In this document: positions 1 through 41,739 of the stretch, in pieces | Numbering within the stretch: the first letter of the stretch is position 1 | How the letters are laid out: every line of letters starts with the position of its first letter | Assembly: GCA_028821145.1 (NCBI GenBank) | Contig: JAPPHC010000069.1 | Coordinates: 698 to 42,436 of the forward strand | Length of the DNA stretch: 41,739 bases | Origin: Gammaproteobacteria bacterium | GTDB lineage: Bacteria > Pseudomonadota > Gammaproteobacteria > Steroidobacterales > Foliamicaceae | Direction of reading: 5' to 3' | Position numbers and translations under genes: made by a program | The notes under the pieces: model-generated | Databases searched by the model: none | What the model was told of the DNA's origin: nothing | The model's input: only the letters and a program-made list of their open reading frames with translations

Positions 1-205
1 CTCGGCCGTGGGGAGGAGACCGCAGATTGGAGGGGTGGGGGGGGGGGGGGGGGGCGGGGGGGGGGGCGCCCGGGGGCGCCCGCCCCCGGGCGGGCCGCGC
101 CCCCCCGCGGCGGCGGGGCGCGCGGGGGGGGCGGGGGGCGGCGCCGGGGGGCGGGCGGCGCCCCCCCCGGGGGGGGGCCGCCCCCCCCCCCCCCCCCCCC
201 CAGGG
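1..205. other. Low-complexity G/C-only block at contig edge
   Basis: Positions 37-201 contain only G and C, with runs of about 17-21 identical bases, such as a G run near 37-54 and a C run near 181-201. The composition changes abruptly to ordinary coding sequence at about 205, next to the ferrochelatase stop. No gene, promoter or structured repeat can be supported; reading frames here are only poly-Gly, poly-Pro and Arg. It is most likely a sequencing or assembly artefact at a contig end. Confidence 0.75.
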
Positions 206-207
206 GC

Positions 208-1272
208 TTAATGCGCGACTGTGTTGTTCGGGCAGGTACCGAACTGCATGGGACAGCGCCGCGGCCCGATGTCCGAAGCCACCCCTTCCCTGCCGACGGC
301 GCTTCGAACCAGGTCGCCCAGTCCCCGGATAAAGTCGCAATCGACTGCGACTGTGGGGCACCGCGTGAAGAATGGAACACCGGTACCGGCGGCGATCTCG
401 CGGAATTCCATGTCGATTTCCACCAGCGTTTCCACATGCTCGGAAACAAACGCGATCGGCACCACCACGACAGGCAGCCCCGCCGCGCCGGCGCGGCGCA
501 CTTCGTCTTCGGTGGACGGACCGATCCACTGCACCGGACCGACCCGGCTCTGATAGCAGGTCGCCCAGTCCAGCCCGGGGCGGCCCAGCGCCTCCACGAT
601 GGCCGCAGAGGTCATCTCCACCTGCCACTCGTAGGGGTCCCCGGCGTTGATCGTACGCCGGGGCAAGGCATGCGCGGAAAGCAACAACCGCGGGGCGCCG
701 TGGTGCGATGCCTCATCCAGGGCCTTGCGGATGTTGGCGACGGTCGCGCCCAGAAAGCCGTGGTGCGCCGGATAGCAACAGACGATGTCCTGCGGCGCTG
801 CCAGTCCCTGCTTGCGGGCCGCTTCCCTGAAGGCCTTTACCGAAGTGCCGGTGGTCGTGGTCGAGAACTGCGGATACAGCGGCAACAGAACGATGCGATC
901 CGGCCCGAAATCCTTGATCCTGCGCACGGTCTCGCGGACCAGCGGGTGCCAGTAGCGCATGAACACGAAGACTTCCACCTGCTCGGCGGTGTCGGCGATT
1001 TCCTTCTTCAGCGCCTCGGCCTGCTCCACCGTTGCCGGCAGGATCGCGGAGCCGCCGCCCACCTTGCTGTAGATCTCCTCGCTGGTGGCGGCGCGCCGGC
1101 TCGTGATCAGCCGCGCCGCAACCCAGCGCAGGGGATTGGGCATGCGCAGGATCGCGGGATCGCTGAACAGGTTGAGCAGGAACGGGCGGATGGCTTCGGG
1201 CGTGTCCGGCCCGCCCAGGTTGAAGATCACCACGGCAAGCCGGCGTGGCTTGCTGGACGTCGTATCGACCAA
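208..1272 (-). CDS. hemH: Ferrochelatase (protoheme ferro-lyase)
   Basis: This 354-residue protein inserts Fe2+ into protoporphyrin IX, the last step of protoheme synthesis. Visible family marks are NLGGPDTP near residue 18, LYPQFSTTTTGTS near 132, the catalytic His in SAHALP (H201) and SEHVETLVEID (H279, E281). The start is TTG at 1272, preceded by GGGGAAG. The C-terminal tail carries four cysteines (C305, C312, C340, C347), the last two in RRCPMQFGTCP. This resembles ferrochelatases with a C-terminal [2Fe-2S] cluster, but cluster binding is inferred. It lies 40 bases downstream of the RCCR-like gene on the same strand, so co-transcription is likely. Confidence 0.95.
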   Translation of the reverse strand: MVDTTSSKPRRLAVVIFNLGGPDTPEAIRPFLLNLFSDPAILRMPNPLRWVAARLITSRRAATSEEIYSKVGGGSAILPATVEQAEALKKEIADTAEQVEVFVFMRYWHPLVRETVRRIKDFGPDRIVLLPLYPQFSTTTTGTSVKAFREAARKQGLAAPQDIVCCYPAHHGFLGATVANIRKALDEASHHGAPRLLLSAHALPRRTINAGDPYEWQVEMTSAAIVEALGRPGLDWATCYQSRVGPVQWIGPSTEDEVRRAGAAGLPVVVVPIAFVSEHVETLVEIDMEFREIAAGTGVPFFTRCPTVAVDCDFIRGLGDLVRSAVGREGVASDIGPRRCPMQFGTCPNNTVAH

Positions 1273-1312
1273 GGCCGCTTCCCCTGCCTGAGTTACGTTT
1301 GGACGCCGGCGC

Positions 1313-2125
1313 TCAGGAGCGGGCCAGCGCCTCGCGGATCTGCTCCGTGCCGATGCGCAGTTCGAGCATGCGCTGGAACTCCTCCTCGCCGAAGACTTTT
1401 TGGGGCAGAACGTTCATCGGATCGAGCCGGTAACCGAGCTCCCGCACCTTGAAATCGAAATCGCGCTGCGCGGCGCGTTCCTCTTCGAGCACCGGCTCGG
1501 CCTCGTCCAGCCAGCCGAACCAGCGGTCGAGAAAGCCTTCCAGGTATTGCTCGCACAGATCGATATTGGCGTCCGTCAGTTCCGCCGTATGGCTGATGCA
1601 CACCGGCGACATCAGCGCCCTCAGGTAGGCGCCGTGGCTGACGTACTGAGTGAACGCCGGATTGCCCTGAAACTCGAGGTAGGCGGCGTTGGCCGGCTCG
1701 TAGTAGCGTTCCAGGTACTCGGGATTGACCCTCAGGTCCACGCGCGGCGTGTATTCGGCGTAGAAGAACAGCCGCGGAATCGTCCCGAAAATCACCGCCA
1801 GATGCGGCACGCGGTTCTGTTCGCCCAGGAACACGGTGGCGTTGATGTCCAGGATGCTCGCGTGGCGGTTGCCGATCCACGAATGAACCAGCCACGGGAC
1901 CTCGGGGCTGCTGTACGCCTGGAACGACCCCTCCATGGCGCCATCGGGCGAGGTGTAGTACTCCCTCCCTTCGCAACTCGGATGCAGTTCGGACGGGAAC
2001 CGCTCGCGCACTCGATCGACGATCCCGGTCTGGATCCCCCAGCATCGCTTCCAGGCGGCGGAAACGTCCACCTGCGGGTTTTCCGCAAGAAACTCCATGA
2101 TCGTCTTGACTTCGGTCTTTGTCAT
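1313..2125 (-). CDS. Red chlorophyll catabolite reductase-like protein
   Basis: The 270-residue product resembles plant RCC reductase (ACD2), a relative of ferredoxin-dependent bilin reductases. Shared features are a SWIGN.HASILDI segment, a hydrophobic strand with FGTIPRLFFYAEYTPR, the R/K-x-DL-x-V/L-x-P-x-YL-x-x-YY pattern (RVDLRVNPEYLERYY) and a downstream FVSP-like V-S-H-G/SP stretch. In plants the enzyme reduces an open-chain tetrapyrrole using ferredoxin; the bacterial substrate is unknown. ATG at 2125 is chosen because GAGGAG lies about 11 bases upstream; an ATG at 2170 has no ribosome site. Its position upstream of hemH fits a tetrapyrrole role, but that is inference. No signal peptide is seen. 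Confidence 0.7.
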   Translation of the reverse strand: MTKTEVKTIMEFLAENPQVDVSAAWKRCWGIQTGIVDRVRERFPSELHPSCEGREYYTSPDGAMEGSFQAYSSPEVPWLVHSWIGNRHASILDINATVFLGEQNRVPHLAVIFGTIPRLFFYAEYTPRVDLRVNPEYLERYYEPANAAYLEFQGNPAFTQYVSHGAYLRALMSPVCISHTAELTDANIDLCEQYLEGFLDRWFGWLDEAEPVLEEERAAQRDFDFKVRELGYRLDPMNVLPQKVFGEEEFQRMLELRIGTEQIREALARS

Positions 2126-2181
2126 CGGTCCCGTTTCTCCTCGGAAATCACGCCGGGCGGTCGGCCGCATATTGCATCAAC

Positions 2182-2199
2182 AGTTGTTCGCAGACAACT
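2182..2199. promoter_or_regulatory. Palindromic operator-like site in divergent promoter region
   Basis: AGTTGT (2182-2187) and ACAACT (2194-2199) form a perfect inverted repeat with a 6-base spacer. It sits in the 135-base gap between the divergent RCCR-like gene and the GMC small-subunit gene. The size and symmetry fit a dimeric helix-turn-helix regulator, but no regulator gene is nearby and the binding protein cannot be named. Confidence 0.35.
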
Positions 2200-2260
2200 T
2201 CCGCCGCTGATGTGTCCTGCGGCAGCGCGTAAACTTCGCGCCGGGGAGGCGGTGAGTTCG

Positions 2261-2701
2261 ATGCGCGCGACGAGGCGAGACTTTATTGGTGGCGTGTGGG
2301 CGATGCCGGCGCTGGGAATCGGTGGCTGGGCGGGAGCCTACGAAGCGCTGGAACGGTTTCGGACACTGTCGGCGCGGCTGACGGGATTCCCGGCAGCGTC
2401 GCTCGACCCCGCACTGGCGGGCGATCTGCTCGACGCGCTGCGGGCCACGGGCGAAGGCGCCGGCCTGGACGATTTGACTGACGGAACGGCGGACGGAGCG
2501 CTCGGCGGCCTTGCCGCGCAGATCATCGCGGCCTGGTATTCGGGCATCCACCCCACGGCGGATGGCCCGGCGGCCCGCGCTTATCGCGAGGCGCTCGTGT
2601 GGCAGGCGCTGGAGTTCGCGCACGCGCCCGGCTATTGCAGTACGGAACTCAACGACTGGAGCCGCCCGCCGGCGGGCGCCGGCCCGGATGCCATAACGTG
2701 A
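2261..2701 (+). CDS. Tat-exported small subunit of a GMC/sorbitol-dehydrogenase-type enzyme
   Basis: The 146-residue protein matches the small-subunit family of membrane-bound FAD sorbitol dehydrogenases (FAD-SLDH, gluconate dehydrogenase subunit-3-like). It has a twin-arginine start (TRRDFIGG) followed by a short hydrophobic stretch, then the family pattern SARLTGFP...LDPALA, AWYSGIHP, YREALVWQAL and a late Cys (GYCS) near W..PP. Such subunits carry the catalytic flavoprotein across the membrane by the Tat route. The start is ATG 2261 or in-frame GTG 2252; GGGGAGG lies at 2243-2249. Its stop overlaps the GTG start of the GMC gene by 4 bases, so the pair is translationally coupled. Confidence 0.75.
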   Translation: MRATRRDFIGGVWAMPALGIGGWAGAYEALERFRTLSARLTGFPAASLDPALAGDLLDALRATGEGAGLDDLTDGTADGALGGLAAQIIAAWYSGIHPTADGPAARAYREALVWQALEFAHAPGYCSTELNDWSRPPAGAGPDAIT

Positions 2702-4314
2702 GTGACATAACCGCCGATGCGGTTGTAGTGGGTTCCGGATTCGCCGGGGCGCTGCTGGCCGACCGGCTGGCCGCCCAAGGCATCCGCACCGCCATCCTGG
2801 AAGCCGGCCCCCGCGTGAATCGGGCGCACGCATTCGAGACTTTTCTCGGCGCGGTCGTCAAGACGCCGGAGAGTCCGTACGAACGCTCGCCGGAAGCCGA
2901 CTTTCCGATGAGCGAGGACCCCGATCACTGGTATCGTCAATCGGGGGCGGACAAGTTCAAGAGTACCTATCTCAAGGCGGTGGGCGGCACCTCGTGGCAT
3001 TGGCTGGGCACCTGCGTGCGCTTTCTGCCGAGCGATTTTCGGCTGCAAAGCCGGTTCGGATGCGGCGTGGACTGGCCCATCGGCTACGAAGAAATCGAGC
3101 CGTTTTACGTCGCAGCCGAGCGCGAACTCGGCGTGGCGGGAGATTCGGCGGACGACCTGGGCTCGCCGCGCTCCGGTCCGTACCCGATGCCGCCCATCCG
3201 GGCCAGCTGGCTGGACGGCGTGTGCAAGCGCGCGCTGGCCGATACTCCGTGGCGGGTGCGGCCCACGCCGCAGGCGCGCAACTCCGAAGTGCACGACGGC
3301 CGCCCGGCATGCTGCGGCAGCGCCAGTTGCATCCCGATCTGTCCGGTGGCCGCCAAGTACGACGCGACGGTTCACCTGCGCCGGGCCGAGGCCAACGGCG
3401 CCGCGCTGCATGAGCAGACCACGGCCACCCTCGTTGAGACCGGCGAAGGCGCGCGGGTGACGGCAGTCCGTTTCAGCCGACCGGACGGCAGCCGCGGCGT
3501 GGCGCGCGGGCGGGTTTACGTGCTTGCGGCCAATGCCGTAGAAACTCCGCGCCTGCTGCTTCACTCGCGCTCCGAGCGTACGCCGAGCGGAGTGGCCAAC
3601 GCCTCGGACCAAGTGGGCCGCAACCTGATGGACCATCCTGTTCAGTTGAGCTGGGCGCTGGCGGAGGGCCCGGTATGGCCGTATCGCGGGCCGCTCTCGA
3701 CTTCGGCCATCGAGAACACCCGTGACGGGCCGTTCCGGCGCCAGCGGTCGGCGTTGAGAATCGAGATCGGCAATGACGGCTGGACCTGGCCCACCGGCGG
3801 CGCCATTACGCTTGGCGGGCGGTTGGCGCGGCGCGGATTGCGGGGCAAGCCGCTGCGGGCGGCCGTCGCCGACCATGCCGCCCGCGAGGTGCGGCTGGCG
3901 GCGCTGACCGAACAGCTTCCGGAGCAGGACAACCGCGTAATGCTTGATGAACATGAGCGCGACCCCTTCGGCGTTCCGCTGCCGCAAATGCACTATCGCG
4001 TGGGTGCCTATGCGCGCGCCGGCCTGGCCGAGGCGCAACGGATTCACGACCGGATTTTCGCCCACCTGAACGCGTCCGAAGCACACCACAGCGACACCTG
4101 GCAGGGCGCGGGCCACATCCTCGGCACCACCCGCATGGGCAACTACCCCCGGCGCTCGGTGGTGGACCGCGATCTGCGCTGCCACGACCACCGGAACCTT
4201 TTTCTGGTGGGCGGCGGAGCGTTCCCCACCGGTTCCACCGCCAACCCCACGCTCACCATCGCGGCGCTGGCGCTGCGCGCCGCCGGGACCATAACGGCCA
4301 CGCTTTCGGCATGA
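2698..4314 (+). CDS. GMC-family FAD oxidoreductase, large catalytic subunit
   Basis: This 538-residue flavoprotein probably oxidises an alcohol or sugar alcohol on the periplasmic side. It begins with GTG at 2698 (VSDITADAVVVGSGFAG), giving an immediate FAD-binding GxGxxG strand. NRAHAFE and KAVGGTSWHWLGTC follow; a Cys-rich stretch (CCGSASCIPICP, about residues 202-213) is typical of the choline/gluconate/sorbitol dehydrogenase branch. Near the C-terminus are HILGTTRMG and VGGGAFPTGSTANPTLT with the FAD-contacting end motif. It has no signal peptide and probably leaves the cell with the small subunit. The usual third subunit, a multiheme cytochrome c, is absent here, so the electron acceptor is unknown. 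Confidence 0.85.
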   Translation: MSDITADAVVVGSGFAGALLADRLAAQGIRTAILEAGPRVNRAHAFETFLGAVVKTPESPYERSPEADFPMSEDPDHWYRQSGADKFKSTYLKAVGGTSWHWLGTCVRFLPSDFRLQSRFGCGVDWPIGYEEIEPFYVAAERELGVAGDSADDLGSPRSGPYPMPPIRASWLDGVCKRALADTPWRVRPTPQARNSEVHDGRPACCGSASCIPICPVAAKYDATVHLRRAEANGAALHEQTTATLVETGEGARVTAVRFSRPDGSRGVARGRVYVLAANAVETPRLLLHSRSERTPSGVANASDQVGRNLMDHPVQLSWALAEGPVWPYRGPLSTSAIENTRDGPFRRQRSALRIEIGNDGWTWPTGGAITLGGRLARRGLRGKPLRAAVADHAAREVRLAALTEQLPEQDNRVMLDEHERDPFGVPLPQMHYRVGAYARAGLAEAQRIHDRIFAHLNASEAHHSDTWQGAGHILGTTRMGNYPRRSVVDRDLRCHDHRNLFLVGGGAFPTGSTANPTLTIAALALRAAGTITATLSA

Positions 4315-4357
4315 AAGAAACCGACCCCATTCCGCGCAGCGAGCGGGCGGGTCGAGC

Positions 4358-5665
4358 TCAGGTTTTGGCGAGCAGTTCCAGGGCGGCGGCGGTCATGACG
4401 CGGACACCGGTCTCAAGGGTCTTTTCGTAGGAAGGCAGAAAGAACGGCGAGTGCGTGGCCGGCAGTTTGATGCCCCGGGCTTCCGCGCGGGCATATTGCT
4501 CCGGATCCGCGGCGCCCAGCCAGAAATAGAAGCCGGGGATTCGCTCTTCCGTGCGGCCGAACCGGGCGAAGTCCTCGCCGCCCATGACCGGCTTGCTGAG
4601 CTCCACGTTCGCGTCCCCCAGCTCCGCGCGCAGCACGCCGGCCAGGCGGTTGGACAGGTCCGGATCGTTGTAGAGCGCGGGCGTGTATTCGTTCTTGACG
4701 GTCACGTCGGGCAACCGGTCTTCCGGCAGGCCCATCGCCAATGCCTGGGCCCTGGCGATACGGGAGATGCCTTCGAGCAGCAACGCCCGGTTCTCGTCGG
4801 AGTACGAACGCACGGTCAGTTGCAGATCCACGCGGTCGGAGATGATGTTGTGCTTGGTTCCGCCGTGTATGGAGCCCACGGTGACCACACCCTGGTCGAT
4901 GGGGTTGAGGTTGCGGGCCACCAGCGTCTGCAGCGCGGTGACGATGTAGGAGGAGAGCACGATGGGATCGTGAGTCAGGTGCGGCGCGGCGCCGTGTCCG
5001 CCGGTGCCGTGCACGGTGATGTCCACGGAATCGACGTTCGCCATCGCGAATTCCGGCTTGTAGCCGGCCTGCCCGGCGGGCAGGTTGGCGGTCACGTGCA
5101 GGCCGAGGTTGTAGTCCGGACGCGGAAAGCGCTTGAACAGCCCGTCCTCGATCATCGCCCGGGCGCCGAGGCCCCGCTCCTCGGCCGGCTGCGCCACCAG
5201 CACCACCGTGCCGCTCCAGCTGTCGCGCATGGAGACGAGCTTGCGGGCCACGCCGATCAGGTTGGTGATGTGAATGTCGTGTCCGCAGGCATGCATGACC
5301 GGAACCCTGCGGCCCTGCTCGTCTACGGTCGTGACTGTGCTGGCGTAGGGCACGCGTGTCAGCTCCTTGACCGGCAGCCCGTCCATGTCGCCGCGGATCA
5401 TGACGGTGGGGCCCTCGCCGTTGCGCAACACGCCCACCACTCCGGTGCCGCCAACCTCCGATGTGACCTCGTAACCCGCGGCGGCGAATTCCTCGGCCAT
5501 GCGGGCCGCGGTTTCAAACTCGTACAGCGACAACTCCGGGTTGCTGTGGAAGTGCAGGTACAGCTCTTCCATGTAGTCCTGTTCGTCTTGGCTGACGTTG
5601 ATTTCGGCGCTGGCCATGGAGGCGCACAACGCCAGCAAGGCTGCACCGCTGACAAGAATCCGCAT
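4358..5665 (-). CDS. Exported M20-family amidohydrolase (hippurate/IAA-amino acid hydrolase type)
   Basis: The 435-residue enzyme belongs to the M20D amidohydrolases, which cleave N-acyl amino acids or similar amides with two metal ions. Visible marks are RGDMDGLPV, the metal-ligand motif MHACGHDIH, EERGLGARAMIEDGLF, HGGTKHNIISD and the late GGEDFARF. The start is ATG 5665 with AAGGAG about 10 bases upstream, opening with a Sec signal peptide (MRILVSGAALLALCASMASA), so it acts in the periplasm or outside. An in-frame upstream start at 5701 would destroy the signal peptide. It converges on the GMC gene with 43 bases between stops. Confidence 0.88.
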   Translation of the reverse strand: MRILVSGAALLALCASMASAEINVSQDEQDYMEELYLHFHSNPELSLYEFETAARMAEEFAAAGYEVTSEVGGTGVVGVLRNGEGPTVMIRGDMDGLPVKELTRVPYASTVTTVDEQGRRVPVMHACGHDIHITNLIGVARKLVSMRDSWSGTVVLVAQPAEERGLGARAMIEDGLFKRFPRPDYNLGLHVTANLPAGQAGYKPEFAMANVDSVDITVHGTGGHGAAPHLTHDPIVLSSYIVTALQTLVARNLNPIDQGVVTVGSIHGGTKHNIISDRVDLQLTVRSYSDENRALLLEGISRIARAQALAMGLPEDRLPDVTVKNEYTPALYNDPDLSNRLAGVLRAELGDANVELSKPVMGGEDFARFGRTEERIPGFYFWLGAADPEQYARAEARGIKLPATHSPFFLPSYEKTLETGVRVMTAAALELLAKT

Positions 5666-5743
5666 GATCGGGCCGCTCCTTAAGGGAATATCCAGTCGCA
5701 AGGGCCGTAACTTTACACGAGGCGCCAGACGCCGAAGATGGCC

Positions 5744-6361
5744 TCAGGAAGAAAGGTTTGCCATGTCTCGCGGTTCGTCGATATCCACCGCGGCGAGGGG
5801 TATCGGCACGCTCAGCACGTCGTTCGAGGAAGCCAGAAGGACCCGGGCGCCCCGGTCCCCGGACAGTGATTTCAGGTCGGCGAATTGCGAGCGGGGAAAG
5901 ATCGCGGGAACGCCGGGTTTTCCGGCGTAGCGCGAGGCCACGACCGACCGCGGACTGGCTCGCCAGGCCCGCACAAGCGCCGCGAAGTCCGCGGCTTCCA
6001 GCAACGGCTGATCGGCCAGGCACAAGAGCACCGCGCGTGCCCGCCGATCAAGCGCTCGCACGCCGCAGGCAAGCGAGCGCCCCATGCCGTCGCGCCAGCG
6101 CGCATTCCTCACGGTGGTCGTCCGGCCCGCGGGCACGCGGCCTCGTTGCAATGCGCGGCGTATCGCTTCGGCGCGGTAGCCCAGCACCACGCAAATCGTC
6201 CCGGCGCCAGCCTCGTGCGCCAGACGTACGCTTCGCGCCACCAGGGTCTCACCGCGGTACATCGCGAGTTGCTTCGGCGAGCCAAAACGGCGCGCCGCCC
6301 CCGCCGCGAGAATCACCGCGCGCAGGCCCGGGTGGCCCCTTCTACGCGGACTCTCGCGCAT
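5744..6361 (-). CDS. MocA/MobA-like molybdenum cofactor nucleotidyltransferase
   Basis: This 205-residue cytosolic protein is a MobA-like NTP-transferase, closest to MocA (CTP:molybdopterin cytidylyltransferase). It shows LAAGAARRFGSPKQL for nucleotide binding, N-x-x-W-x-x-GMGRSLACG, LADQPLL and GVPAIFP...LSGDRGARVLL, ending in a VDIDEPRD metal-binding stretch. The start is ATG 6361, one codon after a possible TTG. MocA normally serves xanthine-dehydrogenase-type enzymes, but none is encoded here. It lies 78 bases downstream of nothing else on its strand except the HExxH gene (40 bases upstream). The nucleotide specificity (CTP or GTP) is not certain. Confidence 0.8.
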   Translation of the reverse strand: MRESPRRRGHPGLRAVILAAGAARRFGSPKQLAMYRGETLVARSVRLAHEAGAGTICVVLGYRAEAIRRALQRGRVPAGRTTTVRNARWRDGMGRSLACGVRALDRRARAVLLCLADQPLLEAADFAALVRAWRASPRSVVASRYAGKPGVPAIFPRSQFADLKSLSGDRGARVLLASSNDVLSVPIPLAAVDIDEPRDMANLSS

Positions 6362-6404
6362 CAACTACTCGCCTCGCGTCGGGCAGGAGACAGGGCACCA
6401 TGAT

Positions 6405-7619
6405 TCACTGGGGTGCCAGGTACCGGTCGAGGATGGGGTTCAGTGATTTCCGCGTCAGGCGGGTGACTTGAGCGATAACGTCCGGCCGCGGCGAACCATC
6501 TGTAGCGAACCCTCGCGCAACCAATTCCGGCAACACCCGCAGGAAACCACCCTGCACGCCTTGCTTCCCGACGGCGTCGTCAAGCGCCATCCAGAAGGCA
6601 GCACCCATATACAACTGCATGTATGCCTTGCCGTCACCCGCTTCCGCTCGTCCGCCGAGGACCGACAGGGGCGCTTCCAGAGCAAATCCGGGTGCAATGA
6701 ACACATCGTCAACCACGGGATAGAGTACCGGAGCGGTTTCCTTCATCGCCTTGATTGCCAGATAGCTGGCGAGGCTCTCGCCGATCCAAAGCGGGACGGG
6801 CGTGTCAAACAGGTGGTGAGCGTGTTCATGGAGCACGACGTAGAGGGTGATGGCGTGCGCGTTCCTGTCGAAGTCCTGCGCGCGCAAAGGATAGTTTGCG
6901 AGAACCAGTCCTGTCCCCGCGGCGCCGCCAACGCTCAACTGCCATTGGGCGAGGCCCATCCAGAATACGGGTGGAAGTTCAGCGTGCGGCAGCATTTCCA
7001 GGAGATAGCCGATGCCCGCGGAATGGCTGTCCAGCAGGCCGGCGAGATGCTGCGGAATGGTCTCGCGGTCGAAGAAGTGACGGAAACTGCCCCTGTCGAC
7101 ATGGACGGGGTGGCCCAACAACCAGAACCCCGGCGCCTGGTTCAATGCAGGGAGGCGCAGTGGGCCGGCGCGGATCTCAAGCGGCCGGCCATCCAGGAGA
7201 AACGAAACGCGGGGCGCTTCGCCGGCGCCGGGCGCCTGCAGAATCACATCGCCCTCGCTGATGATCCACCAGGCGGGGGTTTCCGAATGCCAACTCAACT
7301 GACCGGATGCCATTACGCCTTCGGCCGGGTAGGGCTGCAGGTTGAACTCCCAGGCCAGGGCGCCGCAGCCCGAATCGACGGAAATCGTTCCTAGGCCGGT
7401 TCGCAATTCACCGCTTTGCGAGCATCGAACCGCTCGAATTCCCGGCTTCTCGACGTCCATCCTCGTCCTGTAGAGCCCTTCCGATGCATCCTCGAGCGTT
7501 GCGGAGCCCCATGCCCGATCCGTGGCGGACAAATCCAAACGTAACTGGGCCGATGCCCCCGACGCCGCCAGGACCCACGCCAGACCCAGGACTCCAGTCA
7601 GAATCAGCTTGTGCTTCAA
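6405..7619 (-). CDS. Exported putative zinc metallopeptidase-like protein (HEHAH motif)
   Basis: I do not recognise a named family for this 404-residue protein. It begins with a clear Sec signal peptide ([24 protein letters not shown]), has a beta-rich N-terminal half with two cysteines, and contains [12 protein letters not shown] followed 13 residues after the HExxH by E in [11 protein letters not shown]. This is the look of a gluzincin zinc site, with two His ligands and a downstream Glu, near residues 261-278. The spacing is shorter than in M1 aminopeptidases (18 residues), so peptidase activity is inference. The start is TTG 7619, only 20 bases after the 3' end of tRNA-Arg, with no good ribosome site. 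Confidence 0.65.
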
Positions 7620-7639
7620 GGGAAAGGACCGTCTGGAAT

Positions 7640-7716
<77 letters not shown>

Positions 7717-7739
7717 GCTGCCGGTTGTTGCCCAGCGTG

Positions 7740-7745
7740 ATTATG
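7740..7745 (-). promoter_or_regulatory. Possible -10 box for tRNA-Arg
   Basis: CATAAT is read on the minus strand at 7745-7740, overlapping the stop codon of the metallophosphoesterase gene. Transcription from it would start about 17 bases before the mature tRNA. No convincing -35 is seen in the upstream coding sequence, so read-through is an alternative. Confidence 0.35.
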
Positions 7746-8802
7746 CCGGAAGGCGGGCCGCGGGGTCCTGGAAGACCGCGTCTTCCGGCTGCCCGGTGGC
7801 TTCATTCCAGGCGACCGTGCGCACGGCGTTGTCGTGAAGCCTGTAGTGCACCGCACTGCGCCCGGTATGCACATCCACGAACTGCCAGCCGGTGGCGTCG
7901 CGCTCGAAGAACGGGCCGGCGCGGTTCATCGGCACGGTCAGCACCGGCAGGTAGTGCTCCGCGTGCACATAGCTGCCGGGATAGGGCCAGGGCCAGGCGG
8001 TGGCCATGGCCGAAGTGAAGGCGATGTTGCCGATCTGGTTGTACTGGATCTGATGCACGTGTCCGTACAGCACGGTCACCTTGTCGAACTGAGCGAGTAT
8101 GGCCTGCACCTGCTCGGCGTCGTCGGTCCAGAAGTTCCAGCCCTTGTAGATCTTCTGCAGCGGCGAATGGGAAATCACCACGATGGGCGTGTCCTTGTCC
8201 ACGCCGGCCAGGTCGTTCTTCAGCCATTCCCGCTGCTTGTCGCCCACCATGAACGGCGAGCCGTTCGGATTGTCCAGTCCCGCCATCTCGTTCATCCGCT
8301 GCTCCGCCGTCTGCCAGCGGTCGAACGTCCACTCATCGTGCGTCACGATGGAGTTGAGCAGCACGAAGTGCACGCCCTTGTGGTCGAAGCTATAGTAGTG
8401 CGGACGCTTGAACAGGTCCGACCAGTACTCGCCGAGATCGAGGTAGTAGTCGTGCTCGCCCAGAATGGGATAGATGTCGTAGTTCAGTGCCGAAAGCAGT
8501 TCCGCCCCGTGGTCCAGTTCCGGCCGGGTCCCGAGCTGCGCCAGGTCGCCGCCGTAGATCACGAAGTCCGGCTTCGGGCTCAGTAGATTGGCTTCCGCCA
8601 CCGCGCGGATCAGCCCGCGGTCCCAGTTGCGCACGAACTCGGTCCCTCGGATGTGCTGGATATGCGAGTCGGAAATGAAGGCAAAGCTGAACTCCGCCGA
8701 CTGCTCGCTGCTGCCCAGCTTCACGTAAGTGAGCGGCAGCGTGCCGACCGCCGCCATGCTGGCCGCCCGCTGGATGAATTTGCGTCTGTTGCTCTGAATC
8801 AT
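7741..8802 (-). CDS. Tat-exported calcineurin-like metallophosphoesterase
   Basis: The 353-residue protein has a twin-arginine signal (NRRKFIQRAASMAAVG) and the full metallophosphoesterase set in order: ISDSHIQH, YGGDLAQLG, GEHD (the usual GNHD with Glu for Asn), VISHSPL and YGHVHQ. It should hold two metal ions and hydrolyse a phosphoester in the periplasm; the substrate is unknown. The start is ATG 8802 with AAGGAG about 9 bases upstream. The GNHD-to-GEHD change is worth noting because the Asn normally helps bind metal and phosphate. It lies 58 bases downstream of the radical SAM gene and may be in the same transcript. Confidence 0.85.
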   Translation of the reverse strand: MIQSNRRKFIQRAASMAAVGTLPLTYVKLGSSEQSAEFSFAFISDSHIQHIRGTEFVRNWDRGLIRAVAEANLLSPKPDFVIYGGDLAQLGTRPELDHGAELLSALNYDIYPILGEHDYYLDLGEYWSDLFKRPHYYSFDHKGVHFVLLNSIVTHDEWTFDRWQTAEQRMNEMAGLDNPNGSPFMVGDKQREWLKNDLAGVDKDTPIVVISHSPLQKIYKGWNFWTDDAEQVQAILAQFDKVTVLYGHVHQIQYNQIGNIAFTSAMATAWPWPYPGSYVHAEHYLPVLTVPMNRAGPFFERDATGWQFVDVHTGRSAVHYRLHDNAVRTVAWNEATGQPEDAVFQDPAARLPA

Positions 8803-8860
8803 CGCTCTCTCCTTATCCGCGCACGATGCGCCTCGGACCGCCCCGATAACAAGTAGAGCA

Positions 8861-9748
8861 TCATGCCAGTTCGCTGCACGAGGAGCCGTAGGCGAAGCAG
8901 CTGTAGCAGCGGTGGTGGCGGAGCATGACGCGCTTGCCGAGGCTATCCGCGAGGTTGCCCCCGAGGTCGAAGGACTCGTCGTCGTCCACCAGCGTGCAGG
9001 CGTAGACGCGCATGCGTCCCTGTTTCTTGACCACCATTTTCGAGAAGTAGCACATGAACGAGCGGCGCGACTCCTCGTCGTGATGCGTGGTCATGCAGTT
9101 TTCCGTGATCCGCCGCACCGCAGGGTTCGACCCGGGCGGCAGGAAATCCGGAAAAGACACAATGCGCGTGTCCGCGGGCAGGCCGTGCTCGGCGAACAGC
9201 TCGCGAAACGCCCCGTCCACCGCCGCTCCGTCCTCGCCCGCGTCGGACTGTCGGGCCAGCGACACGGCAAAGCCCCGCGCGTGCAGCGCCGCGAGGCTCT
9301 GCCAGGACTTCGCGAAGTTCCCTCTGCCGCGCGCCGCGTCGTGCCGCGCCGCATCCGCATAGTCGATGCTGATCCGAAAGCTGACCGGATAGGGCCGGGC
9401 GGCCAGCGATTCGATCTCGCCCAGGCGCCGGATCATCGGATCGGTGCCGTTGGTCAGCACCAGGCACGGCCCCAGGTTCGAGGCGTAACGCAGAATCCGG
9501 ATGAAGTCCTTGACGATGAAGGGTTCGCCGCCGGTAAACGAATATTGCCGTACGCCCAGCGACGCGGCCTCGTCGAGCAGCGGCTTCGCGTCCGCCAGCG
9601 TGATTCGCTGAATGCGATTGTCGCCCGGCCGGGAGCCTTCGAGGCAGAACGGGCAGGCGAGATTGCAGGCCGTCCCGGTGTGAAACCAAAGCTCGCGCAG
9701 GGCGCCGGGCTGAATGTAGCCGCGCGGTTCCATCGCGTCAGCCATCAT
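8861..9748 (-). CDS. Radical SAM protein with Cys-rich C-terminus
   Basis: The 295-residue enzyme carries the radical SAM cluster motif CNLACPFC (C28, C32, C35) and the SAM-binding FTGGEPF. The C-terminal third has six or more cysteines (ENCM, FMCYF, YACT, HRCYSC, SSC), suggesting a SPASM-like auxiliary iron-sulfur cluster. The reaction is not known. ATG 9748 is chosen because it overlaps the stop of the upstream flavoprotein gene as ATGA; a second ATG follows directly, and a longer frame to 9904 is an unlikely read-in through that gene. The coupling implies that the two proteins are made in a fixed ratio and act together. Confidence 0.82.
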   Translation of the reverse strand: MMADAMEPRGYIQPGALRELWFHTGTACNLACPFCLEGSRPGDNRIQRITLADAKPLLDEAASLGVRQYSFTGGEPFIVKDFIRILRYASNLGPCLVLTNGTDPMIRRLGEIESLAARPYPVSFRISIDYADAARHDAARGRGNFAKSWQSLAALHARGFAVSLARQSDAGEDGAAVDGAFRELFAEHGLPADTRIVSFPDFLPPGSNPAVRRITENCMTTHHDEESRRSFMCYFSKMVVKKQGRMRVYACTLVDDDESFDLGGNLADSLGKRVMLRHHRCYSCFAYGSSCSELA

Positions 9749-11199
9749 CGAAACCAGGATTTCAACAGACGCGCCGCGCGGGGCGTTAACCGGGTGCGCG
9801 CGTACTGGTCGGCCAGCCGGCGCAGGTATTCGGCGCGGGTCGGGTAAGGCAGCACGGCCTTGCCCACGGCGCCAAGCCCCAGACCGTTGGCCATGGCCAT
9901 GCATAGCGGCGCGATCTGTTCCCCGGCGTCATGTCCGACGATGGTAGCCCCCAGGATCGTGTCGCTGCCCCCGGCGGTCAACAACTCGACAAAGCCGTCG
10001 CGCTCGCCGGCGGTCCTGGCCCGGTCAAGCTCCCCGAACTTCACCCGGTAGCAGTCGAAGCCAACGCCTTCCTCGGCAAGCTGCGCCTGCGTTCGTCCGA
10101 CCTGGGCCACCTCCGGGTCCGTGTAGGTGCACTGTGGCACGATCAGTCCCCGGGTGCTGGCGGTGGGCGCAAACAGCGCGTTGCGTACGACGATGCGCGC
10201 CTGGGCGTCGGCGTTGTGCGTGAACGGCAGTCCGGAACAGACATCGCCGGCCGCGTAGATTCTCCGGTTCGTCGTGCGCAGCTTGTCGTCCACGGCAATG
10301 CGTCCCTCGCGCAACGCGACGCCTGCAGCCCCGAGGTTCAAACCCTCGACGTTGGCGCGCCGCCCCGCCGCGACAAGCAGGCGATCGGCCGTGACCGAAG
10401 CGCCGGGGGCGTGAACCGTCGGACGGCCGCCCTGCGAACTGATCCGGGTCACCTTCGAATCCAGGTGCAGGCTTACTCCGTCGGACTTGAGCGCGGCCGC
10501 CACCGCGTCGCTTGCCGAAGCAATCGCACCCGGAAGCACATGCCCGGCCATCTCGAAGAGGTGCACCTCGACACCGAGCCGGGCCATTGCCTGGGCCAGT
10601 TCGCAACCCACCGGGCCAGCGCCGAGAACCCCCAGCCGCCCGGGGGGCTCGGCCAGGTCGAAGAACGAATCGCTGGTGAGCGCATCGCAATCCTGCAGCC
10701 CCGGAATCCGCGGCAATTCGGCGCGCGCGCCGGTCGCGATCAGGAAGCGTCGTGCGGCCAGGCGCTGCCCGTCCACTTCCAGGCTGTTGCGGCCGGCGAA
10801 CCGGGCCGGTCCGAGGAAAACGTCCACGCCGCTTCGAACATAACGTTCCACCGAATCATGCGCCGCGATCTCCGAGCGGACTTGCCGGAGCCAGGCAAAG
10901 GCTTCGTCGAAGCCGGCATTCGGATTGCGCCGCGTAAATTCAAGAAGAGATTTGGAAGGCACGCATCCGACGTTCAGACAATCTCCGCCCATCGCCTTCC
11001 TTTCCACCAGTGCGACACGGGCGCCGAGGCCTGCCGCCGCAATCGAGGCGACCAGGCCGGCGGGCCCGGCCCCGATCACCACCAGGTGATAGTTCCGGCG
11101 GGGCTCCGGGTTGCGGTAGTTCTCGGGAAACACCAGTTCCCGCCAGCGGCGGTCATGGTCGTCGCCCGGATAGCGTTTGTGCTTGCCGTCTTGCCTCAA
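9745..11199 (-). CDS. Mercuric reductase-like pyridine nucleotide-disulfide oxidoreductase
   Basis: The 484-residue flavoprotein has an N-terminal FAD motif VIGAGPAGLVAS, the redox-active disulfide CLNVGC (C74, C79), an NAD(P)H-binding GAGPVGCELAQAMARLG, an AAGDVC FAD motif and a C-terminal dimerisation domain. It lacks the heavy-metal-associated N-domain and the C-terminal Cys pair of true MerA. The His-x4-Glu of lipoamide dehydrogenases is replaced by PYPTRAE (Tyr for His). It is therefore an orphan disulfide reductase whose substrate is unknown. The likely start is TTG 11199 with no strong ribosome site. Its stop overlaps the radical SAM start. Confidence 0.83.
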   Translation of the reverse strand: MRQDGKHKRYPGDDHDRRWRELVFPENYRNPEPRRNYHLVVIGAGPAGLVASIAAAGLGARVALVERKAMGGDCLNVGCVPSKSLLEFTRRNPNAGFDEAFAWLRQVRSEIAAHDSVERYVRSGVDVFLGPARFAGRNSLEVDGQRLAARRFLIATGARAELPRIPGLQDCDALTSDSFFDLAEPPGRLGVLGAGPVGCELAQAMARLGVEVHLFEMAGHVLPGAIASASDAVAAALKSDGVSLHLDSKVTRISSQGGRPTVHAPGASVTADRLLVAAGRRANVEGLNLGAAGVALREGRIAVDDKLRTTNRRIYAAGDVCSGLPFTHNADAQARIVVRNALFAPTASTRGLIVPQCTYTDPEVAQVGRTQAQLAEEGVGFDCYRVKFGELDRARTAGERDGFVELLTAGGSDTILGATIVGHDAGEQIAPLCMAMANGLGLGAVGKAVLPYPTRAEYLRRLADQYARTRLTPRAARLLKSWFR

Positions 11200-11310
11200 G
11201 CTCGGTTCCGTGCGGCGGCGCCGTTCAGTTCGTGTCGGCCATCCTACATTGAGTATCCGTGCCGCCCGGGGCCGAAAGATTCACTTGTGGGAAACCCGGT
11301 TCGAATTGGC

Positions 11311-11316
11311 TATGCT
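11311..11316 (+). promoter_or_regulatory. Possible -10 box upstream of modA
   Basis: TATGCT stands 7 bases before an in-frame ATG at 11324, and TTGTGG lies 20 bases upstream of it as a poor -35. If used, the mRNA would be nearly leaderless and modA would start at 11324 with a longer signal-peptide n-region. The sequence around it (CTATGCTGGCAGCCATG) resembles the HlyD-gene promoter at 26813. Confidence 0.35.
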
Positions 11317-11356
11317 GGCAGCCATGCTTTTTTCGGGCAGGGGACGGAACGGGACG

Positions 11357-12166
11357 ATGCGGCCTTTGAGCAAGGCCGTGCGGGTCCTTGCCGTCGGCGC
11401 GGTGCTCTGCGCGGGTAGCGCGCCGGCGCCCGCCCAGCCGACGCCTGCAACCCTGGTATTTGCCGCGGCCAGCACGATGGTTCCCCTTAACGATCTCGCG
11501 CAAACATTTGAGCGGGAACAGTTGCGGCGCGTGCGGTTCTCCTTCGCGGCCTCTTCGACGCTGGCCCGGCAGGTCATGCACGGCGCGCACGCGGACCTGT
11601 TCCTGTCCGCCAACCGCCAGTGGCTGGATCGTCTCGAGCGGGACGGTTTCCTGGCGGCCGGTTCGCGCCGCGAATTGTCCGGCAACCGGCTGGTCCTGAT
11701 CCGGCCTGCGAACAGCGGCGCGGACGTGATCCTGGCCCGTCCCGCTACGCTGCTGGAGGCGCTTGCGGACTTTCCGCTGGTGCTGGCGGACCCCGCGCAC
11801 GTACCGTCGGGCATATATGCGCGCGAGGCCCTTGAGTACCTGGGGCTGTGGAAACCTCTGCGGGGGCGTCTGGCATTCGCCGCCAATGCGCGCGCGGTGT
11901 CTGTGCGCGTGGCTCGCGGCGAGGCGCCGCTCGGCATTACCTACGCCAGCGAGCTGCGCGCGGAATCGGGCCTGGCCGCAGCCGCATTGCTTCCGGCGGA
12001 AAGCCATTCGCCGATCCGCTACGAACTGGCCCTGATTGAGCCGGCCGACAATCCGTCGGCGCGTGCCTACTACGAGTACCTGCTGAGCGAACTGGCGCAG
12101 GCTGTGTTTCTCAGGCACGGGTTCACACCTGTGAGGGCGGGACGCCCTCACCCCCAGGAGCGATGA
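11357..12166 (+). CDS. modA: Molybdate ABC transporter, periplasmic binding protein
   Basis: This 269-residue protein binds molybdate or tungstate in the periplasm for ModBC. It has a signal peptide (MRPLSKAVRVLAVGAVLCAG) and the ModA pattern: FAAASTMVPLNDLA, FSFAASSTLARQVMHGAHADLFLSA, LVLADPAHVPSGIYAREAL and GEAPLGITYASEL. ATG 11357 is preferred; ATG 11324 is an alternative. The C-terminus is odd: its last 11 residues (VRAGRPHPQER) are encoded by a REP-like palindrome, and equivalent tails are not expected in ModA. The stop overlaps the modB start as ATGA. Confidence 0.93.
   Translation: MRPLSKAVRVLAVGAVLCAGSAPAPAQPTPATLVFAAASTMVPLNDLAQTFEREQLRRVRFSFAASSTLARQVMHGAHADLFLSANRQWLDRLERDGFLAAGSRRELSGNRLVLIRPANSGADVILARPATLLEALADFPLVLADPAHVPSGIYAREALEYLGLWKPLRGRLAFAANARAVSVRVARGEAPLGITYASELRAESGLAAAALLPAESHSPIRYELALIEPADNPSARAYYEYLLSELAQAVFLRHGFTPVRAGRPHPQER
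12131..12157. repeat. REP-like palindrome, copy 1 (inside modA 3' end)
   Basis: A perfect 9-base stem (12131-12139 with 12143-12151) closes a GGA loop, followed by the conserved CCCCCAGG-type flank. It matches the core GAGGGCGGGACGCCCTC seen at 13684, 17657 and 38225. It encodes the modA C-terminus and ends just before the modB start, so the hairpin could also affect modB translation. Confidence 0.8.
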
Positions 12167-12840
12167 CGCCCGTCTGGGAAATCGCGGCGCTGTCGCTCAA
12201 GGTTTCGCTTTGGGCGGTGGCCTGTTCGCTTCCGGTGGGGATCGCCTGCGCCTGGGTGCTGGCACGCTGCCGCTTTCCGGGAAAGATCCTCCTCGACGGC
12301 CTCGTGCACCTGCCGCTGGTCACGCCGCCGGTGGTGGTGGGCTATCTGTTGCTGATCGTGCTGGGACGAAACGGCTGGCTGGGGCGGCTGTTCCACGACT
12401 GGTTCGGCATCACTTTCACGTTTACCTGGAAGGGCGCGGCCGTGGCCGCGGCGGTCATGGCCTTTCCGCTCATGGTCCGGGCCATCCGTCTCGGGATCGA
12501 GTCGGTGGACCGGCGCCTGGAAGAGGCGGCCCGGACACTGGGCGCGACGCCGGCGCGTTCGCTGTTTACCGTCACCCTGCCGCTTGCCGCGCCGGGCCTG
12601 CTGACCGGCACGCTGTTGGCTTTTGCGCGCTGTCTGGGCGAATTCGGCGCCACGATCACCTTCGTCTCCAACGTGCCCGGGCAGACCCGGACCCTGCCCC
12701 TGGCGATCTACACGCTGCTGCAGACGCCTGAAGGCGAAACCGCCGCCGCCTGGCTGGCCGGCGTATCGCTGGCGCTGGCCATAGTCGCGCTGGCGGGCTC
12801 GGAGCTGGCCGCGCGCGCGGTCCGCAAGCGCCTGAACTGA
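12163..12840 (+). CDS. modB: Molybdate ABC transporter permease
   Basis: The 225-residue membrane protein forms the molybdate channel with ModC. It has the expected five or so hydrophobic segments, the EAA-type loop contacting the ATPase (LEEAARTLGATPARSLFTV) and the ModB signature EFGATITFVSNVPGQTRT followed by LPLAIYTLLQTPEGE. The start is ATG 12163, overlapping the modA stop by 4 bases. Length and motifs are normal for ModB. modC follows after 13 bases, so modABC is one operon. No ModE-type operator was identified upstream. Confidence 0.95.
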   Translation: MTPVWEIAALSLKVSLWAVACSLPVGIACAWVLARCRFPGKILLDGLVHLPLVTPPVVVGYLLLIVLGRNGWLGRLFHDWFGITFTFTWKGAAVAAAVMAFPLMVRAIRLGIESVDRRLEEAARTLGATPARSLFTVTLPLAAPGLLTGTLLAFARCLGEFGATITFVSNVPGQTRTLPLAIYTLLQTPEGETAAAWLAGVSLALAIVALAGSELAARAVRKRLN

Positions 12841-12853
12841 CCGTACGCCCGCC

Positions 12854-13972
12854 ATGCTGAAGATCGACGCACGCAGGAAACTGGCCGACTTCGAGTGGCG
12901 GGTCCGGCTTGAGATCCGGCCCGGGATTACAGCCCTGTTCGGCCAATCCGGCGCGGGCAAGACTTCGCTGGTGAACATGGTCGCCGGCCTGCTCACGCCG
13001 GACGAAGGCGAGATCGCAATCGGCGGGACCTGCGTATTTTCGAGGCGCGAGGGCGTCAACCTGCCCCCCGAGCGGCGTCCGGTCGGCGTCGTCTTTCAGG
13101 ATGGCCGGCTGTTTCCGCACCTGAGCGTGCGTGGCAACCTTCAGTACGGCCGCCGAGGCGGAGCGCGGTCCGCGCCGACCCTTGAGGAAGTCGTCGAACT
13201 GCTGGAACTCGAGGCACTGCTCGGGCGGCGGCCCATGAGCCTTTCCGGAGGAGAACAGCAGCGCGTGGCGATCGGACGTGCGTTGCTCACCGCACCCGAC
13301 GTGCTGCTGCTGGACGAGCCGCTTGCCGGGCTGGACGGCGAGCGCCGCGGAGAAGTGCTGGGTTTTCTCGAGCGACTCAAGCGGGACAGCGACCGGGTCA
13401 TCGTCTACGTGACGCACCGCATTGAGGAAGTGGTGCGGCTGGCCGACCGCCTGGTCCTGATCGACCGTGGCGTGATCCGGTCGTCCGGGGAGCTTCAGGA
13501 CCTGCTGGGCCGCCCGGAGCTGCAAGCGTCGATCGGCCAGCAGAGCGCCGGGGCGCTGCTGCGTTGCCGGATTGAGCACATCGACGACGGCGATGGCTTG
13601 AGCCGCCTGTCGTGCTCCGGGCACACCCTGCTCCTGCCGCGGCTGGACCTGCAGTCCGGGAGCGAGGGCGTCGCGCCGTCGTCGAGGGCGGGACGCCCTC
13701 GCTCCCAAGGCGCCGATGTCGTGCTTCAGGTGCGCGCCGGCGACGTGTCGCTGTCCCTGGAGCCGCCCCGTCAAAGCAGCGTGCTGAACGTGATGAGCGG
13801 TATGGTCGAACGGGTCGTGCAGGAAGACGGCGCGCTTGCCGATGTGGTCGTCAACGTGGGCCAGACGCTGTGGGCGCGCGTTACCCGGCGCTCGGTGCGG
13901 GAACTCGGGCTTTCGACCGGCGTGCGGGTCTACGCCACGATCAAGGCCGCTTCGCTGTACTCCGCAAACTGA
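12854..13972 (+). CDS. modC: Molybdate ABC transporter ATP-binding protein
   Basis: The 372-residue ATPase drives molybdate import. It shows Walker A GQSGAGKT (30-37), Q-loop VFQDGRLFPHL, ABC signature LSGGEQQR (about 129), Walker B VLLLDEPLAGLD and switch His VTHRIEE, followed by a C-terminal molybdate-binding MOP domain (SVLNVMSGMV onwards). Residues 269-286 (GSEGVAPSSRAGRPRSQG) are encoded by a double REP-like palindrome inserted in frame between the linker and the MOP region. The protein is otherwise full length. Its 3' end overlaps convergent bioC by 32 bases. Confidence 0.94.
   Translation: MLKIDARRKLADFEWRVRLEIRPGITALFGQSGAGKTSLVNMVAGLLTPDEGEIAIGGTCVFSRREGVNLPPERRPVGVVFQDGRLFPHLSVRGNLQYGRRGGARSAPTLEEVVELLELEALLGRRPMSLSGGEQQRVAIGRALLTAPDVLLLDEPLAGLDGERRGEVLGFLERLKRDSDRVIVYVTHRIEEVVRLADRLVLIDRGVIRSSGELQDLLGRPELQASIGQQSAGALLRCRIEHIDDGDGLSRLSCSGHTLLLPRLDLQSGSEGVAPSSRAGRPRSQGADVVLQVRAGDVSLSLEPPRQSSVLNVMSGMVERVVQEDGALADVVVNVGQTLWARVTRRSVRELGLSTGVRVYATIKAASLYSAN
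13658..13706. repeat. REP-like double palindrome, copy 2 (in-frame inside modC)
   Basis: The outer arms at 13658-13672 and 13692-13706 are a perfect 15-base inverted repeat. Each half also folds alone: GCGAGGGCG-TCG-CGCCGTCGT (one mismatch) and TCGAGGGCG-GGA-CGCCCTCGC. This is the layout of two REP units facing each other. The element is 49 bases; together with flanking bases it keeps the modC frame open and adds about 17 residues. Confidence 0.85.
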
Positions 13973-14786
13973 TCTCCTCCAGCGGCACTTCCGTGGGTTC
14001 CCGGCGGCCGTTCGGCGGAGCGATCCAGGCCTGGCCGTATACCACTTCAATGCTGACGGCTACCATGCCGTCGGCGCCGCGTTGCGCTGCAAAGACTTCC
14101 TCCACGACCCGCCTGCGCCTGCGCCCGGTCAGGCCCGAAGACCCGGACATCATTGCCGGGCCAGCCCCGCAACGGCGCAGGTCGCCTTCCAGCGTGGCGT
14201 AGTCCGCGTACGGCACCGGAAATCGTTCGGCGCTCATGACCGGATCGGCAAAGCCAGCCTGCACCAGGGCGTCGCCCAGATGGTGCATGTCGAGCAGCGT
14301 TTCCGGATCGTCGACCAGGCCTGCGCCGCTGCGAGCGCGGCGCAGTTCCTTGAGCGTGTCCGGCCCGAACATCGAGAAGAAGACAAGGCCGGGCGAATCC
14401 AGCACACGCCGAAACTCGGCGAGCGCAGCGCCAATGGCCGGGCACCAGTGCAAGGCCAGGTTCGAGAACAGCAGTTGCGCGCAACCGTCGGCCAGCGGCA
14501 TCTGCTGCATGTCCCCGCAAATCCGCTGCCCGATCCCGGCGCGCAGCATGCCAAGCGAGCTGTCAAGCGACAGCACCCGGGCCTCGGGAAAGCGCCGGAG
14601 CAATTCGTCCCGCGCGCCCCCGGGACCGGCGCCGGCATCGACGATGCAGGCAGGGTCGATGCGCACCCACTCAAGTTGCTCCAGCATCCGGCGACGAATC
14701 TCCGCGTGGAGGAAATCGTGCCTGGCAAAGCCCGCCGCGGCGCGGTCAAAGGCGCGCCGGACTCGCCGGGGTCGAGGACGGGCCAT
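13941..14786 (-). CDS. bioC: Malonyl-ACP O-methyltransferase (biotin synthesis)
   Basis: The 281-residue SAM-dependent enzyme methylates malonyl-ACP to start pimeloyl synthesis for biotin. It has AFDRAAAGFARHDFLHAEI at the N-terminus, the SAM motif IVDAGAGPGG, LSLDSSLGM, FSNLALHWC and the BioC-specific FGPDTLKELR with MHHLGDALVQAGFADPVM. The start is ATG 14786. It overlaps modC at the 3' end by 32 bases. No bioFHD genes are in the window; comF, often a neighbour of bioC, lies 3.6 kb away. Confidence 0.92.
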   Translation of the reverse strand: MARPRPRRVRRAFDRAAAGFARHDFLHAEIRRRMLEQLEWVRIDPACIVDAGAGPGGARDELLRRFPEARVLSLDSSLGMLRAGIGQRICGDMQQMPLADGCAQLLFSNLALHWCPAIGAALAEFRRVLDSPGLVFFSMFGPDTLKELRRARSGAGLVDDPETLLDMHHLGDALVQAGFADPVMSAERFPVPYADYATLEGDLRRCGAGPAMMSGSSGLTGRRRRRVVEEVFAAQRGADGMVAVSIEVVYGQAWIAPPNGRREPTEVPLEEISLRSTAKRP

Positions 14787-14830
14787 TACGCAGGCGGACC
14801 TATGCCCGGCGGGCCGGAGCGGCGGTTAAC

Positions 14831-16783
14831 ATGGCGCGCGGCGAGACGCGGGAAACGGACCGGATGAGCGCAGGCGACGCAGCAGAGGCAACACCGACCC
14901 GGGAGCGCGGGCAGTTCTCGCTGCTGCTTTCTCGGCGGTTTTCGCCATTCTTCTTCACACAGGCGTTGGGCGCTTTCAACGACAACGTGTACCGCAACGC
15001 CGTGATCGTGCTGATCGTCTTCGGTGCCGGAGCGGCCAATGCCGACACGTTGGCCAACCTGGGCGCCGGCCTGTTCGCCTTGCCATTCTTCCTTTTCTCG
15101 GCATGGGCCGGCGAACTCGCCGACCACGGCGACAAGGCGGTCCTGGCGCGCCGGATCAAGATAGCCGAAATCTGCATCATGCTGCTGGGCGGCCTGGCGG
15201 TGGCCTCCGGCTCGGTATGGGCGGTAATGGCGGTGCTGTTCCTGACGGGAACGCAATCCACCTTCTTCGGTCCGATCAAGTACGCCATCATCCCCCAGCA
15301 CCTGAGACAGGCGGAACTGGTCGGCGGCAACGGACTGGTGCAGATGGGCACCTTCGTGGCCATTCCCGCCGGACTCGTGCTCGGTGGCGCGCTGGCCGCG
15401 GCGGAACCCGAAGCATCGCGCCCGCTGCTGATCGCCGCCACCGTCGTGGGACTGGCGGCGGCAGGATACCTGGCCAGCCGCTTCATTCCGGCCGCGCCGC
15501 CCGCCCGGGGCGCCGGCAGAATCTGCTGGAATCCCTTCACCGTCGTAGCGCGCATGGCGCGGGCCGCGTCCGCCAAACGTTCGGTGCTGCTTTCGATACT
15601 GGGCATTTCCTGGTTCTGGCTGCTGGGGTCCGTGGTCCTCACACAGATGCCCAATTATGGCAAGGAGGTCCTCAACGCCAACGAAACGGTCACGACCTCG
15701 CTGATGGCGACGCTGGCCGTGGGAATCGGCGTAGGGTCGATGGTGTGCGAATGGCTGTCGGGGCGCCGCGTGGAAATTGGCCTCACGCCCATCGGCAGTC
15801 TCGGTCTGACCGCGTTCGCTGCGCACTTCGCGCTGACGACCATGAATCCGGTTACGCCGGCGGCGGGAATGGTGCAGTTTCTTGGCGCGGGGGGCTGGAA
15901 CACGATGCTCGACCTGTTCCTTATCGGGTTCTTCGGTGGACTGTACGTGGTCCCGATGTTCTCGGTGATCCAGCAGCGCACGCGCCAGGAGACACGCGCC
16001 CGGGTCATTGCGTTCAACAATATCGTCAACGCGCTGTTCATGGTGATCGGGGCGGGGCTGAGCATCCTGGTACTGGTCGTGATGGAAATGAGCATCCCGC
16101 AGTTGTTCCTGGTGCTCGCGGTGGTCAACCTGGGCGTCTCGATGTTCGTCTTCTGGGAAGTCCCGGAGTTCGTTGCGCGCTTCCTGATCTGGTGCCTGAT
16201 GCGCAGCCTTTACCGCCTGCGCTTCCGCAATCTCGACCGCGTGCCCGAACGGGGAGCGGCGGTGCTGGTCTGCAACCACGTGAGCTACGTCGACGCACTG
16301 CTGATCCTGGGCGTGCTTCGCCGGCCCGTGCGCTTCGTCATGATCAGGCGCATCTACGACCTGCCGCTTCTCAATTTCATCTTCCGCAGCGTGCACGCCG
16401 TTCCGATCACGGCGCGCAAGGACGATCCGGAGACCTACCGAAAGGCCTTCGAGTCGCTGACGGAAGCGTTGCGCAACCGCGAGCTGGTGTGCATCTTCCC
16501 GGAAGGGCATATCACCCGCGACGGAAAAATGCACGAGTTCCGCCCCGGAGTGCTCAAGCTGCTGAATCAGGTTCCCGTTCCGGTCATCCCCCTGGCGCTG
16601 CGCGGTTTGTGGGGCAGCCTGTTCTCGCACCAGGGACGGGGCGCGTTCCGCGGAGGTCTGAAGTGGCTGCGGGCGCCGGTCGAACTGCTCGTGGGCAGGC
16701 CGATGGCGCCCGAAGGCATCACGACCGACCAGCTATACGAGGAGGTCGCCCGCCTTCGCGGCGCACGAAAGGCAGAGGCGTGA
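14831..16783 (+). CDS. MFS transporter fused to PlsC-type acyltransferase (LplT-Aas-like)
   Basis: The 650-residue protein has an N-terminal 12-segment MFS domain of the LplT type (FFFTQALGAFNDNVYRNA, FLTGTQSTFFGPIKYAIIPQ) and, from about residue 475, a 1-acylglycerophosphate acyltransferase domain with NHVSYVDAL (H, D catalytic) and FPEGHITRDG. It probably flips lysophospholipids across the inner membrane and re-acylates them. Longer relatives add an acyl-ACP synthetase domain, which is missing here. The start is ATG 14831, or ATG 14864 (MSAGDAAEATP). The 3' end overlaps the convergent DUF1295 gene by 65 bases. Confidence 0.88.
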   Translation: MARGETRETDRMSAGDAAEATPTRERGQFSLLLSRRFSPFFFTQALGAFNDNVYRNAVIVLIVFGAGAANADTLANLGAGLFALPFFLFSAWAGELADHGDKAVLARRIKIAEICIMLLGGLAVASGSVWAVMAVLFLTGTQSTFFGPIKYAIIPQHLRQAELVGGNGLVQMGTFVAIPAGLVLGGALAAAEPEASRPLLIAATVVGLAAAGYLASRFIPAAPPARGAGRICWNPFTVVARMARAASAKRSVLLSILGISWFWLLGSVVLTQMPNYGKEVLNANETVTTSLMATLAVGIGVGSMVCEWLSGRRVEIGLTPIGSLGLTAFAAHFALTTMNPVTPAAGMVQFLGAGGWNTMLDLFLIGFFGGLYVVPMFSVIQQRTRQETRARVIAFNNIVNALFMVIGAGLSILVLVVMEMSIPQLFLVLAVVNLGVSMFVFWEVPEFVARFLIWCLMRSLYRLRFRNLDRVPERGAAVLVCNHVSYVDALLILGVLRRPVRFVMIRRIYDLPLLNFIFRSVHAVPITARKDDPETYRKAFESLTEALRNRELVCIFPEGHITRDGKMHEFRPGVLKLLNQVPVPVIPLALRGLWGSLFSHQGRGAFRGGLKWLRAPVELLVGRPMAPEGITTDQLYEEVARLRGARKAEA

Positions 16784-17591
16784 GGCGGGGCGTGGTGGCC
16801 TGGTAGTCGCGGTAAGAAGGATACTTCGCAAGCGTCAGCGATTCCGTCAGGTGGGTCGAGCCCTGGAAAAGGAGCGTGAGAACCACGAAACCCAGGCCGG
16901 TCCAGTTGAACCACTCCCCGGAGGCGCCCACCGCAAACAGGTAGAACACCCACCACATGCCCATCTCACAGAAGAAATTGGGATGGCGGCAACAGGCGAA
17001 AAGGCCGGTTGTGATGAATTGTCCGGTCACCTCCTCGCCCGCATCGATCTTTCGTTTCTTGCCCTGCTGGAATCTCCACATCTGTTCATCGGCCACCCAT
17101 TCGCCGATGAAAAGCACGACGAAAACCGCGGCGGCGATGCCGTCGAGGAAGGTCAGGGGCGTTTCCCGCCACAGCCAGGCCTGGTGAACGGGTGATGCGA
17201 ACAGCCACACGATCAGCATCTGACCCGGAGCGATAAATACCAGGTTCAGCGCCTGAAATCCGACCGGGCCGATTTTTTCGTGTATCGCCGCCCACCGGTA
17301 GTCCTCGCCGCCTTTGGCAAAGCCGCCTTTGCGCGCGTAGTTGTAGGTCAGCCTCAGACCCCATAGCGTCACCAGGACTGCCATGAGATTCAGGCGGGGC
17401 GAGGAAAAATCCGCGTCCGCCGCAACGATGAGGCAATAGACCGGCGGGCACAGCGACCAGAGCCGGTCGGCCCAGGAGTACTCGCGGGTGATCACCGAGG
17501 CGAGCCAGGCCAGGATGGAGACGATCACGCAAAGATCGAGCGCCGTCCCGTACGGCGTGCCCGTGAGCGGGTGGTGGATGAAATTCAGCAT
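16719..17591 (-). CDS. DUF1295 membrane protein (steroid 5-alpha reductase superfamily)
   Basis: The 290-residue integral membrane protein has about six hydrophobic segments and the DUF1295 marks WGLRLTYNYARKGG, EDYRW, FIGEWVADEQMWRFQ, TTGLFACCRHPNFFCEMGMWW and SLTLAKYPSYRDYQ. Members resemble steroid 5-alpha reductases and isoprenylcysteine methyltransferases, with a nucleotide- or SAM-binding C-terminal site; the substrate is unknown. The start is ATG 17591 with no clear ribosome site; TATTTC lies 6 bases upstream. The 3' end runs 65 bases into the MFS-acyltransferase gene on the other strand. Confidence 0.85.
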   Translation of the reverse strand: MLNFIHHPLTGTPYGTALDLCVIVSILAWLASVITREYSWADRLWSLCPPVYCLIVAADADFSSPRLNLMAVLVTLWGLRLTYNYARKGGFAKGGEDYRWAAIHEKIGPVGFQALNLVFIAPGQMLIVWLFASPVHQAWLWRETPLTFLDGIAAAVFVVLFIGEWVADEQMWRFQQGKKRKIDAGEEVTGQFITTGLFACCRHPNFFCEMGMWWVFYLFAVGASGEWFNWTGLGFVVLTLLFQGSTHLTESLTLAKYPSYRDYQATTPRLTPLPFVRREGGRPPRIAGRS

Positions 17592-17630
17592 GAGTCAGAA
17601 ATAGGCGCTCTCACTTGCATGGAACATCCT

Positions 17631-17679
17631 GGGAGCGAAGGCGTCTCGCCTTCGCGGAGGGCGGGACGCCCTCCCGCCC
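17631..17679. repeat. REP-like double hairpin, copy 3 (intergenic)
   Basis: Two adjacent perfect hairpins are present: GCGAAGGCG-TCT-CGCCTTCGC (17635-17655) and GGAGGGCG-GGA-CGCCCTCC (17656-17674). They are flanked by GGGA on the left and CCCG on the right, as in copy 2. The element sits between the 3' end of the SDR gene and the start of the DUF1295 gene, both on the minus strand, and could act as a transcript-stabilising or attenuating hairpin. Confidence 0.85.
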
Positions 17680-17685
17680 GGGCGT

Positions 17686-18396
17686 TTACCAGGCGACTTC
17701 TTCCCCGAAGCGGTTGATGAACTCTCCCGATCGGGACGACTCAAGCCGCTCGAACAGTTCCTGCTGCATGCGCACGCTTTCGACTGGGTCCACCGGCGCC
17801 TCCGGCCCGCCCAGGTCGGTGCGGCACCAGCCCGGCGCCATGGCGATGACCGTGATGTTCTGCCATTCGATCGCCATGCCCCTGGTCAGCATGTTGAGCG
17901 CCGACTTACTGCTGCGGTAGGCGTAGGCATGTCCCATGGAGTTGTTGGCGATCGATCCCATGTCGCTGGACATGTTCACGAGCAGCGGATTGGCGGCGGC
18001 CTCCAGATGCGGCTTGAAACAGACCGCCACCTTGAACGCCGCCATGACGTTGATTTCGTGCATTTCGCGCCACAGTTCGTAATCCATGCTTTCCAGAGAC
18101 TGGTAATGCATGCCCTCGAATGCCGACTTGGGCCCGTAGGTGCCGGCATTGTTCAGCAGAATGTCCAGCGACTCGCCCGCCATTTCCCCGGCCAGCGTCT
18201 CAATGCGCTCGTGATCCGTAACGTCCAGGGTTACCGTGCGCAGCGAACGGGAACCGTTTGATTCGAGCGCTTTCAGACCCGGCGACGCTTCCGGGTTGCG
18301 GGCCGTGGCAATCACTTCCCAGTCCTTCTCGAGGTACTGCCTGGCGTGCTCCAGGCCCAGACCGCGGGAGGCGCCCGTAATCAGGATGCGTGGCAT
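17686..18396 (-). CDS. Short-chain dehydrogenase/reductase (C-factor-like)
   Basis: The 236-residue Rossmann enzyme has TGASRGLG for NAD(P) binding, the D-V after strand 3 (LDVTDHE), LLNNAGTYG and a catalytic Ser...Tyr-x3-Lys arrangement (NMSSDMGS then YRSSK). A MAPGWCRTDLGGPEAPV segment follows, typical of the C-factor/CsgA group of SDRs. The substrate cannot be inferred. The start is ATG 18396. A TATGCT -10 at 18431-18426 on this strand overlaps the divergent comF -10. Confidence 0.88.
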   Translation of the reverse strand: MPRILITGASRGLGLEHARQYLEKDWEVIATARNPEASPGLKALESNGSRSLRTVTLDVTDHERIETLAGEMAGESLDILLNNAGTYGPKSAFEGMHYQSLESMDYELWREMHEINVMAAFKVAVCFKPHLEAAANPLLVNMSSDMGSIANNSMGHAYAYRSSKSALNMLTRGMAIEWQNITVIAMAPGWCRTDLGGPEAPVDPVESVRMQQELFERLESSRSGEFINRFGEEVAW

Positions 18397-18424
18397 AGGG
18401 ATTCCCGTGCTTTCGTGGGAGAGT

Positions 18425-18431
18425 TAGCATA
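18425..18431. promoter_or_regulatory. Overlapping divergent -10 boxes for comF and the SDR gene
   Basis: On the plus strand, TAGCAT (18425-18430) lies 7 bases before the comF ATG, which has no ribosome site. On the minus strand, TATGCT (18431-18426) lies about 29 bases before the SDR start. Because the hexamers overlap, the two promoters would compete. The -35 boxes are weak. Confidence 0.4.
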
Positions 18432-18437
18432 ACCGCA

Positions 18438-19145
18438 ATGACTCCGGGAAACACTGGCCTGGCGCGCTTTCTCCTGCCCTGGCGTTGCGCGCTGTGCGCC
18501 GGTCGCGCGCGCGATGGCCGGGAATTGTGCGACGAATGCGACGCCGGCCTTCCCCGCGCCGAACAGGCTTGCCCCCGCTGCGGAATCCGCATGGCCCGGA
18601 CCGATGTCACCGGCGTCTGCGGGCGTTGCGCGGTCCGGCCTCCGGACTTTTACCGAATGGTGGCTCCGCTTGCCTACGACTATCCGGTGGACCGACTGCT
18701 CCTGGGGCTGAAATTCGGCCGCCGGATGCACCTGGCGCGGGCGCTCGGCCAGGCCATTGCCGAGGGCGTTCGCTCGCAGGTCGAGCAGGGCGTTCTGGAA
18801 ATGCCCGAGGCGCTGGCCCCCGTTCCGCTGCACCCGCGGCGGCTGGCAAAGCGCGGTTTCAACCAGGCGGAGGAAATCGCCCGCCTGATCGCGCGCGAAA
18901 TCGGCGTGCCGATGCTGCCGGACATCTGCCGCCGGGTCCGGCACACGCGCATGCAGAGCCGCCTCAGCGACGAGGAACGCCGCCTGAACGTCGCGGGAGC
19001 TTTTGCGTGCGCGCAGTCGCCGCTCCGGCCGGCGATAGTGGACGACGTCGTTACGACGGGGGCAACGGTTGACGCGATGGCCGCGGCGCTCATCGCCGCC
19101 GGCGCCGAGCGCGTGCAGGTATGGGCGGCGGCAAGGGCCGGGTGA
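18438..19145 (+). CDS. ComF-family phosphoribosyltransferase-like protein
   Basis: The 235-residue protein has an N-terminal zinc ribbon with four CxxC-type pairs (CALC, CDEC, CPRC, CGRC, residues about 17-62) and a C-terminal phosphoribosyltransferase fold with the PRPP-binding stretch AIVDDVVTTGAT. The family includes ComF/GntX, linked to DNA uptake and single-strand DNA handling in competent bacteria, though enzymatic activity is unproven. KRGFNQAEEIAR is also characteristic. The start is ATG 18438, probably on a leaderless mRNA. It is about 130 bases upstream of putA. Confidence 0.9.
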   Translation: MTPGNTGLARFLLPWRCALCAGRARDGRELCDECDAGLPRAEQACPRCGIRMARTDVTGVCGRCAVRPPDFYRMVAPLAYDYPVDRLLLGLKFGRRMHLARALGQAIAEGVRSQVEQGVLEMPEALAPVPLHPRRLAKRGFNQAEEIARLIAREIGVPMLPDICRRVRHTRMQSRLSDEERRLNVAGAFACAQSPLRPAIVDDVVTTGATVDAMAAALIAAGAERVQVWAAARAG

Positions 19146-19274
19146 CGGCCTTCTTCGGAACCGGACGCTGAACCGGGCGGGAAGGGCGCGCGCATACTAC
19201 TCTTTACGGCGGGCCGAAAGTGGCGAAAAAAGTGGTGAAATAGGCAACCAGGAACGAACACGAAGAGATGTGAG

Positions 19275-22200
19275 ATGAGCAGCGCACTGAATCGAATCGA
19301 CAAACACAAGTTTGCGCCGGAAATCCCGCTCGTAAGGCGGCTGGCGGAAGAATTCACCCTCGACCGGGACACCCGCCGGGCCATCGTCGAACAGGCCGCG
19401 GAACTGGTGCGCCGCGTGCGCACTTCGCCGAAAGGCCCCACGATGCTGGACGCGTTCCTGAACGAGTTCGGGCTGCACAACGACGAGGGCGTGGCGCTGA
19501 TGTGCCTGGCCGAATCCCTGCTGCGGGTGCCCGACCCGCAAACCGCCGACGAACTGATTGCCGACAAGCTGGGCCCGGCGCACTGGGACGAGCACCTGGG
19601 GCATTCGAGCTCGTTGCTGGTGAACGCCTCCACCTGGGCGCTGATGCTTACCGGCCGCGCCGTGTCCATGCGCCGCTTCGAAGGCCAGTCGGGCGGAGCA
19701 GTTCTGCAGTCGCTGGCGGGGCGTCTCGGCGAACCGGTCATCCGCGGGGCCGTGCGGCAGGCCATGAGCATCCTCGGCCAGGAGTTCGTGATGGGCGAGA
19801 CCATGGAGGAGGCCGTCAAGCGCGCCTACAGGCTTGACAGCAGCGTCGAGTACTCGTTCGACATTCTGGGCGAGGGGGCGCGCACCGCCGAGGTGGCCGA
19901 AGAATATTTCCGGGGCTACTGCAAGGCCATTCCGATGGTGGGCGAACGGCAGCCTGCCAGGACCGGTAGGCGCTGCGGCATGTCGATCAAGCTGACCGCG
20001 CTGCATCCGCGCTACGACGCCCGGCAGTCAGCCCGGATCCACGAGGAAATGTATCCGAGGCTGCTCAAGCTGTGCGAGCTCGCGCGCGAGCACGACATCC
20101 CCCTTTGCCTGGACGCCGAGGAAGCCGACCGGCTGATCCTGTCGCTGGAACTGACCGAGCGCCTGTGCGGGGAGGCCTCGTTGCGCGGCTGGAACGGGCT
20201 GGGACTGGCCGTACAGGGCTACGGCAAGCGGGCCAAGCGGGTGATCCAATGGCTAAGCGAACTGGCGCAAACCACCCGGCGGCAGATTTCCGTTCGGCTG
20301 GTCAAGGGCGCCTACTGGGACGCCGAGATCAAGCGCGCCCAGATCGCCGGCATGCCGGATTACCCCGTGTTCACGGCCAAGGAAAACACCGACACGGCCT
20401 ATCTTTCCTGCGCCGAGGCCATGCTGGCCGAGCGCCCGCACCTGTTCTGCGCCTTCGCCACCCACAACGCCCACACGCTCACCACGGTGCTCGCCCTTAC
20501 GGAAGGAGACCGCTCGAACATTGAACTGCAGCGCATCCACGGGATGGGAGAGCGGCTGCACGAAACCGCGCGCGAGATGTTCGACGACTTTCCGCCCGTT
20601 CGTGTCTATGCGCCGGCCGGCCTCTACGAAGACCTGCTCGCCTACCTGGTCCGGCGACTGCTGGAAAACGGCGCCAACTCCAGTTTCGTCAACCGGCTCT
20701 ACGACGAGGAGCTTGCGCCGGAGGCCATCGTGTCCGACCCGATCGAAATCTCGCTGGCCCGAACCTCCTCGACCCTGCCGACGCCCAACCTGCTGTACGG
20801 AGCGGACCGCCCTAACTCGACCGGCTGCGACCTGGCCTCGCAAACCGCGCTGGGGCGTTTTTCGGCACTCCTTTCGGAACGGGCCGACATACCGGAACCG
20901 CGAGCCGTGGACCCGACTTCCGGAGAGATCGACATCTGGGTCAAGAGCGCTACCGAAGCCCAGCCGGCCTGGGACGCGCTGGGCGGAAGACGCCGCGCCA
21001 ACATATTGAGGACGGCGGCGGATGCGCTGGAGGAAGGGCGCGACGAATTCTTCCGCGTGTTGGCCGGCGAGGCCGGCAAGACGGTGGACGACGCAGTAGC
21101 GGAAGTGCGCGAGGCGGTGGATTTCATGCGCTATTACGCCTGCCAGGCGGAACGCGACTTCGAGACGCCCCTGCCCCAGGACGGGCCCACCGGAGAATCG
21201 AACGACTTGAGCCTGCACGGCCGCGGCGTGTTCGTGTGCATCAGCCCCTGGAACTTCCCGCTGGCGATCTTCCTGGGCCAGGTGTCCGCCGCCCTGCTGG
21301 CAGGCAACGCCGTGCTGGCCAAGCCCGCCGAGCAGACCCCGCGCATCGCGAAAATGGCCGTGGATCTGCTGCACGCCGCCGGCGTCCCCGAGGACGTACT
21401 CAGGCTGGTGGCCGGCGCCGGGGACGTCGGGGCGGCGCTGGTCAATCACCCCGGCATCGCCGGCGTGGCGTTCACCGGCGGCACGGACACGGCGGCGCGT
21501 ATTCAGTCCGCCCTGGCCGGCAAGTCCAACCGCCCCATCGTGCCCTTCATCGCCGAGACCGGCGGTCAGAACGTGATGATCGCGGACTCGTCGGCCCTGA
21601 TCGAACAGACGACCGACGACGCCATCCGATCGGCGTTCCTGAGCGCCGGCCAGCGCTGCTCCGCTCTGCGGGTGCTGTGCGTGCAGGACGAGGTGGCCGG
21701 CACGCTGCTGGATTCGATTCGCGGCGCCGCGGCCGAGCTCGCGATCGGCGATCCCCACGACACGTCCACCGACATCGGCCCGATCATCGATCAGCCCTCC
21801 CTGGATCGGATTCAGGCGCACATCGAGCACATGCGTTCGCTCGGCTGCGAAGTCTGGACCGGAGGCCGCTTCGACGAATCGCTGATGGGCCCGTACATCC
21901 GCCCGCACACCATCGAACTGGAGAGCCTGGCGCAACTCGAGGGCGAGTGCTTCGGCCCCGTCATGCACGTGCTGCGCTTCAACGCCGCCGACCTGGCCGG
22001 GCTGGTGGACTCGATCAACCGCCTCGAATTCGGCCTCACGCTGGGCATCCAGAGCCGTATCGACGCCCGCGTGAACGAGGTCATCGCGCGCGCGCGCGTG
22101 GGGAACATATATGTAAACCGCGACATGGTCGGCGCCGTGGTGGGCGTGCAGCCCTTCGGCGGCATGGGCCTGTCCGGCACCGGCCCCAAGGCCGGCGGCC

Positions 22201-22298
22201 CCCACTACCTGCACCGCTACGCCGTGGAAAAAACCATCACCATCAACACCACCGCCAAAGGCGGCAACGTAGAGCTGCTCCGCTCCGTAAGCACCTGA
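19275..22298 (+). CDS. putA: Bifunctional proline dehydrogenase / delta-1-pyrroline-5-carboxylate dehydrogenase
   Basis: The 1007-residue enzyme converts proline to glutamate, passing electrons to the quinone pool (FAD domain) and NAD+ (aldehyde dehydrogenase domain). The N-terminal half has the proline dehydrogenase barrel (MSIKLTALHPRYD, LCLDAEEADRL, RLVKGAYWDAEIKRAQ). The C-terminal half has SPWNFPLAIFLGQ, ETGGQNVMI (general base Glu) and GQRCSALR (nucleophile Cys near 794). It lacks the ribbon-helix-helix DNA-binding domain of E. coli PutA (1320 residues), so it cannot repress its own gene. The length fits the minimal type A PutA. The start is ATG 19275; the leader of 130 bases has a purine-rich GAAGAGATGTGAG before it. 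Confidence 0.96.
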   Translation: MSSALNRIDKHKFAPEIPLVRRLAEEFTLDRDTRRAIVEQAAELVRRVRTSPKGPTMLDAFLNEFGLHNDEGVALMCLAESLLRVPDPQTADELIADKLGPAHWDEHLGHSSSLLVNASTWALMLTGRAVSMRRFEGQSGGAVLQSLAGRLGEPVIRGAVRQAMSILGQEFVMGETMEEAVKRAYRLDSSVEYSFDILGEGARTAEVAEEYFRGYCKAIPMVGERQPARTGRRCGMSIKLTALHPRYDARQSARIHEEMYPRLLKLCELAREHDIPLCLDAEEADRLILSLELTERLCGEASLRGWNGLGLAVQGYGKRAKRVIQWLSELAQTTRRQISVRLVKGAYWDAEIKRAQIAGMPDYPVFTAKENTDTAYLSCAEAMLAERPHLFCAFATHNAHTLTTVLALTEGDRSNIELQRIHGMGERLHETAREMFDDFPPVRVYAPAGLYEDLLAYLVRRLLENGANSSFVNRLYDEELAPEAIVSDPIEISLARTSSTLPTPNLLYGADRPNSTGCDLASQTALGRFSALLSERADIPEPRAVDPTSGEIDIWVKSATEAQPAWDALGGRRRANILRTAADALEEGRDEFFRVLAGEAGKTVDDAVAEVREAVDFMRYYACQAERDFETPLPQDGPTGESNDLSLHGRGVFVCISPWNFPLAIFLGQVSAALLAGNAVLAKPAEQTPRIAKMAVDLLHAAGVPEDVLRLVAGAGDVGAALVNHPGIAGVAFTGGTDTAARIQSALAGKSNRPIVPFIAETGGQNVMIADSSALIEQTTDDAIRSAFLSAGQRCSALRVLCVQDEVAGTLLDSIRGAAAELAIGDPHDTSTDIGPIIDQPSLDRIQAHIEHMRSLGCEVWTGGRFDESLMGPYIRPHTIELESLAQLEGECFGPVMHVLRFNAADLAGLVDSINRLEFGLTLGIQSRIDARVNEVIARARVGNIYVNRDMVGAVVGVQPFGGMGLSGTGPKAGGPHYLHRYAVEKTITINTTAKGGNVELLRSVST

Positions 22299-22356
22299 CG
22301 TATTTCTATACAGATGCGCTCATATTGCGACTTGCTCGTCATCCCCTTCCGGAAGC

Positions 22357-22362
22357 TACAAT
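22357..22362 (+). promoter_or_regulatory. Possible -10 box for the DUF1640-like gene
   Basis: TACAAT is separated by 7 bases from the ATG at 22370, and no Shine-Dalgarno lies in between. TTGCTC at 22332-22337 is a possible -35 with a long 19-base spacer. The arrangement predicts a leaderless transcript. Confidence 0.4.
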
Positions 22363-22369
22363 TCCAACC

Positions 22370-22624
22370 ATGGCTGCCGCCGCTTTCGATACCTTTCAAG
22401 CCGCGCGGGCGCTCGAATCCGCGGGTGTGGAGCGCGCCCAGGCGGAAGCCATCGCCGGAGCGATACAGCACCGCCAGGACTACGCAACAAAGTCAGATCT
22501 CGCGAAGCTGGGTAGCGAGCTGCGGGCCGAAATGGCCGCTCTTGAAGCACGTTTGACCAATCGCTTCTACGCTGCCACCGTCGGACTGGCCGCGACGGTT
22601 GCGGCATTTGGTCTGTTTACCTAG
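22370..22624 (+). CDS. Small coiled-coil membrane protein, DUF1640-like
   Basis: The 84-residue product resembles the C-terminal region of DUF1640/CCDC90 proteins. It has FDTFQAARALESAGVERAQAEAIAGAI at the N-terminus, an ATKSDLAKLGSELRAEMAALEARLT coiled coil, and a single C-terminal transmembrane helix (FYAATVGLAATVAAFGLF). Bacterial members are small anchored coiled-coil proteins of unknown role, often near mobile or toxin genes; the eukaryotic relative regulates the mitochondrial calcium uniporter. It follows putA by 71 bases but has its own promoter-like hexamer. Confidence 0.7.
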   Translation: MAAAAFDTFQAARALESAGVERAQAEAIAGAIQHRQDYATKSDLAKLGSELRAEMAALEARLTNRFYAATVGLAATVAAFGLFT

Positions 22625-22633
22625 CCTCGCCGT

Positions 22634-22861
22634 TCAGGCTTCTGACAGTTCGATTATTTCCAGGCTGTCTTCCATTCGCCTTAGCCCGCAGCGCAGCGAG
22701 CGCACCTGATTGTCGAGCTTGTCCAATTCGTCACGGAAATCCTCCACGAGCTGGCCCATCATTTCGGAATCAGGTTGCAGTTCCTTGCGTTCCGTGTAGA
22801 ACGTCTTCTTCGTATCGTCCAGCTGCATCCCGATATCCTGCAAGGTAAGTTGAATCTCCAT
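22634..22861 (-). CDS. Hypothetical small coiled-coil protein
   Basis: No family is recognised. The 75-residue protein (MEIQLTLQDIGMQLDDTKKT...) is acidic, soluble and almost wholly helical, with a heptad-like stretch from residue 35 (MGQLVEDFRDELDKLDNQV) to the end. ATG 22861 is chosen because GGGGAGGG lies 9 bases upstream; an in-frame ATG at 22912 has none. It converges with the DUF1640-like gene, 9 bases apart, and the two small coiled-coil proteins may be unrelated. The 232 bases to the next gene hold nothing I can name and look lower in GC. Confidence 0.55.
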   Translation of the reverse strand: MEIQLTLQDIGMQLDDTKKTFYTERKELQPDSEMMGQLVEDFRDELDKLDNQVRSLRCGLRRMEDSLEIIELSEA

Positions 22862-23093
22862 CTCTTGTTCCCTCCCCGGAACTTCCTCACCGCCCGGATG
22901 GCGGTTCTCCATTCAAGACAAATTCTCTGCGAATGCGCGCTGTTGAACAAGCAGGCGCGCATGGCCAACACTTGTCGCTGCATGCTATTGTCAGGAAACG
23001 TCTTGCGTGTCGCCTGTGGTTACTGCAGGCTTCTTGTAGGCGGCCTTAGACCAACAGCAAGAATCAAGAACAAGCCTTTTCATCCGGCGAAAT

Positions 23094-23504
23094 ATGCCAA
23101 CCGAATTAGAGTCCGGCCATTCCAACAATAGTCCGGGGAACATCTCAGCCACGGCTCAATCCGAGAGCTTCAAGGTGCGCGATGTCGTGGCGGCGTACAA
23201 CACCAATGCGCCGGAGCTCTTCGACGGCTACGAACGAATTCCGTTTGGAAGCGTGCATCGGCAGGTTGCGGACCTGTTGCCTGAGTCTTGCGGCAATGTG
23301 CTGGACGTGGGCGCGGGAAGCGGACGGGATGCCGCCTGGTTTGCGGAGCAGGGCCATAGCGTCGTAGCCGTCGAGCCTTCTTCCGGGATGCGGGAAGCGG
23401 GCAGCGCGCAACACAAGTCTTCAAAGATTCGCTGGCTCGATGACCGGCTCCCGGCGCTCGACAAGTTGCTCGAACCAAATCCTCTTTCGACCTCGTTTGG
23501 GTAA
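23094..23504 (+). CDS. Methyltransferase-HNH fusion, N-terminal part (frameshifted)
   Basis: This frame encodes the start of a class I SAM-dependent methyltransferase: AAYNTNAPELFDGYERIPFG, then motif I VLDVGAGSGRDAAWFAEQG and the acidic VVAVEPSSGM. Residues after about 130 are out of frame and a stop comes at 23502. The correct continuation (FDLVWVSAVWHHLPASQRH) begins in the -1 frame at 23486. A single missing base near 23475-23490 would explain this. The ATG at 23094 has no ribosome site. The methyltransferase is of the small-molecule type, without a DPPY-like DNA-methylase motif. Base composition is lower in GC than the neighbours. Confidence 0.7.
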   Translation: MPTELESGHSNNSPGNISATAQSESFKVRDVVAAYNTNAPELFDGYERIPFGSVHRQVADLLPESCGNVLDVGAGSGRDAAWFAEQGHSVVAVEPSSGMREAGSAQHKSSKIRWLDDRLPALDKLLEPNPLSTSFG

Positions 23505-24883
23505 GCGCCGTCTGGCACCACCTGCCGGCCAGCCAGAGACATCGGGCCTTTCGCAAGCTCGTTTCGGTGCTCAGCCCCGGCGGCAGGATGATGATCAGCC
23601 TTCGCCAGGGCCCGCCCGCGCCGGGTCGGCCCATGAGCCCCGCCACCTCTGCGGAAATAGAAGGACTGGCGCGACGACACGGACTGCAGGTGATCCGTGC
23701 GACGAAAAGCAATGACGCGAGCGAGCGACAGGAAGTCTCATGGGAGGCCGTTTGGCTGCAGTTGCCGGACGACGGTACGGGCGCATTGCCGCTGCTTCGG
23801 CACGTTGTGTTCAATGATCAGAAGTCTTCAACCTACAAACTGGCCCTGTTGCGGGCGCTGTTGCGAATCGCCGACGGCGCCGCGGGCTTCGCGCGTCCCG
23901 GAGCGAACGATGATCATGTGGAATTGCCCCTCGGATTGGTGGCGCTCTACTGGATCCGATCCTTCCAGCCGCTGATCAAGGCGGACCTTCCGCAACAGCC
24001 TCGCGGCAATCAGCACCTGGGCTTCGTAAAGGCAGGTTTTCGAGGACTGATGGACCGATCGCCATTCGATCTGCGCGTTGGCCAGCGCTTCAGCGAAAAG
24101 GACGCCGAAAATCTGATTCGGGCTATTCGCGAGGCGGCGAACTGTATTCGACGTATGCCGGCCAACTACATCACATACCCTGGAAGCGAAAAGCCCGTTT
24201 TTCCTTGCACTCGCGGCGGTCCCGTGCGCTTGAAGAATTCTGTCAGCATTGACGAGGCTTTTCTGTGGTCCTTAGGTTCCTTTTCGGTGCCGCGCAATCT
24301 CTGGCAGGCAATGGGGCGTTATGCCGCCTGGCTGGAGCCTGCGGTATTGAACGAATGGATACGGATGATGCGGAGTTATGAACAGAAAACCACGGATGGT
24401 AAGCGTTCCTGGGACGAGCACTGGAAGGCTCTCGAGTGGCTTGCGCCCGAGCACGACACCGATATTGCCCGAAGGCGCGCGGAGACTCTGCGGGCTGATG
24501 GATTTCTCTATTGCGTGTGGACCGGAAAGCGGCTGACGAAAGTGTATGAGATTGATCATTGCTTCCCCTTTGCCGCCTGGCCGTGCAATGACCTGTGGAA
24601 TCTGCTGCCCAGCGACCGCCGCGCCAACCAGAACAAGTCCGATCGACTGCCAAGTCCTGATGCACTGGACAGCGCAAAGCCGCGTCTTCTGGACTGGTGG
24701 CATTCCGCATATCAGCAAGACATCCGGCTGAAGGCGACATTCGAGGACGAGGCGCGCAGCGCCCTGCCTGCAACTGGGCTCGGCGAGAGTGGCTTCACAC
24801 TCGAGTCCGTATTCGATGGCCTGATGTTCCAGCAACTGGTGCTGAAACGGGACCAGCAACTTCGCGAATGGCAGCCGGCTTAG
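23486..24883 (+). CDS. Methyltransferase-HNH fusion, C-terminal part with HNH nuclease-like domain
   Basis: Reading from 23486 gives the rest of the methyltransferase (FDLVWVSAVWHHLP, SVLSPGGRMMISLRQGP), a middle domain starting FNDQKSSTYKLALLRALLRI (about 23810), and a C-terminal HNH-like module at about 24509-24646 with CVWTGKRL, EIDHCFPF, WNLLPSD and NQNKSDRLP. The last three supply the His, Asn and Asn/Lys positions of HNH nucleases. GTG 23567 is the first plausible start if the piece is translated alone. Joined with 23094-23485 it would form a protein of about 595 residues. Function is unknown; a nucleic-acid defence or modification role is inference. Confidence 0.7.
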   Translation, partial: FDLVWVSAVWHHLPASQRHRAFRKLVSVLSPGGRMMISLRQGPPAPGRPMSPATSAEIEGLARRHGLQVIRATKSNDASERQEVSWEAVWLQLPDDGTGALPLLRHVVFNDQKSSTYKLALLRALLRIADGAAGFARPGANDDHVELPLGLVALYWIRSFQPLIKADLPQQPRGNQHLGFVKAGFRGLMDRSPFDLRVGQRFSEKDAENLIRAIREAANCIRRMPANYITYPGSEKPVFPCTRGGPVRLKNSVSIDEAFLWSLGSFSVPRNLWQAMGRYAAWLEPAVLNEWIRMMRSYEQKTTDGKRSWDEHWKALEWLAPEHDTDIARRRAETLRADGFLYCVWTGKRLTKVYEIDHCFPFAAWPCNDLWNLLPSDRRANQNKSDRLPSPDALDSAKPRLLDWWHSAYQQDIRLKATFEDEARSALPATGLGESGFTLESVFDGLMFQQLVLKRDQQLREWQPA

Positions 24884-24898
24884 CCCGCTTTTGGAGTG

Positions 24899-25648
24899 CT
24901 AAAGAAGGCCGGGGATCAGGGCGGCGCGGGTTTTCGGGAAATCGGGGAAGTTGGTGCGGTACCAGGAGCGGCGCCAAAGTGCCCGGGGGACGAGGTTGGC
25001 GATGCTCCAAAGGGCGAAGGCGAGGGCGGGGAGGCACCAGGTCAGGAGGGCGAAGCCGAGCCATTCGATGATTTCGCCGAGAAGGTTCGGGCAGCAGCTC
25101 AAGTTGAACGCGCCGCCTTCGGGCATGACGCGTTGGTGCCCGCTGCGCCGTCGAAGGGCGAGCAGGCGGTAGTCCGACCACAGGTTGAGCCAGGCGCCGC
25201 CGATCATCAGGGCCGCGCCCGCCAGGAATCTCGGATCGGATAGCCATGCGTCACCGAGTTGCGGAGCGAACGCCAGGTAGGACCCGAGCAGGGCACCATT
25301 GATTACGTTGAAGGCGCCTCCGCTCATCCACATCCCGGACGGTATCGTGGCGCCCGGCTTGAGCACGACGAGAGGCCAGACCAGGGTCCGGTGGCCGTAA
25401 TGGGCCAGCCACAGCGCAACTGCGATGTTCCCGACGAGGTGAAGATTGCCGCTAGCGAAGTAAACCGCAGGGAACGTCACGAGCGCAGGCAGCTCCATCC
25501 AGAACCAGCCCCAGCGGGCGTCGATGTGTCTGCCCCAACCGTCCCCACCGATCCGGCCCGTAATGTCGCGGACCTTGAAGCTCATTGCGAACGCGAGAAC
25601 GGCAAGCGCCGCCCAGATCGCGGATAACAGGGTCAAGGGTGCGATCAA
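24899..25648 (-). CDS. Steroid 5-alpha reductase-like membrane protein
   Basis: The 249-residue protein has about six hydrophobic helices and the C-terminal pattern of 3-oxo-5-alpha-steroid 4-dehydrogenases: GAALMIGGAWLNLWSDYRLLALRRR, MPEGGAFNLSCCPNLLGEIIEW (E and H/N-like motif) and NFPDFPKTRAALIPGLL at the end. The natural bacterial substrate is unknown. The start is TTG 25648, overlapping the stop of the PA0069-type gene as TTGA; the frame continues upstream to 25996 only as read-in. It converges with the methyltransferase-HNH gene, 15 bases apart. Confidence 0.82.
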   Translation of the reverse strand: MIAPLTLLSAIWAALAVLAFAMSFKVRDITGRIGGDGWGRHIDARWGWFWMELPALVTFPAVYFASGNLHLVGNIAVALWLAHYGHRTLVWPLVVLKPGATIPSGMWMSGGAFNVINGALLGSYLAFAPQLGDAWLSDPRFLAGAALMIGGAWLNLWSDYRLLALRRRSGHQRVMPEGGAFNLSCCPNLLGEIIEWLGFALLTWCLPALAFALWSIANLVPRALWRRSWYRTNFPDFPKTRAALIPGLL

Positions 25649-26775
25649 GACAGAAGTGAGAGTTGCTCCTCCGGCACCGTGCTCCGTCCCGACCGGCGGG
25701 GAGGCTTTGGAGGTGCGGCGGGCGGGCGGAAGAGCGTGGTCTTGAGGGACGGGCGCGTGCCGCGGTTCAGGCCGTGGCGGCGGCAGGCACGGTCGAAGCG
25801 TTGCCGGAGCAGGTCGGCGCATTGGCCCTGGCCGCGCATGCGCCGGCCGAAGGACGAGTCGTTTTCCCTGCCGCCGCGGATCTGGCGGACGCGGCTCATG
25901 ACGTGTTCGGCGCGCAGCGGGTACTGCTCGGCCAGCCAGTCCTTGAACAGCGGGCGGACTTCGTTGGGCAGGCGCAGCACCGCGTAGCCGGCCCACAGCG
26001 CGCCGGCCTCGGCGGAGGCCTTGAGAACGGCTTCGAGTTCGTGGTCGTTGAGCGCGGGGATGACGGGAGCGAACATGACTCCTGTGGGCACGCCGGCCTC
26101 GGTGAGGCGTTCGACGGTTGTCAGCCGGCGCCGGGGCGATGAAGTGCGCGGTTCCATTCGGCGCTTGAGTTCGTCATCCAGCGTTGTGATGCTCAGCGCG
26201 ACCTGGGTAAGGCCCAGCCGCGCCAGTTCGCCCAGCAGGTCCAGATCGCGTTCCACCAGCGCGGACTTCGTGACGATCGTTACCGGGTGGCGGGTTTCGA
26301 GCATGATCTCGAGCAGCGAGCGCGTGCTGCGCAACTGCTTCTCGAACGGCTGGTAGCCGTCGGTGTTTATGCCCAGGGCGATCGGCGAGCATTGATATCC
26401 GGGTTTGGCCAGTTCCTTCCTGAGCAACTCCGCGGCATTGGGCTTGTGGACGATCTTGGTCTCGAAGTCGAGGCCGGGCGAGAAGTCGAGATAAGCGTGC
26501 GCCGGGCGCGCGAAGCAGTAGATGCAGCCGTGCTCGCAGCCCTTGTAGGGGTTGATGGACTGTTCGAAGCCGACATCGGGCGACTTGTTGCGGCTGATGA
26601 TGGTCTTGCTGAGTTCGGGGATCAGTTCGGTGTCGGGATGCGGCGCCATCTCGGCCACGCCCGGATCCGGCTCGTAGGTCTGCCGTTCGAAGCGGCCGGG
26701 CAGATTGCCGCGGGCGCCCCGGCCGCGAATGTTGTGGCCGTGTTCGGGGAGGTTGTCGCGGATGCGCGTGGTCAT
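25645..26775 (-). CDS. PA0069-family radical SAM protein
   Basis: The 376-residue protein has the family start RGRGARGNLPGRFE, the radical SAM motif CEHGCIYC (C80, C84, C87) and relatedness to spore photoproduct lyase in ARPAHAYLDFSPGLDFE, SALVERDLDLL and GVMFAPVIPALND. Substrate and reaction are unknown; members are widespread in proteobacteria. A TATATT -10 stands 6 bases before the ATG (26775), predicting a leaderless mRNA. Its stop overlaps the TTG start of the steroid-reductase-like gene, so the two are coupled. Confidence 0.9.
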   Translation of the reverse strand: MTTRIRDNLPEHGHNIRGRGARGNLPGRFERQTYEPDPGVAEMAPHPDTELIPELSKTIISRNKSPDVGFEQSINPYKGCEHGCIYCFARPAHAYLDFSPGLDFETKIVHKPNAAELLRKELAKPGYQCSPIALGINTDGYQPFEKQLRSTRSLLEIMLETRHPVTIVTKSALVERDLDLLGELARLGLTQVALSITTLDDELKRRMEPRTSSPRRRLTTVERLTEAGVPTGVMFAPVIPALNDHELEAVLKASAEAGALWAGYAVLRLPNEVRPLFKDWLAEQYPLRAEHVMSRVRQIRGGRENDSSFGRRMRGQGQCADLLRQRFDRACRRHGLNRGTRPSLKTTLFRPPAAPPKPPRRSGRSTVPEEQLSLLS

Positions 26776-26781
26776 TCGGGG

Positions 26782-26818
26782 AATATAACGCGGGTGGCGG
26801 GGCGGACGCGGCTATACT
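26782..26818. promoter_or_regulatory. Divergent promoters with both -10 boxes close to start codons
   Basis: On the minus strand, TATATT (26787-26782) ends 6 bases before the ATG of the radical SAM gene. On the plus strand, TATACT (26813-26818) ends 9 bases before the ATG of the HlyD-family gene. Neither gene has a Shine-Dalgarno. The whole divergent gap is only 52 bases, so the -35 regions must overlap or lie between the two. Confidence 0.55.
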
Positions 26819-26827
26819 CACGCAGCC

Positions 26828-27976
26828 ATGCGCCCGGCCGTCAAGTACAGCATCTGGATCGCGATTGCCGCGGTCGTGATCGTGGGCGCCGTCAGCCTGT
26901 TTTCGGGCGGCGAGGACGGCGTCGAAGTGCGGGTGGCCGAGGTGACGACCGGGGAGATTCGCAAGACGGTGCTCAACACCCGCGCGGGCACCGTGGACGC
27001 CTGCCGGCGGGCGCAGATGTCGCCGGCTTCGGCGGGACAGATTGCAAGCCTTCCCGTAGCGGAAGGCGATGCCGTAACCGAAGGCCAGGTGCTGCTGGAG
27101 ATCTGGAACGAGGACCTGCGCTCGGAAATCGAACTCTCGCAGCGCAACCTCGTTGCCGAGCGCTCGCGGGCGGGGGAGAGCTGCACGCGCGCCGATCTGG
27201 CGGCGCGCGAGGCGGTGCGCCTGGCCAAGCTGAATGACGACAACCTGGTCTCCGAGGAGGAGTTGGAAAGGGCCCAGGCCGAAGCGGAAGCGCGGGCCGC
27301 CTCCTGCAAGGCGGCCAATGATTCCGCAAGCGCCGCCGAGGCGCGCGTGGAAGTCAATCGCGCTCGCCTGGAACGCACCATTCTTCGCTCTCCCTTCGAC
27401 GGCGTGATCGCCGAAATCAACGGCGAACTGGGCGAGTTCGTGACGCCTTCGCCCATGGGCGTTGCGACGCTGCCCACGGTGGACGTCATCGACAACAACT
27501 GCCTGTATATCACCGCCCCGATCGACGAGGTCGATGCGCCGCTGGTCCAGGCGGGACAGGAAGCGAGAATCCTGCTCGACGCATTCCCGGACCAGTTCTT
27601 TCCCGGCTTCGTGCGGCGCGTTGCGCCTTACGTGCTGGACCTGGAGAAGCAGGCGCGCACCGTCGAGATCGAGGCCGAGATCAACAACCCGCAGCGCTAC
27701 GGGCTCATGCCGGGCTACAGCGCCGACGTGGAAGTGATCGTGGACGTGCGCGACGAGGCCCTTCGCGTGCCGACGGAGGCGGTCATCGAGGACGAACGGA
27801 TCATGGTGCTGAATACGGAAACGGGGCTTCTCGAGGAACGCATGGTCGAAATCGGCCTGGGCAACTGGGAATTCACCGAGATCACCGAAGGGGCCAGGAA
27901 CGGTGAACTGGTGGTCCTGAGCCTGGACCGGGCGGGCGTCGAGCCGGGCGCGCCGGCAGTGCGCGCAGCGGAATAG
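26828..27976 (+). CDS. Efflux periplasmic adaptor (HlyD/MacA family)
   Basis: The 382-residue protein has one N-terminal membrane helix (VKYSIWIAIAAVVIVGAVSLF), a split biotinyl-lipoyl domain (AGQIASLPVAEGDAVTEGQVL and ILRSPFDGVIAEINGELGEFV), an alpha-helical hairpin between them (about 85-180) and a beta-barrel region. It would link the ABC permeases downstream to an outer-membrane channel, as MacA does with MacB and TolC. Two Cys sit in the hairpin (SCTRAD, SCKAAN), an unusual feature. The ATG start is nearly leaderless. The ATPase gene follows after 34 bases. Confidence 0.88.
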   Translation: MRPAVKYSIWIAIAAVVIVGAVSLFSGGEDGVEVRVAEVTTGEIRKTVLNTRAGTVDACRRAQMSPASAGQIASLPVAEGDAVTEGQVLLEIWNEDLRSEIELSQRNLVAERSRAGESCTRADLAAREAVRLAKLNDDNLVSEEELERAQAEAEARAASCKAANDSASAAEARVEVNRARLERTILRSPFDGVIAEINGELGEFVTPSPMGVATLPTVDVIDNNCLYITAPIDEVDAPLVQAGQEARILLDAFPDQFFPGFVRRVAPYVLDLEKQARTVEIEAEINNPQRYGLMPGYSADVEVIVDVRDEALRVPTEAVIEDERIMVLNTETGLLEERMVEIGLGNWEFTEITEGARNGELVVLSLDRAGVEPGAPAVRAAE

Positions 27977-28010
27977 ACCGCGGCCGATTCCGGCCTGAGG
28001 GTATTGCCCG

Positions 28011-28685
28011 GTGTTGGCCCTCACCAGCGTTTTCCGCGACTACCCGGTCGGCGAGCAGGTGGTGCATGCCTTGCGCAACATCACGCTGGAAGTCGAGGCG
28101 GGAGAATATCTCTCGATCATGGGACCGTCCGGGTCGGGCAAGTCCACGCTGCTGAACATCATCGGCCTGCTGGACTCGCCGGACGGCGGCAGCTACCGCC
28201 TGCTCGGCGAAGACACCGCGAAGATGTCCGACGACAAGCTGGCGCGCACCCGGCGCGAGGTGATCGGATTCGTTTTCCAGTTCTTTCACCTGGTCCCGCG
28301 CCTGACCGCCTTCGAGAACGTCGAACTGCCGCTGACGCTGGCCGGCTGGCGCCGCCGTAAGCGCCGCGAGAAAGTCAGGCGCGCGCTCGAGCGCGTCGAA
28401 CTGGCCGACCGCATGGAGCACCGTCCGAATCAGCTCTCGGGCGGTCAGCTACAGCGCGCCGCCATCGCGCGCTCCATCGTCATGTCGCCCAAGCTGCTGC
28501 TGGCCGATGAGCCCACCGGCAACCTCGATTCGCGTTCAAGCATGGAAATCATCCGGCTTCTGGAGTCGCTGAACGAAGACGGGCTCACGCTGGTTGTCGT
28601 GACCCACGACCCGGACCTCGGCCGCCGCGCGCGGCGGCGCTTGACCATGCTGGACGGTCGTATCGGCGGCGACGAACGCCTCTGA
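28011..28685 (+). CDS. ABC transporter ATP-binding protein (MacB/LolD type)
   Basis: The 224-residue ATPase has Walker A GPSGSGKS, Q-loop FVFQFFHLVPRLTAFENV, signature LSGGQLQRAAIARSI, Walker B LLLADEPTGNLDSRSS and switch His VVTHDPDLG. These match the MacB/LolD subfamily, which powers substrate extrusion rather than import. The start is GTG 28011 with GAGGG about 10 bases upstream. It belongs with the adaptor upstream and the two permeases at 30004-32417, from which it is separated by 1.3 kb holding two other genes. Confidence 0.93.
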   Translation: MLALTSVFRDYPVGEQVVHALRNITLEVEAGEYLSIMGPSGSGKSTLLNIIGLLDSPDGGSYRLLGEDTAKMSDDKLARTRREVIGFVFQFFHLVPRLTAFENVELPLTLAGWRRRKRREKVRRALERVELADRMEHRPNQLSGGQLQRAAIARSIVMSPKLLLADEPTGNLDSRSSMEIIRLLESLNEDGLTLVVVTHDPDLGRRARRRLTMLDGRIGGDERL

Positions 28686-28737
28686 TTTCGCGTGATAAGG
28701 TTGGGAAGCTTGTTTAGCCAACATGGGAGGAATGGAA

Positions 28738-29073
28738 ATGGCGACACGTGCTGTTTACGGGCTTGCGATCCTTGCTGCTGTCATAGAGGGCCTTGCCCCA
28801 GGCGCGGTCCCCGGCGGCCTTCTCCCGCTGGCCATGGTCGTGCTCGGAGTGGCTTACGCCGCAATGAACATTGATGCTGCAAATCCGCAGGCGTTTCTGA
28901 CCACCGCGCTGGTGGTCGCCGCGGCCGGTGGAGCGGACGTGCTTTCAAACGTCCAGGCAGTCGGCGGATATCTCGACGCCATCGTCGATCAGGTTGCGGT
29001 CGTCTACCTGTCAGGCGGCGCGGGCGTGCTGGGCGTGCGTGCCTGGAACCTGATATCCAAGGGAAGCCTGTAA
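28738..29073 (+). CDS. Hypothetical small membrane protein
   Basis: No family is recognised with confidence. The 111-residue product has three or four hydrophobic helices (VYGLAILAAVIEGLAPG, LLPLAMVVLGVAYAAM, FLTTALVVAAAG and VAVVYLSGGAGVLGVRAWNL) with small loops and few charges, like many short inner-membrane proteins. ATG 28738 is chosen because GGGAGG ends 7 bases upstream; ATGs at 28723 and 28732 are too close to that site. It lies on the plus strand between the ABC ATPase and permease genes, but its own strong ribosome site and a spacing of 52 bases leave open whether it belongs to the exporter. Confidence 0.7.
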   Translation: MATRAVYGLAILAAVIEGLAPGAVPGGLLPLAMVVLGVAYAAMNIDAANPQAFLTTALVVAAAGGADVLSNVQAVGGYLDAIVDQVAVVYLSGGAGVLGVRAWNLISKGSL

Positions 29074-29086
29074 CACGATAATTCGG

Positions 29087-29125
29087 GCGCCCATGTCGCC
29101 GGGACACCCTCGGCGGCATGGGCGC
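29087..29125. terminator. Strong hairpin between convergent genes
   Basis: GCGCCCATG (29087-29095) pairs with CATGGGCGC (29117-29125), and inside it CGCCG pairs with CGGCG, leaving a 9-base loop. It lies between the convergent small-membrane-protein and yhhQ genes, where a bidirectional terminator is expected. No T tract follows on either strand, so it may instead be a Rho-dependent stop or an RNA-stability hairpin. Confidence 0.5.
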
Positions 29126-29157
29126 GCGCCATCGAGTCTTCGGAATAGACCGGGCGG

Positions 29158-29907
29158 TTAACGCTCGGCCGCTGCGCGCGCGAGCCCGGTCCGCTTCCAG
29201 GTCCGGGCCCAGTAGATGAACGGCGTGTCGATCACGGCAATCAGGAACTTGAATACGTATTTGGCCGCGGCCAGTTGCAGCGCGGTCACGAGATCGACGA
29301 TCCCCCACCAAACGACCAGGCCGTAGATTAGCGTGTCGACGACCTGGGACAGGAGCGTGGAACCGGTGTTGCGCAGCCACAGATGCTTCACGCCGGTCGC
29401 CTCGCGAATCCGGTGAAACACCCACACGTCAAAGCTCTGGCTCAATAGGTAGGCCAGCAGCGATCCGAACACAAAACGGGGCGTGTAGTCGAACAGCGCC
29501 GCCATGGCCTCATGCATTCGCAAGGCGTACGCGGCCGTGTCCGGGTCGGATGTGGGCGCATAAAAAAGGCCCACCCGGCTGATCACCACCACCATCACGC
29601 TGACGGCAAACCCCAGCAGGACCGCCCGCTGCGCCTCCCGCCGGCCGAACTTCTCGCTTAAGAGGTCGGTGGCGAAAAAGATGCTGGAGTACAGAATGAC
29701 CGCCATGCTGGTCTCAAGGCCCATGACGGTCGTGAGTTTCGGGCCCTGGATATTGGCCATGACGAGGCTTAGGACGATGGCTCCGTAGAGGCCGTAGCGC
29801 CCGAAGAACCGGTACAGCAGGATCGCGAAACCGAGGTCCAGCATGACTGTGAGGAACCACAGCCACGCCTGGTGCTCCTGCAGGAGTTGTTCGAATCCGG
29901 CAAACAT
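29158..29907 (-). CDS. yhhQ: Queuosine precursor transporter, YhhQ/VUT family
   Basis: The 249-residue membrane protein imports queuine/preQ0/preQ1-type precursors used for modifying tRNA. It has six hydrophobic segments and family motifs LSLVMANIQGPKLT, FFATDLLSEKFGRREAQ, SQSFDVWVFHRIREATG, KHLWLRNTGSTLLSQVVDT and KYVFKFLIAVIDTPFIYW. The start is ATG 29907 with a GGGG-rich region just upstream; TACAGT near 29940 is a possible -10. It sits on the opposite strand inside the MacAB-like gene cluster, which suggests an insertion or rearrangement. Confidence 0.9.
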   Translation of the reverse strand: MFAGFEQLLQEHQAWLWFLTVMLDLGFAILLYRFFGRYGLYGAIVLSLVMANIQGPKLTTVMGLETSMAVILYSSIFFATDLLSEKFGRREAQRAVLLGFAVSVMVVVISRVGLFYAPTSDPDTAAYALRMHEAMAALFDYTPRFVFGSLLAYLLSQSFDVWVFHRIREATGVKHLWLRNTGSTLLSQVVDTLIYGLVVWWGIVDLVTALQLAAAKYVFKFLIAVIDTPFIYWARTWKRTGLARAAAER

Positions 29908-30003
29908 CGTGGGGCCCCGGCCAATCGGAAGCCGCTACTGTAACCGTTCGGCGTCCTCAATCGACATGAGGCACAATTCATCTGCCCACGAAGACCCAGG
30001 CAG

Positions 30004-31215
30004 ATGAAAACCAACGACCTGCTGTTGATGGCGACGCGTTCGATGTTCCGGCATCGGCTGCGCGCCGCCATGATGATGCTCGCCACGTCCATCGGGATCG
30101 TGTCGGTGTTGCTGCTGACCGCGCTGGGCGAAGCGGGCCGCCTGTTCGTTACCGGCGAATTCCGGATCCTGGGGACCGAGCTCATCATCGTGCAGCCGGG
30201 CAATCCGGGCGAATCCGGATCCAATCCGTTCGGTTTTTCCGGCGAAGCCCCCCGGGATCTGACCTATCGCGACGCTGAAGTGGTGATGCGCGTGCCGGGC
30301 GTGATGAAAGCGGCGCCGATGATGATGGGCAGCCTGCCCGCCTCGCGCGGCGGGAAGGAACGGGAAACGTTCGTGATGGGCACCACCCGGGACTACTTCC
30401 ACATCCGGGGGCTCGACCTGAGCGCCGGAACTTTCTTTCCGCGCATGGACATGGACCGCATTTCCCCGGTGTGCGTGGCTGGCGAGTTGCTGGTCAAGGA
30501 ACTCTACGGCTCCGAACCCGCGCTGGGCACCTGGCTGCGGCTCGGAGACTCCCGCTGCCGGATCGTGGGGCTGCTGGCCGATACCGGCCAGAGCATCGGG
30601 ATCAACGTGGGCGAGATCGTGGTGGTTCCGGTGGCTTTCGCGGCAACCACGTTCAATACCGAAGCGCTGACCAACATCATGGTCCAGGCCCGCGACCGCG
30701 AGTCCGTGCCCGGAGTCATCAGCCGGCTAACCGAACGCCTGAAGGAGCAGCACTACGGCAAGCAGGACTTCATTACGATTACCCAGGACGCGGTCCTGTC
30801 GGTATTCGACGGCATCTTCAACGCGATCACGGCCGCGCTCGGCGGGATCGCCGGGATCAGCCTGATCGTGGCCGGGGTCCTGATCATGAACGTGATGCTG
30901 GTGGCGGTCAGCCAGCGGACTTCGGAGATCGGCCTCTACATGGCCATAGGGGCGGCCCGCCGCCAGATCATGCGGCTGTTCATCGGCGAGGCCGCGCTTC
31001 TGGCGGCAATCGGGACCGTGTGCGGGCTGGGACTGGGTTACCTGCTGATCTGGTTTGCGCAGCAACTGTTCCCGGCCATTGAAATCCGGCCGCCCTGGTG
31101 GGCCGTGCTGGCGGCGGTTGTTACCGCAGTGGGCAGCGGCCTGGTATTCGGGGCGCTGCCGGCGCGCAAGGCCGCGCGCCTGGATCCGGTACAGGCCTTG
31201 AGAGGGCGTATCTGA
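30004..31215 (+). CDS. ABC exporter permease, MacB/FtsX type (first copy)
   Basis: The 403-residue protein has the MacB layout: one N-terminal helix (RLRAAMMMLATSIGIVSVLL), a large periplasmic domain (about 45-270) and three C-terminal helices, with LDPVQALRGRI at the end. The family uses ATP to drive a periplasmic substrate out through an adaptor and outer-membrane channel. A possible CACAAT -10 lies at about 29970. Its stop overlaps the next permease start as TGATG, so they are coupled. It has no fused ATPase; the ATPase is the separate gene at 28011. Confidence 0.9.
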   Translation: MKTNDLLLMATRSMFRHRLRAAMMMLATSIGIVSVLLLTALGEAGRLFVTGEFRILGTELIIVQPGNPGESGSNPFGFSGEAPRDLTYRDAEVVMRVPGVMKAAPMMMGSLPASRGGKERETFVMGTTRDYFHIRGLDLSAGTFFPRMDMDRISPVCVAGELLVKELYGSEPALGTWLRLGDSRCRIVGLLADTGQSIGINVGEIVVVPVAFAATTFNTEALTNIMVQARDRESVPGVISRLTERLKEQHYGKQDFITITQDAVLSVFDGIFNAITAALGGIAGISLIVAGVLIMNVMLVAVSQRTSEIGLYMAIGAARRQIMRLFIGEAALLAAIGTVCGLGLGYLLIWFAQQLFPAIEIRPPWWAVLAAVVTAVGSGLVFGALPARKAARLDPVQALRGRI

Positions 31216-32417
31216 TGACTCCCGTGGATCTGTTGCGCCTGGCATTGCGCGCGCTGTCCATGCACCGGCTGCGCACGCTGCTGACCGCTCTCGGCACCGG
31301 AATCGGCGTGGCCGCCGTGATTTTGCTGACGTCCATCGGCGAGGGCATGTATGACTTCATGGAGACCGAAGCCACGCGCTTCGGAACGCATTTCCTGGTC
31401 ATCACGCCCGGGAAGACCGTAACCATCGGCGGACCCCCCGGGCTGAACACCAATACGGTGCGTCCGCTGACCCTGGACGATGCGCTGGCGATCGGGCGAC
31501 TGAGTTCGGTCAAGGCCGTTGCCCCCGCCGTCATGGGATTTGCGGAAGCGGAACGCGAGGGCATCAAGCGCGACGTGACGGTGCTGGGGACCGGCCCCGA
31601 CCTGCCCGAGATATTCACGCTGGAAGTCGCGTCGGGCCGTTTCCTGCCGAAGGAAGACTTCGAGGCCTCGCGACCGCTTGCGGTGCTGGGCAGCGAAATG
31701 AAGAACCGACTGTTCGGACCGGACAACGCGCTCGGAGCCTACATCCGCGTCGCCGGTCAGCGCTTCCGTGTGGTCGGGGTTCTTGCCGATGCCGGCACCA
31801 TGGTCGGCTTCGACATGAACGACATCATCTTCGTGCCGGTCAGGCACACGATGGAAATCTACAACATGCTGGGCGTGCAGGAAGTGGACGTGCGCTACGA
31901 CGAAAACAGGCCGGCCAGCGAAGTGGAGGGCGACATCTCGCGCCTGCTGATCGCGCGGCACGGTTCGGAAGACTTTACGATCACCACCCAGGACCAGATG
32001 CTCAGCACCATGCGGGTGATTCTGAGCACGATTACTTCGGCGGTCGCGGCGCTGGGCGGCATATCGCTGGTAGTGGGTGGCGTGGGCATCTTCACGATCA
32101 TGACCATCTCGGTCCAGGAGCGCATCTTCGAGATCGGCCTGTTCCGCTCGCTGGGCGCCCGCCGCCGCGAGGTACGCCGCCTGTTCATGGCCGAAGCGCT
32201 TGCGCTTGGAGCTGCCGGCGGCCTGCTCGGACTGGCCCTGGGCCAGGGCGCGGCCTGGTTGCTGGCGGCGATATTCCCGGTGATCCCGGTCAGTATTTCG
32301 GTGGCCTATACCATTGCAGCCCTGATGATCGCGGTGCTGATCGGAATCCTGGCGGGCGTGGCGCCCGCCGTGCGCGCGGCGCGCATGAATCCCGTTCTTG
32401 CGCTGCGCGCCGAATAA
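31215..32417 (+). CDS. ABC exporter permease, MacB/FtsX type (second copy)
   Basis: The 400-residue paralogue of the preceding permease shares the same layout (LLTALGTGIGVAAVILLTSIGEGM helix, periplasmic domain with DFEASRPLAVLGSEM, C-terminal QERIFEIGLFRSLGARRREV and MNPVLALRAE). Two different permeases plus one ATPase and one adaptor suggest a heterodimeric MacAB-type exporter. The start is ATG 31215, sharing its first base with the previous stop codon. The cargo is unknown. Confidence 0.9.
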   Translation: MTPVDLLRLALRALSMHRLRTLLTALGTGIGVAAVILLTSIGEGMYDFMETEATRFGTHFLVITPGKTVTIGGPPGLNTNTVRPLTLDDALAIGRLSSVKAVAPAVMGFAEAEREGIKRDVTVLGTGPDLPEIFTLEVASGRFLPKEDFEASRPLAVLGSEMKNRLFGPDNALGAYIRVAGQRFRVVGVLADAGTMVGFDMNDIIFVPVRHTMEIYNMLGVQEVDVRYDENRPASEVEGDISRLLIARHGSEDFTITTQDQMLSTMRVILSTITSAVAALGGISLVVGGVGIFTIMTISVQERIFEIGLFRSLGARRREVRRLFMAEALALGAAGGLLGLALGQGAAWLLAAIFPVIPVSISVAYTIAALMIAVLIGILAGVAPAVRAARMNPVLALRAE

Positions 32418-32446
32418 TCCCCGATTTACACAAGAGGAGCTGCAAC

Positions 32447-33145
32447 TTGATTGATCTCTACTACTGGCCGACGCCCAACGGCTTCAAGATCGCCATCATG
32501 CTCGAGGAGTGCGGGCTGCCGTACGACATCAAGCCGGTAAACATCGGCGCGGGCGATCAGTTCACGCCCGAGTTCCTGGCGCTGAACCCGAACCACCGGA
32601 TGCCCGTGATCGTGGATAACGACGCGCCGGGCGGTCCGCTTTCGGTGTTCGAGTCGGGCGCCATCCTGGTCTATCTGGCCGACAAAACCGGGCGCTTCCT
32701 GCCCACCGACACGCACGGTCGCTTCGACGCGATGCAATGGCTGTTCTGGCAGATGGCCGGACTGGGGCCCATGGCCGGCCAGGCGGGGCACTTCCTGATT
32801 TACCAGGAAGGCAAGCACGAATACGCGACCGAGCGCTACACGAACGAGTACGGGCGCCTGCTGGCGGTCATGGAGCGCAGGCTCAGGGACCGCGACTACC
32901 TTGCCGGCGACTATTCGATCGCGGACATGGCCTGCTATCCCTGGGTGGCGCCGTACGAGAGGCTCGGCCAGGGCGTGGACGAATTGCCCGGTGTGGCCGC
33001 CTGGATTGGAAGGCTGGGCGCGCGGCCGGCCGTCAAGCGCGGCATGGAAGTCGGCAAGGAACTGCGGTCCGACCAGCCGCTGACGGAGGAGCAGCGCAAG
33101 ATGCTTTATGGTCAAACCGCAAAGAAGACGCTGGAGAAGGCATGA
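32447..33145 (+). CDS. Glutathione S-transferase family protein, YfcG-like
   Basis: The 232-residue protein has the thioredoxin-fold N-domain with WPTPNGFKIAIMLEE, RMPVIVDND before the cis-Pro, and FESGAILVYLADKTG, followed by the all-helical C-domain (YTNEYGRLLAVMERRL, DYSIADMACYPWV). TPNG at the start of helix 1 matches YfcG/Ure2p-like disulfide-bond reductases, which lack the classical Tyr or Ser. The start is TTG 32447 with AGAGGAG 7 bases upstream. The stop overlaps the second GST start as ATGA. Confidence 0.9.
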   Translation: MIDLYYWPTPNGFKIAIMLEECGLPYDIKPVNIGAGDQFTPEFLALNPNHRMPVIVDNDAPGGPLSVFESGAILVYLADKTGRFLPTDTHGRFDAMQWLFWQMAGLGPMAGQAGHFLIYQEGKHEYATERYTNEYGRLLAVMERRLRDRDYLAGDYSIADMACYPWVAPYERLGQGVDELPGVAAWIGRLGARPAVKRGMEVGKELRSDQPLTEEQRKMLYGQTAKKTLEKA

Positions 33146-33789
33146 AGCTGTACGACTACGCCTATGCGCCAAACCCCCGGCGGGTGCACATTTTTCTGGC
33201 CGAGAAGGGCCTGGACATGGAGCGCGTGGAGATCGACCTGACGAAGAAGCAGCAGTTGACCCCCGAATACCAGGAAGTCAATCCGCTGTGCCAGGTTCCG
33301 GTGCTCGAGACTGACGACGGCACGCGCATCAGCGAGTGCCTGGCGATCTGCCACTACCTGGAGGACCTGCACCCGGAACCGAACCTGTTCGGGGCCGGTC
33401 GCGACGAGCGCGCGCAGGTGCTGATGTGGAACCACATCGTCGAACAGGAAGGCATGCCCGGGCTCGCCGAAGCCCTGCGCAACAGGATCAACAACTTCAG
33501 GGACCATGCGTTGCCGGGTCCCGTGGCCTATGCCCAGCTTCCCGAGCTGGTGGAGCGGGGCCGCAAGCGCGCGCGGCATTTCCTGGACTTCATGGACCGC
33601 CGGCTGACCGGCCGCGAGTACCTGGCGCTGGACCGTTTCACGATCGCCGACATCACGCTGCGGGTGGCCGTTGACATGGCGGCGCGCATGGCCGGCAGGT
33701 TCGATCTCACCGTGCTGGAGGACCGTGCAGCGCTGGCAGCCTGGCACGCTCGCGTATCCGAACGCCCCAGCCTAAGGAACGGCGCCTGA
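33142..33789 (+). CDS. Glutathione S-transferase family protein
   Basis: The 215-residue protein starts with MKLYDYAYAPNPRRVHIFLAEKG, then the GSH-binding CQVPVLETDDG with cis-Pro and ISECLAICHYLED. The C-domain has REYLALDRFTIADITLRVAVD, the capping N-box-like motif. In place of a typical Cys or Ser nucleophile it has P-N-P near residues 10-12, so the catalytic residue is uncertain. The start overlaps the previous GST stop by 4 bases, and plsY follows 6 bases later, so these are probably one transcript. Confidence 0.88.
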   Translation: MKLYDYAYAPNPRRVHIFLAEKGLDMERVEIDLTKKQQLTPEYQEVNPLCQVPVLETDDGTRISECLAICHYLEDLHPEPNLFGAGRDERAQVLMWNHIVEQEGMPGLAEALRNRINNFRDHALPGPVAYAQLPELVERGRKRARHFLDFMDRRLTGREYLALDRFTIADITLRVAVDMAARMAGRFDLTVLEDRAALAAWHARVSERPSLRNGA

Positions 33790-33795
33790 GCCTTC

Positions 33796-34446
33796 ATGCT
33801 TGAACTCGGCCTCTCCCTCGTCTTCGCCTACCTGATCGGCTCGATCAACTTCAGCCTGGCGCTCGGCAAACTCCGGAACCTGGACGTTCGCGAGACGGGC
33901 AGCGGCAACGCCGGCGCCACCAATGCCCTGCGCGCCGCCGGTTTCTGGTTTGCCCTGACGGTAATGATCGGCGACGTGGGCAAGGCGATCGTGGCGGTGG
34001 GCCCGCTCGCCACGCTGGCCTACTCGTTTGCCGACGAACCGACGTTTTCACTGGCCTGGGTCCAGGTGGCCGCGGGAGCGTCCGTTACCGCGGCGCATTG
34101 CTATCCGCTGTGGCACGAGTTTCGGGGCGGCAAGGGATTCGCCGCGCTGCTCGGCTCGTACCTGGTGCTGCACGCACCGCTGGTGGGCGCGGTGCTGGCC
34201 GTTTGGGTGCTGGTGATGATCTTCAGCGGCTACGTGGGACTGGCAACCATGGCGGCAGCCGTTTCGGCCCCGGTATTTCTTGCATTCTTCATGCCCGGGG
34301 CACCGCCGGAACTCTTCTGGCTGGCGGCCGCGGCGGGTGCGTTTACGGTGTTGACGCACCGCGACAACATCCGCAACCTGCTCGACGGATCGGAACATTG
34401 TTTCACGAAGGTGCGGGTCGATCACTGGTTCAAGAGCGGCGGGTAG
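33796..34446 (+). CDS. plsY: Acyl-phosphate:glycerol-3-phosphate acyltransferase
   Basis: The 216-residue inner-membrane enzyme transfers an acyl group from acyl-phosphate to glycerol-3-phosphate to start phospholipid synthesis. It has YLIGSINFSLALGK, the conserved GSGNAGATNALR, GDVGKAIVAV, the phosphate-loop HCYPLWHEFRGGKGFA and LTHRDNIRNLLDGSE. The length is typical (about 200-220). The ATG at 33796 lies 6 bases after the GST stop. The birA frame begins inside its last 50 bases. Confidence 0.94.
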   Translation: MLELGLSLVFAYLIGSINFSLALGKLRNLDVRETGSGNAGATNALRAAGFWFALTVMIGDVGKAIVAVGPLATLAYSFADEPTFSLAWVQVAAGASVTAAHCYPLWHEFRGGKGFAALLGSYLVLHAPLVGAVLAVWVLVMIFSGYVGLATMAAAVSAPVFLAFFMPGAPPELFWLAAAAGAFTVLTHRDNIRNLLDGSEHCFTKVRVDHWFKSGG

Positions 34447-35249
34447 GGCCTTACGTCCTGTACGACCGGCGCGCACTGCTGGGAGCGCTCGATCCGGTAC
34501 TCCTCCGGCGAATCAGTCTGCTCGAAATACACGATTCGCTGCCGTCCACCAACGGGCGTTTGCTTCAGGTTCCGGAAACACCGACTGCCGGCAGCCTGGC
34601 GGTATGCCTCGCCGGCCATCAGAGCGCCGGGCGGGGGCGGAACGGAAAGCGTTGGCATTCGCCGGATGGCGCCGGTTTGCTGCTCAGCGTGAGCCGAACC
34701 GCGCCAAAACCCCCGGACGGCTCGCTTGCCCTGGCGCTGGGCGTCGCGATTGCCGAGGGCCTGGAGACCTTCGTATCCAACCGCGTGGAATTGAAATGGC
34801 CCAACGACCTGGTCGCGCAAGACCGCAAGCTGGGCGGCATCCTGGTCGAGACCACCACGCAGGGCGAAGCCGAATGCCGCGTCGTGGCGGGCCTGGGCGT
34901 CAATATCCGGGTAAGTGAAGAACAGCGTGAGCTGGTTACCGGAGAAGGCGGCATGCAACCGGCCGGTCTTTCGGAACTCAATCTGCGGAGAGCCCTCGAG
35001 TACAACGACCTGGCCGTCGCCATGATCGCGGCGATTGCAAATGTCCTGGATTCGCATCCCGTCGAAGGGTTCGGCCGCTGGTCGGACGGCTGGAAGCGGC
35101 GCGACTGGCTTGCGGGAAAGCGAATCGAGGCACGGAGCGGCGCGGATACGCACGTGGGAGCGGCCGCCGGTGTCGATTCATCGGGCGCCCTGCTGCTCAG
35201 GGAATCCGGCGGCGAGCGGCGCATCGTGTCGGCGGAGATCCGCTTGTGA
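34398..35249 (+). CDS. birA: Biotin-[acetyl-CoA-carboxylase] ligase lacking the HTH domain
   Basis: The ligase attaches biotin to the biotin carboxyl carrier protein. Core motifs are all present: LLEIHDSLPSTNGRLL, the biotin-AMP loop GRGRNGKRWHSP, ELKWPNDLV, KLGGILVET and GLGVNIRV. Only about 20 residues precede the core (YVLYDRRALLGALDP), which look like the end of the wing of the BirA helix-turn-helix domain; the rest of that domain is absent. So this BirA probably does not repress bio genes. No ATG or GTG is available: TTG 34398 (overlapping plsY by 49 bases) or a CTG near 34458 are the only candidates. The stop overlaps coaX as GTGA. Confidence 0.88.
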   Translation: MFHEGAGRSLVQERRVGPYVLYDRRALLGALDPVLLRRISLLEIHDSLPSTNGRLLQVPETPTAGSLAVCLAGHQSAGRGRNGKRWHSPDGAGLLLSVSRTAPKPPDGSLALALGVAIAEGLETFVSNRVELKWPNDLVAQDRKLGGILVETTTQGEAECRVVAGLGVNIRVSEEQRELVTGEGGMQPAGLSELNLRRALEYNDLAVAMIAAIANVLDSHPVEGFGRWSDGWKRRDWLAGKRIEARSGADTHVGAAAGVDSSGALLLRESGGERRIVSAEIRL

Positions 35250-36034
35250 ACGCCGCCTCTTCACGTGTCCTCCTGATCGATATGGGAAACACGCGGATCA
35301 AGTGGGCCTGGCTGCCCGGCGACGGGGTGGAACCTGAAGGCGCGGGCGCCGCGCGCACCGGCGACGGGCTGTCCGGCCTGCCGTTTCTGGGCGCCAGGGA
35401 TGCGATAACCGGCGCGGTGGCCTGCAACGTCGCGGGGATCGAACTCGGGCGCAAGCTTGCCGGACTGGTGCGGGAACGACTGGACGTCGAACTCGTGTTC
35501 GTGCAGGCGCAAGCCTCCGCCTGCGGCGTCACCGCCGCCTACGCCAACCCCCTGAACCTGGGCGCGGACCGCTGGGCGGCGCTGATCGGCGCCCACGCGC
35601 TGGGTCCCGCCGACTATTGCATCGTCGACGCGGGAAGCACCGTGACCATGGACCTGCTGCTGGCCGACGGCCGGCATCTCGGCGGCTACATCGCGCCCGG
35701 CCGGGAAATGAGCCTGGCCGCAATGGCGAAGGGAACGGCGGAACTCGCCTCGAGGCTCAGGGACCATGCCGGCCGGCCAGACGATCTCGCACCCGGCACC
35801 GACAGCGCCGAAGCCATGGAAAAGGGAACGCTGGCGGCGCAATTGGGAATGATCCGCTCGGGCATGGAAAGGCTGGCAAGCGAGGGAGGGGGTTCGCCTG
35901 TGCTGCTCCTGACCGGCGGAGGCGCCGACGCGCTGATCGCCACGGACGAACTGCCGGAAGCGCGAATGGCCCCGGACCTGGTGCTACGCGGGCTGGCCGC
36001 GCTCGCGTTAGAATTGCGCGTCAGGCCGGAATAG
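35246..36034 (+). CDS. coaX: Type III pantothenate kinase
   Basis: The 262-residue ASKHA-fold kinase phosphorylates pantothenate, the first step of coenzyme A synthesis. Motifs are DMGNTRIKWAW (phosphate 1), GADRWAALIGAHA, CIVDAGSTVTMDLL (phosphate 2), GGYIAPGREMSLAAM and LLTGGGADAL (adenosine). The start is GTG 35246, coupled to birA. The stop (36032-36034) lies 10 bases inside the downstream tRNA-Thr gene, so RNase P cutting at the tRNA 5' end would remove the coaX stop codon from read-through transcripts. Confidence 0.94.
   Translation: MNAASSRVLLIDMGNTRIKWAWLPGDGVEPEGAGAARTGDGLSGLPFLGARDAITGAVACNVAGIELGRKLAGLVRERLDVELVFVQAQASACGVTAAYANPLNLGADRWAALIGAHALGPADYCIVDAGSTVTMDLLLADGRHLGGYIAPGREMSLAAMAKGTAELASRLRDHAGRPDDLAPGTDSAEAMEKGTLAAQLGMIRSGMERLASEGGGSPVLLLTGGGADALIATDELPEARMAPDLVLRGLAALALELRVRPE
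36009..36014 (+). promoter_or_regulatory. Possible -10 box for tRNA-Thr
   Basis: TAGAAT within the end of coaX lies 10 bases before the mature tRNA-Thr 5' end. It would give the tRNA pair a promoter independent of the birA-coaX transcript. The -35 region is weak. Confidence 0.4.
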
Positions 36035-36100
36035 CTCAACTGGTAGAGCACCCGCCTTGTAAGCGGAAGGTTGCGGGTTCAAGTCCCTCTTCCGGCACCA
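36025..36100 (+). tRNA. tRNA-Thr(TGT)
   Basis: The cloverleaf is complete: acceptor GCCGGAA/TTCCGGC, D arm GCTC/GAGC, anticodon loop CTTGTAA (anticodon TGT, codon ACA), T loop TTCAAGT and encoded CCA. There is a C-A mismatch at the top of the anticodon stem and a C-T mismatch in the T stem, both mild. Its first 10 bases overlap the end of coaX. Confidence 0.94.
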
Positions 36101-36102
36101 GT

Positions 36103-36179
36103 GGTGATGTAGCTCAGCTGGTTAGAGCGGCGGACTCATAACCCGCAGGTCGGTGGTTCAAGCCCACCCATCACCACCA
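36103..36179 (+). tRNA. tRNA-Met(CAT), elongator (or Ile2)
   Basis: The acceptor GGTGATG/CATCACC, D arm GCTC/GAGC, anticodon loop CTCATAA, T arm GGTGG/CCACC and encoded CCA are all present. The acceptor starts with a paired G, so this is not the initiator. CAT could be elongator Met or lysidine-modified Ile; the sequence alone does not decide. It lies 2 bases after tRNA-Thr. Confidence 0.92.
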
Positions 36180-36196
36180 CTTTTCGCTGCGGCGCG

Positions 36197-37237
36197 CTAC
36201 GTCACCCGGATGACGATCTTGCCGATCTTCTCGCCGCTTTGCATGTACTCGATCGCGTCGTAGACGTCGTCCCAGTCGAAGACGCGGTCGATGACGGGTT
36301 TGATGTCGTTGCGGACCATGGCCCGGATGAGGTCCGTGAACATGCGCCGGCTGCCGACGATGATGCCCCGCACGGTGAGGTTCTTGAGAATGAGGTTCGG
36401 CAGTTTCGTCAGGACCGGAGGCTCCTGGGGTTCCTGGTTGTGGACCACCGGGTTGGCGCCGATATGCATGATGCGGCCGTTTGAGGCCGCGGCCATCAGG
36501 CAGTTCTCCATTTCGCCTAAACCCACGTTGTTGAGAATGATGTCCGCTCCCTCGCCATCGGTGAGTTCCAAGACTTCCTCGGGCCAGTCCGGACTGGTGC
36601 GGTAGTTCACGCCGAGATCGGCGCCAAGTTCCTTCAGGCGGGCAAGCTTCGCGTCGCTCGATGACGTCATGATGCATCGCGCGCCGAGCATCTTGGCCCA
36701 TTGCATTCCGAACACGGACACGGCGCCGGAACCCAGGGTCAGCACTGTATCGCTGGCCTTGGCCGCGCCCGCCTCCACCACGGCGTTCCAGGCGGTCAGG
36801 CCGGGGCTTTGCAGGGTGCTGGCCTCCTCATAACTCAGGCTGTCGGGCAGCCTGATCAGCGCTGCCGCCGGCACTACGACCTGCTCGGCGAGAAAACCGT
36901 CGAGGGTGGCGGCGTAGTCCTTTTCCGACATGGACGCGTGCCAGTCGCCGTCCAGCCATTGCCAGTAGTGGCTCATGGTCACCCGGTCGCCGACCCGGAC
37001 GTTTTCCACGCCGGCGCCGACCGCGATGATGTCGCCGGCGTTGTCGCTCAGCGGCACGCGGGTGTGAGGCATGACGGTTTTGCCCAGACTGCCGTGCATG
37101 ATGGTGAGGTCGCGGGCGTTGATGCCGGTGGCGCGCACCCGCATGACCGCTTCGCCGTGGCCGGGAACCGGTTCCGGCCGCTCGACTGCATGCAGGGCCA
37201 GGCCCTGGCTGTAGTCCCCTATTTCAAAGACTTTCAT
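36197..37237 (-). CDS. Zinc-free medium-chain dehydrogenase (quinone oxidoreductase-like)
   Basis: The 346-residue NAD(P)-dependent enzyme has an N-terminal GroES-like domain (RVPLSDNAGDIIAVGAGVENVRVGDRV) and a Rossmann domain with LTLGSGAVSVFGMQWAKMLGA. The structural and catalytic zinc Cys/His residues of alcohol dehydrogenases are absent, so it is a quinone-oxidoreductase- or enoyl-reductase-like member. The substrate is unknown. It lies 21 bases downstream of the DUF1838 gene on the same strand, with no Shine-Dalgarno. Its 3' end stops 17 bases from the tRNA-Met gene. Confidence 0.88.
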   Translation of the reverse strand: MKVFEIGDYSQGLALHAVERPEPVPGHGEAVMRVRATGINARDLTIMHGSLGKTVMPHTRVPLSDNAGDIIAVGAGVENVRVGDRVTMSHYWQWLDGDWHASMSEKDYAATLDGFLAEQVVVPAAALIRLPDSLSYEEASTLQSPGLTAWNAVVEAGAAKASDTVLTLGSGAVSVFGMQWAKMLGARCIMTSSSDAKLARLKELGADLGVNYRTSPDWPEEVLELTDGEGADIILNNVGLGEMENCLMAAASNGRIMHIGANPVVHNQEPQEPPVLTKLPNLILKNLTVRGIIVGSRRMFTDLIRAMVRNDIKPVIDRVFDWDDVYDAIEYMQSGEKIGKIVIRVT

Positions 37238-37258
37238 GGAGCGCCCGACGCAGCGCGG

Positions 37259-38158
37259 CTACGACCCGTAGGTGTCCTTGTATTCCTCTATGTAGTCGTG
37301 GTACTCGGTCCAGTTCTCGACGTCGAAGATCTTCGGAGCCTTCAATTCCAGCGACCGCCGGGCCGCGGGCGGCAGCTCGTCGAGGCTGGCCAGCTTGGTG
37401 CCGTAGGCCCGGCCGTAGCTGCGGCCTGCGTGGCCGCCCATGCCGACCCAGGGGCCCCAGCTCACCAGGTTCTGGAACTGGCAGAAGGCCGGCGCGTTGT
37501 CGATGTCGGGATTGGCCACATCCTCGAGTTTTGCGGCGTGGACGAACAGGGAGTCCCAGTAGTGGGTGCGACCCGGGGATTCCTTCGGCCATTCCTCCGG
37601 GTCGAAGGGACTGGGATAGGAAAAATGCGAGGCGACGGGCACGAAGACCATGCCACCGTAGGTTTCCATACGCAGGGTATCGGGATGGACCGTGGCTTCC
37701 GGCGGCGTTTCCACACCGTCGGCACCCATTTTCACGTTCAGGGGACCGCCCAGGAACGTCCAGGGCTCCCTGACTTCTCCCGTAATCGGGTTTTCCCAGG
37801 ATTCCAGCACCTCGTCCGTGTCGAACTTGCAGTAGACGCCGCACTCGAACACCTTGAATGCGTACTGGTTGTCCTCCAGCGGACTGCACTGCGTTACGTT
37901 CAGGTTGTTCATCGTGAACAGCGGTATGAGGTTGCCGTCGTTCATGTAGGCGTAGAGGTGCAGGCGGTAGAACCTGTAGACCGTTTCCTCCGCGGCGGAA
38001 CCCGATACCTTGGCGCGCACGCGGGCGCGCACGGCAGGGTCTTCCAGGTCGAGCGACGGTGACGTTTCGGCCGCGCATCCGGAAAGCACGCCGCCCGTAA
38101 GCGCGGTTCCCGCGCCCGCCAAAATGGCTTCCCGCCGAGTTAACGCAAATTGTCCCAT
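37259..38158 (-). CDS. DUF1838 Tat-exported lipoprotein
   Basis: The 299-residue protein has a twin-arginine start (LTRREAILAGAGTAL) and a lipobox (LSGC) and is therefore probably anchored in the envelope. The DUF1838 core follows: YRFYRLHLYAYMNDGNLIPLFTMNNLN, NPITGE and FLGGPLNVKMGADG. Family members are common in marine gammaproteobacteria, often next to dehydrogenases and amine oxidases; the function is unknown. The start is ATG 38158 with GAGGAGGG 5 bases upstream. It is the first gene of a pair with the quinone-oxidoreductase-like enzyme. Confidence 0.87.
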   Translation of the reverse strand: MGQFALTRREAILAGAGTALTGGVLSGCAAETSPSLDLEDPAVRARVRAKVSGSAAEETVYRFYRLHLYAYMNDGNLIPLFTMNNLNVTQCSPLEDNQYAFKVFECGVYCKFDTDEVLESWENPITGEVREPWTFLGGPLNVKMGADGVETPPEATVHPDTLRMETYGGMVFVPVASHFSYPSPFDPEEWPKESPGRTHYWDSLFVHAAKLEDVANPDIDNAPAFCQFQNLVSWGPWVGMGGHAGRSYGRAYGTKLASLDELPPAARRSLELKAPKIFDVENWTEYHDYIEEYKDTYGS

Positions 38159-38224
38159 TTGTCCCTCCTCTCCCGATTTTGTGGCATGCCCATGGGGTGG
38201 GGAGGGATGATAGCGCGGCTCTAT

Positions 38225-38252
38225 CGAGGGCGAGACGCCCTCGCGCCCAGGG
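38225..38252. repeat. REP-like palindrome, copy 4 (intergenic)
   Basis: CGAGGGCG-AGA-CGCCCTCG (38225-38243) is a perfect 8-base stem, followed by the conserved CGCCCAGG flank. Read with copy 3 in reverse (CGAAGGCGAGACGCCTTCG...CCCAGG), the match extends over about 27 bases. It sits between the PCP_red-like gene stop and the DUF1838 start, and could serve as a 3' stem for the transcript. Confidence 0.8.
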
Positions 38253-38453
38253 CTACTTCATCGGGTTGTTCTCGTCCATGAACGCGCCGTCGATCAGGGC
38301 GACGCCCTTTTCCTTGGCCTTGGCGATCATGGACTTCAGCGCCACACCGCGGACGAAGCCGGGAATGCGCTCGATATAAGGCGCCGCATCCGGCGCGAAC
38401 TTCACTTCGTCGTCGATCTCGTTGGCTTCCGCCAGAGCGTTTTCATCGGACAT
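38253..38453 (-). CDS. Small PCP_red-domain-like protein
   Basis: The 66-residue protein consists almost only of a stretch resembling the C-terminal domain of light-independent protochlorophyllide reductase subunit B (PCP_red): FAPDAAPYIERIPGFVRG followed by KSMIAKAKEKGVALID. In other proteins this helical domain is also found alone or fused to unrelated enzymes; its role is not known. ATG 38453 with GGAGGTGA upstream is a strong start. Its first 11 bases overlap the end of the DUF1015 gene, so it is coupled to that gene and the amine oxidase. Confidence 0.7.
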   Translation of the reverse strand: MSDENALAEANEIDDEVKFAPDAAPYIERIPGFVRGVALKSMIAKAKEKGVALIDGAFMDENNPMK

Positions 38454-39741
38454 TTTCAATCACCTCCGTGGCCCAACTATAGGCCAACAGCCCGTCGGCG
38501 AGCTTGGGTTCGAACCAGGTGGACTTGGGCGGCATGATCTCGCCTGCGCCGGCCACGTCCATCAGCGCCTGCATGGGCGTGGGGTAAAGCGCTACGGCAA
38601 CCGTCGCGTCGCCGCTGTCCACGCGCCGCTCCAGTTCTTCGAGGCCGCGCGCGCCGCCCACGAAGTCGATGCGCGGATCGGTGCGGGAATCCTCGATGCC
38701 AAGGATCGGAGCCAGCAGGTGCTCCCCCAGCAGGCTGACGTCGAGGCTGCCGACCGGATCGTTGTCGGGCGTAAGTCCGGCGCGCAATCGGGCGCGATGC
38801 CAGCCTCCGCTCAGGTACAAGCCGAACTCTCCCGCGCGCCCAGGCCGGGCCGCGCCGGATGAGGGCGCAACCTCGAAACTCTCGTTCAGCGCTGCCAGAA
38901 AGGCCCGTGGAGTGTGGCCGTTCAGACTGGTAACCACGCGGTTGTAATCGAGTATCCGCAACTCCTCGGCCGGAAACGTGGCGCCCAGCAGCCACTGCGC
39001 CTCCGGGCGGCCCGAAAAAGCCTCCGCGGCCCGGTTGCCTGCCGCAACGCGGTGATGTCCGTCGGCGATGAAGAGTTCCCCCAGTTCCGCGACCGCCTGG
39101 GTAATTCGCGCCACGGCTACCGCATCCCGGACCGGCCAAACGCTGTGTTCGGTCACGGCGCCGTCCTGGCTGAGACTCGTCCGGCACTCCGGCTCGGCCT
39201 GCGTGGCCTCCTCGATTACGGCAGCCAGATCGAAATGCCGGCGATGCGCCAGCATGACCAGCCCGGTCTGCGCTTCCAGCGCCTGGATGAGCAGCGCGCG
39301 GTCGGTTTCCTTGTCCGGCCGGGTCAATTCGTGGCGACGCAGTGTTCCGGCGCGGTAGCAGTCCACCGACACGAGCAGTACGACACCGGTCTGCGCGTGC
39401 GAACCGCTTGCTACCCGGTACACGTAATAGGCGGGCTGCACATCCGGCGCGATCGTGCCTTGAGCGAGAAAGTCGTCCAGCGAGCAACGGGCTGCCCTGT
39501 AGCGCTCCCCGGCGGTCGGATCGGCCTCGGGCGGCATGGCGGCTTCGGGCAGCGACACGCGCAGAAAATCATGCGGGCGGTCGGCAACGCGCGCCCGCGC
39601 CTCATCGGTGCTGACCACGTCGTACGGCGGGGCAATTGTTTCCGCAGCTCTTCCGGCAGCCGGACGCAGCGCTGTAAAGGGAGCTACACGGAACCCGGGA
39701 GGCTGATCAGCGGGCCTCGGTCCCGCGGGGGATTTACCCAT
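38443..39741 (-). CDS. DUF1015 family protein
   Basis: The 432-residue protein has the DUF1015 marks IAPPYDVVS, LRRHELTRPDKETDR, ELFIADGHHRVAAGN and ILDYNRVVTSLN, with DEARARV..FLRVSLPE near the start. The DGHHR core recalls ParB/SbnI-like nucleotide-binding sites, so a kinase- or nucleotide-dependent role is possible but unproven. The start is ATG 39741, 8 bases after the amine oxidase stop; a longer frame to 39948 is only read-in. It ends 11 bases into the PCP_red-like gene. Confidence 0.88.
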   Translation of the reverse strand: MGKSPAGPRPADQPPGFRVAPFTALRPAAGRAAETIAPPYDVVSTDEARARVADRPHDFLRVSLPEAAMPPEADPTAGERYRAARCSLDDFLAQGTIAPDVQPAYYVYRVASGSHAQTGVVLLVSVDCYRAGTLRRHELTRPDKETDRALLIQALEAQTGLVMLAHRRHFDLAAVIEEATQAEPECRTSLSQDGAVTEHSVWPVRDAVAVARITQAVAELGELFIADGHHRVAAGNRAAEAFSGRPEAQWLLGATFPAEELRILDYNRVVTSLNGHTPRAFLAALNESFEVAPSSGAARPGRAGEFGLYLSGGWHRARLRAGLTPDNDPVGSLDVSLLGEHLLAPILGIEDSRTDPRIDFVGGARGLEELERRVDSGDATVAVALYPTPMQALMDVAGAGEIMPPKSTWFEPKLADGLLAYSWATEVIENVR

Positions 39742-39749
39742 GCAGGCGG

Positions 39750-41192
39750 TCAGATCAGGTCGAGCACTTCGAAGGCGACGCGGTCGCCGGACTCCAGCGC
39801 TCCTTCCATGCCGCGGTTGGCCACGGCCGTGTGTTCGCCGCAGAAGTGCACCCGGCCATGCTGTTTCCCCACCTCCGGCGCGTACTTCATGACCTGGCCC
39901 GGCTTCCAGACCGCCCAGTCGCCCGCCGAGTCGGGATCGTTGAACCACGACTGGTAGGCCATGACCTCGAGCTGGCCCCTGGCGGCCGGGCGCAGGCGCT
40001 CGATGTCGGCGACGATGCGGGCGGCGGCTTCTTCATCGGACAACTTGTCCTGCTCCACCGCCAGTGCGCCGCGAGTCCAGCTCGTGAGGCTGGTGACTTC
40101 TTCCGGCGTGTCGCCCTTGCGCTCGCCGACCACCATTCCGGCCAGAGAATCGGTCCACATATTGGGCGACAGGCCGTCGTCCTCCCAGAAGGGACGCTTC
40201 GCAACCATGTGCAATTGATTGAGTATCTGGGAATCGACGTTTCGCGCCGCCTCGGCCTGCAATCCTTCAAGCCCGGGTTCCAGGTTCAGGTGACGCAGCA
40301 GCGAACACGGGAGCGAGCAGATCACGCGGCCGGCGTGATGGAGGCTGCCGTCCTCACAATGCACTTCGACGCGGGAACCGGTATCGCTTATACCCGTGAC
40401 CCGGCGCTGAAGCTGCACTTCCGAATTCAGCGAAGCGGCCATGGCCTCGGGAATCGACTGGTTGCCGTTCACCGCAGTGTAAGCGGAGCCGCCATCCGGC
40501 CCGGTAAATCCCTGCACAGCGGCTGCGAAGCGCATCGCGAACAGCACCAGTGCCGCCGACACCTCGTCGGCGTTGTTGCCCCAGCCCGGGTTGTTGTTGT
40601 AGCAAAGGTCCACGATCGCATCGGTCTCGCCCTGACCGGTGAGGTAATCGCGCAGCGACACGTCGAGGTGGGCAAACTCGGGCGACACCCAGTCCGGCGG
40701 CGACGGGTAGGGATTGTTCGTGAACATCTTGAAATTCAGGTAGGCCCAGGGCGGAAACTGGCGGGCCTGCTCCGGCAGCGGGTTCAGTGCGTGCGTGGGC
40801 CACTGCTCGGTGGGAATGATCTCGCCGTTCAGCGCCAGTGTCCGAACGCCGAAGAGCTCAACCATCGCGTCCAGGTTCACCAGCCCTACGCCGAGCTCCT
40901 GGATGACCTGCATGAGGCGCGCGTAGCCCGCCCCGAAGCTCGTTCCTCCGGCTTCGGGCGAACCGGGAATATGCCGGTAGGACAGGATCCGCCCGCCCAC
41001 GCGGTTGCGCGATTCCAGCACCGTGACGCTCAGGCCTTCCGACTCGAGCAGCCGCGCCGCCTGCAGGCCGGACAGCCCGGCGCCGATGACGATGACGTCA
41101 CTGTCGGTAGTGGGCCGCCGCGCGCACCCGGCGAGCACCGCCGCGGCAGCGCCGATCCCCATTAGCGCCTCGCGCCGATTCAATCTGGTCAC
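39750..41192 (-). CDS. Tat-exported flavin monoamine oxidase-like lipoprotein
   Basis: The 480-residue flavoprotein has a twin-arginine signal ([19 protein letters not shown]) with a lipobox Cys, so it is envelope-anchored. The FAD dinucleotide site is [19 protein letters not shown], followed by NRVGGRI, and the C-terminal FAD contact is [21 protein letters not shown]. It probably oxidises an amine or related compound; the substrate is unknown. The start is GTG 41192 with GGGAG upstream and TATACT at 41234-41229 as a likely -10. It leads the operon amine oxidase-DUF1015-PCP_red. Confidence 0.88.
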
Positions 41193-41228
41193 TGTCTCCC
41201 GCCTCCCCGTGCCTGGAATGGACGCAAG

Positions 41229-41279
41229 AGTATAAGGCCCTCCGAATCGTCGCGCCCGATACCTCGTAGCGGATAAACT
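41229..41279. promoter_or_regulatory. Divergent promoter region
   Basis: TATACT on the minus strand (41234-41229) lies about 36 bases before the amine oxidase GTG. TAAACT on the plus strand (41274-41279) ends 6 bases before the monooxygenase ATG, again predicting a leaderless mRNA. The gap between the two start codons is 93 bases. No clear -35 was found for the plus strand. Confidence 0.4.
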
Positions 41280-41285
41280 GAGCGG

Positions 41286-41739
41286 ATGCGCTTATTGATT
41301 GCGGGCGGCGGGCCAACCGGGCTGTACCTGGCCATTTCCATGCTGCGCCGCTCGTCGGGTCACCACATTACCGTGCTGGAACGCAACCGGCCCGACGACA
41401 CCTTCGGCTGGGGCGTGGTTTTTTCCGACGCCACGCTCGATAACCTGACTGAAAACGACCCGAAGACGGCCGACGAAATTCGTGGTCGATTCACCCACTG
41501 GGACGACATCGAGGTGCATTTCCGTGGCCGGAAACTGTTGTCGGGCGGTCACGGCTTCTGCGGGATCGGACGCAAGCGCTTGCTGCGCATCCTGCAGCGC
41601 CGGGCATCGGAACTGGGCGCGGACCTGCGCTTCGAGACCGAGGCGGAACCGGACCTCGACCTGTATCGCGACCACGACCTGGTCGTTGCCACCGACGGCG
41701 TCAACAGCCGCTTCCGCCAGGCCTACGCTCCGCACTTCG
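41286..41739 (+). CDS. FAD monooxygenase, salicylyl-CoA 5-hydroxylase-like (partial)
   Basis: Only the first 151 residues are inside the window. They show the FAD start [19 protein letters not shown] and the family-specific [28 protein letters not shown] and [19 protein letters not shown], then [15 protein letters not shown]. These match the N-terminal half of salicylyl-CoA or 2-aminobenzoyl-CoA monooxygenases, which hydroxylate CoA-activated aromatic acids. Some members carry a second old-yellow-enzyme domain, which cannot be judged here. The ATG at 41286 follows a -10-like hexamer. Confidence 0.85.

Follow-up and report, generated by a model that had tools for sequence, protein, structure and literature searches.

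A REP/REPIN-type palindrome family in a gammaproteobacterial genus in which no RAYT was found

REPINs have been defined as two inverted hairpins that form one unit (definition as in PMC3116915), and over-representation together with a mostly extragenic location also belongs to their definition. Their RAYTs are described as single-copy genes that are inherited vertically and tied to their own REPINs (PMC8049555). Terminal tags distinguish superfamilies of REPs, for example those ending in GTAG and those ending in CGTC, and the CGTC-tagged REPs include, according to Di Nocera 2013 (PMC3733652), RPE-4 and RPE-6 of R. conorii. Additionally, REPs located 15 nt or less from stop codons have been reported to stall ribosomes (work cited in PMC12306157). 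Here we describe four palindromes in a 41,739-nucleotide stretch of contig JAPPHC010000069.1 (hereafter the window) from a genome of the Foliamicaceae. We put at roughly 85% the probability that they are copies of one REPIN family that consists of a 55-bp unit and many decayed single hairpins. This reading is carried by features that we observe directly, namely doublet anatomy, maintenance of the stems, presence and absence in relatives, a bias toward gene 3' ends, an insert in modC and units that flank RAYT genes.

The four palindromes and their unit

The initial annotation described four loci that share one core and CCC(A)GG-type flanks, two of them paired inverted units, and the window sequence confirms this. 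Copy 1 (12133..12158, plus strand; core 12133-12149) is a single REP hairpin with the tail ACCCCCAGG at the 3' end of a modA-like gene (SBP_bac_11; 11357..12166, plus strand), where it supplies most of the ModA end peptide VRAGRPHPQER. Copy 2 (13655..13709, plus strand; cores 13664-13680 and 13684-13700) is a 55-nt inverted REP doublet, or REPIN, with the 15-bp outer palindrome that had been noted for it. It lies in frame in a modC-like gene (ABC_tran plus TOBE; 12854..13972, plus strand), after the part that encodes the ABC domain (aa 18-158) of ModC and before that for its TOBE domain (aa 308-368), and translation verified that copies 1 and 2, inside modA and modC, both read R-A-G-R-P. Copy 3 (17628..17682, no strand assigned; cores 17637-17653 and 17657-17673) is likewise a 55-nt doublet but intergenic, 3 nt past the stop codon of an SDR gene (17686..18396, minus strand), and is composed of the hairpins GAAGGCG/CGCCTTC and GAGGGCG/CGCCCTC with the spacer CGC. 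Copy 4 (38226..38251, plus strand; core 38226-38242) is, like copy 1, a single REP hairpin with one tail, in this case GCGCCCAGG, and ends 1 nt from the TAG stop of a minus-strand ORF (38253-38453).

The commonest full unit of the family is a 55-bp inverted doublet with the consensus CCTGGGAGC-[GARGGCG TCT CGCCYTC]-NNN-[GAGGGCG GGA CGCCCTC]-GCTCCCAGG (tag, hairpin, 3 nt, hairpin, tag) and a tag consensus of CC[T/C]GGGAG[C/G]. This is the architecture of a REPIN, with two inverted hairpins as one unit: 56 of 62 neighbouring core pairs are inverted with the tags outside, a 3-nt spacer separates the hairpins in 49 of those 56, and sequence conservation ends sharply 9 nt outside the core. Stem pairing is maintained, as 63 of the 67 cores with two stem changes have swapped one pair for another complementary pair; these 63 group into four stem types, which propagate as subfamilies, and the count is limited to cores found at two or fewer mismatches, with more strongly changed cores falling outside it. 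We count against the REPIN-family explanation that 78 of 137 sites contain a single core only (two or fewer mismatches), with just 8 of these 78 having a second perfect 7-bp hairpin within 12 nt.

A genome search for further copies, which the initial annotation had suggested, recovered 26 exact cores (18 forward and 8 reverse) versus 0 for the reversed control in an assembly of 2.22 Mb that is 66% complete. Copies are thus well above chance instead of being few. When two or fewer mismatches were allowed there were 47+56 strand-wise matches versus 2+1 with the reversed pattern, many exact cores being scored on both strands because the core approximates its own complement, and a scan of the window at up to three mismatches gave 14 strand-wise matches versus a shuffle mean of 2.04 and maximum of 7. 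Of the nine genomes of the genus, all 91-95% complete except the genome under study, seven contain 16 to 94 exact cores each (control 0), and in a class-level sample of 369 genomes the exact core occurred in one, the genome under study. The core is self-complementary and GC-rich, as would be expected if the palindromes were a chance or compositional product of a GC-rich genome, but this origin is refuted by the copy-number controls, by the restriction of the exact core to one genome of the class-level sample and by 26-nt identity across phyla, and we give it practically no credence. The palindromes belong to a REP/REPIN-type family.

Insertion sites, gene ends and reading frames

The nine related genomes allow occupied and empty sites to be compared at identical loci. 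At modC, an insert of 51 nt is present in three genomes, 9 extra nt are present in two and none in four, and this alignment shows the modC copy to be a genuine in-frame insertion of 51 nt, as had been suspected for the ModC peptide. The 3' end of modA is length-variable among relatives, and neither peptide was found to be conserved in relatives that lack the palindrome. A relative also provides a clean 72-nt empty site at locus L032, where the copy looks recent; in the DNA examined, its spacer occurs at that locus alone. The DNA hairpins are probably mobile. Their current mobility is low or nil, since the closest relative, G086, shares 17 of 22 compared sites with the genome under study, a comparison judged by eye over stretches that cover 1.18 of ~3.0 Mb and in which the remaining 28 of 50 sites were not placeable; the G068 and G050 regions were picked because copies are present there. 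A target-site duplication, the mark of a DDE-type MITE, was visible at neither of the two clean empty sites (modC and L032). An origin as a MITE derived from a conventional DDE insertion sequence would suit a short, non-coding unit with inverted ends, which by eye lies within longer inverted repeats in some Chloroflexota copies, but given the missing duplications and the 55-bp-type units that surround RAYT genes in two phyla we regard it as highly improbable.

With regard to genes, ~92% of bases were assigned to coding sequence (by a home-made codon-usage caller that miscalled at least the DUF1295 gene in the window), yet only 34 of 137 clusters fall inside genes, and genes are therefore avoided. 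Together with the exact-core counts, this gives the over-represented and mostly extragenic distribution of REPINs. Among the 103 intergenic clusters, 42 lie within 5 nt of a stop codon versus 21.9 expected, and 13 have an element end flush with the stop versus 6.0 expected, a count that random placement also reached at least once in 2000 trials. Unidirectional, convergent and divergent gaps hold 59, 32 and 12 intergenic clusters, respectively, such that convergent gaps are over-used and divergent gaps under-used. This positioning could also arise if RNA hairpins after stop codons were functional in controlling mRNA decay or translation, with mobility being secondary, and both the ribosome stalling reported for REPs near stops (again as cited in PMC12306157) and the folding of copy 2 as RNA (-49.6 kcal/mol, z -7.7) are consistent with such a role. 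However, avoidance of genes and promoters by itself accounts for part of this positioning, at least one random placement reached the flush count, copy 4 folds only as well as expected by chance (z -1.1; matched by 23 of 200 shuffles) and presence differs between close relatives at some sites. Additionally, a search of window positions 11000-18500, which include copies 1-3, against Rfam found nothing with an E-value of 1 or less, and inspection by eye showed no T-run behind the hairpins of the window. We therefore consider an RNA role unlikely as the primary explanation. Intrinsic terminators were also set aside because of the missing T-runs. If the copies are instead REPINs, those behind stop codons would constitute the tolerated class.

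The repeat had further been proposed to be tuned to one open frame. This cannot be so, as core and consensus unit are stop-free in all six frames; what did hold up is a biased usage, with 32 scored intragenic clusters distributed 20:10:2 over the frames (p ~7e-4 in a post hoc test that scored one member per cluster and dropped 2 mixed clusters of 34). The favoured frame (20 of 32) reads PGxEGVPPSxxAGRPRSQ and differs from the frame with the best codon score, and the bias is 16:4:2 in a hand-picked subset of 22 clusters whose first residue is 30 aa or more away from the called start. Coding palindromes of the Rickettsia (RPE) type, in which a one-frame reading is selected and adds peptide to host proteins, would produce a bias of this kind in both sets and a preferred frame that is not the top codon-score frame, but the six open frames, the avoidance of genes and the occurrence of other frames make this improbable. 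Our reading of the frame bias is that the other frames are probably selected against, not that a peptide is designed. As members of a REPIN family, intragenic copies would contribute flexible peptide rich in G, P and S and survive where they do no harm.

RAYT genes and spread beyond the genus

The initial annotation expected a RAYT elsewhere in the genome, but searches of all nine genomes of the genus with PF01797, NF047646 and the G574 RAYT protein, the likely cognate, found none. A resident RAYT-REPIN system, with the cognate RAYT in the same genome, is thus not what the genus presents. We count this negative result against the REPIN-family explanation, as we do the departure of the tag from GTAG, the predominance of sites shared with the closest relative and the 20 of 30 surveyed RAYT-type loci that have no core. 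Outside the genus, a REPtron arrangement in which a RAYT is flanked by this REP was found at G574 and at G576, the latter being, with G131 and G034, a MAG for which contamination or chimerism is possible. A 3.4 Mb Phycisphaerae MAG contains four exact cores in total, none of them more than 0.8 kb away from its RAYT, and in a Pseudomonadales MAG with 189 exact cores eight lie within 1.3 kb of a RAYT. These two RAYTs share 58% identity and group as sisters at 99/94 in a RAYT tree from which 6 of 21 rows without a usable frame were left out. The G574 RAYT matches NF047646 (E 3.6e-30), and the tags beside it, CCGGAGC and CCGGACC, are close to CCTGGGAGC without being identical. The cognate RAYT of the unit likely sits in these other lineages. 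On plasmids, 35 RAYT records were retrieved, every one below 60% identity.

Identical 26-mers are also present in Chloroflexota. No viral contig matched the core plus tail pattern, and a search of plasmids and phages with 57 nt from copy 3 found nothing with an E-value of 1e-3 or less. One copy, 95% identical, sits inside otherwise unmatched DNA of another family. Isolate names hint that the genus may consist of sponge or coral associates. A literature search of titles, abstract starts and core strings returned no description of this REPIN family.

We infer that the units would move as single-stranded hairpins, and that the mover may be an NF047646-type RAYT acting on tag plus hairpin. The genus would either have lost its RAYT or have acquired the units horizontally, and may now hold an orphan, slowly decaying unit population. 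A more specific scenario, which we offer tentatively and at somewhat less than even odds, is a phylum-crossing RAYT-REPIN pair whose orphan REPINs spread in a RAYT-less genus, arriving singly, settling flush behind stops and entering proteins mainly in a frame whose flexible peptide is tolerated; if true, it would depart from the vertical inheritance described for RAYTs. The notable properties for a REPIN family are that no resident RAYT was found and that spread crosses phyla. A genus whose genomes contain as many as 94 exact cores but yielded no RAYT, together with a likely cognate RAYT in another phylum, allows three questions to be tested: the persistence or movement of REPINs when no RAYT is resident, the spread of RAYT-REPIN pairs from phylum to phylum and the tolerance of proteins for different peptide frames.

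Comparison with known systems

The family resembles the GTAG-1 REPINs/RAYTs of Pseudomonas and Xanthomonas in having an inverted hairpin pair, tags outside and many copies, and it shares their preference for gene 3' ends and, in two genomes, a RAYT within the unit array. The layout of a tag, two unpaired bases and then the stem is also that of GTAG-1, as set out in PMC3733652, and the P. putida REP TGTGGGAGCGGGC... (PMC2817692) resembles CTGGGAGCGAGGGCG of the present family. In contrast to GTAG-1 REPINs, the tag is CCTGGGAGC and not GTAG or GTGG, so that by tag consensus the terminal GTAG of that superfamily is absent; the spacer is mostly fixed at 3 nt in this genus; and the unit, present in several phyla, resides in a host genus without a RAYT found. 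CGTC-tagged REPs are similar in forming palindromic doublets, some of them in genes, but the tag consensus has no CGTC terminus and the loop is 3 nt here versus 4 or 5. PMC3733652 reports CGTC-tagged REPs without a dedicated transposase, whereas the present family has a likely cognate RAYT in other genomes. Rickettsia palindromic elements share the in-frame insertion in protein genes, yet their length is 105-146 bp (PMC2229807) versus 55 bp here, and unlike them the present unit is open in all frames and mostly extragenic.

Copy number and distribution of the palindrome

The palindromes of the window are a new REPIN family of a known kind, and all four loci described in the initial annotation were confirmed: copy 1 in modA (12133-12158), copy 2 in modC (13655-13709), copy 3 in an intergenic gap (17628-17682) and copy 4 at 38226-38251. 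Allowing three mismatches, the window holds 14 strand-wise matches to the 17-nt hairpin core, whereas 100 shuffles averaged 2.04 and never exceeded 7. The proposed excess over chance also holds in the source genome (G000; 2.22 Mb in 83 contigs, 66% complete), where 26 exact cores compare with 0 for the reversed pattern. At up to two mismatches, counted strand-wise so that many exact cores enter twice, once per strand, 47 forward and 56 reverse matches were obtained versus 2 and 1 for the control pattern.

The exact core occurs in 9 of 196 genomes of an order-level sample and in 1 of 369 genomes of a class-level sample, the latter being G000 itself. Seven of the nine genomes of the genus carry it, in 94, 78, 51, 47, 27, 26 and 16 copies; the order-level scan gave no exact core in the other two, G012 and G075, and G012 has one degenerate unit despite this. 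Outside the genus, two order-level genomes of one other family have 7 and 1 exact cores. The single-core genome is G034, which appears to be the same MAG as the G571 record of locus L170. Its doublet (L077/L170) matches genus doublets at 95% identity over 63 nt, and for the remainder of the 3-kb or 8-kb locus no further match to fetched genus DNA was listed; this looks like either a REPIN that moved on its own or a chimeric MAG. In G131, the second genome of that family, the seven exact cores are confined to two contigs, C121 and C149, pointing to transfer or contamination; L078, the one G131 locus compared, did not match fetched genus DNA.

A 26-mer of core plus tail was present in at least 118 stretches of the genome_contigs collection. 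By hand count, the matches listed comprise 94 of 118 from Chloroflexota (Chloroploca, Viridilinea, Oscillochloris, Chloroflexaceae and other Chloroflexi MAGs), 20 from Gammaproteobacteria MAGs, most of which probably belong to the genus of the window, and one each from a beta-proteobacterial, an Azoarcus, a Porphyromonadaceae and a Phycisphaerae MAG. No match was found in viral contigs searched with the 26-mer, or in plasmids and phages searched with a 57-nt unit. By eye, some Chloroflexota copies of the doublet are nested in longer inverted repeats that form compound elements of ~100 nt (L148, L150, L159 and L174 in Ca. Viridilinea; L139, L166 and L189, for example, in Chloroflexaceae).

Anatomy, folding and genomic position

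Unit anatomy was drawn from four genus genomes, whose 186 sites form 137 clusters of orthologous sites. The consensus unit has two hairpins 3 nt apart, the first with a 7-bp stem and a loop of 3 nt, between a CC[T/C]GGGAG[C/G] tag and the inverted tag; conservation ends sharply 9 nt outside the core. Neighbouring core pairs are inverted with their tags outside in 56 of 62 cases, 49 of these 56 with the 3-nt spacer. A single core only (up to two mismatches) is found at 78 of the 137 sites, just 8 of which have a second perfect 7-bp hairpin within 12 nt; because the consensus of their untagged side continues to look like half a hairpin, we take many single-core sites to be decayed doublets.

The stems covary. 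Of 199 cores, the stem matches the consensus in 107, differs by one change in 25 and by two in 67. In 63 of these 67 the two changes hit opposite sides of one pair and give a different complementary pair, versus a chance expectation of 1 in 13 that two stem changes fall on one pair; since these 63 cores fall into four stem types, there were fewer events than cores. Copy 2 has an RNA fold of -49.6 kcal/mol (z -7.7), followed by copy 3 (z -3.6) and copy 1 (z -2.2), and copy 4 folds no better than chance (z -1.1). Copies 2 and 3 also fold as DNA.

Gene calls from a home-made caller place 13 of the 50 sites in G000 and 10 of the 43 in G086 inside genes, along with 34 of the 137 clusters, even though ~92% of bases were called coding. 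The 103 intergenic clusters with both neighbours known lie in 59 co-directional, 32 convergent and 12 divergent gaps, versus background base pairs in G086 stretches of 57%, 16% and 27%, respectively. In 13 of the 103 an element end directly abuts a stop codon, and in 42 it lies 0-5 nt from one; the corresponding means for 2000 random placements within the same gaps were 6.0 and 21.9, with maxima of 13 and 32.

Occupied and empty sites and the reading frames used

As had been suspected, the modC segment is an insertion: 51 nt are present in G000, G068 and G050 and missing from G086, G060, G075 and G012, with G026 and G038 retaining 9 extra nt that resemble the end of the element. All modC length differences among relatives are multiples of three, and the inserted peptide sits between the ABC and TOBE domains. 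The modA 3' end varies as well: relative to G086, G068, G026 and G038 it is extended by 15 nt in G000 and by 81 nt in G050, and in G060 it is 3 nt shorter than in G000. Within 12150-12166, the tail of copy 1 supplies late modA codons and part of an AGGAG just ahead of the modB start. Copy 3 is occupied in G000, G068 and G050 and absent from the five other relatives placed.

The closest relative is G086 (95% identity over a 7-kb query). Twenty-two of the 50 G000 sites could be placed in fetched G086 stretches, and visual comparison indicated that 17 have a counterpart there of one form or another and five do not (modA, modC, copy 3, L032 and L063:2048). L032 corresponds to a clean 72-nt empty site in G086, beside a stop codon common to both genomes, and a comparison of the two reveals no visible target-site duplication there. 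A conserved gene at L063:2597 (G086 C36:8784), presumably GTPase-like from its motif, has a REP insert at a position common to both genomes, 54 nt longer in G086 than in G000; all four sites of its cluster are intragenic.

The proposal that the repeat is tuned to stay open in one frame did not hold, as all six frames of the core and of the consensus unit are open and a single open frame is thus no special property. Frame use is nevertheless uneven. With two mixed clusters set aside, 20 of 32 intragenic clusters use the frame PGxEGVPPSxxAGRPRSQ (p 7e-4), 10 use WERGRPAL/EGGTPSLP and 2 the third; among clusters that begin 30 aa or more from the gene start, the bias is 16 of 22 (p 2e-4). The codon score is not highest for the favoured frame. 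We read the bias as survival of a tolerated, flexible peptide, and the inserted peptides are presumably neutral.

RAYT searches in the genus and RAYT genes elsewhere

A REP-associated tyrosine transposase (RAYT) had been expected elsewhere in the genome, yet none was found in the nine genus genomes with profile PF01797 (0 of 9; controls positive 5 of 14), profile NF047646 (REP_Tyr_transpos; 0 of 9; controls positive 6 of 14) or a likely cognate RAYT protein (nothing better than E 0.2). RAYT matches at E <=1e-10 occur in 78 of 396 order-level genomes, none of them these nine, with identities of at most 42% among the matches listed. As far as the genomes examined show, the family has no RAYT in the genus, and its cognate RAYT likely resides in other lineages.

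NF047646 gave some match in 9 of 9 Chloroflexota genomes and in G573 and G575, each under the curated cut-off, and no match in G571, G577, G034 or G131; G574 and G576 exceed the cut-off. G574 (JAJEIQ01, a Pseudomonadales MAG) contains 189 exact cores, and its RAYT ORF (E 3.6e-30 versus NF047646; E 1.5e-10 versus the solved TnpA-REP chain 4er8) lies amid core arrays, eight exact cores being no more than 1.3 kb away. G576 (BPJO01, a Phycisphaerae MAG) contains four exact cores, none of them more than 0.8 kb from its RAYT, and one belongs to a doublet that has the CCTGGGAGC tag. The two proteins are 58% identical over 196 aa and are sisters in a tree of 15 rows (support 99/94). Not every RAYT-type gene accompanies the core REP, as 20 of 30 such loci examined have no core. 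The results would fit transfer of a RAYT-REP pair between phyla.

The G576 RAYT gene and its flanking REPs (L229:3985-7431, BPJO01000015.1) are embedded, in frame, in a DUF1156 gene (PF06634, E 5.4e-17). The reading frame is open over 1149 aa and includes at least two more REP-like peptides (PGSEGVPPS and PGREGILPS). Its best plasmid homologues span query residues 15-963, with coverage of only ~70% broken into 2-3 pieces, as would fit a gap at the position of the RAYT.

We infer that the REPIN units are moved by RAYT, and the genus would either have lost its RAYT or have received the REPIN from elsewhere. The positional habits of the family are the same as those of REPs in other species, as described in two published accounts (PMC3733652; PMC12306157).
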